Assembly: GCA_034231615.1 (NCBI GenBank) | Contig: CM067299.1 | Location: 12,701,863-12,765,862, forward strand | From: Meghimatium bilineatum | Taxonomy: Eukaryota; Mollusca; Gastropoda; Stylommatophora; Philomycidae | DNA: 64,000 nt | Reading direction: 5' to 3' | Shown here: in pieces, positions 1 to 64,000 of the stretch | Layout of the letters: every line of letters begins with the position of its first letter | How positions within the stretch are numbered: the first letter of the stretch is position 1 | Program-made: the position numbers and the translations under genes | The notes under the pieces: model-generated | Database searches by the model: none | Told to the model about the DNA's origin: nothing | What the model saw: only the letters and a program-made list of their open reading frames with translations

Positions 1-520
1 TGATAGTGATGATGTTACACAACACACATTATAGTGATGATGGACAACACACATGATAGTGGTGATGATGTTGTACAACACACATGATAGTGATGATGTT
101 ACACAACACACATGATAGTGATGATGTTGTACAACACACATTATAGTGATGATGTTACACAACACACATGATAGTGATAATGTTGTACAACACACATTAT
201 AGTGATGATGGACAACACACATGATAGTGGTGATGATGTTGTACAACACACATGATAGTGATGATGTTACACAACACACATGATAGTGATGATGTTGTAC
301 AACACACATTATAGTGATGATGTTACACAACACACATGATAGTGATAATGTTGTACAACACACATGATAGTGATGTTGTACAACACACATGATAGTGATG
401 ATGTTGTACAACACACATGATAGTGATGATGTTGTACAACACACATGATAGTGATGATGTTGTACAACACACATGATAGTGATGATGTTGTACAACACAC
501 ATGATAGTGATGACATTATG
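1..520. repeat. ~28-bp minisatellite cut by the window edge
   Basis: About 18 copies of a unit like ACAACACACATGATAGTGAT plus GATGTTGT run from the first base to about 520. Variants lack GATGAT or swap TGTA for TACAC. Blocks repeat at higher order: 1-180 is nearly repeated at 180-360. Open frames here (Cys/His-rich) are by-products. Confidence 0.95.
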
Positions 521-1964
521 ACTTGATGACAAATGAGTGAGAATTTATTTATCCACCTATGATTTCTTTGATAAGTTTTCACACTCCTACCAGATGTCTC
601 TTGTAGCAGGACATATACATTTCCAGTATGATGTAGTCCATGGAACAGAAATTGTTGTCGTTGTTTCATTTGAGCCAGTGACCCGACACACCTGACTCCG
701 TCATGGTAACTAATATGTGCTGTGCTTTTACAACTTCTATTGAATGGTGGAGGCCTGTAGCCATATTGCTAGTAGGCCAGCGTACAAAAAAACTGAATAT
801 TGTACTATACACTGTGACACCAGCCTGAAAGGTAGGCTTGACTTATTCGTCATTGAAGGTATCGCTATCAAAATATCTACAGATGCCTACTCCCTTCAGT
901 TCAATAACTGCCCAGTAACTGGATATGAATTACTTCATGTTTAATAACACTGAAAATGTAATTCAATGTCTCATAAATGTCAATAAAGTAATTTCAGATA
1001 TTTTAATGTTAATACAAATAGGGTTAGGGTTCCAACCTAAATAAAACAATCAACCAAGTTCAGAAACACAGGGATAATATTAATAAGTGCTTAAAAAAAA
1101 AAAAAAAAAATATTACCCGGTAATTGCCCCATTTAGGGTATAGGCCTCTACTTCATAGAAACATTGCCATAAAAGTAAATTTAATTTTAAACCTTCAAAT
1201 ACGCCAACCAGCAGGTCTATCATCAATTTTACAGTCCTTCGGCCCATCAGGATTCATCAATCTACAGTGACGCATTTGACTTTTCTTGTTATTTTCACTG
1301 GTCATTTCATGAATATTTTGGGTGGAGAGCCAATGAAAATCACAGAAAAAGTTAAGTGCATTACATTATAAGGATGATTCTCAATTTAGCCCACATGTCT
1401 TAGCTTATTTGTAGGTGATTTATTAATGGAGTATTTGTTTTCAAAACAGATGGGTCTACTTTATTTATCTCCCCGTACCTCTTTAGAGTTTGACTATGCA
1501 TGTCAATTTATATTTGGAATATCTCTATATCACAGAATAGATATAACAGAACAAACTCGGGTCTGGGTGCAGCAATAAGGCTAAATTCTCTTTATTTACA
1601 TTAGCAAGACATTGACACATTGAATGAACAATATACCAAAAGTGTGAGAACAAGAAAGCAGATTGAATGTGTCAATTAAACACAACTTTTCCTCAACAAT
1701 ATGTAACATGTCCAGATTTCTTACACAAGTCTGTCCAACTTGAAGTTAGTTGAGGGCCTTATTTTATATAATCAGAACAGACAGCGTGTTAGAAGCACAC
1801 ATGCACAATTAGCTAATACAGTATTAACATTTATTTTTCTTAGTTGATATTCCTACACAGAATTATGTTGGCTTTTACTCTGATATTTATTTTAAACTAT
1901 CTTCTGGCACCTCCTGCAGTTCTGCTTGTTTTAAATTACATTGGCATTGTCTTTTCCTTAAAAC
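521..1964. other. Intergenic, no gene recognised
   Basis: AT-rich unique-looking DNA downstream of CCP1. Only an A-run near 1090 and a short GGGTTAGGGTT near 1021 stand out. No open frame here resembles a known protein on either strand. Confidence 0.5.
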
Positions 1965-2125
1965 TCATCAACAGAACCGAGAGGGGGGTTAGTGTAAATG
2001 AAACTAGTCAACAGAGCAGAGAGGAGAATTAATGTAAATAGAACTAGTCAACAGAGCCAGAAGGGAGTTAGTGTAAATGGAAATAGACAACAGAGCCGAG
2101 AGGGGATTAGTGGAAATGGGCACAG
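1965..2125. repeat. Short tandem array, ~43-bp unit
   Basis: Three to four imperfect copies of a unit containing TCAACAGAGC, GAGAGGRG and TTARTGTAAATRGA. Confidence 0.75.
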
Positions 2126-2384
2126 TATTTTCTCTAAATAACCTACCCAGGCAAGTAGTCATGTATAAAATGTAGTAACTATGTTTCTCAGAAAATATTG
2201 GGTTGTCACTGTGTTGGATGTATCACATGGACCATACGGTTTGGAGGCATGAATGTTAAATAACAGCAGCAAAGAGAATCGCTCCTTTAAAAATGGGATG
2301 TTAAGGAGAAGAATTTTACATAGGGCCTATATCATAGACAGTTAAAAAAAAAAAATCAAGAAGTGTTAAGATCAATAAACGTTG

Positions 2385-2654
2385 AAGAGGGTTGCCTCCT
2401 TAAACACCATTATAGCAAGAAAGTTGAGTTTTGTTGGTCATGTAAAGAGACATAACAGCATGGAAAGATTAATAGCTGAAGGCAGAGTTAAAGGAAATAG
2501 GCAAAAAGGGAGCCCAAGACGAGAATGGTGCAGTGATATATCAGATTGCTTAAACATGTCTCTAGGTGCAGCAAGTCAACTCGCACAGAATCATAGAGTG
2601 TTCAGAGAATCCATAAGGAAGACCAGGTTCTGGATAGAATATGTCACATGATGA
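2385..2654 (+). pseudogene. LINE reverse transcriptase C-terminal remnant
   Basis: Encodes RKLSFVGHVKRHNSMERLIA, then a basic 'G..RQKGSPRREW' and LGAASQLAQNHRVFRESIRK. The 'GH..R...M..LI..G.V.G.R..G.PRR.W..DI' layout is the familiar C-terminus of non-LTR retrotransposon polymerases. Only the last ~85 residues remain. Related tails occur at 13839-14035 (minus) and 20975-21066 (plus). Confidence 0.75.
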
Positions 2655-2754
2655 GTGATTTTCTAGGCAATATTTATATTTAGTAGCTATCTATTACTTT
2701 TTTAACTGGTGGGATGCACAAATATCTGATGCAATAATTGAACATGGTACTTTG

Positions 2755-3405
2755 GTCTTCTTCACATTTATCTTCACTTTCATCTTCACAATCTTCTTCA
2801 CATTTATCTTCACTTTCATCTTCACAATCTTCTTCACATTTATCTTCCCTTTCATCTTTACAATCTTCTTCACTTATATCTTCACAATCTTCTTCACATT
2901 CATCTTCACAATCTTCACATTCATCTTCACTTTCATCTTCACATTCATCTTAACATTCATCTTCACAATCATCTTCACAATCTTCTTCACAATCTTCTTC
3001 ACTTATATCTTCACAATCTTCTTCACATTCATCTTCACAATCTTCACTTTCATCTTCACAATCTTCTTCACATTTATCTTCCCTTTCATCTTTACAATCT
3101 TCTTCACTTATATCTTCACAATCTTCTTCACATTCATCTTCACAATCTTCACATTCATCTTCACATTCATCTTCACATTCATCTTAACATTCATCTTCAC
3201 AATCATCTTCACAATCTTCTTCACATTTATCTTCACAATAATCTTTACATTCATCTTCACTTTCATCTTCACAATCTTCACATTCAATTCACATTCATAT
3301 TCACTTTCATCTTCACAATCTTCACATTCAATTCACATTCATATTCACTTTCATCTTTACAATCTTCTTCACATTCATCTTATTTATACAATATTTATTT
3401 TATAT
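2755..3405. repeat. Pyrimidine-rich TTCAYHTTC minisatellite
   Basis: About 650 bp built from TTCATCTTCACA, ATCTTCTTCACA and similar 6-12 bp modules, almost purine-free on the plus strand apart from A. Modules form higher-order copies (2870-2960 resembles 3110-3190). The resulting long Phe/Thr/Ile frame is a composition artefact. Confidence 0.95.
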
Positions 3406-3439
3406 TTCTGTTACTACTGCCTCTCTGATTGTCGAATCT

Positions 3440-3620
3440 TACGAGGGCTGTTCACAAAGTTCTGGGACATATTCTTTTCCTAGAAAAACTATAATATGCA
3501 ACATAGATGTGTTAACTTGGTGCACATTAGAACCACATGCAAATGCATCTACCAAAGTAGAAGTTGGTAACTGCGAGCATGCACTGTATGAAACCAATTG
3601 CATGTCCATGTGTTGTCGGA
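3440..3620. mobile_element. Possible mariner terminal fragment
   Basis: Starts TACGAGGGCTGTTCACAAAG, the form of a mariner inverted terminal repeat (TA target plus CGAGG...). The two full mariners in this window start TACGAGGGGGAGTC and TACGAGGCGTGTTC. No matching opposite end or transposase was seen. Confidence 0.45.
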
Positions 3621-3639
3621 ATCAGAAAGGGAAGCAAAG

Positions 3640-3815
3640 AATAGCAAAGCACTGTTTACCTTTTATGCTTGTCATAAGAAGTGACTACGGGAGGTATGGG
3701 GGTGGAGTTGGCTGCCCCATTCCATATTGGGTCAAAGTGACCCAGAAGACAGGTTGAAGTTGAATGTGTCAGGCAGACAGGCACAGACATCGCAGCACAG
3801 ATGTAAACCATGGCA
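3640..3815 (-). mobile_element. Interspersed repeat, family P copy 1
   Basis: In minus orientation it reads 'GCCATGGTTTACA', 'CTGTCTTCTGGGTCACTTTG', 'GCAGCCAACTCCA' and 'TCACTTCTTATGA'. The same blocks in the same order occur at 17493-17690 (plus), with partial copies at 45112-45225, 56018-56205 and 61032-61150. Probably a non-autonomous retroposon or LINE part; its class is not clear. Confidence 0.65.
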
Positions 3816-3819
3816 CAAC

Positions 3820-4890
3820 ACATTTTGTTCTTCGACTTCACCTGCTAATCTGCAGGAATAAGAGATAAGAATTGCAGAAGAAGAAGAAGGCACCAATTAG
3901 TGAAGGTGACTTAGCAGTCTCATCATTTAAAACATATTCAACAATTTGTGTGTGCATTAATTTCTAATTTCATTTTAAAAAAAGACTTCTTTCCATAACT
4001 TTCAAAATCCTGCAATCAGCTTTCAGAGAGTCGATCTAAAGCAGTTGAGTGGTACTCCATTTTCAAAAGTGAATCCTCTGAAGATGACCTCCCTCAAGTC
4101 AGACCATCCACCTCACACACTGATAAGTTTTTGGTACATGCACAAGAAATCATATGCTCTGACAGACATCTGACAATCAGAGAGGAACTTCAAAACAGTC
4201 CTGTAATGCCTCTACCAAGCTGTGCACATACATCGCCCTGAGAAGAGGTGCGAACACAATTGGAATGTATCATGGCACATTTTTTTGCCCACAGGTCTGT
4301 CACAACATTTTTGACAGAACATAACATTCTATTATTTCCAAAACCTCAATACTCACTCAATCTGGTGATACATATCTGGAAGATAGAAACAAGTATATAC
4401 AGGTGGCTTGTATCTGAGACATATCTGGAAGATGGAAGGCAGATACTCATACAAAAGTATTGTGTCTTAGATATATTTGTTATCACATGAAACTCTTTGA
4501 AAGAATGGAATATCTCAGTAGAAGTCCACATAAAGTTAATTCTATTATTGCATCTGATCTGAGAATTACTTTAGTAGCGGCGATATCTGAACAAACCACA
4601 CACAGAAGAAGTGACAGATTCTCATCCCCTGACATGGATATTAGTGTTACAGACATCTGTTGATAATCATTTATATAGAACATAAGACAAATGTAGTATT
4701 AGGCAGCAAATAAGCAAATGGTATCAACATAACCTTCTTGGCAGTGGTGAAATGTCATAAACTTGTTTGGTTTAAAAAAGACATGACTCACTTTCTAAAT
4801 TATTTTTCAAGGAACAGTTGAGTGTAGTTAAGGCAGACAGAGAAAATCCTGGAATGACAACATTGAGGAATGGTCTGGGCATACATTTTT
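3820..4890. other. Intergenic, no gene recognised
   Basis: A GAA microsatellite lies near 3878, and a local duplication of 'ACATATCTGGAAGAT' at 4371 and 4421. No coding region recognised. Confidence 0.5.
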
Positions 4891-4899
4891 GTACAATCT

Positions 4900-4993
4900 T
4901 CCGAATGGTCGAGGGCAGAGTTTTTGGAGGGCTCTTTGTGCTGATGTCTCCAATGTGACACTCCTATGACCCTGATAGATTATGGGTCTTAAT
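4900..4993 (+). pseudogene. LINE 3'-end fragment (family with '..[10 protein letters not shown]')
   Basis: Aligns with 41400-41485: 'TTTTGGAGGGCTCTTTGTGC' then 'CCAATGTG.AC.CCTA.GAC'. Only the last ~25 codons of the polymerase remain. Further copies are at 39395-39470 (plus) and 30090-30290 (minus). Confidence 0.65.
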
Positions 4994-5379
4994 ATTATTG
5001 TAACATGATCTCATGGAGACAATAACAACTTTTGCCAGACCTGTCTATTCATGTATTTTCTTCTGAATATCAATTATGTCAAGTCATGTTCATTATTCCG
5101 GTAAAATGGTGCAAGACGACGGTTTTGTTGATTCTTATTCGTCACAAATGGAAGTGTAGTTCAGTGTTTCGGGATTCTTCATCAGGAATAGGTGGACTCA
5201 TTAATGTATGTGTTAATTAGAGATCACAGCGTAGCCAGGTGAGGTTTTCCCGATACAACACTGCGACAGGATTAGCAATTCGACAGTGAGAACTCAAGGT
5301 GCTTGTAGTTAAATGGAGGGTTTTCCGAAAATGTAGATTTAAACACCAAAATAACACTATTCAAAACAAATATTATGCC

Positions 5380-5770
5380 AACATTGTGCTACCAATGCAA
5401 ACATGGACAACGACAGTACAAGACAAACGTTAACTAGTGACAGCTGAAATGGCATGCTTAAGCAGAATCCTAGGAATATCGCTAAGAGACAAGTTGAGAA
5501 ACAAGGACATTCAACAAAAAACCGGGACCATCCCAATCTTGAAATATATTAAGAGACAACAGATCAAATGGTTTGCATACATCAGCAGACTACCATCACA
5601 CAGCATACCACAGCAAGCAATGCTACACAGATACAGTGAAGGCAGACCTAGAGGCCGACCACGAAAACGATGAAAAGAGACGACAAATTCCACAATATAC
5701 TCAGCATACAAGAGGGTCGTCTCCAGAATACTCTTCTACCCATGATGCTGAAAGGCAACACAGGGTTTAG
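5380..5770 (+). pseudogene. LINE reverse transcriptase C-terminal remnant
   Basis: Encodes ILGISLRDKLRNKDIQQKTG, IKWFAYISRLPSHSIPQQAM and EGRPRGRPRKR, the usual 'RILGI..RD..RN..I......I......I..RQ..W.GHI.R.P' order of LINE polymerase ends. A stop follows directly after the basic motif. Confidence 0.75.
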
Positions 5771-6280
5771 TGAATAGATAGATAGATGTTCTTTCTTTGA
5801 TAACCATCAATCACCAATGCTGGAAGATGTAATCATGTGCTCATCTTCACTTTCAGTAATATAGCTGACATAAATCAATTTTAAAAACATTTCAAAAGAT
5901 ATTTTTACTTATCTATTTTGTTCTTTATTTCATGAGCCCAGACTAGATTATATGTGCACACAAACACTAGCAAAACATTTGAAACCACTAGCATATACAA
6001 AGCAAGCGGAAATTGAAGAAATGATCGCTAATCTACAGTCCATATATTGCTTCTATCAAATACACACACATATCTAATAATAGCCATCCATCGCAGGTGA
6101 TCATGACAATATTTTCTGGATTGTATTGTTTTGTTGCATCTCTCTGATGTGCGCAAAGATAACTGAAACAAAAAATTGAATTTTGGCATAGAATCCCCAT
6201 CTACTACAGACACACGTATTATCAGAGCTGGATGTCTGATTTAGTGTCCTTTCAAGGTAGTATGTTTCTCCATGCCTCTG
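5771..6280. other. Intergenic, no gene recognised
   Basis: Starts with a short TAGA microsatellite (5774-5787). No coding or structured repeat recognised. Confidence 0.45.
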
Positions 6281-6289
6281 CACTATGAT

Positions 6290-6450
6290 CCAGGGTTGAC
6301 CCAGCCTTAAATGGGTAACGGATTAATCTGGGAAGTAAAGACTGCACAGGAGAGGTAATGGCTACTGCCCTTATATAGCAGAGCCACTGAAATGTAAGAT
6401 CGATAACATTTCACAAAACTACGGCATTACTAAATGCTATGGGTTAACTT
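6290..6450 (+). mobile_element. SINE 3'-part remnant
   Basis: 'CCTTAAATGGGTAACGG', 'GGGAAGTAAAGACTGCACAG', 'GAGAGGTAATGGCTACTGCC' and 'ATATAGCAGAGCCACTGAA' resemble the body of molluscan tRNA-derived SINEs. The related body at 31340-31400 shares 'TTAAATGAGTACCTGA...GGGAGGTAAAGAC'. Confidence 0.55.
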
Positions 6451-6684
6451 TACTTTACTATGATCCATCTCAGTGATGCAAGTGCCATTTCTAGTATTGC
6501 TGCTCACATTGAGTGATTCTGATCAATGTATTTCCAGGAGATGACTTTATATATATAGAGAATTTTTTAAAATGTACTGATTTTTTTACTTACTGGTAGC
6601 TACCATCCTGAAAAAAGTGGAAAATAACTTATTTTATAATTTGTTTAGAATATGTTTATATTTGAAGTTTTGTCTCTTCTATAA

Positions 6685-7062
6685 ACGTGAACAGAGATTC
6701 ACAGAAGAATTTTTCTGTGTTGTGTAACTTGAACAGAAATTTGCAGAAAAATGTTTCTGTGTTGTGTAACTTAAACAGAGATTCGCAGAAGAATTTTCTG
6801 TGTTGAGTAACTTGAACAGAGATTCGCAGAAGAATTTTTCTGTGTTGAGTAACTTGAACAGAGATTCGCAGAAAAATTTTTCTGTGTTCAGTAACTGGAA
6901 CAGAAATATACAGAAGAATTTTTCTGTGTTGTGTAATTTGAACAGATATTCACAGAAGAATGTTTCTGTGTTGAGTAACTTGAACAGAAATATACAGAAG
7001 AATTTTTCTGTGTTGTGTAACTTGAACAGAGATTTGCAGAAGAGTTTTCCTTCCAGTGTTGT
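6685..7062. repeat. 42-bp minisatellite, ~9 copies
   Basis: The unit is like CTTGAACAGAGATTCGCAGA plus AGAATTTTTCTGTGTTGAGT plus AA. Since 42 is divisible by 3, the array stays open in one plus-strand frame (14-residue repeat with NLNRDSQKNFSVL), which should not be read as a gene. Confidence 0.92.
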
Positions 7063-7134
7063 TTCTTTAGACTAGTGTGAATGTTTCAGAATTTCATATT
7101 TGATACATTTTGGAAGTGAATGTTGTCTGAGGTG

Positions 7135-7290
7135 CCTCTTCACATGTACAAGTGAATGTGTTTATAATTTTGAACTTTGTATGCATGTGGCTGCAGAGAC
7201 AGCTGTGTCCAGTTCTGAGGCATAGAGTGATAACTTCTTCTGGACTGTATACGATTTGGTAGTGATCTTGTGTTGCTAGTTTTCTAATTT
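7135..7290 (-). pseudogene. LINE C-terminal zinc-knuckle-like remnant
   Basis: In minus orientation encodes LCLRTGHSCLCSHMHTKFKI then TCTCEEAPQT, parallel to '[20 protein letters not shown]' at 61228-61605. This is the region after RNase H in one LINE family. Confidence 0.6.
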
Positions 7291-7299
7291 CCTTGATCT

Positions 7300-7640
7300 G
7301 GCAGAAAATTTGAGTATTGTTCTATTTGCTACAGCTATTTATTACTGTTACAATTTTTTATGTCTGGTGATTACTAAATGTTCAAGATTTACTTTCTTCA
7401 TCACATGCCCTAATAATCTAGATTGCCTGCTTCTACTTTTTGCTATAATTTGTTGTTTTACTCCATCATCTCCGAGAACTTCTACAATAGTTTTCGTGGC
7501 TGTCCATGGAATTTCATCATTCTTCTTAAAAACCAGATCTCAGTTGCCTGCAGCTTATCTTGGGCACCTTTGTTTACTGTCCATGCTTCGCTTTCATAAA
7601 GAATGATTGGCTCAATATAACACCCTAGCACTCGAACTCA
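7300..7640 (-). pseudogene. LINE reverse transcriptase C-terminal remnant
   Basis: In minus orientation reads YESEAWTVNKGAQDKLQATE then IWFLRRMMKFHGQPRK, the classic 'YG.E.WT......L...E..FLRR' motif after the polymerase domain. It then decays with stops. Confidence 0.75.
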
Positions 7641-7861
7641 CATATACATTGATATTACTGCACTATATTCTTGATCTTAAAGATAGGAAGAAAAGGGAAG
7701 TTTCTTGTTGGAAAAGATTCCTTGCATAAAAGTGTGTTCTATCATTTGGAAAGCTTATCCTGGGGGATAGGACAATTCCTATGGGAGAGGACACCTTCAC
7801 TTTTAGTAAGGAACAGTTCTTGAATAAAGTGATGATATCATGATTTTGTATCAATTCCAAA

Positions 7862-8215
7862 AACTTGTGAGCAACAGAGCTCTTGTATACTTATGTGCAA
7901 TGAAGAAGTTTCTTGGTTGGTTGGTTGGTTGGTTGGTTGGTTGGTTGGTTGGTTGGTTGGTTGGTTGGTTGGTTGGTTGGTTGGTTGGTTGGTTGGTTGC
8001 TGATCCAGCGGCCCATGGGCTCATGCCCTTTGACCCAACAGACGTTTCTTAAGATTTGTATTTAATATCAAGAAGACTGCTGCTTTCAATTTTAATTTCT
8101 AAAACTAAAACTTGCAAACAATAGATCTCTTGTACAGTTTTGTACAATGAAGAGGTTTCTGTGTTTTCTTCATTATTCTATTTAATATCTAGAGGACTAC
8201 AATTCTCAACACATG
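7862..8215. repeat. Direct duplication split by a retroposon
   Basis: 7862-7912 plus 8044-8100 aligns with 8112-8215 ('CTCTTGTA.A.TT.TGTRCAATGAAGARGTTTCT', then 'TTTAATATC.AGARGACT'). The first copy is interrupted by the (TTGG)n retroposon at 7914-8043, flanked by the direct repeat GTTTCTT. The second copy is therefore an empty-site reference. Confidence 0.7.
7914..8043 (-). mobile_element. Short retroposon with (CCAA)n tail, copy 1
   Basis: On the minus strand: 'TTGGGTCAAAGGGCATGAGC', 'CCATGGGCCGCTGGATCAGC', then a ~85-bp (AACC)n run. Further copies are at 38612-38660 and 47052-47109 (plus) and a partial one at 22249-22278. It lacks coding capacity; the tetranucleotide tail probably serves as retroposition 3' end. 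Confidence 0.75.
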
Positions 8216-8509
8216 AATAGGTTATGTAGAAACCTATAACTTAAAGGCGTTAAATGCATTTGTACTGATGAATACCTCATCATATAGACTATGTTTTTTT
8301 TGCTGCATTTTAGCTAATATGATGGACCACTGCTGAGACCATCAGGCCTTGGGACATCTATTCTAATGGGGGTGACACTTGTCTTTACAGAATGAGCTAC
8401 TTCTTTATAGAAGATGACATTTTCCCTTACTGAATGAGCTATTTCTTTATAGATAGTGTCATTTATCCTTGATTTGTCACTTTTTATATGTGAGATAATA
8501 TTTACATGT

Positions 8510-8692
8510 AATAATAATAATATATTATTTACATATATATTTTAATATAAACTTTCCTAAGAGATTATTGCCACAAGATTACTGTTGAAAACAACTTGTG
8601 CAAGATAACCATTATCAATACAAGAAAACTGAATAAGAGTCAAGTTAGCTTAGTGATTAGTGTCCTGACTTTCTAATGAGTTAGAACAGTTA
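8510..8692 (+). mobile_element. Interspersed repeat with tRNA-like stretch, copy 1
   Basis: About 180 bp over 90% identical to 14545-14725. The 3' part has 'GTTAGCTTAGTGATTAGTGT' then 'CCTGACTTTCTAATGAG', like the D-arm/A box and anticodon arm of a tRNA. A tRNA-derived SINE is likely, but no clear B box was found. Confidence 0.65.
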
Positions 8693-8814
8693 AACAGGAA
8701 ACATCTCCTGACCACTAATGCCATATGTAGCATCATCAGAAACAAATATACCCAGAAATAGATCTTATATTTGAAGCAACAAAACATTTTGTTAATATTT
8801 ACGTCATGCCTAAA

Positions 8815-8815
8815 T

Positions 8816-8866
<51 letters not shown>

Positions 8867-8870
8867 GTCC
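8815..8870. repeat. (TA)n microsatellite
   Basis: About 25 TA units with short interruptions. Confidence 0.9.
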
Positions 8871-10449
8871 ATATCACAAACATTAGAAACGATAGGAAAA
8901 ATCTAGGATCATATTACTTGGAATCAGCATATTTGGAATATTTGGTCAAAAATACTGATACACTGGTCTAAAATCTAAGGCACGCAAACAAAATGTTTTT
9001 TGTTGGCCTATGATTATTATGTAAAAAGAAGGGGGTCTTCTTGATGGTAGAGTGTTTAATTGGTCCATATCACAGATATGACTCAGTCAAACACTTCAAA
9101 TCCTGATTGTTCACAATGTCCTGCCCATAAAACTGAATGTATTAGGGGTGTGTCTAAAAATTCATCAGCTTTTATAAAACACAATGTCTTATACAGGATA
9201 TGACTTAATTAATGTTCTTATTACATGAAAGGGGGACAACTGTAGTATTTTTATCTACAATTTGAAGTAAAGTGTTCTTTACATAGAATTTGGGGTCAAA
9301 ATACTGAATTTTATGATTATTTTGGCTGAATTAAAGAATGATCCTTCTTGAAGTTGGCAGATATACTGGAAGAGCATTGCTGGTTTGGAAGTATCACCTC
9401 AGTTACTACAATACACAAACATAGGGGTGTATGTTTTTGGAGATGTATAGGTGAAGGTAAGCTGAGTCATAGCACATAGTTTCCCAAAGTGCACACCTGT
9501 TAGTCAGTGGTTGACCAGAAACTGATAACTAGCATCGACCTCATACTTGCTCAGCAGCAATAGCGCCATACCTTAACAATCCTAGAGCATGGTCTCAAAA
9601 ACCATACTTCCTGATGGCTGTGTGAACCACAGCTGAGCTGTGCTATGATGCAGAGAGATGGCCGCATCAGGCGGCATCAATCAAAATACATTGTCATGGT
9701 TGGCATTTCGAAGAAAAACCATTTAAAGGTGGGAGGGGCGACATTTAAAAGACGCATCATACTGAGAAAATCTAGAACATTGTCCTGACCATGGTAGTAA
9801 TTCATATTTCAAACCATGAATAATGAATGAACTCGAGAACCCATGTATGCTGGTGGTAGGCGAATGACTTAAGATTAAACTACTATGACTTACTTTCGCA
9901 GTTGTATAAGTAAAAGATTCTACACCTGAGTAACTGCTTTTTTTGCTGTGGACGAGGTAATTGACCATACAAAGATGTAATCAGGAAGACAAACAGTGCA
10001 GGCACCTACATGGCAGAATAATGAATCTGTTTAACCAACAAGATCAGGCTATGAATATTCTAAAACTATAAATCTTCTATGAATGTTTCTTGTAAATGAA
10101 ACAATGTTCTGGCATCTACTTAACCCAATCCCAGGCAGAAAACACACGTAATATTCGTTGTGGTTATATGAGAGCGAACGCAGAAGAAGAATCTACTTAA
10201 CCGTATGTGCAAATTACTTTACGTGTGGAATTTGTTGACTTCCCCTCCCCCTACTTTTTTTCTGAATTTCAAGATTATGTGCATGGAGTGTTTAATTCTT
10301 TGTATATCATATTCAATGTAGTATGAATTAAAGGAAATATTGGCAGGCAGACTGCAGTAGCCATTAGACTGTATATCCTTCAACATATGTGTGCTGAAAG
10401 TAACTGCCCATGGTAATAGGATGTAAGGATGTAACAACAAGAACAATCA
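8871..10449. other. Intergenic, no gene recognised
   Basis: No protein or structural RNA recognised. The block 9480-9700 has higher GC and may be an old LINE piece, but I could not place it in a family. Confidence 0.4.
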
Positions 10450-11092
10450 AATGCTAGATTCTGGCAGTCAGCAAAACTAGATTCTGACAGTCAGCAAAAC
10501 TAGATTCTGACAGCAAAACTAGATTCTGACAGTCAGCAAAACTAGATTCTCACTCAGCTAAATTAGATTCTGGCAGAAAAACTAGATTCTGACAGTCAGC
10601 AAAACTAGATTCTGACAGTCAGCAAAACTAGATTCTGACAGTCAGCAAAACTAGATTCTGACAGTCAGCAAACCTAGATTCTGACAGCAAAACTAGATTC
10701 TGAGAGTCAGCAAAACTAGATTCTGACAGCAAAACTAGATTCTGACAGTCAGCAAAACTAGATTCTGACAGTCAGCAAAACTAGATTCTGACAGTCAGCA
10801 AAACTAGATTCTGACAGTCAGCAAAACTAGATTCTGACAGTCAGCAAAACTAGATTCTGACAGTCAGCAAAATTAGATTATGACAGTCAGCAAAACTAGA
10901 TTCTGACAGTCAGCAAAACTAGATTGTGACTCAGCTAAATTAGATTCTGGCAGAAAAACTAGATTCTGACAGTCAGCAAAACTAGATTCTGACTCAGCTA
11001 AATTAGATTCTGGCAGAAAAACTAGATTCTGACAGTCAGAAAAACTAGATTCTGACAGTCAGCAAAACTAGATTGTGACAGTCAGCAAAACT
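10450..11092. repeat. 23-bp minisatellite, ~28 copies
   Basis: The unit is GCAAAACTAGATTCTGACAG plus TCA, with shortened variants that drop AGTCA and a longer 'CTCAGCTAAATTAGATTCTG' variant at 10552, 10928 and 10991. It sits ~300 bp beyond the candidate CCP1 polyadenylation signal. Confidence 0.95.
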
Positions 11093-11392
11093 AGACAAAA
11101 TACATAACAATTCATTCTCAAAATAAGAAATTGAACACTACCTATTTTTGGTATAAAATTCAAGATTTAACAATAGGTATTCAAAAACTGGATAAAATGT
11201 ATAACAATTCATTTTATATCTTCAGAAACTAGGCTCTACCACTTCATAAAAGGAATATAGAAACTAATGAACTGTACACAATATAAAATAAACAAAAATG
11301 TCTTCAGATAATGGTTACATAATGCATTATATTCCCTCTATTGCATATGTACACAGTAATATAGTGTATGTGGAAATCTACGTGGCACAACC

Positions 11393-11398
11393 TTTATT
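11393..11398 (-). terminator. Candidate polyadenylation signal of CCP1
   Basis: AATAAA on the minus strand, about 290 nt after the stop codon at 11688. This is a plausible 3' UTR length, but AATAAA is frequent by chance in such AT-rich DNA. Confidence 0.35.
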
Positions 11399-11687
11399 TA
11401 AATCTTAGCACTCATTTCCTGTCAACTTGTGTAACAACCTACATAATTCTCTGATTGAATAATTCATTGATGTCAGGTTTGTTGATTTTTCTTGTCATCA
11501 GAAATAATCAACCAAATGTAGATAATATGAAATCAAATGACAAGCACAGAAATATTTGAAAGATGTTAAGACGTCTATAATTTTCGTTGGAATAAACAGA
11601 CATAAATGAAACCAGAGGGTGTTTGGAATTGTTTCTGATAAATATCTTGTTTCTAGACATCAATTCCAAGCAAGGATTGTGTTTCTT

Positions 11688-11826
11688 TTACTCTTCATCA
11701 TCATCAAATTCTTCTTCATCACCATTTTCGTCATCATCATCATATGAGTCGGAATCATCCAAAAGTAAGTCAACTTTACATCTTTTTTTCTTGACAGACA
11801 GGCTGATTTTTTCATCAAGCTCATCT
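11688..11826 (-). CDS. AGTPBP1: CCP1 exon 19: acidic C-terminal tail and stop
   Basis: The acceptor is TTATTCCATAG. It encodes [16 protein letters not shown], then an Asp/Glu-rich end ([20 protein letters not shown] plus EE) and a TAA stop at 11688-11690. Acidic tails are usual in CCP1. Phase 2 in fits exon 18. The link to exon 18 rests on phase and composition rather than conserved residues; an additional small exon in the 3.2-kb intron cannot be excluded. Confidence 0.85.
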
Positions 11827-14800
11827 CTATGGAATAAAAGAATTCTAGTCAGTTTAAATGGCCATTAAATAAACATTTGTTATTGAAAGGAAATAACATA
11901 ACAAAACTTTTTTCAGAGAGAGAAAGAGAGAGAGACAGAGAAAGAGAGATAAAGTGAGAATATTTTAATGGTCTGCATATTGGATCTAATAATCCACCCA
12001 ATGGCCGAATCTATGTTATTTAATGGTCTGCATATTAGATCTAGTAATCAACGGCCTAATCTATGTTATTTAATTTACGCTTTTTTTTAGGTACGCTGCT
12101 TTGATGTACACCGATGTACATCATCGATGTAACCACATCATCGACATCAACCACAGATGTAAGTACAATTGGGTGAAATCAGAGCTTTTGATCATTAAAA
12201 AATAATGAAGGTGATGATTCAGGTAATCCTATCACAAGAATTTCTGAGATATTTATAATTGACAAATCTATAGCAGGCATTGTCTTTTATTAACTTCAGA
12301 TCTTGTATTTATCTTATGTTAATATTTTTTTTAATGTAAAACACCATATGATCAAGTCTGATTGAAAATAGGCCTATAATATGTGTACATTACTTCTAGC
12401 ATAATTTTGGTATGTTGCTCTGTCAATTTTGTGAGGTATTGATTTGATGTATAGTATGTGATGTTTTTCCATTAGGCCCCTATATTTGTCCTTATTTGTT
12501 TAGTGCTCTTATGTTTCTAATTTATTAGATTGTTTTATTTAGCTTGGTTACAACAAACCAATCTGGTTCTTTTTGATAGAAGGTGTAAACACACAATAGA
12601 TTTCAAATATGGAACTTCAATTTTAATTATTTTGTAAAACTTTGTTGGATATTTTAAAAGTACTTCCGTTTTTTCCCCCCATAATAGTAAAAATAAAGCA
12701 ATGTGCTAATATCAATCAAACAATCAATCAGGTGTCATGTCTAGTAATGTAAGCAATGATGTCTCTCCACAACTCTCTTGTCTCTTGTGCTGTTAATAAG
12801 TTCAGTTGATGACATTTTTTTGTGCCACAGTGACAACCTATCCAGAATTTTCTCGTTGTCTTCCTCTGTCTTTTCTCTCCTTGATCTTTCCAGTGGTTAC
12901 TAAATTTACTATAAGATATTATAAAATTCCACCTTTGTAACTGGACAATCTATACAATGAAATAAGTCTGAGTACACATTGTTGCTGTGGAAGTTTGACA
13001 AGCACAAATATTAAGTTACCAAATATTTTTCTGTTTTTAAATACAATACCTTGTCTTTTATAAAATAAACTGTAAATATTACAAATAAAATATTCAATAA
13101 AAGAGTTAACATAACATTATTACTTTAACATAACATTATTACTTTAACATAACATTATTACTTTAACATAACATTATTACTTTAACATAACTGTACTCAA
13201 CTTTAACATAGGCTGAAATAGAATTTGTGATTTACATGGATGGGTCGGTCATCCATCACCAGCAATGGACATAGGTCTTTGCTGCCAGATCACAAGGAAG
13301 AACAGCACACGAAGTCAGTGGAGCCTTTACTGCAACAACAAGCAGTCTAACGATGAAAGCATTTGCCGTAATGCAGGCACTAATCTGGCTGGTATTCCTA
13401 TGCATCCATACTGACTCAATGAATATGATTCAAAAAATCAAAACATGTGATGTACGTAGGGATGGGTGAAATCATTAGAGAGAGCTAAATTGTTGCTTAT
13501 CTTTATCTCCAAACATGGTTGTCCGGGCAGGTGTAGAGGGAAATGAACAGGCCGATCAATTAGCTAGCCTTGCCACCAAACAGATGGTCAGCCTTTGGAC
13601 TGAGCAGATATACTCATTGATCTTCGTTAAGTCCGCATGATCAGATGACTTTTGAGATAAATGGTCATGAGTCAATATCCAGAATGTGAAAATTGGGATT
13701 GAGGATAGGCGTACTCTTAGAGAAAACCTAACAAAGATTTCAAAAAGAACAATGAACCAACATAGATCCAGAACCATCAGCCTAGAAGATTTACTGAAGC
13801 TGAGATCTAATCACCTATGGACATGTCCGGTCTTCATCATGTGACATGTTCTTTCCAGAACCTGGTGTTCCTTATGGATTCTCTACACACTCCATGATTC
13901 TGACCAAGTTGGTCTGCCGTAGCTAGAGACATGTTTAAGAAATCTGATATATCACTGCACCATCGTCATTTTTGGCATCTACTTCCCCTGTTGCCATTAA
14001 GTCTGCCTTCAGCTATTAATCTTTCCATAAGGACACAACTGCAACTGAATTTCAAAAGTGGATGTAACATATAGCCATCATAACTTGTGAGGGACGAACA
14101 ACAACAACAACAGTGTTTTTATCATTTTCCAGGTTTGCTAGCCATAAGTAAAGTCAACTAAAGTTGTCCCCTTTTCCACACCATTGAGGCGTATTGGAAA
14201 ACATGGTGAAAGACCCATATTTTCAATGACCAACAGCATACCTGAAGATGAAGCACTCAGTATTAAGCCCATCACCTTAACTTTCCCAAAAGATCTGGTA
14301 CCCATTTTCTTAGGGTGTGTTGACCTAAGAACCATTGTTGTTTTTTCTAAATATTTCCAGCTGAACTGGAACTGAACCTTGCAGCACCTGAACAGGAAGC
14401 CAGTTCACTAACAACTCAGCTTCTGCAGCCCCCAATAGTAATACAGTAGTACTGTCTTCACATTTATATTAAAAATTCAGAGTTTAGTTTGTTGGTTTAT
14501 ATCCTTCCCTCTCCTTTTTTTTTTTTTTTTTTTAAAACCAAATAATAATATATTATTTACATAGGCTATATATTTAAATATAAACTTTCATAAGAGATTG
14601 TTGCCACCAGATTACTGTTGAAAACAACTTGTGTGAGATAACCATTATCAATACAAGAAAACTGAATAAGAGTCAGTTAGTTTAGTGATTAGTGTCCTAA
14701 CTTTCTAATGAGTTATTTTCTGTTTTGGCTTTGGCCATTTAAGCTTTTACTGTAAATCAAAATTGCTGAAAATCGTATGCTAAAATTAAAGTGGAAATCT

Positions 14801-17800
14801 ATCTCCAGCCAACATCTATCATGGAGAATCATTGAACATATTTTTTCTACCCAAGTCCTAAAACTAAAGTGGAAATCTTAGAAATCATTGAACATATTTT
14901 TTCTACCCAAGTCCTAAAATTAAAGTGGAAATCTATCTCCAGCCAACATCTATCATGGAGAATCATTGAACATATTTTTTCTACCCAAGTCCTAAAATTT
15001 GACAACTTACTCAAAGTCTTCTGGAGTTGCCTCACTGCTCATAGCTAGGTCTGGGTCAAAGACAGGCATTTGCTGATCATATCCTCCTTTCTGTGTGGCC
15101 AATTTCAAAAGAGTTTCACAAAATTTGTGCCCCATCTCTTCCAACATGGCTGTATTGATTTGCATATCCTGAAAATGTGCATATTGATATGCATATCATC
15201 AAGGAAGCACAGAACAAGTTGCAAACTTATTGCATATAGAAATGTACAACATAATATTTCATAAACATATTCACCATTATCAGTCAATAATGTGTAGAAA
15301 TGTATCAAATATGTATACCAATCATCATCATCAGGTGTCGTGTCGTCTCCACAACGAAGGCTGCTGCAACTAACAACAGACCTCCACATCTTCTGTCTCT
15401 TGCCAATTTGCTAGACTGAAACATGTCCATCTCATGATGTTTTCCCTCTCATTTGTATCTTTACCTACCTCAATTGCTGTCCCTCAACTCTACCTACAAG
15501 TACGGTCGTCAACAGGGTGTAATTTTTTTTATATTTCCAAAATATTTTATGTGTTTCATTTTTATTTCTTTTAATAGTCCTTTTTTGATATACAGGTAGT
15601 CATTCCTTTTTGTATATTTTCTTCTCCTGCCATGACATTCTCTCTATTCTTCTATGAATCCATATCTGTTTGTCTCAAATGTTTTTGCTCATTATCTCTG
15701 CTATGAGCCATACATTAATGTGCAATAAATGTAGCATTTTATAATTCTCATTTTTAGTTTGTTTGTAATTTGTTTAATCTCTGTTTCATATCTACTATCA
15801 TTTGTGATTATGTGTCCAAGATTTATTTGTTGCAGTATCTCCATCTATATTTATGGTTAGCATTTGTTCTTCTTTGTTTGAGCAGACTACATAGTTGTCA
15901 ACGTATTTTTTCACAAATCAGTATTTTAATAATATATTTCCGTAATTCAATAAAAAAAAGTATGCTTTTAGCACCCCAAAAAAAACCCCAAATATCCAAT
16001 ATATATTTTTTTTGTCCCTGAATATGAGCATGTGAGATAAAAACATCAGCATTAGTAACAATTACTAAGAATTTGGAGATGCGGTTAGTCAAGTACTGAA
16101 AAACGCGTGTGCAATTGTTGCTAGGCGATTTGGTGCCGTAGAACGGACTGGTTCAATTCCCGTTAGTCTCAAGAATTTTTAAAATATTATCCTCTGGCTT
16201 CCTACTTAAATTTACTTGTATAAACAATTATTTGAAGCAAAATTGTATTGTCTATATATGTTATCCATGTTTACAAGAAGACCTATCGGCCCTTGTATAA
16301 CTAATACGGATATTATGTTATGTGTTTGTTGTTACTGAGGATATTTCAATACCTGTACGGGATGTTTGTTGTTGTTGTAATAGTCCTTGTCTCGATTGGT
16401 CCGTTCGGGTGACTTTGTGTGCACGATTTGAATGGCTTGATGAAATCGCATCTTTTTTTGGAGATGCGGTTAGTCAAGTACTGAAAAACGCGTGTGCAAT
16501 TGTTGCTAAGCGATTTGGTGCCGTAGAACGGACTAGTTCAATTCCCGTTAGTCTCAAGAATTTTTAACAATTACTAGGAAATTGTACACCAAGTGAACTT
16601 TAAAAAAAACAATTCTTTTTTACTTTGGGGGTTTTTTTGTGTGTGGGGGGGCGGAGGCCAAAATCCATATTGATAAGGAAAGTCTGTATTAATTGACACC
16701 TATATATACTTTGATTACCAATAGTCCATCATAGATTTGATGTTGTGCTTGAACTAGTTACGGGCGCGGCGTGGGTTGGGCAGAACAACAAAGAAACCTG
16801 TCGCAAGGGCCAGAGGTGTGCCCTGATGTCGACGTCTGTTTCGGCGATATTAGACTTGAAACACCATCAAGTCGGATGGCTGCTGGAACAGAGGGCGGAG
16901 CACTTATGGGGATACCCCATGTGCTGTGAGGCCAGTTTCTAATCAAGAATCAAGTCCATGTGTAATATTCGTCAAATCCCATTATAACAACTTCGTCCGG
17001 ACCAACAAAATATTTATGTACGGATAATAACATAAATTCACTATATAACAGTCAAGAATCTAACCTGGCAATCAGTGTACTTATCAGTTCTACTAAGCCT
17101 GCTATACATTGCAGTTTATTTATAAACACTACGTGTATGGCATGCTGTCACTAATCTGAAACCTACCCTTGGTCACACTTGATTGACCTTTTGCCTCTGT
17201 TTCACTATTGACATCACAGATGCTAACAGTAAGCTCTAAAAGCTAGGAGTGTTTGAAACATTATGAGATAATCAAACAATGTCATTCTTTGATATTCAAT
17301 AAATTTCATTTAGGACAGTGTCCCTAAGAACACCTGATGTGCCTTATGTAATATTGCTTATTTTTAGGAAACCATAATCAACTTTATATTTTATTCATTT
17401 ATAGTGAAAACTTTCAGTTCTCACTCTCTGTTCTAATTCTTCTTCAATTCTGTTTCCATTATCAAAACACTGCTGGCGAACAGGACTAGTCTGAAGAACG
17501 GAATGTACTGTGTTATGGTTTACAGCTGCGATGTGATTGTTATGGTTTACAGCTTGGATGCGATCTCTATGCCTCTCAACCTATCACATCAGCTTGTCTT
17601 CTGGGTTACTTTGATTAATAAAACAGCCAACTACACTCCCAAAACTTTCCTAGTTGCCTCTTATGATAGACAGAGCACATCACAATGTTGTTATTCTTAT
17701 CTCCCCTTTCAAGCCCCGGAAACACGGAGATGTTTCTAATTTATTGAGGATTATTTACCTTGTACTTTCCTTGGTCACAACCACAGTAACTTGACTCCAT

Positions 17801-20800
17801 TGTGTATGATCTGACCACTCCAATATGTCTCCAGACAACCACACGAGCTGTGTTTTCTTTACCCTTCTCAACAACAAAACTGCAGTTCTTTAAACAGAAA
17901 GATGGGCAGGCAGAATCTAGCAGTCGAGGAAGTTGCTGAAATACATAGAAAAAAAACTATGAAATTACAAAACAAGGCAAATAATGAAGATTCATATAGA
18001 ACAACTCATCTCTAAAGTAAAAAAAATACACATGTAGTGACCACCAGACTTATTTTCTCATTCATAGTTTAACATGTCTACACAGCAAGTCCAGTTTAAC
18101 ATATCTACACAGCAAGTCCAGTTTAACATATCTACACAGCATGTCCAGTTTAACATATCTACACAGCATGTCCAGTTTAACATATCTACACAGCAAGTCC
18201 AGTTTAACATATCTACACAGCATGTCCAGTTTAACATATCTACACAGCAAGTCCAGTTTAACATATCTACACAGCATGTCCAGTTTAACATATCTACACA
18301 GCATGTCCAGTTTAACATATCTACACAGCAAGTCTAGTTTAACATATCTACACAGCATGTCTAGTTTAACATGTCTACACAGGAAATTCAGTTTAACATG
18401 TCTATACAGCAAGTCCAGTTTAACATGTCTATACAGTAAGTTCAGTTTAACATATCTACACAGCAAGTCCAGTTTTCTTTGTTATGCAGACATGTTAAGT
18501 GGGCGGGTCACATGATTGATGGTGCACCTCTCTGCCTGGTTCAATTCTTCGACACCTCACAGCATAAGCAGAGAAAAGACAATAGATAGATAGATGGTTA
18601 GGAACCTATACCATAGAAAACGAAATATAGATTGTTATATAGATTGTTATATAGATTGTTATATAAATTGTTATATAGATTGTTATATAGAGTGTTATAT
18701 AGAGTGTTATATAGATTGTTATATAGAACTGAGAGGATGAAAGATCAAATTGAACAGGATAGAGACAGTACTCAAGAAATGATCAACATGATGAAATAAT
18801 CTCTTTAGCTATTAGCAGGTAGCTACTGACAGCTCATAACCGTACTGACAAAAGTTGAGCAACTGAGGAAAGGAAACACTCAGACACACGTAAAGCTTGT
18901 TGTCTCAAAGTCATGGTTGTGTTAGGGATGCATGTTTAGTCCCTGAATCGAGGTAGTCCAGCATAGCATAGTATCCCAAAACCATTATTTTCTGCCAAGA
19001 CACATATTTAGTGACATCAGAGATAGATGGACTGACAATAGATAACACATATTTAATGGCATCATGCCATGCCCATCTTCCCTTGCGAAGGAGGAACATC
19101 ATCATCATCATTGTTTGTGACATCAGAGATAGACTGACAATACACAACAGATATAATGGCAGACTTACCTTGTAGCTGAAATCTATAGGCTTGTTACCAG
19201 CACAGGCTGGATTGTGAATATCATTAGCAATCCAAGTCTGGTTTGGGCTACATCCATACAGAAATATGTTTTTACGTCTAGAGTGCCCATGGTAATCACA
19301 GTACACCTGCAATAACACAAGCCACAAAAGAAAATGTCAGTTTTGTTCATAGTTTTTAAATTGACGTATTAAAGTTTATTTAGGTACAATCTACAGAACC
19401 CCTCTGAGTAATAAGCATCTCCTCAAAGCATTGCATAACACTGAGAATTAAAGTGTTCTGGGTATGACAGAAAGCATTGAAGAAATGTCCAACTGCATGA
19501 AGAAAACAAACAGTTCTGTGTTGGGGAAGCACAGACATGTCTAGAAATGACCAAAGTACCAAGTTACAGTTCTCGCCGCATGAAGGGAATAGCTGTCCCT
19601 TCACCTCATATCTTGGACCCTGGAAGCAATTAGGGTTCCATTTACAAACCTCAATGATAGGATAATCTAGAAATGTAAATTTTGTATATACCAAGAACTG
19701 TGCCCAATATGATAGAAGTTGATTACTGCTTCCCTCAAGAGGATCTCTTAGAGTGCACTTTAAATGTATGTGTATCTATACTCCAAAGGCTCTCTAAGAC
19801 CATCTACTTAAGCACAACTCTCAGTTTATATTTCTCAATTTTCACAAAATAAACTGGTGTTAGTATGTGTAGATTTTATCTATGACTGGTTCTATGGTCC
19901 TTCATAGATGACATGAACATGCAGGTATTTATAGAAATGAGACATTAGAAATGATTGCATCAAAATCAAGTATAGTCTTGGACACTCTGGGAGTAAGAAC
20001 ATGATTAAAGGGATATTTTAAGGTTGCCTAGTAACCACCAGATGCAAGAAGATACTACAATTTATAACAGTGATTCTTAACAGGAAATATATGACTTGTT
20101 GAGAACTAATATCAGATAGTCGATGACCTTAATTTTTCAAGATCCACTGGAAAATAATTTCCATAAATGTGTAAAGGACACAAAAAGCTTGAGAATCACT
20201 GATTTATAACAACTGTACTGCAGTTAAGGTAATTTGGCAACAAATGTTATTAAAACAAATACTAATGAGACAGAATTTGATTAAACAGTGAGAAATGGAA
20301 TCATTAGCATACAAAACTTATACATGTGCTGGAGAAAACTGTGCTCCTATGGGTCTGTCCAGAATACTAACATAGATTCATTCATAAAAAAATATCCACC
20401 TACCATGGGTGTCTTGTTGATCATGTGTAAATACTGTAGTAATCCCTTGGTGTGGTAAATACTGGGGTGAAGAATTTTGCATGGCTTTCCCCACTGTCGA
20501 TTTAAATCTTCACCCACAAGAGATGAACGGTGACTGAAACATACATTTCATAAACATTTAAATCTTCACACACAAGAGATAAATGGTGACTGCAACATAG
20601 ATTTCATAAACATTGAAATTTTCTCCCACAAGAGATGAATGGTAACTACAACATACATTTCATAAACATTAAAATCTTCACCCAAAAGAGATGAATGGTG
20701 ACTGCAACATAGATTTCATAAACATTGAAATGAAATAGAAAATTTGTTTAAAACATATTGATTAAACTAAATGTCGACTGAATGCTGTGTTCTCCATAAT

Positions 20801-23800
20801 TTTGAGTAGTTTCTATTGAGGAATAGTGGCAATGTCTAAATTTAAACTTGTGTTACTTTTTCTTGTTAAGGAAACTATAATTGCATCAGATCTTGCAATA
20901 ACTTTACATCCTTCGTATTATTTTCTATCCTAAATTTATGTATAACAGCAACATGCTGACAGACTAATTTGCGGTGTAATATTGTGTTATACACATCGCC
21001 CAAGACAGAGAGAGGTTCAGAGAGTTCATTGGGAAGACAACGTTCTGGAAGGAATACGTCACATGACACACACAACAAAACAAAAACACTGAAAAAAATA
21101 GTATATCATCTGTGATTTATAAACAACTTAACACTTTCACTGCTATGAGGTTTCCCTATTGTCAATCCCTGATGACTAAGACAAGGAGCACACTCTTCCA
21201 AATTATCGATATGATGATGTTAAAAATTGATTTTCTTTCAAACTATTCATTATATCAGACTCAGACATTGCAGATCAACAGAAAAATGAATAGTATTGCA
21301 TAAATCTGTATCAAAGATAATTCAATACATATATATTTTTTTAATTAAACTGTCACACTCAACATAATGTGGGCAAATTTTTTTTATCTTGATGGTGCTG
21401 AATAGTGGAGTCATATAGAGATGAAAATATTGAGATATAGGGCCTATTCTCAAATTTCCTTTTTTTCCCAAACAGGTTGATATGCCCAAAACATTGAACC
21501 AGTCATCTGTGCTTCAATACATGCCATACTCAGCAGACTACACAGGTCCATCATAATATAAATATTTTAAAAAAACGTTTTATTTCAATGGCAGTTACAG
21601 ATATCTTACATATCTTCTTTCCTTGCTCGTTCTTTGTGTTATGTTATATACACATTTTTCACATCTGCTGCAAATTGATAAACTCCTTGTCGACAATGAT
21701 GAGAAAGTATTCATAATGTGTGGTTATCTCATAAAGATTATGTACAGGCCTAATATTTTCCACAAAATTCTCAATTTCTACTTGAAAAACTATATCACTT
21801 CAGTGAAATTCATGATGTCACAATTAGTACAACCAGTTTCCTTCTCACTGTCGGAAACATTAGGTCTATCTAACAAGGAATGTCATTTTCATCGTTATAT
21901 TTGTTATGCAAATTACCCACATTCTGCATATTTCCATCACATTACGGAAGTCATCATCAGTGTACACACAAACAATATCCTCCAATATGAAAAATTTTGT
22001 CAAAACTGCACAAATTTTAAAAAATTCATCAACAATAAGTCTTACATAATATTTTCACAATGTAAATACATGGAGAAAGCGTAAACTGTGACCTACGAGA
22101 AGGTCATGGCCAGATATTAACCCTGCGCAATCTAAAAATGTAATATTGATCACAACGAAACAAGTAAAAAAAGTGATGGCGAAAACTGTAGTTGTCTACC
22201 AGTAGACTCAACTGTAAGGGGGATATGGTTAATCTATGGAAACTACTTCGGTCAAAGGGTATGAGCCCATGGACCGCATCAAAAACTCTAAACAAAATTC
22301 AAGCAAAACTATTTTTTAAAAAGCATGCTAACATATTTTTGACATTTAAAAAGGAAGATTAATCATAGAGGGAATAGTTCCAGGAAAGGTTTGAGGCAGA
22401 CCAAGACTACAATGGACACAGGATATTGAGAACCTTCTGAACATGACACCTGGAAAGGTTAGGCAGCTTGTACAGAACTGAGAAGCTTACAAAGTTGAAG
22501 TGAGGACAATGTTCTGTGAAGGACATGTCACCTAGATATACAGCTATATGGATGTTTAGGGCTATGGATAGCAGAAATATCTTTGACAAACACAATTTGT
22601 GAGGGTGTTACCATCGAAGTTCCCCTTCCATGTTCTGATTGAAAGTGATGGGTTTGAAATAATGTGATGTGACTAGAAATGAATGCTAGTGTGAGATAGA
22701 AGAATGGCCATCAACACTTTACTGACCACATGAATGATCATCAAATTTTTTTTTATATATGCTTGGTGACCAACTTGACAATCATCACAACTGTTATATT
22801 TCATAAACATGGTTATCATCACAACTATTATATTTCATAAACATGGTTATCATCACAACTATTATATTTCATAAACATGGTTATCATCACAACTGTTATA
22901 TTTCATAAACATGGTAATGTCACGATATTATTACTAAGAATAGTTCATCCAAAATAGTATGTCATCCAAAAATGGCTGCAACAATGGAATACAGTCTGCC
23001 GATGCAGGTTATGAATTTTATTCTTGAAAATTTTGAAATTCTGGAAGATGAGTAGAAAGGATAAATAAAAAGTAAGGTAAATTCATGTATAAATATTATT
23101 TGGCTCTTGAAACAACTGTAGGGCTTACAAATTTATTCAGAAAAGAAAAAAAACTTCATTATGGTATATTAAAAAATCTAAAACTATGTCATGAGTTCTA
23201 TTTTATATGGATTTTATAGATTGCGTTGTCAATGTCTCAAAAATTACCACACACCTTTGGTAATGGGAGATCAATATGCTCTGATAGCTGATCAATGAAG
23301 TGCTCCATAACACGAACTGGAACTCTCAGTCACTGTTTGATGGTTGAAATTTTCCATGAAAAATCAAAATGCTTATGGAAATATTACATGTGTAATAATA
23401 AAACATCTAACTAACCAACAAAGAAATCAGTATTTAACCTCATCCTCGAAATCTGATGTGTAAGTGGAAATGAAACAGTGAAACTCATATTTATTGTCTG
23501 AACTACATTCTGTTGGAAATCTAGTAGTACAGTTTTTCTACTACAATGAAAGTTTGAGAATGAACGCATAACAAAACAATAATTAAACTCACTTTCCATT
23601 GACAACTCCATCTGGGTTCAACATAGGTACAATTTTGAAGATGTATCTTTCTCTAACTTGCTGTGCTTCTGGCTTATTGCTTAATAGATAATCTATTGTT
23701 CCTGTAAACAGATTACATAGAAAAATAACTATAAAGTTATCATATAAGAATATCTGTCTCCTACTGACAGAAATACCAAGTCCCTGATTATAGATTATAT

Positions 23801-26800
23801 GACAAAGTATTTAGCCCTATATCAGTGATTATATAGAGAAATCTACAGTTCAAGTTATTTTGTGTAGGCTATAGAGACATATACATGTATGTATGTACAA
23901 TATATAGAAAAATCTACAGCACACTTAAGTAGACTATATAGAGAGCTAAACATCCCATGCAGGTAGACTATGTAAAGAAATCTAGTCCATGTATTTAGAT
24001 TACAAAAAGAAATATATACACATGTATGTAGATAAACAGTGAAATAGGCCTATAGTCCATGTTTGTAGATTATATAGAGAAATCTATAACCAATATCTGG
24101 AATAGACATACAGTGAAATATAAGCCTAGTCCACGCTTGTAGATTATATAAAGAAATCTATAACCAGCACGTATAAACATATAAAGAAATATACAGCACA
24201 TGTACTATCTGAGGAAATCCACAACCCATGTAGATTGAATACATAGACAAATCTACAGCCCACGTAAGCAGTATATATAGTAAAATTTAGAACTCATATA
24301 GGTAGACTTTACAGAGAAACCTAAGCCTATGTAGGTAGACTGTACAGAGAAACCTAAGCCTATGTAGGTAGACTGTACAGAGAAACCTAAGCCTATGTAG
24401 GTAGACTGTACAGAGAAACCTAAGCCTATGTAGGTAGACTATACAGAGAAACCTAAGCCTATGTAGGTAGACTATACAGAGAAACCTAAGCCTATGTAGG
24501 TAGACTGTACAGAGAAACCTAAGCCTATGTAGGTAGACTGTACAGAGAAACCTAAGCCTATGTAGGTAGACTGTACAGAGAAACCTAAGCCTATGTAGGT
24601 AGACTATACAGAGAAACCTAAGCCTATGTAGGTAGACTATACAGAGAAACCTAAGCCTATGTAGGTAGACTATACAGAGAAACCTAAGCCTATGTAGGTA
24701 GACTATATAAAATAAAATTAGTCCACTCTATATAGACTAGGCCCTATAGGCAAGCTCATGGATGGGATAAAGGGGAGGTTTAAGAAGTTCATATTAGCCT
24801 ATACCAATAGGAGTTCACCCTCTCCCCCCCCCCACTTTAGAAAATAAAAATATGACTTTCAGTACTCAGAATTTAGGAAAAGATGGGTAACCCCTCCCCC
24901 CCCCCCCCCCCCAATCACCACCACAGCTAAAATAATCTATCTTTTCAGAAACCTATGCAGCACAGGGAAACATAAAGAATATGCCTATATGTTAGAAAGC
25001 ATGAAGAATAAGCCTACCCGGGTATATGTTAGAAAACATAAAGAATAGGCCTACAGACCCTATATTAGAAAACTTAATAATAGGCCTACATGTTAGAAAC
25101 ATTTATAATAGACCTAGGCCTAAATGTTAGAAATCTTAATAATAGGACTATATGTTAGAAAACTTAATAATAGGCCTATGGGTATTATTGTAATGTACTC
25201 ATTACTTCTCAGCAAACACATCTAACACAGTCTAATAGCAACATATTATGCACAAAATTAAACTTACAACCTCCTACAATATATTTATTTCCAACTAACA
25301 TACCTTTCATGACCCAACTTGCATTGCTTTCACCTGGATGAACACGGCCACTCAGAAATACATATGGTCTACTACCTGATAGCAGAGTTAGAAAACATTC
25401 ATGATTACCAGTTATCACTGAATGGATTGAAATTTATAACTAAAAATGTTAGTGACAATAATCATCATGTTAGATAGTCTGATAACTGCGGACAATGTCA
25501 AGGTAAACCTAATATGATAAAGTTAATATGATTCTTGATTAGAAACTAGCATCACAGCATGTGGGACACTCCCATAAGTGCACCATTCTACGTTCCAGCA
25601 GCCATCCCAGTGTGTGTAGACTCAGAGTCCCCGTTAGGTGTTAATTATGTGATCTTCAGGTCTTTCCAAAAAGACTACATTTCCTTCCCTCACCTCTAGA
25701 CACTTTCATTTCTGACATTCTTTGTATGTGTTCATTCTCAGCCTCTTTAACCTCATCCTCATTGTGCTATGAATTTATGACTGCCTTAATCAAGTCTGCT
25801 TTATCTCTTCTCAGCACTGTTCTATCTATTGCTGTATTGCCTGCCAATAAATCAGCTCTCTCGTTTCCTCTGACCCCGGCATGACCAGGGCAGTATATCC
25901 ATGTAATGCTCTGGACAATTTAGTTATTCAATAAATCAAACCATTATTTTAAGAGCAAGCATTTTTATATCTTGCGGAGCATGCTTTGAGAGTCTGTGAG
26001 TATTACCAAGTGTGTTGGTGTATCAGACAATATGAGTTACCAACCAACACTGAACCATCAGTTACCACATGCTAAAAGACATAACAAACATGAGCTCAGA
26101 GTACCTAAGGACATGTGTGGAGTGCAATGATGATGATCTGATGACTAACTAACTATAGCATAAGACTACCGTTAAATTCTGTGTATAACCCGAGAATTTT
26201 TGGACAATAAACAGAGATGACTTCATACTCTTCGTCTTATAATCGAGTAACATCAAATTTTAAAAAAAAATTACGTCCAAATCACAGTAAAAAAGGAGAA
26301 AAACACTTTAAAAAAAATGCCAGTGACAACTCACATGTCCCGATATATTAAGCCAGGATAAAATGACTAGGGCTCTCCAACAATCTAGAGCGTACTACCA
26401 TACTGCTAAGCCTCTAATTACATTAATTTCTATATATCATACAATATTTCCTTCGAAACCTCCGATATTTCTTGATAAAACTCACTTACTAGGTCTATAT
26501 CGTTATTTCCGACATGCCATGCCCGCCATTTTTACTGAGCTTAATTTCCCCGGAAATGCTATTTTTAGCAATGGGTATTACCGTTTTTTATATATTGACC
26601 AAAATACGGTAATGGTCTGTGAAAAAACGAAATATGGTAGCCTAAGCTGATCTACCAGTAACACATGTTTATCATCAAGGCCCAGTCTTGTTTGTGTAGG
26701 GAAACACCGACTACCAGTAGTCTAAACACTGTCACACACTTTCATTTTGGGTAAAGCAAATGTTACAACAGTTACTGACCGTCTACTAGGCTATAAGACC

Positions 26801-29800
26801 TGTGTACAGAAAATGTAAAAACACATCAAAGGCAGATTTTGAGTATTTCCGTGCATGTGCTGGTCGGCCTTGCCAATTTTTAACATGCCACTCCAAGTAT
26901 ATAAATAGGGACCAAGACAATAATCAGAAACATAAAGAATGAAGTCCTAATTAATTCTGTACAGAGGTCTTTTTCTACATTCAACGGTCTTGCACAAACA
27001 CGGTCTTGCACAAACATGTAACTGACATCCAAAACTTTGCTACTTAGGCAGTGTTGGGGGGATGGCGGAGAGAAATAAATAGTGAAACTTGTCTGAGCTG
27101 TGCCTCATGTTTATATTACTGTATAAGGTAAACATACAGGTCACACAAAGTTCAAACTCGTTGTTAAGTTCAAACTGTTGATTCTGTATCTTTTAAAACC
27201 TTTTAAAGCCGGGGAATGACTGTCTGCAATATTTTTGTGAGAACTCGGTGGCAAATACCGGTAGTTACATACTGGTACTCTGTATATTCTGTTAATTAGT
27301 CCAGCCCACTGAGGCTGAAGATGGACTACTGGCCCTACCCATTTCAATCGGCTCAACCAATCCACGTTTCCCTCACATTATGTGATGCCATTCAGATAAG
27401 TGACTAAAATGTAATCTTTCTTTATAGAAGATTTGAAACGGGTTCCAAATCACAACACATCATAGGCATTTTGTAGTAAAATTGCACCGTAATTGATTCC
27501 CTCCCCCAACCACTGTACATTTAGTGGAAGAAGAGATCAATTTCACAATCCTCTGTTATGTTTATTTTATTACCGTATTCTCACCACATGGTAAACATAA
27601 CCAGGAACAAAGTTCAAACTCTTCTGTATCTTATAAAAACAAACGTGATCTTGCTGTCTTGCCTTTCATCATTTCCCACTTAAACGTCACTGTCAGAAGC
27701 CAGTGACATAATAGTTACGTAGTAATTACTATTCACTAGCGCTGTTCCGCGTCATAACGTCCAGACACCCAACACAGACAATTCATTCAGGAAAAACTTT
27801 GTTCCCCAAAGTCTTGCCACCTCATAAACCGTCTATAGTCATGGATAGGGAAGTCAGCCTACCGGGTATTCATTATTTTCGGATATATTGATCCAGAATA
27901 CAGTAGCCACCGGGGTTTAATTCCTTGATTCATTCAAGTTACGTGAGTGAAGCAAATGAAAGGAATGCTATTTTCTTAGAGTTGCAAAAGTTTGTGTTAA
28001 TTTCCATTTAGCATGTCGGTTCTTTCTTATGATGATGAAGTTCATTATTGCCGGCTTTGTTAAGTTGGGGATGTCAGTCTATAGTCGGACTTTCGACTTT
28101 CTCCACTTATGGGAAGGGATAGTTAGGTTATCGGCCTACAATCGGATGGGTTTATATTCAGAATTTAACGGTAGGTGTCAAGTTCTTTAATTTTTTTTAA
28201 TATCCTTACATTACCAGTGTATTTGCAAGAACACTAGCTGATCACTTAATGTTTAATGAAATTACCACATGGCCAATGCACTTACACAACTCTTCCACTC
28301 CTTCTTTGTTTACAGATCGAGGCTGAGCTGTTATAGTCAGAACTGGAACTGCATTACCTCCTAATGTTGTACACAGAGTTTGGTTGCGGAAGAAGATATT
28401 GTTGGAGTTATAATGCTTTTCCCATTGCAACAAGTGTGTCTGAGGAATATAACAATAGACTGAATACAACCATAGACTGTAATTCAAAATATGGGATGGA
28501 TGTGGCAAATATCTTAAATGCAATTTTAAACTGTAAAAATAATGTAAGGGAATAATTGATGAATAGGGAGTGCTACTGGTACCAATGTATAAATGATGTT
28601 TGGAAGTATTTAATAGGGCATATATGTTGATCACAAAGACTGTATAAATAATATTACAGTAGTATTAAGAATACAATCACAGACTGTATAAATAATGTGA
28701 AAGCTGGAAAATAACAAAAGCACTGGAGAAGAAATTAAACTCATTTAAAAATAAATGTCATAGAAAACTTAAAAATTGGTTGGAAAGAATTTAAGTCAAA
28801 CAAGCATGTAAGAGAAGATGCCAAATACTAATAAGTTTCTAACATTAAGATGAAAGTGATGGACTTATATTGGACATGACTTAGAATAAATGAAAACATA
28901 CAGCCACTATAAACATTAAAATGAGTACCAGGTGGCAAAATAAAGAGGAAAACAAAGAGAAACTCTCAGCAGAACAACTGTCAAAGAGCATATTCACATA
29001 GATCTACAAGAATGTGAATCCAGAATTGAAGAAGAATAACCAAAGACAGAGATGGGTGGAGAGGGATTGTGTCTGCAGCAATAAGCCTACATGACTTGCA
29101 GCAATAAGCCTACATGACTTACAATGCTAAGAAGAAAAAATAATTGTCCAATCAAACAAGCATAAAAGTAAAGTCCACAGAAAAATGTAGTCCAATCTAT
29201 CCTGTCCATAGATTTCCACCCCATGTCTGTCCTTGAAATGCCAATATCAAAGAGAACTTTAAGCATCCTCTCTTCATGATTTATACGTCTTCCCTGTCTT
29301 CTTTTTTCCTGTAAATTCTATACCAATGCCTTTCTTGCACTACAGTTTTCTGCTTTCCTTAAAGGGTTATCTCCTAGGCGACAGGTCTACATTTCACACT
29401 TTTTCAGAAATCGGTGTCAATCCGAAAAGTTAAGTAATCTGTCATGTCACTCTTCTGCTGCATTACTAGTTACAAAATGGCTGCCATAATTGTACTGAAA
29501 TTTCTTTCGACTGATAAAGTAATTTTTACCATTGACAGGAGTGTTCCCAGATGTTAAGATATACATGGGGCACATACTATGATCTTAATCTACTATGCTG
29601 CGGGAAAGACTGCCTGGAACTGCACTGTTAAAAAAGCAATATCAACAGATTGAGCTGGTGGGGTAAATAATAAAAACAGGATTGGTGTTTAGCATTTAAC
29701 ACCTTGGAAATAATCAATAAAAACATGTTATATTATTAGAACACAATATTATTCTCCCATTTTTCTTAAATTTAATCTCACATTCCAGAAAATCTCCTAG

Positions 29801-30427
29801 GAAAGAACCCCTTAAAGTGTGTCAATACAACTGTATTTCCTATTCATTAAAAATAAATATATATAAAAATGCATCAAAAGTGTAGAGAAGTGACTCTATT
29901 ATAGTCAGATTTCCACATATGTACTACATCCATCTCAATGAAGCAGCACACAGCCTACCAAGATTCCCACTCATTGCATGTATGGTAACTCTGAAGCTTT
30001 AGGGGATAATCTTTAGGGATTTCAGAAAAAATGCACTAGTAAACAAGATGTCACTATGAAATATATATATTTCCATATCTATCCATCTATTTCCATAAAC
30101 TGTCAGGGTTGTAGGAGTACGACATTGGATGCATCAACACACAGAGTCCTACATCGATTTCTATCTTCAGCAATGCAGATCAGTGAGAATAAATCCCAAC
30201 CTATCCAGTCCTTAAAGTTGTTTGTCGATGATTTTCTTTTTTGTTCTCCTCTGCTCCCTCCATATTCAACTGTTCCCTGTAGTATTGTTTCTTACATAAA
30301 TGTTCTTTATCCATCAAAGTTGATGATGGCAATTTAGCTCAACCAGGATGATGATAGTGACTGTGGAGTGTCAGATCGTCATGATCTGATGAGTCCTAGA
30401 TTTTTCTTTGACACTCTAATCATCAGA

Positions 30428-30479
<52 letters not shown>

Positions 30480-33400
30480 TTGTGTCTAAGAAAAATGGTG
30501 TGTTTACACTTAGTTCACAAAATATTGCCTATATTTTTAGTGGCAACACACCTACACCACGCACCTTCCCCAATATAACACACACAAAGTTGACAAACAC
30601 AATTCATTACTTCAAATTATTTATTAAAATGTTGATATATGAAATGCAACTTAAAGAAAGTTTGATATTTCACACAAAATATAGGCCTGATAGTTTGTGC
30701 CAAGTATCCGTCACACTGCATATAATACCGGTATTTATTTGTCACAAAATAAAATGAACTATGGGTAACACAATTTTTTTCACACAAAACTTAGAACTGA
30801 ACGTAGTTACACTTCATATATACACACGAATTTCTCAACTGAACAGTGAGCATTTCACTCAAATTGTATACTGTACTAAGTTAACTATACTTTCAATTTG
30901 GATGTAGAGACAGGCTCAGGCGTGATTCTCTCACATAGAAGACATACGAGCTGAGTCACAACAGACTTTCATAGGATGTGATATTGAATATTTTCATGGA
31001 CACTGCAATATTTTTGTTGGTCACCTTGTGTTGTCTGCCAATGCTAACCAACGAAATGTATGGAAATAATTGAATATATGTAGTAAAAAGAATTGTTTTA
31101 CTTCTTCCCACAAGTCTTCTATTCTCAAGATTCACGGTCCAGGCAGTGTTTAATTGTCCAATGTCTACCTGAGGTGAACTAAGATACTTCTAAATGGGAA
31201 AGAGGAGTTCGGTAGCCTAGTTGATAATGAGCTTGCTAGCTATCACCAGGTTACAGCATGCCAGGTTCGAAACCACATTCAGACAAAAAAAACATCTGGT
31301 TTGTGATTTCTCACTTGACATGACCACTCCTACAGGTGACTCTGCTTTAAATGAGTACCTGACGCATGAGTTAGGGGAGGTAAAGACAACAAGGATGGGA
31401 ACTGGCCACCCAACCTCATAGTTGCTGCAACTTAGTACATGAAAAGTTATCTTCATCCCCGACAGCAGGTTACTGCTATGAAACCTACCTTTACCTTTTT
31501 AAATGGGAAACAAGCTTTGTGTTTCATTTTACTACCTGGGAAAGTGGGCGGAGTCAGCTATAAATCCATATGTTAATAATCAATCTTCAGTTTTGGGTTG
31601 TTTCCAGACACTGTAGCTTTATCTCTTAATTTATCACCTTGTGCCAGTATCCTTGATCGTTTACCATTCTTATTAAAATAAATGAGATGACCATTTGAGT
31701 ATTTCACAGATGAATTTTATTCTGACATCTTGATGGAAGTTTCTTTATGTTGAACCAAATCAGAACCAAAATAATAAAGAAATAAGGATGGTAGATATTT
31801 ATATGAATTGCATTGAGCTGCAAAGAACAGGACTACTCAACAGCAATTGGATATCAACAACAACATTTATAACAAGATATTAAGTAGACTATAAATATCA
31901 GTTGTATATTACCTGCAGTGCTGAGTATGAGTATGGATAGTGGTAACTGATGTAACATATATCACCGGAGTATTTAAAGGTCACACTAAATGTGGCTGTG
32001 AAATACGTCTTTCCATGGTTACTGCTTGAATTACTGCAGTTACGAATAAAGTGATTTTTATAGTAACAAATATCTGTACCAACTCTACGCCAAGAAAAGT
32101 TTCCTTGTTCAGCATCCATGATTGACATCATCAATGGCTGCATGCCTGAGGTAGAACAGAAAATTATATCTGGTTAGATAGAAAGGTAGTACGAGGGGGA
32201 GTCAATAAGTAAGTCACAAATGGCTCTTTAGAAAAAAACTGAAGACGATAAAAACCTGAAAACTGTTTATTTTTACACATACATTATCCCTTTACTTCTC
32301 AACATAATTTCCACCAACATTGATGCATTTATCCCATCGTTTTATGAGTCCTCCCAAACCTGCTGTGTAGAACTGCGTGCTCTGCTTTTTAAGCCACATT
32401 TTCACTTCACATTCAACTTCTGCGTCAGTCGCGAAATGCTTCCCGCCAAGGTGGGTTTTTAGTGGACCAAAAAGGTGAAAATCACTAGGGGCTAAATCGG
32501 GGCTGTAAGGAGGATGTTCCAGAATTTTCCAACCAAGATTTTGTATTTTCTCCTGAGTTAATCGAGCCGTATGTGGTCTAGCATTGTCATGAAGGAGTAG
32601 CACTCCTCTAGTCAGCAGCCCTGGACGTTTTCTTCGAATTGCATCCCGAAGCACTGATAGAACTTCACAGTATGATTCAGAATTCACATTGTCACCTTTC
32701 TTTTTGAAATTGGTTAAAAGCACTCCTTGACAATCCCAGAACACTGTCAGCATAACCTTCCCTGCTGATGGTGTAACCTTGAATTTTTGGACACAAGGCG
32801 AAGAAGGATGTTTCCATTGCATTGAAGCACGCTTTGATTCAGGCTGGTAGTGATGCACCCATGATTCGTCCCCAGTAATAATCCTGTTCATCATGTCTTC
32901 TCCTTCATTTGCGTATTGACAGAGATGCTCCAATGACAAGCCTAATCGGTTCATTTTGTGTTCGTCCGTCAATTGTCTGGGCACCCACCTTGAACACACT
33001 TTCTTAAATTTCAATCGGTCATGCATGATGCTGTATGCTGAACCATGTGAGCACCCTATTGCAGCTGCTACAGCGTCTATCGTTACTCGTCTGTCACCTC
33101 GAATCATCTCCTCAACCCGCTGCACAGATGCGTCTGTTGCAATTTCAACAGCACGACCAGATCGGATTTCGTCAACAATTTTAGAGCGTCCTTGAGAAAG
33201 TTTTTTTACCCAGCTGTGCACAGCTTTACGGGACAAACAATTGTCAGCATAAACAGGAAGCATTTCTTTATGAATGTCTTTTGCAGGCAGTCCTTTTGCC
33301 CATAAAAAACGCACAACAGCACGTTGTTCATTGATTGTACACTCTGTAAGTACAGTAGCCATTTTGTTTTTTGTGCTGCGCATGCGCAAGGTACAGCTAG

Positions 33401-36400
33401 CGCCATCTAGCGAACATAAACATAAAGTTCTATGATGATATCAACTATAAACAGCTTTAGAAACCACCTACTGCATTTTCCTGCCATCCAACATCAATTT
33501 GTGACTTACTTATTGACTCCCCCTCGTAATTTAGCATATAGTACCTTTTTTCACTGTATGTAACCCAAAAGCTTTGCTTCTACACACTCATCTTGAACAA
33601 TAAAACAGAGGGTGTGGTAAGTTTGCTAGATAATAGAAATTTATTATAGTAAAATTTCAGGTAAAGTATGGCCAAACTCCTAACCTTTTAGTTATTTTCA
33701 ATTTGACAAAAAAATACAGAAATGGCCAAACTCCTAGCCTTTAAGATATTTTAAAGTTGACCAAAAAAAAATACAAATATAATGGCCAAAATATAAATTT
33801 CATGGCTAGTGACATTTTAAAATGGCAAAATGTATGAAACATTCTGGAAACCTTGTTATAAAAGGCTGCCTCTAATAAAATACAATGCACTTATCTTTTA
33901 TCCTACTGTGATATAATATATATCAAAATGACTAGAATTAAATAGGGTATTCAAAATAAATGTTCATATATTAGCAAAAATATATACATAAATCATATCA
34001 ATAAAAGCTTAACACTGAGATTAAAAAACTCTTAACACTGAGATTACCCTCAGACCATCTATTCAAAGGAATTGTGGTAAAAACTTAAACAAAAAATCTA
34101 TCTGTTAGGAAGTTGCAAAATTACCGTAAAAATCGTGTATAAATCCATCCGATAATAGGCCGAGAACCTAATTATACCTTCCTGAAAGTGGAAAAAGTCT
34201 AAGATCTGACTATAGACCGACATCCCCAACTTAACAATGCCGGCAATAATGAACTTCATCATCATAAGAAAGAACCAACACGCTAAATGGAAATTAACAC
34301 AAACTTTTGCAACTGTAAGAAAATGGCACTCCTTTCATTTGCTTCACTCATGTAACTTGAATGAATCAAGGAATGAATACCCAGTAGGCTACTGTATTCT
34401 GGAACAATACATCCGAAAATAATGAATAGGCTGATTTCCCTATCCACAACTATAGACAGTTTATGAGGTGGCAAGACTTTGGGGAACAAAGTCTTTCCTG
34501 AATGAATTGTTTGTGTTGGGTGTCTGGGCATTATGACACGGAACAGTGCTAGTGAATAGTAATTACTATGTAATTATTATGTCACCTGCTTCTGACAGTG
34601 ACGTTTAAGCGGAAAGTGACATACCAAAGTTAAAGTGACTACAGTTTTTTGTTTACTATCACAAGTGACATACCAAAATTAAATTGACTGTTCAGTTTTT
34701 CACAATTGACAATGTTGAAGCGGTAAGGTTTGTCAGCTTGCATGTTGCTAACCTCAAAGTAGAACCACTGATGGTGATGGTCAGAGTTAATGTCCGGATT
34801 CAGAATAAGGTCATATTCATACTGTCTCACCTGCAATGGAAGAAACTAATTTTGAAGAGAAATAAAAACTAAATTACTAAATATGAAGAAATACAATGAT
34901 ATATAACCACTGACATTTCATTAATCTAGTTATTGTTGTATTATTCCCAGAGCAATAAGTTCTTACTTCATTCCATTAATCTATGACATTGTTGTATTAT
35001 TCCCAGAGCAATAAGTTCTTACTTCATTCCATTAATCTATGACATTGTTGTATTATCCCCAGAGCGATTAGTTCTTACTTCCTATTTGGTGTTTTCTCTA
35101 GAGCTTGATTTCATTCCCAAAATACTCTAACTCTTAGCAATGTGCAATACTTTGAGATGAGGCCTTCAACTCAGAGAGGGCAAATTTTAAGGGTTCTGTG
35201 GGAACAGTTATAGATTTATTAGCTGTTATTTTTCCCTTATCACTACTATGTCTATTTCCTTTCCTATTTGCAACAAGTAGGTATTCTCTACCAGTGTAAA
35301 AATAAAAAAAATTGTTTTCTGACTCATATCTTGAAATAATTCCTTCAGCTCTCAAAAAATAATAAAGTCTAATTTTTGCTAAATCTTTGAGCTTAAGATG
35401 AAGTAATTTTGCTAATTTCACAAAAGCTAAACCTACTTTAATAAGTAAATTTTAAGTAAAATTAAAATGTGACCGGCGTCTGATCACATAGTACCATGAG
35501 AGTTTCGTTTGTGTTTGTCAAACTTCTAAGTTTTGAACAGCTGAATTAGATCATTCAAATTCATTTACAATAGAAACTAAACAAAATTAGAGGACAACAA
35601 TATCATCTGTAACAATAATATATTGTTTTTACAATAATCCTGAATCACATCATCCACAAATATCATTTTTAACCCGGACAGAGTTAATTTTTAAAGGACT
35701 TACATGAATTACTTTGCGAAGGTTTCCACATTCAAACTGTGCATTAAATTTGAGAAAACCACAGTTAGCATCCACAAGACCCACTCTGAAATATGCGTAT
35801 ACAATAGTATATTATATGCATGCTATATACACTCCATATAACTGTGCTATATACAAATGTCCCTAAATGTACAGGTTTAGAAATATCACATATGATTAAT
35901 ACCAGTAAGAAACAGATATATATTTTTATGGGGTTTCATTCTCAAACTTAGAAATATCACATATTATTAATACCAGTAAGAAAGAATATATTTTTGTGGG
36001 GTTTTTTCTCAAACTTAGAAATATCACATACGATTAATACCAGTGAGAAATAAATATATTTTTAGAGTGGGCGTTGTTCTCAAACTTTCACTGTATTTCT
36101 CTTGTAGCAGAACAATAGTCATACTAGATATCCAGCAATATTTTGGGGTTTTAGGAGGGTTATTTTTCCATTTCAGGGAATGGAAATGTGTTGTGTCACT
36201 GCGTTATATGTGCCGGTGACCTGACACATCAGCATGAAACATATTACATTTTTTATTTTTATGACATTGCTTATATAGGATGTCTGAATTTTCTATCCGT
36301 GTTAAGTAAAAGCAAGAATAGGAAAATGATCATTTTAAAAATTAAGTGAGGTAGAGGTTCATGTAGCTTTATCACAACAACTTCCAAGGTAAATCTGCAG

Positions 36401-39400
36401 TTTCAATAAAAGAGGGATGTTCTAACATTCAAAGTTTCAAGAATACTTTAAACGCAGTTCATATTAGAAGCTGACTATTTTGTCTTGGGTTTTTTCTGAA
36501 GACAAATCAAAACCTCCACTTTTACTATTACCTGACTTTATCTGTATTTCTCAGGCCTGACCTGCCAAACCTGCTTGGTGTGACATCACTCCCAGTATCC
36601 AGAAGAAGTGTGTCCAAATCATAAACCACCTCATCCAGAAGATCGTCAGGATTGATCATTCTGTCAATGTCCTCAAAGATTTTTGCTCTGAGAATTAATA
36701 ATGTCATTTTCATCTTTATAAGAATAATTATATCAAACAAATCATCCAAAAAATCATCCAACAAAGCATCCAACAAATCATCCAACAAATCATCCAACAA
36801 ATCATCCTACAAATCATCAAACAAATCATCAAACAAATCATCAAACAAATCATCAAAAAAATTAAAATGGATTGCTCAATTTTAAAGCAGTGTGTTAAAG
36901 GTTAATAAGGGGTAAAGGTAAATAAGTTATAAATTATCATCATAGAAAATAGTTTTCTTATAAGTGCTCAGCTGCCTAGTGAGTGGTTGGCAGACACCAC
37001 CTGACTAGTATCATCTTCAGCCCTTTCTGAGTAGCAATATCCATCAACCTTTACAGAGCACGGTTCTGGTACCATAATTCTTGCTCTTTGAGTGGACCAT
37101 AAGAGACAAATTTCCTTTTCAAACTAGGAGTGATGATAGAAATCAAAACACACATGACCTGGTTGGCGGCCGAATGACATACATTACTCTAAATCCATTC
37201 CCTTTAAGAAGGTTCCTTTATAACTATAATCCACAACGATGGCAGATGTGACTAGTACAAGCAATCAATCAGTCACAAAGCATCTTCCACAGTATGAACA
37301 AGAAATCTCATGACTATCTCGTGCCATTATGTAATGTGGTGTGTCTTTTCCAACATGCAGACTTTGATCAATCTGCTATCACTTTCTCTTTCTTCTTAGT
37401 ATCATTCCTGACATTTCCCCTACATGAAACATGATCCATGGCATTATATTTCCATCTTCCTATATCAATGCCTGTATCATATATATCATGAGTACAAACA
37501 TCATTGCACCATAACAGACATCATTGCACCATAACAGACATCATTGCACCATAACAGACATTAATCCAGACATTTATTTACCAACTGTAATTCCCCATAT
37601 GGGATGTCCTGTAAAATTGACATATTAAAATAAATTTAAAATGAACATTATATACATGTGTATCAGTCAAGTTAATTCTTAGCATAACTCATCAAAACGC
37701 TAACCTTGGCAGACCAAACTTGTGAGGTAACTACCAACAACTCTCACCATTTCACATAAACTTGTGAGGTAACTCAACAAAACTCACATTTTCACACCAA
37801 ACTTGTGAGATAACATTAAAAACTCACCTTTGCACACCAAACTTGCGAGGTAACAAACTCTCTATCAATACAGAAGACCCTTTAACTCCATACATATCAG
37901 GAAATGCAAGTTTCTGAAATTTGTAAACACTATGAGTGCATGATGCCATCTGGGCATACAACATAGGATCATGGGGAAAATAGCAGGCGTCACTGTCCAG
38001 ATCTTCACTACTTGAGTAGCTGATCTGAAAACAACATAATTGATGTTATCCTTTTTTCTTAGAAGAAACAAGATATTAAAGGGATGAGTAAGGTACTACG
38101 ACAATAGTCCTTCTTCTGAAACAAATTTCCTTTGTTAAACAGTCTATATAAATAGATAGTAGTGTTGCCTCCATGAATTCAGCTGTCAGCAGGAGGTCCT
38201 ATCAGGTGCCACTTCACTTCCAGTTGTCTTTTTTGGCAATATTTTAATGCTCAGAATGCAAAAGAGTATTGCATAATTATTTTGTGGAATCTTGGTATCT
38301 TTTGGACATGTGCATATATGAATTTGGACAACCTTTCTTTTGTGGAAATGCATCTGTAGTCTACAATGTCCTGTGCAGAATCTGGAGGTAGTAGTCTGCT
38401 GTGAGCTATCCAGCTTTTGGATAGAATCTTGTGGAAAGTTGCTGCCTGTTTTCTGAATCCATGTATATTTTCACTTTCTTTTAATGTGTGTTTTTGCTCC
38501 CTTCAGTCATACTCTGTAATAGAGTTGCTCATTTTCCGTACCTACTTTTGCGAGCCTGTCAGCTCTCTCATTTCCTGCAATTCTATAGCATGTAGAGATT
38601 CAGTGCAATATCTGGGTCAAAGGGCATGAGCCCATGGACAGCTGGATCAGCAACCAACCATAGAAGTTCTAAGGTTGTTTTTGTTAGAGCATTTTATGTT
38701 CATTTTCAATAGCATGGAGAACTGACATGAAGTCACAGATGCAAGCTATGTTTGCTCCTTTGAATCTATATTCATTTAGTATCTTTGATGTTTCTAAGAT
38801 TGCTTGTAACTATTTGTTGATAATCTGCTGGTTTTGATTGAAAGTTCCATGACAATTGAAAATGTTATGTTCTAGAAGTTTTACCTCACTAACTTTAAGA
38901 TGGAAACATTTAGGAATTCAACAAAATGAACATCTAAAAACATCATTTCATAACTACAGAATATATATATAGTATAGAGATGCTTAAGGATACTATTAGG
39001 TTCTCTGTATCGTTCATGTTCATATAATAGTGTTAAAAGGTGTTTTTTACTCCACGTGTATTATGTAGTATTCTTGATAAAGACCTTTCGATTGACATGT
39101 CGATTTTTATATGCTATCATGCATGTTTCTAGTGATTAGCAAAAGTTCATAACCCTGTTTCCAAGTCTCATTGATTAGATTACAGTTTTGCTATACAGTT
39201 ATTACTCATCGATTTTTGTCATCCGTCCATTTCTTTCTCATAACTATTTCTTATGAAGTTCTTACGAAGACAATGGGCAGTAAACCATCATGCTAGGAGA
39301 TTTTCATTGCCAAATAAACCTTTTGCCCACTGAAATACTTCAATCAACCACAGAAAAGCAATATTTTTTTTCTACTCCCACTTGCATTGCTGAAAATATA

Positions 39401-42400
39401 AATTGTTGGAGGACTCTATGTGTTGATGCATTGAATGCAGTATCCCTACAACCCTGAAGAGTTATGAATTTTATGATGATGATATGGTAATGAAGTTATC
39501 TGACTAATATGGTGATGAAGTTATCTGACTAATGTGGTGATTTGAAGATGAAGTTGCCTGATTACTATTATGATGAAATTACCTGACTAATGTCATCAGA
39601 TTCTTGTGAAGAAAGGTTCAGAGTGTTTAGACTTTCACACAGTGACTTATCCAAACATGTAGTGGATGTCCGTCTGCTGTTATGCCTCTCCTTTCGAGCT
39701 GGAGCTTTCTTCTTCCACTTGCTCTTGATTAAAGCTCTATTACTCTTGCTGGGGGATAGTGACCAATATGGTCCAAGATCCAAGGTGATCACACTCGACC
39801 CAGTTTTAAGATTGATGGCACTTGCACTTTTCTCTTCAGGATGATAGCCTTGAAGAAAATATAATGACCCAATTTAAGCTATGAATCAGTTTTCCTGTCT
39901 TCATACACATTTCACATACCAAAACTCATTTAAAAAATAATTTCTTACCCTGATATTGATAAGCTAATTTCAAAATTCATTTCTTAACCTTTGCCACACC
40001 AATGGCTACAAATGTCAGCAATTGTTTTTCAGTTGTTTAGGACCATTGGTGACATTTGTAGCTTATTGGTAAAGTCATCATTCATCGACGTGTAACAACA
40101 TGATTGCTAATGTCATGTGACCAGAATAAGCAAATAATAGTTAGCAGTAGTATTGTACTTCTGATGCTGGTCGGTTTAGTCTGTGAAAATAAGAGAAAGA
40201 CAGAAAAAAAAATTGTTAATATCAAGAGACATCTGTCCAGATCTGAACCAATCAGTGGCTTATAATGGCCGTCAATATGTATAACTGACGTAAATCATTA
40301 TGGATTGTGATTCTGACTATAAGGAATTCTTGGAAATTATGTCTGTTTTCAAATTATCAAATTAGATATGGTAACACATCATATGTAACAAGTTTAGACA
40401 AATATATTGAAGGGTTTGCTGAAATATTTTATTTATTTCTCCATAATATTATGTTAGTTTTGTTATGAAACAACATATATACTATAGACTTAGGTGTTTA
40501 AAAATATGTCATTAGGGTTGCCCCATCGGAAAATAAAGGTAGTAATTTGTATTTTTTAACAACGTTTTTTTAAATTTTTGTTTAAATCTTACCCATTTTT
40601 TCATCCTTACAACTTTCTCACACCTCTTGCATCAGACATACACAAACAAAACTTACACACAAATTTGCAGAATGCAAATCTTTATTTACATGTGCACAAA
40701 TTATATGAATATCACTAATAGTAAAAAAGTTATTGTCTTTTCAAAAACTCATGGTTGGTTGTTTTTGTTTGTTTTTTGTGAAAAAAACCTCTTCAATATT
40801 TCCTCACACCTCTTATATCACACTTACAAAACAAAATATTACCCACATATATTCAGTAATTTTGTATTTACATGTAGAAAAATTATTTGAAAATCTATAA
40901 AAACATAAAAGTTATTGTGTTTTTCAAGCACCTACCAAAGATTGTGTAATTTTAATCCAGCTTGTTAAAGGTTAAACTGAAGTTGAAAGGGTAACCATGA
41001 CCAAGAAAACAAGAATATCATAAAGTATTTCATTCTGGAATCAAATATTCATTTCTTTTTAGAATCTGCAAATATTTACTCCTTCTTCTGCGTCGTAGAT
41101 TATTTTGGTAGTAGATAAATGCTACAGAAGAATTCTACGAATTTCCTATAGGGAACATAAGACCAATGTGTACGTAAGAAATAAAGTAGAGATGTGTGCA
41201 GGTGTCCAGGAGCCATTGCTTTCAATAGTGAAACGACAAAAACTAGCATGGTTCGGACATGTATGCAGGCACGATTCCTTGTCAAAAACAATACTGCAGG
41301 GAACTGTCGAGGGTGGAAGAAGCAGAGGAGTCCAAATAAAGACATGGACAGACAACATCAAGGAATGGACAGGGCTAGATATTTCCACACTCATCCGCAT
41401 CGCTGACGATAGAATTCGCTGGAGGACTCTGTGTGCTGAAGCATCCAATGTGGTACCCCTACGACCCTGAAGGGTTATGGGTTTATTGATTGATTGATAT
41501 TAGTGTAGGTTCTGTTTGTATATGTGTGATACAAGAAGTGTGAGACAGTGGAAATTTTTTTCACAAACACAAACATAAAAGACTTACCTACTCATTGTGG
41601 AGCTCTGGGGTTCAATTCACTTTGAAATTTACAAGGGAATGATATCTAGCAAAATAGGGGAAGGGATACAGAGCTACCTTACATGCTGGGCACACATAAT
41701 GGGTCTGATGGAGATTGTTTTCCCCAACTGGAACTGACCATGCAGTCGAGTTTGGAAAGTTTGTCACTGGCCAACCATTTAGGATTTATAGCCATAAAGT
41801 GCCCACCTGCCACAAGCCTATCTGGTAGATTAGTAGTTTTTCTGTCCTTGTGGGAAGTGAAAACCCTAGACTGTCACCCATCAAGAAGCCCATGGACAAT
41901 CTGCAAGCGAAGTTTTTTCATTTTGACACAGCCAGGATATTTGGCTATCCACAGGAATGATGTTCGTCTGTCGTGATCGACGATGACCAAAAACTCAACC
42001 ATAATAATAATAACAATAAATAATAAAATAATAAAGTTAATAGTGCGTTTTTAAATGACTAGTCCAATGCGCACACAAAATGTTCTTTTACAGAATTGAC
42101 AACAATAGAAGGTGTCTGTTGAGGTTGAGATGTTTTTTCTTTTCTGCGTGTCCTCTTCTGTCTTGCAGTTTCTTGTCTGAATTCTTCCGCCGCTAGTGCT
42201 CCCGTTCTAATGCTGTAACGCCATGCTGTTCTATCCTGAGCGAGGCTCTCCCAAGCGCCTACGTCAATGTTAAGATGTTTCAAGGATGACTTGAGAGTGT
42301 CTTTGAAAGGCTTTTTCTGTCCACCAGCTTTTCGAAATCCTGCCTTGAGTTCTCCATAATATATTTGTTTTGGCAAACGCGAGTTCTCCATACGCACAAG

Positions 42401-45400
42401 ATGGCCTGCCCAGCGTGCCTGTGCCTTCATAAGTATTGTGTGGATGCTTATTGAGGTTGATTTTTCCAAGACCTCGTAGTCTGGTACTTTGTCCCACCAA
42501 TGGATGTTTAGTAATTTACGTAGGAAGGTAAGATGGAAATGATTTAACTTTCTTGCATGTCTAGCATACACTGTCCACGTTTCACAGGCGTATAGTAAGG
42601 TTGGTATAACAGCAGCATGATATACTTGTAGTTTGATGGTTGTTTTTATACGTCTTCTGTCCCATACATTGTTGCGTAATCTTCCAAATACAGCACTAGC
42701 TTTTGCCAGTCTATTGTTAATTTCCACATCAATGTTGACATCGCGAGAGAGAGAGTGCTTTCAAGGTAAGTAAAATTGTCGACTACCTGCAGTTTTTCCT
42801 GATTGACGATGATGGAAGTAGCAGTATGTTGGCTATTTGATGTTGCTTGGTGCATGGCTTCTGTTTTTTTGGTGTTAATAGTGAGACCAAAGTTGTTGCA
42901 GGCCTTTGAGAAGCGGTCTATGGTGCTCTGCATGTTTACGACAGAGTCAGCATACAATGCACAGTCGTCAGCATAAAGTAATTCTCTAACAGTACTAGAT
43001 TTAGTTTTCGTGTTTGCTTTTAGACGACGTAAATTGAAAAGACCACCATCCGTTCTGTAATTGATCATTATGCCTGCTGTTTCATTACTATGGTGTATTT
43101 CCGTTAACATGGCCGTAAATAACAGGCTGAAAAGAGTAGGGGCCAGCACACATCCCTGCTTTACACCATTTGTGACAGGGAATGCAGGAGATACTCCTCC
43201 GTCGCAGATAACACTAGCCATCATACTGTCATGAAATTGTCATATCACAGTGACAAACTTTGGGGGGCATCCGAACTTTGTAAGCACCTTCCACAGTCCT
43301 TCTCTGTTAACGGTATCGAATGCTTTAGTTAAGTCCACAAATGTTCCAATGAGTCCACAGGAATAGAGAAGTCAAGAGCAAGCTTTCAACAGATAAAAAA
43401 CAATTTTCTTCCACCACTTGTAAGTCCTGTGGGCTTACATATCAACATGATCTACACCTACATGGTTTATCCATGACACACACATGACCAGCATGATGTT
43501 TGGATCTGACCTGCTTAGTGAAGGTCTGTGACACAGTTGCCATCAAATTAACAGGCCTCTTGTCAAACCATGATATGTAGAGAATGTTGCCATCTTTATA
43601 AGCAATAGGAGGGTTACCAGCCGTCGGCTTGCAGGCCTGGTTGCATCTGGAACACCTCTGCCATTCACAATTAGTGTGCCACATGTACCCTGTCTGGTTA
43701 TTTGAAAGCTCCTTGAAAAGGTCAGGAGAGCAAAAGAAGCTGTCTATGTAAACAACATGACTCTTACCATACAAGCAAGCAACCAAGGATGTCAGAACTC
43801 CCTGATAGGGTCAATTTTGTCCTCCTTCCCAAGGTACAGCTTCCAATTCCAGAGATAACCAATTTTGAGTCAGCCAGTGCCCAAGCCATCATACCCCACT
43901 TTGAAAACTTTCATGGGCATGTACTTCATAAGACTAGTCCTACCCTTGAAAGCTATTATGACTTCATCTAAGTTCTCTGAGGGAGGATATTGCTGTTTAA
44001 AATGAAGAAAAAGAGCATCAACAAATGATGCTATCTTGAACACCTTGCTGTAGCCAGATTCCCCTTGTCGCACTACAGTCCATGAGGTGCAGTAATGCAA
44101 GATTAGCTGAAGATCTGTTCGTACTCATGACATTCCTAGACCCTGACATCTCTATGAGACCATCATTTGATAAATACAATATATAAGATTAAGATTTGGT
44201 CAGTCCATCAAGAACAGCAATTAAACAATCTCATTGGCTTCCTTTAACAGCTTCACATGAGATTTGATACCAGCGTGCTGTCCTTTAAAGTCACTAAACT
44301 GCCTAGCAAAACGGTTTGTTTCAGTTACCAACATATTCAAAATATCAACTTTCATAAACAAATGAAACATGTCTGCCTCACTAATTTTACCAGTTAGGCC
44401 TAGAGGTCCGATAACTTCAGAAAAGTTTCAAAGCCAGATATGGCTATAATCTGAATTTATAACCTGTTCTAAGCTGTGATTGCTAAAAACAGCAACGTCT
44501 TCCTCAGACATCTCAGACGACATGTTTAACAAAGATCTAGTATCTCCATCACTATTCATATTGGCTAATGAAGCATGATCTACATCTGTAAATCACAAGA
44601 ATTCCTCATCATTGGAATTAGAATCTATAACAATTTCATGAAAAATATCATACTTTTCAATAGATTTATTTCGAAACTAGACGAGTACAAATTAACGTGT
44701 CGCTCTGATTTACAACTATCTTGGAAAAGAACTGACCAGGAAGGATGTCATCCTAGATTACAGAGCACTAATTCTTGGTCACGTCAGCCTAAAAATCTTG
44801 TAATTCCTTGTTGATAAATAGGTAAATAGCAATGGTGACAGAAGTCGCCAACTGGTGTATGCGGAGAGATGTCTGATTAAAATTCGCCGACAGAGTGCTA
44901 AAGGTTAACTAGATTGTACACATATTCATCTGCCCAAAGTGCTATGACATCAACAATGAAACAAATAACTGTTACCAACCATACTTCACAAGGAAAGGTA
45001 TATACAAAGCTAATGAGAAGATAATGCTCGATGGAAGGTGGAAAGAGGGAAACAAATGTGAGACATTGCTTCTTCTTCTGTATTTGTTTTTAAAACCATG
45101 TTGGATAATAAAATGTAGTCCAGAGAATTTCATGTACTGCATCATGGTTTACAGATTGCTTGCAATATATCTATCTACCTTGCAGCTCAAAACATTCAAC
45201 TTCAGCAACGTATTTGTGTATGATTTTGACATGCTGACAGGTGGCAGTGATAATATTCTAAAAACACGCTGGTAAATAGTTTACTGAATGGCATGAGACA
45301 GAAAGTGTTGTTAACCCATTACACTGAAAGGGGGAGGGTTCATTTTTGGCTAAGGGGCCTACCTCTTTTGTGGGAAATGAAATAAAATAAATGACATGTT

Positions 45401-48400
45401 TTTCAGTGATTATTTCCCTTAGTTATAATTACCCATCAGTTGGTCAAGGTGAAGATATTTATTTAGGAGGGTTGTTTGGGTGTGGGTTCTCAGTATATGG
45501 CACACACATCTCTGCATCCGGCAGCAGTTCTCGTTACTGTAACAAACATATTACATGTTTACTGATTGCTGGTAAGCTAATCAAAATTAGGACTACATTA
45601 GCCATTTTGTATCAGCCAGCTGTCAGTAATGTCACAGAATTACACACAATTTTTTATTGGTGCAGATTTTATCAAAAGTTGGAAGGCTAACCAAACATGA
45701 ACCAGAAAGGATTTTATATCCATTACAGTCAATCTTCTTCTTCTTCCTCTGCATTAAATCTCTGAAAACCAACATGGAAGTTTGTGTGTTTTCTGCCAGG
45801 TAGTGTAAAATATGTTGTGCTACTGGTTTCACAGCAGAATTGTTAATTTTTTCACTTTCCAACCCAAAAGTCAAACTTAAATTTGGAGATTTCTTCCATT
45901 AGTGACTTTCTGACCCAACGATGGTCCACTCCAGGCATCCCTATATGAATTCTGCCTCTCTCAGAAAGTGGTAAATGGTATATATGCTGATGGTTCCTAT
46001 AGCCTGTTGATTGTAATTGTATTATCTTCCTCGTTCAATCTTTTAATCGTCCTCCTCGACTATTTCCCAGAGTATTTGCAAAAAAATTCTTTCAATCTAT
46101 TAGTAACAGTCTCATTTGCTATGGTGTCCTCATCCAAAAAATGAAGTTCTATGTGAAATATATTTAATTAGAAATGAATGTTAACAATTTGTGATAAATA
46201 TAAATTAACTCTGTCTTTCCATAAGGGTCACCTGTGGGTAAAAGAAAAAGTGGAAGACTTAAAACAACCCTTAAAAACACCATTCTTAAAGAAGGAGAAT
46301 TAATAGGCTGTAAGACCATCCAGGAACTAAAGCTGCAGGCAGCGGACCGCATCATAGGAGAATCAAAACCTCTGCCCTATGTGTCGCTTGCAGCACGAAA
46401 CGAACAAACTAACTAACTAACTTTCCATAACAATTAAATTTCGATATAATAGAACAATACTCCAAAATATATATATGTTTCTTTGTTCGATATTTATCAC
46501 TCACCTCCTTCTGCAGAAGGCACAAGGACACTTAGACTTTTAGAATGCTGCTTGGGAAACGAACATGGACCAGTGCTAGAATCAATGACTGTTTTCTTCA
46601 AATTTCCTTCAGAGGAGACATATTTCATCTGAGAATGTTCCAAATCTAATATTGAATTCTTGTTACTCAGGTTGACTGACGCTGATCTATGAAGACTGTT
46701 GGGTGTCAACTGAGAAGATGCCATGGACTGAAACTAACACATAATTATGAGATATTTTAGAACAGTATTCACAAATACATAACACAACACATAATTATGA
46801 GATATTTTAGAACAGTATTCACAAATACATAATACATAACACAACACATAATTATGAGATATTTTAGAACAGTATTCACAAATACATAATACATAACACA
46901 ACACATAATTATGAGATATTTTAGAACAGTATTCACAAATACATAATACATAACACAACACATAATTATGAGATATTTTAGAACAGTATTCACAAATACA
47001 TACATAATACATAACACAGAGCATCAAGAGAGGAGATTACATCAACTGTAACTGGGTCAAAGGGCATGAGCCCATGGACCGCTGGATCAGCAACCAACCA
47101 ACCAACCATCAACAGTAACTAACACACAATTAACTTCTCAGACATTTTAGATTCATATTCCAAATCTATCTATCTATGTGATTTATCCTGTGCACAATGT
47201 TGTCCTCATGGCAATTATGTATGCTTCTCTGTTCTGTGCAAGCTGTCCAGTCCCTTAAAGTGTTATGTTTATAAAGTCTTCAACATCCTGTCTGTATCGT
47301 AATCTGTATTACTAATATGAACACACAATAAACATAATGCTGATTAATAGAATAATTCATGGCACCTTGTGCTGACTCATGGATAGGCCTACTCATATTT
47401 TGATATCAGATAATTTCAATGTATATTTTTCCAGAGACGAACAGAAATTATGACTTGATATACTGTTGATATACTGAAGCATGGAGACTTACAGGGGGAC
47501 AAGGAGAAAAATGAAATGGGGAGTCACAAACTTGCCCATAGGGGCCACAGAAAAGTAAATCTTTTTGAGAAATAAACAAGATGATTCAAAGATATAAAGT
47601 TTAAAAACCTTTCATGACTTGCAAGAGTTTTCTCTTCATTTGACCATGAAGATGACCTTTTTTCTTCATGTGTCAGGGAGGCCATGGAAGAAAAATTCTC
47701 TCAAAATGGGATCATGGGACAAAAAATGGTTGACAACTACTGCTCTAATACACTGGAAACAGAAAGAAATATATTACTGTTTCTAACATGTTGATTTCCA
47801 TTTAATCTCAGGAAAGTTGAATCAACAGAATTGTAATATATCAAGATCATTTTATTTTAGTCCTTCATTTCTGACAGATATTGTAAACATGCAAATGTCC
47901 AATGTGATAACCATGGCAATACACAATGTGTTATTTTTACAAAATATGCAATGCCTGCTATATATGAGTTAACATCAGTAATAGACCTATTCGTACCTGT
48001 TGCTCCAACAATTCTGGAAAGAATGTGTCATACATGCGCAAGTCTTCTAATAGTCTCGTCTCAGCAGGTTCTGGGCTGTCCCGTTGATCTTCATCTGGCT
48101 GTAGGAAAGTGGATAATCTATAATCTTAACACTCCGTTATGATGATCTTAGTTCTTCCAAACCAGAACAGGACACAACAGACTAAATAACCATTTAAATA
48201 GACTAAGACTGATTTCATCACCTCTTTATTCATTTGGGCAGGCATCACAGACTGCATGAGATATTCTGTGGGACTGCAATACACTAAACCAGTTGAGAGC
48301 AAAGCATTGGTCTATAAACACAGACATCCACAGAGAGCTGTATGGGAGTTTTGAGGAACTTTCAAATACAACAATATTTATCAAGAAAACTAGACTTGCT

Positions 48401-51400
48401 GTGTAAACATGGTAAACTGCAAATGAGAAGACAAACACTCTCCATTTAAGAAGAGTATTGTAACTCTGACATGTATACAGCTTAAAAATAGCATTATGTT
48501 TTGAGATTTACATCAAGACATCAAGATTGTGTAGCATTTTATTTGGAAAAACAATATGTGTAAAAATATTTGTGTATAAATAGGTAAGGTCAGAGTAAGC
48601 TGACTTATGAACAAGAGTAACAGCATATTCTCTATTCAGACAAATAAAATGTCACCAACAATCTATTATGATAAGTAAGAAGCGACCAATAATCTATTAA
48701 GATAAGTAGGATATCACCAATAATCTATTAAGATAAGTAGGATGTCACCAATAATCTATTAAGATAAGTAGGATGTCACCAATAATCTATTAAGATAAGT
48801 AGGATATCACCAATAATCTATTAAGATAAGTAGGATGTCACCAATAATCTATTAAGATAAGTAGGATGTCACCAATAATCTATTAAGATAAGTAGGATGT
48901 CACCAATAATCTAATAAGATAAGTAGGATGTCAACAATAATCTATTAAAATAAGTAGGATATCACCAATAATCTATTAAGATAAGTAGGATGTCACAAAT
49001 AATCTATTAAGATAAGTAGGATGTCACCATCTATTAAGATAAGTAGGATATCACCAATAATCTATTAAGATAAGTAGGATGTCACCAATAATCTAATAAG
49101 ATAAGTAGGATGTCACCAATAATCTATTAAGATAAGTAGGATGTCACCAATAATCTATTAAGATAAGTAGGATGTCACCAATAATCTATTAAGATAAGTA
49201 GGATGTCACCAATAATCTATTAAGATAAGTAGGATATCACAAATAATCTATTAAGATAAGTAGGATGTCACCAATAATCTATTAAGATAAATAGGATATC
49301 ACCAATAATCTATTAAGATAAGTAGGATGTCACCAATAATCTATTAAGATAAGTAGGATGTCACCAATAATCTATTAAGATAAGTAGGATGTCACCAATA
49401 ATCTATTAAGATAAGTAGGATGTCACCAATAATCTATTAAGATAAGTAGGATGTCACCAATAATCTATTAAGATAAGTAGGATGTCACCAATAATCTATT
49501 AAGATAAGTAGGATGTCACCAATAATCTACTAAGATAAGTAGGATGTCACCAATAATATATTAAGATAAGTAGGATGTCACCAATAATCTATTAAGATAA
49601 GTAGGATGTCACCAATAATCTATTAAAATAAGTAGGATGTCACCAATAATCTATTAAGATAAGTAGGATGTCACCAATAATCTATTAAGATAAGTAGGAT
49701 GTCACCAATAATCTATTAAGATAAGTAGGATGTCACCAATAATCTATTAAGATAAGTAGGATGTCACCAATAATCTATTAAGATAAGTAGGATGTCACCA
49801 ATAATCTATTAAGATAAGTAGGATATCACAAATAATCTATTAAGATAAGTAGGATGTCACCATCTATTAAGATAAGTAGGATATCACCAATAATCTATTA
49901 AGATAAGTAGGATGTCACCAATAATCTATTAAGATAAGTAGGATGTCACCAATAATCTATTAAGATAAGTAGGATGTCACCAATAATCTATTAAGATAAG
50001 TAGGATATCACAAATAATCTATTAAGATAAGTAGGATGTCACCAATAATCTATTAAGATAAATAGGATATCACCAATAATCTATTAAGATAAGTAGGATG
50101 TCACCAATAATCTATTAAGATAAGTAGGATGTCACCAATAATCTATTAAGATAAGTAGGATGTCACCAATAATCTATTAAGATAAGTAGGATGTCACCAA
50201 TAATCTATTAAGATAAGTAGGATGTCACCAATAATCTATTAAGATAAGTAGGATGTCACCAATAATCTATTAAGATAAGTAGGATGTCACCAATAATCTA
50301 CTAAGATAAGTAGGATGTCACCAATAATATATTAAGATAAGTAGGATGTCACCAATAATCTATTAAGATAAGTAGGATGTCACCAATAATCTATTAAAAT
50401 AAGTAGGATGTCACCAATAATCTATTAAGATAAGTAGGATGTCACCAATAATCTATTAAGATAAGTAGGATGTCACCAATAATCTATTAAGATAAGTGAG
50501 ATACTACTAACAATCTACTAAGATAAGTAAGATGCCACAGACAATATATTAATATAAGTAAGATACCACCTACAATTTATTAAGATAATTGAGATAGAGG
50601 CATATGTACACCCTCTTCCTTTTGGGACAGCTCAAAGATATCCTGAAAGACATTAATTTACAAAAAGAGAGCTACTCACTTGCATCAAAAGAATATTGCC
50701 AATATTTTTTTGAACACATCATGAGAGAAGGAAAGATGGAGGACATCATGACAACAAGCAAGTGGAAGATCAAGAAAGAATATGCTGGACAGTTTGTTAT
50801 TGTGGAATGGGAGAACATCTGTATAGGAAATTATTGCGGTCAAAGAAAACAGAAAATTGTGGATGGAGATGATAACCAACATGATATAGCAAGAATTATC
50901 ATGAACTATAAGAATAAATTATTGGCAGTAGATGAAACAGAAGACTGTGGACATACATGATAACGAATGCCACACGGCATGGACTATAAGAAGAAATGAT
51001 TGACAGCACATGAAACAGAAGACTGAGGACAATGATGATACCAATGCCACTTGACATGAACTATAAGAAAAAGTGATTGGCAGCACATGAAGTGGAAGAC
51101 TGGAAAGACATGATAACCAATGCCACATAGCATGAACTGTAAGAAGATGTTAGATTTATCACTCACTGACAAGCCCATATGTATACGTACACATAATCTA
51201 TAATTAGCTTCTTCTCACACACATACAAACATACAAGTCATTTCTTCGAGACAGTTTCAACAATTGATTTGAATCAAATCAGATCATACCTGCCCATCAA
51301 GGCCAGCACCGTGTAGTGGTGATGGGGCTTAGTTCAGCATCACGGGCTGGAAACTAAGACTGGTCGGGCAGTCCCACTCGAGCAGGACCATAGTCCTGCC

Positions 51401-54400
51401 AAAGTAAACAGAGTGCTGAAGACGGAGACAACCAGCCAAAAGGCGCACAGATAATCAGGATGCCACACACAAAACACAATGGAAACATGTCTGCATCTAT
51501 AAACAGTAATGGTGCCTGCCCTGTGGCGGACGTTCAGGCAGGGACGGTGTCGGACCCTACACCTCGAAAGGGCCCAACCTCAGTTACTGGAAGTCCTTCT
51601 CAATTGCCCCGAGGAGCCAGGAGGCAAGGGAATAGAGCTACTGGCCAAACGACATATTGGCCAGAGGAATCAAAACTCTATGGGACACTGTATGAACTAC
51701 AAAAGACAGTGAGTTTTATTCTGGAGACAGAATTACAGATATAGACATGTTTCAAGTGAACGAAAGAAGAAGAAGAAGAAGAAGATCATACCTCCTCTGG
51801 ATCAATATGAAACCTCTCATCATCACTGTCAAGGTCATCATCATCATCCAAAGAAGTGTGTTCACTCTCTACTTCTGCTGTACTTGTATGTGCATCGTCT
51901 GTTGGAACTGCAATAAATTACTTCCATACTTAATGATCTATCAAAGAATGGATAAACTTTTGTGAAGTTATGCCACTTTCAGTCATCATTCAGGTGCCTT
52001 ATTGATCTGTCAAAGAATGGATAAACTTTTGTGAAGTTATGCCACTTTCAGTCATCATTCAGGTGCCTTATTGATCTGTCAAAGAATGGATAAACTTTTG
52101 TGAAGTTATGCTACTTTCAGTCATCATTCAGGTGCCTTATTGATCTATCAAAGAATGGATAAACTTGTGTGAAGTTATGCTACTTTCAGTCATTATTCAG
52201 GTGCCTTATTGATCTGTCAAAGAATGGATAAACTTGTGTGAAGTTATGCCACTTTCAGTCATCATTCAGGTGCCTTATTGATCTATCAAAGAATGGATAA
52301 ACTTGTGTGAAGTTATGCTACTTTCAGTCATTATTCAGGTGCCTTATTGATCTGTCAAAGAATGGATAAACTTGTGTGAAGTTATGCTACTTTCAGTCAT
52401 CATTCAGGTGCCTTATTGATCTGTCAAAGAATGGATAAACTTGTGTGAAGTTATGCCACTTTCAGTCATCATTCAGGTGCCTTATTGATCTATCAAAGAA
52501 TGGATAAACTTGTGTGAAGTTATGCCACTTTCAGTCATCATTCAGGTGCCTTATTCTTTTCAGAACATTGTCTTCTTTATGAATGTTCTTAACTTCTCCC
52601 AATACTGGGTGAGTTAACGGCACAGAGCATGTTTATGCAATATCTATCTATCTATTGTCATTTCCAATTGTGTTGATAAGCATAGCAGGGAGTTGAAGTT
52701 GTTATCAGTATTTGGCCATTTGAGTTGCATTGGCTATGGTCCGCCAGTGTCTCTTTAAGGCTTCTCTTATTGTATTCACCCAATATCTGATGTCTCTTAT
52801 CCATTGTCATCTTGGGGGCCCTGATCCATTACTAGAAACCTTACTTACCATTATTAAGTATGGTTATTAATTTTTTTTCATGCTGTATGTCTCTCTATAC
52901 AGTCAAAAAAAACCTTAGCTTTCTTGTTTGTTTGTTTGTTTCAATTTCCAGAAATTACAAGTGATTTATCTTCTTGCTTCCTACTTGAATTTACTTGTAT
53001 AATGCTATAATCAGGTGCAATTTAGTTTTACAGCAAATGTTGTCTTGCCAAAGATTTTTCATTTAGCTAATTTTTAAGTTACTATTGCAATTCATCTCTT
53101 GAATTCTGCTGCACAATTCCCTGAACTGTTTACTTTCAGCTATGAACTAACATCACTTGTTGCAATTATCACTTGAAATATATGCATTTAAAAAATCTAT
53201 CCTGCTATTGTCCATTGAAATTTGAGCCTTGCAGCAATATAGCATTGCTCTCAGTGAGATCTTTGTGGCATATTTGAATTTTTTTTTTTCAAATTGAAGA
53301 TGGCAATTATACATATATATTCTTAGCCCACATTTACAGACTACCAGTTTGCTGGATCTGTCGCAGTGGTGTTCTACCTCAATTTTATAATCATTTATAT
53401 CACCTTTTTGACTGCAGCTCCTTGCTCTGAAAAATGGGGCAAAATGCTGCATTTACCCAAATGTATAAACTCTCATTTTATTGTCTATGTGTAAGACACA
53501 TTTTCAATTAACTCAGTAATGTAAGTTTGATAGATAAGCTATAAACTGAATACAGTTTGTTGTCCTGTAGTTACGTCTAGGTGTCAGCATACACTAATTG
53601 CGCTTTTTTGCCCCCACCAACTGTATGCTTAACCTTTAACTGGTCACTCGTTGCTATGCAACTCTTTGAATAAGGAAATCAAAACTGTTATTAATCCGGG
53701 TAAGAACAGAATTGAAAGTTGAAAATATTTAACTTCCTTTCCAGCTTGTGTTTAGGTTGTGGTAGTTTTAGAATACTGCATGCAATCCTGAAAATGACTG
53801 CCATTATTAAGGAATATTTTTATTCCGGCAAGGAAGTATTTCTTGGTTTTACAGATGTGTATATTATTTCTCTAGATAGCTGATGATTATGACAGGACAG
53901 CAGTTCTTTGTCAAGTATGTGTGTAAAAACAAGTATTGTGAATGTAGTTTCAAAAGAATCAAAAATTGCTCCTTCAGGTTACAATCATCTCTGACTTTGC
54001 AACATTTCTAAAGTTGTAGGATCATTACCCCTAGCTGATAATGTCAGATCGACATGCTTCATTTCTTTCATGGACAATATTATGAACATGTTAGGTTGGT
54101 TTTGAAATAACATCAGAAATAGAATAGACCCAGACAGTTAGCGGCATTCCAGCATTGAATATATCAAAGTTGTAGGATCATTAAGCCTAACTGAAAATGT
54201 TAGTGAGATTGATTTGTTTCATTTGTTTTCCCAGACAATATTATGAACGCGTTAGTTTGGTTATGAAATAACATCAGAAATTAAATAGAACAATGAATTT
54301 AACTGTATTATATCCAAAATTGAATATTTCGAACAAGAATAGGTGAGTCATGTATGATATATCATGTGTTTTTATTTGAATTTTTCATTTTCACCCTATT

Positions 54401-57400
54401 CTCACATGTCACATATGCACAAATGAAACTTACATCATTACATTCTGTAAACTTTCCTTTATTTCCATAAAAAATAATATACAAAAAAGCTCCCAAAAAA
54501 ATAAAAAACTTATTGTGTGTTCTTAATACTCTCTATAAATAATGTGTAAAGTCAAAAAAAGAATGCAGTGGCAGGGAAAAATAACAATCTTAATGCAGTG
54601 TGCTAAAGGTTAATCATCAAGCTACAGGGACCATCAGGCTGATCAGCATACATACTCTCTGACATCTACTGGAGGAGATGGATTATTTATTGAATGACCC
54701 ACAGTATTATTACATCAGTTCATAAAGTAATATGTAAAGATAACAATTCAATAGAACATGCTTTACTAGTAGCAACAAACATATTCTCTGTAGCTCCTGC
54801 AATGGCACTAAAAGTTTATCAAAATAAACATAAAATTTAACATTAAAAGAAACAAACAATTTCAAATACAAAAGAAGTCTCAAGTCCCAACTGTTGCAAG
54901 CAAATCCAAAAATCTATAAAACCAATATCCTTTCTGGGTCTTTTGTGAGATGAATTGGAAAACTGCATTGGAAGTATCAACAAAGGCTATAGAGACCCAT
55001 AGCTGTCAACTTATTTTTTTATACATTCATATTTTTTACAAATTACATGCGTATTCTTAGAAAAAAATCTGCATTAGTAATAATTACTAAAATTTAACAC
55101 CAAATGACCTTTCTTAAATTATTTTTAGGGGTCCGAAATCTGTATTAACATGGAAAATCCATACTAATTGACATCTATGGAGACCTCTACTGATTTTTGT
55201 CTTCAGTGCTGTAGATAAGCTTAAAAAAATCATGACTGGTTCATTCTTTGATGTCGGTCTCTCCATGTATGTCTTTGTCTTCCTCTGCTCCTTCAACATT
55301 TGACTGTTCCATGCAGGATTCTTTTTTTCTACAAGAACAATGTTGTTCTACAAGTCCAAACCATGCAAATATTTATCATTTGTAATATTGACATGAAAGC
55401 AGTGATTCTTTGTACCTCTATTTTAATTCTAATTACACATTTGTCTTATGCTCTCCATGGGAGATGTGTGAAATTTGTAATATTTCTATTCAAAGATTGG
55501 CATTCAATTATCTATGTTTTCAGTCAGTGTCCAACTCTCACAACAATACAATAAAATAGAAAGAACCAGTAAGTTATGTGCATTCTAACACTGATATAGC
55601 AAACAAATAAAAAGTCAACAACAATTCTGATTACAACAGAAACTCAAGATTTCTACCAAATACAAGATTTCGGAAAATGCCACAGATTCTATCAAGTTTC
55701 TCCGCTAAAACAATTTCAACCGAAGAACTTGAATCACTGCAAGCATCACTGGCTGACATCTGAGCTACAATTAGCAAAAATATTATTATAAAATCTATGT
55801 TAGAAAATTTTTGTGGCAAAAATTCAATAGACAAATGACTACTTGCAAAGTGAGTTTCACCACACTGCTAAGTATTCTATTCTTCACTGAATAGCATTAC
55901 AAGATCACCATATTTTTTTCTGCATTTTCTTAGTGCTTGGATCTTCTCACTTTCATTAGTTCTACTATGGCTATCATCTTCTTCTTTTACATTTTTTTTT
56001 TCAAACTCCCACAAATCAACAGGATGTAGTCCAGATAGCGAAATGCATTGAGTTTATGTTTTACAGATTAGCTACAATATCTGCGCCATTCAGACTGACA
56101 TGCCGGACTTCAGCACGGTTTCTGTGTCACTTTAATGCCCTATGAGATGGGGGGAGCCAACTTCATCCCAAATCCTTCTTAGTTGCCTCTATGACATGTG
56201 TCGAAGGTAACAGTGTCGCTAAAGACAGTTTTACATCAAAAGAGATATCTTATACAAAATATGTTTCACTGCACATTTATATAAACACTGCTGATGACAG
56301 ATTTGTTCATATTGGTGCAATATAAAACAATAATACAGCGCATTTCCATACTCTGTACTACATCCTGGTGTAAATCTAGTAAGAACAATGAGTACTGTCC
56401 TACTAGTTGCCAACACATAGTTGGGTTACTTCCCTGTCTATGTTTTTAAATTCCATGTTCATCAGTTAATAATTTAAATATTAATTTATTTTAGGGTTTG
56501 GTTTAGTTAGGATTGTTATGTTTTACATAACTATTCTAACCCTAACCAAAACTCTTTTTTTATTATATAATGGACATGACATTTACAAACATAGACAAGG
56601 GAAATAATTAGACGTGCTAGCATCTACTATGAAAGTACCGAACATTGTTTTGCTACTAGAGAGATCCAGCGGGAATTTGAGAAAGAATGCTGAAGACAAA
56701 GAATATAAACAAAGTGATTATCTTAGCTGCCAAGTAGAAACAAAACTCAACTCAGTCATGCAGCTGAAATGAAGATTTTTTATCTACAGAAAAGGAACAA
56801 ATAACTGTTAGATAGAGAATAAACCACAACAGACTCAAACAATACATGTACAGGAAGTTATGTACATGGAGTATGTGACGCTCTGGACAATATCCATATA
56901 ACACAGAACATATTTTACAGAACTGTCTACATTAATACACCACAAGGAGAAAATTATGACCATCTGAAACGGCTCTGACAGACAAGATCTATAGCCCTGT
57001 CGTGGGGATGGTGACTGCAGTACAGTTCTTTGATGAAATCCACATGAGAATTTCAATGAAGAAGTAGAAGTAGTGGCACTATTTTCTGAATAATAAAACA
57101 GCAACACAGGACATTATTACTATCTATCTATAAACAGCTACATAAGACATTATTACTATCTATCTATAAACAGATACATAGGACATTATTACTATCTATC
57201 TATAAACAGCTACATAGGACATTAATACTATCTATCTATAAACAGCTACACAGGACATTAATACTATCTATCTATAAACAGCTACACAGGACATGCAGTG
57301 ATTAAGAAAAGCTGGGGATGGGCAAAATATTGCCACTGCATGTCTTATCTCAATTTCTGACTTTTGTATTCTGTCAAATGTTTCTCCGCACCCCCCTGAG

Positions 57401-60400
57401 ATGTTTTTTGTTTCAGTTACTCTACTCAAGAGGATCTATGCTTTTGTCAAAAAGTCTATAGGATGTCAACAGCAACCTACTCAGTTAAACAGATTATTTC
57501 TGCATTATCATCATCATCCTCATATCTATAAAACAGCTACACAGAACATTATTATTGTCTACATAAGAAACAGCAAACATTATTATTGTCTACATAAGAA
57601 ACAGCAAACATTATTATTGTCTAATTAAGAAACAGCAAACATTATTATTGTCTAATTAAGAAACAGCAAAACTTATTATTATCTGCATAAGAAACAGCAA
57701 ACATTATTACTATCTGCATAAGAAACAGCAAACATTATTACAATCTGCATAAGAAACAGCAAACATTATTATTGTCTACATAAGAAACAGCAAACATTAT
57801 TATTGTCTAATTAAGAAACAGCAAACATTATTATTGTCTAATTAAGAAACAGCAAACATTATTATTGTCTAATTAAGAAACAGCAAACATTATTACTATC
57901 TACATAAGAAACAGCAAACATTATTATTATCTACATAAGAAACAGCAAACATTATTACTATCTGCATAAGAAACAGCAAACATTATTACTATCTGCATAA
58001 GAAACAGCAAACATTATTACTATCTGCATAAGAAAACTATTTGGTACTATACAAGAATCAGTGAACAGATTTCTACGGAACAAAAAGCTAACATAATTAA
58101 ATGGAACGAAATTCCGATAAAGACACATATTTCGACAAAGCCAAAATTCTACAAGTTTAGTAATGAGAGCCCCCATCACTTGATATGAGCGCTACACACT
58201 GAGTGGGGGGTGGCTGTCCAGTGTGTTGCACAGAAATCGCTAGATCAGTATCTTTAGTCACATTTGTTTAATCTCTGAGAAATGGAAGCTCAGTGCAATA
58301 GCATATGAAACTAAAAAGTCAGAATGTTGTCACGTGATTTGTCCACTGATTCTTCTATTGAATCTACTATTTATATTTATTACAATTTATAAATATTTTT
58401 TCTCTTTGTAGATTTTCTTTTTTTGTACGAGGCGTGTTCAAATGAAAACGGGACTTGTGGATTTATTTAAAAAGTATCATACGCAATTTAATATTTTCAA
58501 CGGAATTGAACAAAGCAACCACTTGTGAATAAGAATGCACCTGGGTTCATCAGAAAAAATCTCTGTATGCATTTAGGCAAGCATCCCACTGTTTAGGTAG
58601 ACGTCAAATGCCGTCCGAGAAAAAGTTGCGTGGCTGTTCTCTGAACCATGTGGTCACCGCTGTCTTCACGTCTGCGTCGCTGTTGAATCGCTGTCCCTTT
58701 AGTGCTTTCTTCAACGGTCCGAACAAATGGAAATCACACGGGGATAAATCGGGACTATAGGCTGGGTGATGAAGAACTTCCCAATTCTTCTTTGCCAATG
58801 TTTCCTGCACAATTTTTGCGACGTGCGGACGAGCGTTGTCGTGGAGAAGAATCACACCTTGAGAAAGTCTGCCTGGTCGCTTAGCCTTGATGGCCTTATG
58901 CAGCTTGTCTAAAGTGTCTTTATAATGGGCGGCATTGATGTTGACACCAGGTTCCTTAAAATCAGTCAACAAAAGCCCTTCATGGTCAAAAAATGCAGTC
59001 ACCATAACCTTCCCAGCAGAAACCTCCGTCTTTAAACATACGCACCCACTCCATCACTCTGGTCCTCGACAAACATTTGTCACCATATGCTGCCTTCATT
59101 CTCCGATGAATGTCTACTGCTTGACATCCTTCAAATGAAAGAAACTGGATCACAGCACGCTGATTCACTTTGGACGGGTTCGGAATCACACCCGCCATAT
59201 TGTTAACAGTCTTCTGCAGCACATATGCATGCTGGGAAGATGAACACGTGACCGTATGTAAATTATTGGATACTCATTACTAGTGCAAAATGTCATCAAT
59301 ATCAGTGCGCTCTATCACGCGTGGTGTAACAAGTCCCGTTTTCATTTGAACACGCCTCGTAACATTTGACTACTTATTCTTATTTCTATTACTTTCCATT
59401 GCTGTTACTGCGGCCCTGCCTTTTTGTCAGATACTTTCTGGCTTCTTGATTATAAGATAACTATCATTACTAGCGATATGTTTTCCTTCAGTGCAGAATA
59501 AGGTGCATAGAGTAGACAAGTGTTCTTCAGTTCAAGCAATGTGAGGCTCATCTGCATATAATATTATGACCACAACAATCAACTTACCTGGATAATTTGT
59601 CAAGAAGTAACACTCAGGTGTGTGTGTGGTAGATATCGGCAGAGGAAACAGAACAGGGCTAAGAGATGAGTCTAATGGAAGTCTGTTCCGAGGACAACAC
59701 TTGCGCAGAATGACACTGGCCAGCATTATTAGACTCTCCATGTCCCGGCAGTCACTAGCTTCCATTGCACCTTCGTAAAGAATTCTGATTCCATCAGCTT
59801 CCACAAATGCTACACGTCCAGCCTCTATCAAAATCAAAAGAAAGTTTTTATTATTTGCATTAACTAAATTCTCCAAATACATTAGTTCTAAGCACAAGAT
59901 GATGGTGATTATGATGAAATAATCCCTTTATCTGTGAACAGGTCATAACCTTTCTGACAAATTCATAGATTATCCTCAGTTGAGTAACTAAGGTGACACT
60001 CAAATAGTTTTACAGTTTTACACACATCACGTTTATGGTATCACAGGCATGTTTGTGCTGGAGGGGGTGGTTGTTTATGGATGCATGTTAAGTTCCTTTA
60101 GGGAGGCATTCCAATGCGGCAGTATCCCAAGATCATCACATCCTGCCAAGAGTGTAACATTTATGTCTGGGTCAACTAGTTCATCCTTCTTCCGTCACAT
60201 CTGTTGACCCACCTGCAGTGATGGCACATCTAGCATTCCCCACCACTTAAGAGTCTGCCACAAAAGGATAAAGATAGCAAAGATTGCTAGCATGAATCTC
60301 TTCATCATCAGTAGGGACCATTTGACAGAAGATACAAGTAAGAAATCGAAGCAAGGCATGCAGTGATTTACTTTTTTCATAGATCACAGGTTTTCAGCCC

Positions 60401-63400
60401 ATCCCTCAACTTTCTTTATTCTCCTCCTACAATATGCCTGAAAAGAAAACAGTGGCCCTATACTTTTTTACTCAGAACTAGAAGTCCAGGCTCCAGATGT
60501 TGTATTAAAGAAAAATCACAAGATAAATAGCAATCACTATGGTTTATACTTAAAAAGGATTAACAAGTTTAACTATATACCAGTTGGAGAAATATAATAT
60601 AACAGAACACACATGTAAAAACACTGGTATTCAGTGATGCCACACATGTAGTTTACTTATTTAAGGGAGATAATCTGATACTTATCCTCATAACTAGCAA
60701 AAATAAAACAATTTGTCTCCCTTTTGTATCCTACCCATATTTTGTAGAGCTTGATACAGTGCATCTCAACCTTTGTGAGGCTGTGGCCCAGTAAAAAAAT
60801 TTGTATTTAGTAGTATCCTGTCCAAAAAAATTTCTATATACTGATAAATAACTTTTCCAGAAGTAGGCCTACTAATCTTTACTATATCACTGCATGTTAG
60901 TCGAGATCATGTCTCTAGAATTACAATAACCATGTTGTGTAGGAAAGGGGAGTGTAGAACTGCAAACTTTCTGCAATAATGATTGTTAATTGAGGCTTTC
61001 TCTTCTGTGTTCTCTCTTAAACTCTTGTAGATTCTCAGGATGTAGTCCAGTGAATGTAATGTATCATGCCATAGTTTACAGCTTTGCTGAAATATTTGCA
61101 TCTCTAAGCCCGAGACACCTGACTTCAGCATCTACGGGATGGAACAGTCAAACCTGTCCCCTAAAGCTCCTTTCTCCATCTCTATTTCTTTCTGATATTC
61201 TTCTTCTTTCGTTCACTTGAAACATGTCTATATCTGTAATTCTGTCTCTGGAATAAAACTCACTGTCTTTTGTAGTTCACACAGTGTCCCATAGAGATTT
61301 GATTCCAGTGTTGTTTCCTCTGGCCAATATGTCTGCCATCGTTTCATATTCAGAACACTTTTGAAGTATATGTTTGGCACTCTGTGCTGCCTGTCCACAT
61401 GTACACATGGCGCCATGTTGCCAAACTTGAACTTTGTGTATATGTGACTGCGGAGTTGATTGTATCCCGTTCTGAGGCGTAGAATTACAACTTGTTCTGA
61501 TCTGTTCATAATGTGATAGTCATCTTCCATTGGTGTTTGTGGCTTTCTTATTGACTTGATCATCTGTTTTTTCTGATGGTAGGTGATTGGTACATCTGCA
61601 TACCTGTCAACCTGAAAACCATAACAAAAGTTATGAAAAACCGTAATTGAGCATGTAAACCATAAAATCATACACAATGGTGAGGCGGGGGGGCCTCCAC
61701 GAAGAAAAAAAGAAGAAAAAAAAGGTCATTTGGGTTTTTCAGACAGTCATCGCGTGGGAAAATTATAGAGCACAAAGACTAAGCCTATGTATCTTTACGT
61801 AACTTTAATACGAAAAAAAGAGAAAAAAAATAATTGGGGAAAAAAATTAATACAGAGAATGGATGCTTAGATCCGTTTGAAACTATAACAACTTGTTCGA
61901 GTGCTCTATAAAGAGTTCGACAATAATTTCAACTATCAATGAATAGCGCACATCATGCATTTATGACCAGCATCGATCGTGCATCTATGAACGGCGGATA
62001 ATGTGCATCTATGAACGGCGGAGATCATGCATCTATGACCGGCGGAGATAATGCATCTATGATGGGCAGAGATAGTGCAACTATGACCGGCAGCAATGAT
62101 GCATCTATGACTGGCGGAGATCGAGCATTTATGACCGGCGAAGAACGTGCATCTATGAATAGCGGAGATTGTGCATCGGCGGAGGTCGTACAACTATGAC
62201 CCGTGGAGATTGTGCAGCTCTAACCGGCAGGGATCGTGCATCTATGAATAACGGAGATCGTGCATCTATGAACGGTGGAGAATGTGCATCTATGAGCGGA
62301 GGAGATCATGCATCTGTGACCGGCGAAGAATGTGCACCTATGACTGGCGAAGAACGTGCATCTGTGAATAGCAGAGACTGTGCATCTATTATTGGCGGAG
62401 ACCGTACAACTATGACTCGAAGAGATTGTGCATCTGTGATCGGAAGGGCTTGTGCATCTATAGCAGCGATGGCTTCATTTTCAGTCAGCGGCATCATTTT
62501 CTCATTTTCTGTTTGTAATTCCTAAAAAGAAACATAACATGACAACAAAATATTGGTTTAAGATAAGTTCTAAAGATCAGATTTAGGTCTACATAAACAA
62601 ATAACATATTCTATTATTTAACTATAGGCCTACCTACACTACCTAGGTCTAGGAGGCAAACAAATACTTACAATATAAATTAAATGATGTATATTATAGT
62701 AGGCCTAGAAACAAAATACATGTGTTACTAGTATTTCTGTACTGTAGATACACTGAGTAACACTGTCAATGCATGTGGACAAAAATTCCTCAAGTTCGGT
62801 ATAAAGACAACGTCCCCAGCACAGAGAATAATTAAAGTACTGGGTAGTGTGTTAAAAGCATTGTTTCCAACAATACTTCACCCCAAGACTAGATCAAATA
62901 AAAATCGCAAAATGACACTATTGTTAATAAAACCCATACAAATCACTGTTGCCACTAAAATATATACTAAAATATCAGGGTCACCACTAAATTTAATTTA
63001 AAAAACCCAAAACGTACAGACCTGCAGAAATTCACGTAAAAACCCGTAAATGCCGGTGTACGCCCGTAAAGCCATACAGCTTGGAAAAAAACGTAAAAAT
63101 TAAGGTGATTTACGGGCAGTTGACAGGTAAGCATCTCGTTCATCTTTGGCAGCACCTTCCTTAGCCAGTTAAGTCTTTTTTTTTCATTTCCTGGTATTCT
63201 ACAGTGAGAGGAATTCCATCTCTTATGACATGCATGCCAAGTAAAAATATCCCTACTCTTTGCAACATTCAGACTTTCTGTTGTTAAAATGTGGTTCTTA
63301 TCAGAGCAACTCTGATAATTACTCCTAAATAATTGAGACTTGCTCTTCTCATCAGGATGCCATTGTAACAGTTCTTTAAAGTACATACTCAGCATCACAA

Positions 63401-63810
63401 ACTACACAAAATTACTACAAAGAAAATGCAGTGGTGCGGTGCATAGTCACAATGTTGGAGCACTATTCTTACAAGAACTGAGTTTTTTTCTAACAGATGA
63501 TTAATTTTAAAACCCACCCTGTACACTTCATCATGGTGATAGCAAGGACAAGCAACTTAGCCACACAGCCACATAGTTCCACCCTGTACTTCCTAATAGA
63601 AAATAAATGCAGTAATAATGATGATACATACAAGCATCACATTTCAACAAAATGAGAACTTACTGAGATCTGTGACATTTTTTAAGACATGCAGAATACA
63701 GCGTCTGATTGTGAGGTGTCTATGCTTGGTGTCTACATGCTGCCATTCACAGTGATGACAGAGCAGTTGAGAAACACCATTCATGTCGATAAGCTTTCCA
63801 GAATTGAGTT
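11688..63810 (-). CDS. AGTPBP1: Cytosolic carboxypeptidase 1 (tubulin deglutamylase), 19 exons, 5' partial
   Basis: Exons, 5' to 3': 63810-63664, 59824-59588, 51907-51792, 48098-47997, 46727-46505, 39848-39583, 38024-37828, 36687-36532, 35785-35704, 34830-34674, 32145-31913, 28439-28286, 25375-25304, 23701-23593, 20533-20404, 19306-19169, 17935-17759, 15168-15011, 11826-11688. Every junction is GT-AG and the phases match throughout; the sum is 2993 nt, giving 996 residues plus stop. Numbering from the first complete codon, the M14 motifs are HPGE (zinc ligands H702, E705), GEDLNRQW (757-764), CDYHGHS (third zinc ligand H799) and SYTMES (catalytic E886). The family removes glutamates from polyglutamate side chains and C-termini of tubulin and other proteins in the cytosol. 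Vertebrate CCP1 is about 1,200 residues, so roughly 200 N-terminal residues lie outside the window. The closely related CCP4/AGBL1 is the alternative name, but a single CCP1-type gene is usual in invertebrates. Family assignment is certain; exons 3-6 rest on splice signals and phase more than on conservation. Confidence 0.95.
11920..12075. repeat. GA microsatellite and 60-bp tandem duplication
   Basis: (GAGA)n at 11917-11955, then 'TTTAATGGTCTGCATATT', 'GATCTA.TAATC' and 'CTATGTTATT' present twice (11964 and 12020). Confidence 0.8.
13105..13205. repeat. 19-bp tandem repeat
   Basis: About five copies of ACTTTAACATAACATTATT in intron 18. Confidence 0.85.
13205..13850 (+). pseudogene. LINE RNase H-domain remnant
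   Basis: Plus-strand pieces in shifting frames read [15 protein letters not shown], '[13 protein letters not shown]' and '[20 protein letters not shown]'. 'TDS', 'AG..GNE.AD.LA' are RNase H signatures of I-like LINEs. Several stops and frameshifts; dead. Confidence 0.7.
13839..14035 (-). pseudogene. LINE C-terminal remnant, nested against the RNase H piece
   Basis: The reverse complement of the 2385-2654 family: 'GTCACATGATG' end, then a region matching 'NHRVFRESIRKTRFW.E.VT' and 'INLS'. It lies tail to tail with the plus-strand LINE piece at 13205-13850. Confidence 0.65.
14545..14725 (+). mobile_element. Interspersed repeat with tRNA-like stretch, copy 2
   Basis: Partner of 8510-8692: same 'TTACTGTTGAAAACAACTTG', 'TTATCAATACAAGAAAACTG' and 'TTAGTGATTAGTGTCCTAAC' in the same order, preceded by a T-run at 14514-14533. 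Confidence 0.65.
14784..15000. repeat. ~85-bp tandem repeat adjoining exon 18
   Basis: Three copies (the middle one shortened by ~35 bp) of a unit with 'TTAAAGTGGAAATCTATCTC', 'GAGAATCATTGAACATATTT' and 'CTACCCAAGTCCTAAAA', ending 11 bp from the exon 18 donor. Confidence 0.9.
15011..15168 (-). CDS. AGTPBP1: CCP1 exon 18: end of catalytic domain
   Basis: The acceptor is CACATTTTCAG and the donor TTTGA|GTAAGTTG. It encodes [16 protein letters not shown], matching the family's 'LEEMGAKFC..LLRL', then a tail starting [12 protein letters not shown]. Phase 0 in, 2 out. Three copies of an ~85-bp repeat start just after the donor. Confidence 0.95.
16072..16565 (+). mobile_element. 494-bp insertion with 109-bp direct terminal repeats and 15-bp target duplication
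   Basis: Copies at 16072-16180 and 16457-16565 differ at two visible positions and bracket ~276 bp. The whole is flanked by AACAATTACTARGAA (16057-16071 and 16566-16580). Each terminal repeat has a B-box-like GGTTCAATTCC or AGTTCAATTCC and an A-box-like GGTTAGTCAAG, so a dimeric tRNA-headed SINE is one reading. A 15-bp duplication fits target-primed insertion better than LTR integration. Confidence 0.75.
16745..16951 (+). pseudogene. LINE 3' end (RNase H family)
   Basis: 'GCACTTATGGG', 'TGTGCTGTGA.GC.AGTTTC' and 'TAATCAAGAATC' align with the minus-strand copy ending near 25540. Encodes [20 protein letters not shown], the Cys-containing end of the family. Confidence 0.6.
17493..17690 (+). mobile_element. 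Interspersed repeat, family P copy 2
   Basis: 'TGTGTTATGGTTTACAGC' occurs twice in tandem here (17508 and 17537), followed by 'CTTGTCTTCTGGGTTACTTT' and 'TAGTTGCCTCTTATGATAGA'. Best-preserved plus-strand partner of 3640-3815. Confidence 0.65.
17759..17935 (-). CDS. AGTPBP1: CCP1 exon 17: catalytic glutamate
   Basis: The acceptor is TATGTATTTCAG and the donor AAG|GTAAATAA. It encodes [20 protein letters not shown] then [21 protein letters not shown]886 in SYTMES is the general base of M14 enzymes. 59 codons, phase 0 to 0. Confidence 0.97.
18065..18475. repeat. 27-bp minisatellite, ~15 copies
   Basis: The unit is AGTTTAACATATCTACACAG plus CATGTCC, with an AAGTCC variant alternating. The unit is a multiple of 3, so several frames on both strands are open; none is a gene. 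It lies in intron 16. Confidence 0.95.
18628..18727. repeat. 14-bp tandem repeat
   Basis: About seven copies of ATATAGATTGTTAT in intron 16. Confidence 0.9.
18785..19090. repeat. Dispersed repeat pair, member 1
   Basis: Shares 'GATGAAATAATC', 'GTTGAGCAACT', 'GGATGCATGTT', 'AGTATCCCAA' and 'CTGCCAAGA' in order with 59905-60185 in intron 1. Class unknown. Within it 'GACATCAGAGATAGA' is repeated (19012 and 19119). Confidence 0.55.
19169..19306 (-). CDS. AGTPBP1: CCP1 exon 16: third zinc ligand
   Basis: The acceptor is TTATTGCAG and the donor AAG|GTAAGTC. It encodes [21 protein letters not shown]799 of DYHGHS is the third zinc ligand. The spacing from H702 is 97 residues. The rest ([14 protein letters not shown]) is the less conserved loop. 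46 codons, phase 0 to 0. Confidence 0.97.
20404..20533 (-). CDS. AGTPBP1: CCP1 exon 15: GEDLNRQW motif
   Basis: The acceptor is TATGTTTCAG and the donor ATG|GTAGGTGG. It encodes [14 protein letters not shown], with the Asn-Arg pair (N761, R762) that binds the substrate carboxylate in M14 enzymes, then [14 protein letters not shown]. Phase 2 in, 0 out. Its first ~34 coding bases plus acceptor are repeated three times in the upstream intron with a 56-bp period. Confidence 0.97.
20500..20735. repeat. 56-bp tandem copies of the exon 15 acceptor edge
   Basis: Three intronic copies of the exon start plus acceptor, with AG boundaries at 20590, 20646 and 20702 (next base being the would-be exon start 20589, 20645, 20701). 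The real start is 20533, so the period is exactly 56. Confidence 0.92.
20975..21066 (+). pseudogene. LINE tail fragment
   Basis: Encodes [20 protein letters not shown] then stop, the terminal segment also seen at 2590-2651. Confidence 0.55.
21623..22084 (+). other. Unrecognised 153-codon open frame, antisense in intron 14
   Basis: Begins [20 protein letters not shown] and is rich in Phe, Tyr, Ile, His and Asn, as expected for translated AT-rich DNA. No motif recognised, no splice context examined supports it, and it runs against CCP1. Most likely chance. Confidence 0.12.
22249..22278 (+). mobile_element. Partial (CCAA)n-type retroposon core
   Basis: 'GGTCAAAGGGTATGAGCCCA' then 'TGGACCGC' matches the core of the retroposon at 7914-8043 but lacks its tail. 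Confidence 0.55.
22370..22536 (+). pseudogene. LINE tail fragment
   Basis: One frame reads [20 protein letters not shown] then KVRQLVQN, a stop, and [17 protein letters not shown]. This is the 'GRPR..W..DI........' end of a LINE polymerase. Confidence 0.65.
22785..22918. repeat. 34-bp tandem repeat, four copies
   Basis: The unit is 'TATCATCACAACTATTATAT' plus 'TTCATAAACATGGT' in intron 14. Confidence 0.9.
23593..23701 (-). CDS. AGTPBP1: CCP1 exon 14: M14 core
   Basis: The acceptor is CTGTTTACAG and the donor GGAAA|GTGAGT. It encodes [20 protein letters not shown] then [16 protein letters not shown], the family's '[16 protein letters not shown]'. Phase 1 in, 2 out. Confidence 0.97.
24295..24712. 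repeat. 33-bp minisatellite, ~12 copies
   Basis: The unit is AGACTGTACAGAGAAACCTA plus AGCCTATGTAGGT, very homogeneous; the flank 23820-24290 holds decayed relatives. Intron 13. Confidence 0.95.
24826..25190. repeat. C-runs and AGGCCTA-type degenerate repeat
   Basis: C-runs at 24825-24833 and 24894-24912, then about six loose copies of 'AATAGGCCTACATGTTAGAAA'. Confidence 0.7.
25304..25375 (-). CDS. AGTPBP1: CCP1 exon 13: zinc-binding HxxE motif
   Basis: A 72-bp exon; the acceptor is GCTATCAG and the donor AAAG|GTATGTT. It encodes [20 protein letters not shown] then MK. H702 and E705 of HPGE are the first two zinc ligands; mutating the equivalent pair in mouse CCP1 (H912/E915) abolishes activity. 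Skipping this symmetrical exon (phase 1 to 1, 72 bp) would give an in-frame but catalytically dead protein. Confidence 0.98.
25540..25990 (-). pseudogene. LINE RNase H and 3' end remnant
   Basis: In minus orientation reads '[20 protein letters not shown]' then [20 protein letters not shown], a typical retroelement RNase H C-terminus, and ends near '[13 protein letters not shown]'. Stops interrupt it. Lies in intron 12 next to exon 13. Confidence 0.78.
26167..28173. mobile_element. ~2.0-kb inverted-repeat DNA transposon, probably non-autonomous
   Basis: Left end TACCGTTAAATTCTGTGTAT plus AACCC; right end, reverse complemented, TACCGTTAAATTCTGAATAT plus AAACCC. The first 15 bases are identical, and TA could be the target duplication. 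No transposase is recognisable inside. A diverged copy of its right ~500 bp lies inverted at 34122-34612. Confidence 0.65.
28286..28439 (-). CDS. AGTPBP1: CCP1 exon 12: start of M14 peptidase domain
   Basis: The acceptor is TATTCCTCAG and the donor TTGT|GTAAGTG. It encodes [16 protein letters not shown] then [10 protein letters not shown], equal to the family's 'I.FR...LC.TL.GN..P..TITA'. Phase 0 in, 1 out. Confidence 0.96.
28700..29115 (+). pseudogene. LINE polymerase C-terminal remnant
   Basis: Decayed frames read '[15 protein letters not shown]' and '[14 protein letters not shown]', matching the 'P.G.RKRGRPK..W.......A.DR..WR..V' order of LINE polymerase ends. Intron 11. Confidence 0.55.
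30090..30290 (-). pseudogene. LINE 3'-end fragment
   Basis: In minus orientation: 'GACTCTGTGTGTTGATGCAT', 'CCTACAACCCTGACAG'. Same family as 41105-41485. Confidence 0.6.
30430..30476. repeat. (TA)n microsatellite
   Basis: About 23 TA units in intron 11. Confidence 0.95.
31205..31495 (+). mobile_element. tRNA-derived SINE
   Basis: A-box-like TAGCCTAGTTGATAATGAG at 31213 and B box GGTTCGAAACC at 31264-31274, spaced 51 bp as in a tRNA gene. The body has 'TTAAATGAGTACCTGACGCA' and 'GGGGAGGTAAAGAC'. Antisense to CCP1 in intron 11. The internal polymerase III promoter looks nearly intact. Confidence 0.75.
31913..32145 (-). CDS. AGTPBP1: CCP1 exon 11: end of N-domain
   Basis: The acceptor is TCTACCTCAG and the donor CTGCAG|GTAATAT. 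It encodes [14 protein letters not shown], then [15 protein letters not shown] and [13 protein letters not shown]. '[11 protein letters not shown]' and 'YHYPY.YS.LQ' are CCP1 hallmarks. Phase 1 in, 0 out. The mariner at 32192-33526 lies only 46 bp upstream of this acceptor. Confidence 0.97.
32192..33526 (-). mobile_element. Complete mariner transposon
   Basis: A 1,335-bp element between TA dinucleotides (32190-32191 and 33527-33528). The 30-bp ends, CGAGGGGGAGTCAATAAGTA plus AGTCACAAAT, are identical in inverted orientation. It contains one open transposase gene and sits in CCP1 intron 10, in the same orientation as the gene. Confidence 0.95.
32292..33389 (-). CDS. Mariner transposase, open reading frame intact
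   Basis: 365 codons from the first ATG; the likely start is the internal Met10 (MATVLTEC), giving ~356 residues, near the ~345-350 usual for mariner. N-terminal helix-turn-helix region with [20 protein letters not shown]; linker-like [14 protein letters not shown]. The catalytic triad is [20 protein letters not shown] and [17 protein letters not shown], with 34 residues between the second and third Asp (DD34D). It cuts and pastes the element at TA sites. No stop or frameshift is seen, so it may be active or recently so. Confidence 0.95.
   Translation of the reverse strand: MRMRSTKNKMATVLTECTINEQRAVVRFLWAKGLPAKDIHKEMLPVYADNCLSRKAVHSWVKKLSQGRSKIVDEIRSGRAVEIATDASVQRVEEMIRGDRRVTIDAVAAAIGCSHGSAYSIMHDRLKFKKVCSRWVPRQLTDEHKMNRLGLSLEHLCQYANEGEDMMNRIITGDESWVHHYQPESKRASMQWKHPSSPCVQKFKVTPSAGKVMLTVFWDCQGVLLTNFKKKGDNVNSESYCEVLSVLRDAIRRKRPGLLTRGVLLLHDNARPHTARLTQEKIQNLGWKILEHPPYSPDLAPSDFHLFGPLKTHLGGKHFATDAEVECEVKMWLKKQSTQFYTAGLGGLIKRWDKCINVGGNYVEK
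33650..33790. repeat. ~60-bp direct duplication
   Basis: 'ATGGCCAAACTCCTA.CCTTT' occurs twice (33668 and 33722) with flanking 'TTGAC.AAAAAAATACA'. Intron 10, upstream of the mariner. Confidence 0.7.
34122..34612. mobile_element. Inverted partial copy of the 2-kb element
   Basis: Starts TACCGTAAAAATCGTGTATA and runs 'GACATCCCCAACTTAACAAT', 'CATCATCATAAGAAAGAACC', 'GGTGGCAAGACTTTGGGGAA', 'CTTCTGACAGTGACGTTTAA'. This is the reverse complement of 27677-28173 with roughly 10-15% divergence by eye. The far half is missing. Confidence 0.8.
34600..34702. repeat. Tandem copy of the exon 10 donor edge
   Basis: In gene orientation, AAAAACTG..GTCA.TTTAA.TTTG|GTATGTCACTT occurs at the real donor (34674) and again about 50 bp into the intron, with 'CTTTG|GTATGTCACTT' kept. 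Confidence 0.88.
34674..34830 (-). CDS. AGTPBP1: CCP1 exon 10: N-domain
   Basis: The acceptor is CCATTGCAG and the donor TTTG|GTATGTCAC. It encodes [24 protein letters not shown] and [18 protein letters not shown], matching the vertebrate N-domain almost residue for residue. Phase 0 in, 1 out. Its 3' edge plus donor is duplicated about 50 bp into the intron. Confidence 0.97.
34930..35080. repeat. ~57-bp tandem repeat, three copies
   Basis: The unit has 'ATTGTTGTATTATTCCCAGA', 'GCAATAAGTTCTTACTTC' and 'ATTCCATTAATCTATGAC'. Intron 9. Confidence 0.88.
35704..35785 (-). CDS. AGTPBP1: CCP1 exon 9: N-domain
   Basis: An 82-bp exon; the acceptor is CATATTTCAG and the donor CAT|GTAAGTCC. It encodes [17 protein letters not shown], the conserved 'F.S.FE.GNLRK' motif that opens the beta-sheet N-domain of cytosolic carboxypeptidases. 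Phase 2 in, 0 out. Confidence 0.95.
35880..36085. repeat. ~65-bp tandem repeat, three copies
   Basis: The unit has 'CTTAGAAATATCACATATGA', 'TTAATACCAGTAAGAAA' and 'TATATTTTT.TGGGGTTT'. Intron 8. Confidence 0.88.
36532..36687 (-). CDS. AGTPBP1: CCP1 exon 8: N-domain
   Basis: The acceptor is AATTCTCAG and the donor GTCAG|GTAATAG. It encodes [20 protein letters not shown] then VYDLDT, near-identical to the family's '[19 protein letters not shown]'. The choice of the first AG of CAGAG is fixed by phase (2 in, 2 out). Confidence 0.95.
36725..36858. repeat. 12-bp minisatellite upstream of exon 8
   Basis: About 11 copies of CAAATCATCCAA or CAAATCATCAAA, beginning ~40 bp from the exon 8 acceptor. 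In the CCP1 reading direction the region is open in the exon 8 frame for ~37 codons (LDDLLDD repeats). Confidence 0.85.
36886..36905 (-). mobile_element. Solo piggyBac-type terminus
   Basis: 'GCAGTGTGTTAAAGGTTAA' is the same end as in the MITE at 53629-54613 (GCAGTGTGCTAAAGGTTAA). No partner end was found. Confidence 0.4.
37495..37560. repeat. 21-bp tandem repeat
   Basis: Three to four copies of ACATCATTGCACCATAACAG plus A. Intron 7. Confidence 0.9.
37701..37866. repeat. ~41-bp tandem copies of the exon 7 donor edge
   Basis: In gene orientation four blocks GTTA.CTC.CAAGTTTGGTG...(A/T)G|GT: the real donor CAAAG|GTGAG, then AAAAT|GTGAG, AAATG|GTGAG and CCAAG|GTTAG. All keep GT at the same place. 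Confidence 0.92.
37828..38024 (-). CDS. AGTPBP1: CCP1 exon 7: start of the conserved core
   Basis: The acceptor is TTGTTTTCAG and the donor CAAAG|GTGAGTT. It encodes [20 protein letters not shown] then LAFPDMYG and ends KFGVQR. 'KLAFPD.YG' and '.FGVQR' are recognisable CCP1/4 features ahead of the N-domain. Phase 0 in, 2 out. Its 3' edge with the donor is copied three more times in the intron (37701-37822). Confidence 0.93.
38350..38960 (-). pseudogene. LINE RNase H remnant interrupted by a retroposon
   Basis: In minus orientation '[20 protein letters not shown]' is a retroelement RNase H signature. The (CCAA)n retroposon at 38612-38660 is inserted directly upstream of it. Intron 6. Confidence 0.7.
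38612..38660 (+). mobile_element. Short retroposon with (CCAA)n tail, copy 2
   Basis: 'CTGGGTCAAAGGGCATGAGC', 'CCATGGACAGCTGGATCAGC', 'AACCAACCA'. Tail only two units, in contrast to ~85 bp at 7914. Confidence 0.75.
39395..39470 (+). pseudogene. LINE 3'-end fragment
   Basis: 'TTGGAGGACTCTATGTGTTG', 'CCCTACAACCCTGAAGAG' match the tail of 41105-41485. Confidence 0.6.
39480..39600. repeat. Tandem copies of the exon 6 donor edge
   Basis: In gene orientation the real edge is CATTAGTCAG|GTAATTTCATC; intronic copies read CATTAGTCAGATAACTTCAT, TATTAGTCAGATAACTTCAT and a weaker AGTAATCAGGCAACTTCATC. Period ~25-30 bp. Confidence 0.8.
39583..39848 (-). CDS. AGTPBP1: CCP1 exon 6: basic/Ser-rich linker
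   Basis: The acceptor is TTTTCTTCAAG and the donor GTCAG|GTAATTTC. It encodes about 88 residues with a basic patch ([19 protein letters not shown]) that could act as a nuclear-localisation or tubulin-binding patch; that role is a guess. Phase 1 in, 0 out. Reading past the donor meets a stop within five codons. The exon's 3' edge is repeated in the intron (39480-39580). Confidence 0.75.
39984..40975. mobile_element. piggyBac-type MITE, copy 1 (992 bp)
   Basis: TTAACCTTTGCCACACC at the left and, reverse complemented, TTAACCTTTAACAAGCTGG at the right, so TTAA is the likely target site. Internally it shares 'TCACACCTCTT', 'TTTGTATTTACATG' and 'AAAAGTTATTGTGTTTTTC' blocks with the copy at 53629-54613. 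It encodes no transposase. Intron 5. Confidence 0.65.
41105..41485 (+). pseudogene. LINE polymerase C-terminal region, well preserved
   Basis: 122 codons reading [60 protein letters not shown] and [20 protein letters not shown], ending at a natural stop followed by 'GGGTTATGGGTTTATTGATT'. The best-preserved copy of a family with remnants at 4900, 30090 and 39395. Antisense to CCP1, intron 5. Confidence 0.85.
41680..41995. mobile_element. Unclassified interspersed repeat
   Basis: Higher-GC block between two LINE pieces with 'TCGATCACGACAGACGAACA' on the minus strand. Possibly a LINE 3' UTR. Weak evidence. Confidence 0.3.
42003..43350 (-). pseudogene. LINE reverse transcriptase, 5'-truncated and frameshifted
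   Basis: Begins at [20 protein letters not shown] (conserved 'F.D..KAFD'), then an in-frame TGA in place of Arg before [10 protein letters not shown], then [20 protein letters not shown], the catalytic [14 protein letters not shown] (Asp pair near 42966), TKKTEAM, and after a frameshift at the CT run 42745-42755 the C-terminus [40 protein letters not shown]. The 3' tail is an (ATT)n run at 42001-42035. Non-LTR polymerase; two lesions make it dead. Intron 5, same strand as CCP1. Confidence 0.9.
43350..44908 (-). pseudogene. Decayed piggyBac transposase gene
   Basis: In several frames: [12 protein letters not shown] (the 'ETNRYA' motif), [20 protein letters not shown] (family 'DE.M..FKGR...K.Y.P.KP.K.G'), a '[10 protein letters not shown]' block, [20 protein letters not shown] (family '.DNFFTS..L...L'), and [19 protein letters not shown]. 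It ends near [13 protein letters not shown] where the LINE at 42003-43350 begins. The upstream end has CCTTTAGCACTCTGTCGG after TTAA (44905-44908), a piggyBac-type terminus. Stops and frameshifts throughout. Confidence 0.85.
45112..45225 (+). mobile_element. Interspersed repeat, family P copy 3 (partial)
   Basis: 'ATGTAGTCCAGAGAATTTCA', 'TGTACTGCATCATGGTTTAC', 'AACATTCAACTTCAGCA'. Same order as 61032-61150. Confidence 0.5.
46211..46430 (+). pseudogene. LINE polymerase C-terminal remnant
   Basis: Encodes [20 protein letters not shown] then [20 protein letters not shown], the 'GKRKRGRPK.TW......E.......W.EL...A.DR' tail. Between exons 5 and 6, antisense. Confidence 0.6.
46505..46727 (-). CDS. 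AGTPBP1: CCP1 exon 5: Ser-rich linker
   Basis: The acceptor is AGTTTCAG and the donor GGAG|GTGAGT. It encodes 74 codons rich in Ser, Asn and Lys (begins [19 protein letters not shown]), a likely disordered region with phosphorylatable Ser. It is not recognisably conserved; support is the open frame, the splice sites and the phase (0 in, 1 out) matching exon 6. A 47-54 bp tandem array abuts its acceptor. Confidence 0.72.
46734..47018. repeat. 47-54 bp minisatellite abutting exon 5 acceptor
   Basis: Five copies of 'AACACATAATTATGAGATAT', 'TTTAGAACAGTATTCACAAA', 'TACATAATACATAACAC'. The array starts 4 bp beyond the acceptor AG (46728-46729), so the branch-point region of exon 5 lies inside it. 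Confidence 0.93.
47052..47109 (+). mobile_element. Short retroposon with (CCAA)n tail, copy 3
   Basis: 'CTGGGTCAAAGGGCATGAGC', 'CCATGGACCGCTGGATCAGC', then five CCAA units. Intron 4. Confidence 0.75.
47997..48098 (-). CDS. AGTPBP1: CCP1 exon 4: linker
   Basis: The acceptor is TTTCCTACAG and the donor CAG|GTACGA. There are 34 codons, phase 0 to 0, encoding an acidic segment that ends [15 protein letters not shown]. The 'FPEL' motif is like one in the linker of the family. It is a 102-bp symmetrical exon, so skipping it would keep the frame. Confidence 0.78.
48650..50595. repeat. 31-bp minisatellite, ~62 copies, with 771-bp higher-order duplication
   Basis: The unit is AATAATCTATTAAGATAAGT plus AGGATGTCACC. 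Marker variants recur exactly 771 bp apart: 'ATAGGATATC' 49291/50062, 'CTACTAAG' 49527/50298, 'AATAATATAT' 49552/50323, 'TATTAAAATA' 49621/50392. The variant 'ACCATCTATT' recurs at 833 bp (49026/49859). Intron 3; the last units before 50595 are degenerate. Confidence 0.97.
50690..50860 (+). pseudogene. LINE polymerase C-terminal remnant
   Basis: Encodes [20 protein letters not shown], the '.GHIMR..K.E.I.TTGK' motif. It follows the 31-bp array directly. Confidence 0.5.
50880..51150. repeat. ~66-bp tandem repeat, four copies
   Basis: The unit has 'ATGAACTATAAGAA', 'GATTGACAGCACATGAAACA' and 'GAAGACTG.GGACA', 'TGATAACCAATGCCACA'. Confidence 0.85.
51290..51745 (+). pseudogene. Composite LINE/retroposon fragment
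   Basis: 51644-51741 encodes [20 protein letters not shown] then [11 protein letters not shown], equal to the tail at 61228-61330. 51290-51640 is GC-richer sequence joined in front of it that I cannot place. Confidence 0.55.
51792..51907 (-). CDS. AGTPBP1: CCP1 exon 3: acidic linker
   Basis: The acceptor is ATTTATTGCAG and the donor GAG|GTATGATC. It encodes a Thr/Glu-rich then Asp-rich stretch ([20 protein letters not shown]). Vertebrate CCP1 also has an acidic run just after the N-terminal region. The phase (1 in, 0 out) joins exon 2 to exon 4. A large 61-bp tandem array begins only about 15 bases upstream of the acceptor (higher coordinates). Confidence 0.82.
51922..52560. repeat. ~61-bp minisatellite, ~11 copies, at exon 3 acceptor
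   Basis: The unit has 'TTATTGATCTGTCAAAGAAT', 'GGATAAACTTGTGTGAAGTT' and 'ATGCCACTTTCAGTCATCAT', 'TCAGGTGCC'. It begins ~15 bp from the exon 3 acceptor, inside its branch-point region. Confidence 0.93.
52600..53628. other. Intron 2 stretch, no gene recognised
   Basis: Contains 'CTTCCTACTTGAATTTACTT', also present at 16200 in the interior of the 494-bp element. Open frames here look like chance. Confidence 0.4.
53629..54613. mobile_element. piggyBac-type MITE, copy 2 (985 bp)
   Basis: TTAACCTTTAACTGGTCAC at the left; reverse complemented right end TTAACCTTTAGCACACTGC. TTAA on both sides. Same size class and internal blocks as 39984-40975, and the right end matches the terminus of the decayed piggyBac at 44908. 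Intron 2. Confidence 0.65.
55060..55190 (+). mobile_element. Repeat copy that serves as empty site for the 494-bp insertion
   Basis: 'GCATTAGTAATAATTACTAA', 'TTAACACCAAATGACCTTTC', 'AATCCATACTAATTGACA' follow the order of 16048-16067 joined to 16570-16705 without the inserted element. Confidence 0.6.
56018..56205 (+). mobile_element. Interspersed repeat, family P copy 4
   Basis: 'GGATGTAGTCCAGATAGCGA', 'TTTATGTTTTACAGATTAGC', 'CATGCCGGACTTCAGCA', 'CTTAGTTGCCTCTATGACA'. Confidence 0.6.
57115..57295. repeat. 36-bp tandem repeat, five copies
   Basis: The unit has 'ATTACTATCTATCTATAAAC' plus 'AGCTACATAGGACATT'. Intron 2. Confidence 0.92.
57530..58045. repeat. ~34-bp minisatellite, ~15 copies
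   Basis: The unit is AAGAAACAGCAAACATTATT plus ATTGTCTAATTAAG, with a CTGCATAAG variant clustering at both ends. Intron 2. Confidence 0.93.
58428..59359 (-). mobile_element. Mariner deletion derivative (932 bp)
   Basis: Ends CGAGGCGTGTTCAAATGAAA plus ACGGGACTTGT are inverted and identical over 31 bp, flanked by TA (58426-58427, 59360-59361). Transposase pieces remain: [20 protein letters not shown] up to VRMFKDGG, then a jump to [20 protein letters not shown] and [17 protein letters not shown] (DD34D spacing). The middle with the first catalytic Asp is gone, and a TGA replaces an expected Arg after NFFSDGI. It is inactive but could be mobilised in trans. A different family from 32192-33526. 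Confidence 0.92.
59588..59824 (-). CDS. AGTPBP1: CCP1 exon 2: N-terminal helical-repeat region
   Basis: The acceptor is TTTTGATAG and the donor CAG|GTAAGTT. It encodes [19 protein letters not shown] and later [16 protein letters not shown], which matches the end of the conserved N-terminal region of CCP1 (ILR-C-PKN-LP). Alternative acceptor use two bases later (GATAGAG) would break the frame with exon 1, so the first AG is chosen. It enters and leaves in phase 1. Confidence 0.9.
59905..60185. repeat. Dispersed repeat pair, member 2
   Basis: Partner of 18785-19090. Intron 1. Confidence 0.55.
61032..61150 (+). mobile_element. Interspersed repeat, family P copy 5 (partial)
   Basis: 'GGATGTAGTCCAGTGAATGT', 'ATGCCATAGTTTACAGCTTT', 'CACCTGACTTCAGCAT'. 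Confidence 0.55.
61220..61605 (-). pseudogene. LINE C-terminal remnant truncated by a DNA element
   Basis: In minus orientation [52 protein letters not shown]. Its upstream side stops at the TACCTGTCAAC end of the element at 61605-63130. Confidence 0.65.
61605..63130. mobile_element. Candidate ~1.5-kb inverted-end DNA element
   Basis: TACCTGTCAAC near 61605 and the same 11 bases reverse complemented at ~63120-63130 (GTTGACAGGTA). Next to the right end are ACGGGTTTTTACG-type motifs. The 24-bp coding-like minisatellite lies inside. No target duplication could be fixed, so this stays tentative. Confidence 0.4.
61940..62470. repeat. 24-bp GC-richer minisatellite, ~22 copies
   Basis: The unit is like GCATCTATGACCGGCGGAGA plus TCGT, quite diverged between copies. 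Open on the plus strand as an 8-residue repeat (ASMTGGDR type) and on the minus strand as CTISAGHR type. Not supported as a gene. Confidence 0.9.
63664..63810 (-). CDS. AGTPBP1: CCP1 exon 1 of window: N-terminal helical-repeat region
   Basis: The acceptor TTTTGTAG precedes position 63810 and the donor is A|GTAAGTT. The exon starts with the last two bases of a split codon and encodes 48 full codons, including [16 protein letters not shown]. This resembles the 'IRKSIFTVLK' stretch of the vertebrate CCP1 N-terminal armadillo-like region. It ends in phase 1, and the codon completed across the next junction is Lys, as expected from the family (K-x-GR). Confidence 0.85.
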
Positions 63811-64000
63811 CTACAAAATATGCACAATTTCAATCATTAAAAATTGATTAATCTGTAAGAAGACAATCAGATAGTGGTCAAGAAATAAATCAGCTAATGC
63901 TTGACAAACAAATTATAGCCCAACCCTTTCATTAATTTATCAGTACAGAACCACAAAATGTAAGGCTCATGTGACCAATAATTGTGCACCATTTTAGGCT

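Follow-up and report, generated by a model that had tools for sequence, protein, structure and literature searches.

Tandem arrays in which an exon edge has been copied together with its splice signal have been described in lancelets (Branchiostoma), where the name "mirage" was given to them in the Adh3 gene; they are also found in the TnC, globin and PGBD5 genes of these animals, according to the parts of PMC3087553 and PMC3902484 drawn on here. In the relevant passages of PMC3087553, the mechanism by which mirages are generated is called unclear, mirages seem not to disturb regular splicing, length instability is noted, and intron gain from mirages is proposed as a route to new introns. The same passages cite the Rogers model, in which introns are gained by tandem duplication of proto-splice sites, and a case in the potato RdRp gene is presented in an excerpt of PMC4974935. 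Minisatellites are also found within introns away from such edges: the repeats of human TERT intron 6 are located >1 kb from the exon–intron junctions (excerpt of PMC3948165), and the intron occurrence of CeRep25B in Caenorhabditis elegans is tied to alternative splicing, copied splice sites not being described in the passages of PMC4039745 used here.

The duplicated exon edges of the slug Meghimatium bilineatum described below are new instances of this already named structure. The sequence-only reading of the locus had stated that no named mechanism was known to it, which overlooked the lancelet work on mirages (PMC3087553 and PMC3902484, in the parts cited). Among the papers inspected in a limited literature search there was no report of mirages outside lancelets, and none were found in the portions of PMC7931591 and PMC8096271 inspected.

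The M. bilineatum genome comprises 1.61 Gb in 32 contigs. Runs of the telomere repeat, TTAGGG or CCCTAA, are present at 11 of 20 sampled contig ends (one of them imperfect), five ends are N where printed, and four have neither. This repeat does not match the TTAGG of insects, and an insect origin, at first suggested by the mariner elements of the window, was rejected on that ground. Lancelet genomes, at ~0.5 Gb, are about a third of the size of this one, which argues against a lancelet.

Gene and Exon Model

The window, meaning the whole stretch of DNA that was analysed, is 64,000 nt of M. bilineatum assembly GCA_034231615.1 (contig CM067299.1, positions 12,701,863–12,765,862, forward strand). 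It contains part of one gene:

11688..63810, minus strand: CCP1/AGTPBP1-like cytosolic carboxypeptidase gene, 18 exons in the window in our model

The encoded protein has the Pfam domains PF25571 (TPR_CCP1_N, 4.8e-25), PF00246 (Peptidase_M14) and PF18027 (M14 N-terminal domain), and its best-scoring solved relative among PDB matches is CCP5. The model runs from E1 (63810–63664) to E18 (11826–11688, stop included), a span identical to that given by the sequence-only reading. The 5′ end of the gene lies beyond position 64000, and two further 5′ exons were located outside the window. The joined reading frame is unbroken over E1–E8 and again over E9–E18, up to the stop codon; the phases of E8 and E9 disagree (34830–36532), which may reflect a small exon absent from the model or an acceptor located 5 bases downstream. 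Addition of such a small exon between E8 and E9 would give the earlier count of 19 exons, with E9, E14 and E17 corresponding to the earlier exons 10, 15 and 18. The donor of E3 is weak and was picked in the model to preserve the frame. A candidate exon at 29.1 kb was rejected, its 23-bp repeat being without a GT donor. An Rfam search at the gathering threshold gave no match.

The introns also house several mobile elements. A mariner-type element in the E9–E10 intron (32190–33528) combines 39-bp terminal inverted repeats (92%) with a transposase frame that is open over 382 codons, and a second mariner-type element (58426–59361) has perfect 33-bp terminal inverted repeats with transposase similarity split over two frames. 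Relics of a reverse transcriptase (RVT_1) and of a DDE_Tnp_1_7 (piggyBac-like) transposase are located in the E5–E6 intron (42062–44427). By far the largest array of the gene, 2 kb with 63 copies of a 31-bp unit, occupies 48631–50588, 533 bp upstream of the E4 acceptor. All 29 matches of a DNA search with a two-unit query fall inside this array, a search that cannot prove absence of the unit elsewhere.

Exon Edges Copied into Introns

Four exon edges have been tandemly copied into the adjoining intron, namely the donors of E6, E7 and E9 and the acceptor of E14, with both 5′ and 3′ boundaries affected. At all four, the copied segment includes coding bases and the splice signal, which confirms the earlier statement that exons 6, 7 and 10 (donors) and 15 (acceptor) seed arrays containing coding bases. 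The exons, as placed by the exon model, and their duplicated edges are as follows:

39583..39848, minus strand: exon E6 (earlier exon 6)
39482..39591, minus strand: E6 donor array, 25-bp unit with 9 exonic bases; donor at 39583
37828..38024, minus strand: exon E7 (earlier exon 7)
37685..37854, minus strand: E7 donor array, ~40-bp unit ×4.1 with 27 exonic bases; donor at 37828
34674..34830, minus strand: exon E9 (most likely earlier exon 10), acceptor phase uncertain
34614..34700, minus strand: E9 donor duplication, two diverged copies ~49 bp apart with 27 exonic bases (bases and ends by eye); donor at 34674
20404..20533, minus strand: exon E14 (earlier exon 15)
20500..20731, minus strand: E14 acceptor array, 56-bp unit ×4.1 with 34 exonic bases; acceptor at 20533

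The extent to which the splice signal is retained varies among the copies. The E6 array, reported by TRF at 39482–39541 (×2.4) and lengthened to 39591 by flank alignment, has later copies without the donor GT. The E7 unit is composed of the 27 exonic and ~13 intronic bases; three further copies keep the GT and score 3.7, 4.6 and 3.0 by consensus weights, whereas the real donor reaches 7.9. The E9 copy carries an identical donor, TTG/GTATGT. This duplication gives no TRF row even at a score of 30 and was picked up by the scan of site windows for local duplication. In the E14 array, where the unit adds 22 intronic bases to the 34 exonic ones, three upstream copies keep the AG, and the two copies above the cut-off for listing have scores similar to that of the real acceptor, a weak site in its own right.

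The exon-proximal junctions keep the reading frame, which is continuous through E6–E7–E8 and through E9–E18. Extension of the exon to a further copy introduces a stop codon in all three cases tested: E7 (+40 bases), E6 (+58) and E9 (+50, one base past its copy). A fifth case is found beyond the window (~65427–65819 in window numbering), where the donor of a CCP1 exon ending at 65816 lies in a 57-bp ×7.0 array. This array begins with the donor TCAA/GTAAGT, and three of the further copies score 4.1–4.8, the real donor scoring 4.8. The copies within the arrays differ by substitutions.

Arrays Abutting Splice Sites and Chance Expectation

In addition to the arrays that span splice sites, others end just short of them:

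57096..57294, minus strand: array by the E3 acceptor, 36-bp unit ×5.5, stopping 11 bp from the acceptor
46736..47018, minus strand: array by the E5 acceptor, 57-bp unit, stopping 9 bp from the acceptor
14827..14997, minus strand: array by the E17 donor (earlier exon 18), 56/78-bp units
28445..28491, minus strand: array by the E11 acceptor (28439), 17-bp unit ×2.8, stopping 6 bp away

The first three bear out the earlier observation of arrays within ~15 bp of the splice sites of exons 3, 5 and 18, with the proviso that the E17 distance is 14 bp after extension and 77 bp by TRF alone. The array by E11 is absent from the earlier account; its units carry TACAG/TTCAG, which score below the real acceptor.

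Whether these arrays are in excess in the window depends on the null that is chosen. TRF arrays (score ≥50, period ≥10) cover 13.6% of the gene, and at that coverage there is no enrichment against random positions: 5 of 35 splice sites lie within 15 bp of an array, with 5.1–5.3 expected under coverage and circular-shift nulls. Similarly, locally duplicated site windows number 4/35 at the score reached by 10% of random intronic windows and 0/35 at the 5% level. Arrays grow by insertion, however, and the 2-kb array is one event, so that coverage and circular-shift nulls are less apt and provide a lower bound; for the same reason, each array was collapsed to one seed unit, such that one event counts once. 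Under this seed-collapsed null, 7 of 28 arrays lie ≤15 bp from a site (1.07–1.21 expected, P about 1e-4) and three of 28, E9 not being among them, span a site (0.74–0.84 expected, P 0.035–0.052). A more sensitive scan, which includes E9, finds four spanned sites (1.07–1.20 expected, P 0.024–0.033), and a null barring array–exon overlap of >33 bp gives five sites within 15 bp (1.08 expected, P 0.0045). These window P values are anti-conservative: selection of the window rested on the pattern itself, and the sequence-only reading fixed its 15-bp limit with the pattern already in view. An independent sample was therefore needed. The earlier claim that random placement would rarely hit exon edges so often is supported by the seed null in the window, whereas nothing is enriched under the coverage null.

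Splice Sites of Myosin and CCT Genes

The independent sample comprises 161 splice sites of myosin-head and CCT chaperonin exons in the same genome. The myosin part derives from at least 67 matches, including those with internal stops, with exons re-found by tblastn in five genes; it yielded 79 exon cores, and 109 of 158 sites passed the score cut-off. For CCT, 35 of 51 matches were used and 52 of 70 sites passed, the 16 matches left out being four located within or next to long uninterrupted frames and 12 that contain internal stops. In trials on E1–E17 of CCP1, the splice-site caller was exact for 48 of 51 acceptors and 42 of 51 donors.

Minisatellites are frequent in these loci as well. Arrays spanning a splice site were found at three of the 161 sites (95% CI 0.4–5.3%), with 3.9 expected, all of them at donors, on other contigs and in unrelated genes:

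L072, myosin donor: 87-bp unit ×3.1, 20 exonic bases
L064, myosin donor: 14-bp unit ×2.1, 6 exonic bases
L140, CCT donor at locus position 401 after reverse complement: 62-bp unit ×4.0, 41 exonic and 21 intronic bases

L140 is the clearest case; its copies are nearly identical in the part printed, and it is apparently a very young mirage. Directly behind the 14-bp duplicated donor of L064 lies sequence that by eye resembles a tRNA-derived SINE. At a further locus, L061, the array starts 2 bp inside the intron, repeats a donor-like GTAAG unit and has seven GTAAGA copies; it was counted as abutting. The spanning rate in CCP1 (4/35) is higher than in the sample (3/161; Fisher P 0.02), but the CCP1 locus was scanned in greater depth; when unextended TRF arrays are used for both, the rates are 2/35 and 3/161 (P 0.22).

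Arrays that lie close to a splice site, by comparison, are more numerous than expected at the larger distances: three within 15 bp (1.52 expected, P 0.20), 11 within 50 bp (5.06 expected, P 0.015) and 19 within 100 bp (10.1 expected, P 0.008), all for the 161 sites. For myosin only, counted per transposon-free base, 10 arrays lie within 50 bp (4.85 expected, P 0.027). The proximal counts for the 52 CCT sites are tiny, with no array at 0–15 bp and one at 15–50 bp. Interspersed repeats make up 13% of the first 50 bp of the myosin flanks and 31–38% beyond 100 bp; their larger share at a distance by itself lowers the background of distant arrays, and the proximity excess is thus partly an effect of transposon density. 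The mean match of arrays near sites is 91% (n = 12), compared with 87% for distant ones (n = 34; P 0.12), so near arrays are not older, and better preservation near exons is not favoured as the sole cause of the excess.

The sequence-only reading had conceived of a link between splicing and local duplication and had named a genome-wide absence of array enrichment at splice sites as the result that would speak against it. On these 161 sites, enrichment is absent for spanning arrays and mild within 50 bp; given this roughly twofold proximity excess, a clean absence of enrichment was not obtained, and it is for the spanning class that the proposed link finds no support.

Origin of the Duplicated Edges

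We consider it probable that mirages are ordinary short tandem duplications, the breakpoints of which by chance flank a splice site; the arrays would later grow and decay, and would be tolerated since one junction stays intact. Slippage or microhomology-mediated duplication would copy the exon edge, its splice signal and some intron. By the geometry of such an event, and consistent with the continuous frames, the copy adjacent to the exon would keep an intact junction, with the extra copies falling in the intron. With an intact exon-proximal junction the protein would be unchanged, leaving little for selection to remove, unlike the case of deletions or duplications inside exons. The arrays would then expand and contract like any minisatellite, and the extra copies would drift, in partial agreement with decoys that do not surpass the real site in strength and with tested extensions that would add a stop. 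In a genome full of minisatellites, such events are met again in other genes, with a frequency close to that of random placement, and CCP1 was noticed because its number of cases is unusually large. Counting against this account, the window exceeds the seed null, CCP1 exceeds the sample (4/35 compared with 3/161), and the number of arrays up to 50 and up to 100 bp from sites, about twice the expected one, is not predicted by purely random placement.

That excess is the main reason to consider a duplication hotspot at exon edges, where transcription, splicing-linked pausing or R-loops would make tandem duplication more frequent at introns or just within them. A hotspot fits the window count within 15 bp (7 of 28 arrays, P about 1e-4) and the count within 50 bp for the independent sample (11, with 5.06 expected, P 0.015). 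It also fits the finding that arrays close to sites are no older than distant arrays and hence not simply better preserved. We nevertheless regard it as unlikely: spanning arrays are not enriched in the sample (three, with 3.9 expected), the 0–15 bp class is not significant (P 0.20), the gradient of interspersed repeats (13% to 31–38%) alone lowers the distant background, and the CCT proximal counts are tiny. A splicing-driven mechanism is at most a possibility, and chiefly one that would account for the mild proximity excess. Rather unlikely, too, is a reading in which minisatellites are seeded preferentially within ~100 bp of splice sites, with duplication coupled to exon edges, and in which mirages occur at ~2% of splice sites, amounting to thousands genome-wide.

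Two further explanations appear highly improbable. Extra splice-site copies could be functional, either as reserve or decoy sites for the tuning of splicing or as sources of new exons or introns, as proposed for lancelet globins in the parts of the lancelet reports cited. GT or AG is indeed kept in many copies (E7, E9, L072, E14 and the seven GTAAGA copies of L061), and PMC3087553, in the passages cited, puts forward mirages as a source of introns, but GT is lost in the E6 copies, the copies at E7, E11 and L072 score below the real site, and all three tested extensions run into stops. GTRAG counts in sense and antisense are also similar, 9 and 7 in near-donor myosin arrays and 37 and 28 in distant arrays; with no clear difference between the strands, an enrichment of decoy sites was rejected. 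Equally improbable is an artefact of assembly collapse or expansion or of wrong exon calls. The exon edges are predicted from sequence, and the E3 donor and the E8/E9 junction are uncertain; against an artefact stand the substitutions among copies, the continuity of the frames elsewhere and the same architecture in unrelated genes on other contigs. Chance duplication tolerated at an intact junction thus remains our preferred account.

If the ~2% rate is true, mirages would be no lancelet curiosity but an expected by-product of genomes with high tandem duplication, and would provide many replicate natural experiments on spliceosome choice among near-identical neighbouring sites, as well as a stock from which alternative sites and new exons could arise. 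Local duplication would be tied to exon edges should the proximity excess hold, and the two together would make this genome, outside lancelets, an extensive natural laboratory for duplicated splice sites.

Comparison with Known Systems

Similar to lancelet mirages as described in the cited parts of PMC3087553 and PMC3902484, the structures in M. bilineatum are minisatellite-like tandem arrays (×4.1 at E7 and at E14, ×2.4 plus extension at E6, and two diverged copies at E9) in which the unit spans the exon–intron boundary, both donors and acceptors are involved, and many copies have AG or GT. Unit lengths range from 10–72 bp (Adh3) to ~160 bp (globins) in lancelets and from 14 to 87 bp here. 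Length polymorphism and normal splicing are reported for lancelet mirages in those sources, whereas the arrays in M. bilineatum are known from one assembly and from genomic sequence alone. The TERT VNTRs and CeRep25B, grouped here among intronic VNTRs with an effect on splicing, share with the arrays of M. bilineatum, as far as the excerpts cited describe them, that they are minisatellites in introns. As in the Rogers model of intron gain, in the form cited in PMC3087553, tandem duplication multiplies splice signals; unlike in that model, the duplications in M. bilineatum are at existing introns, which they lengthen.
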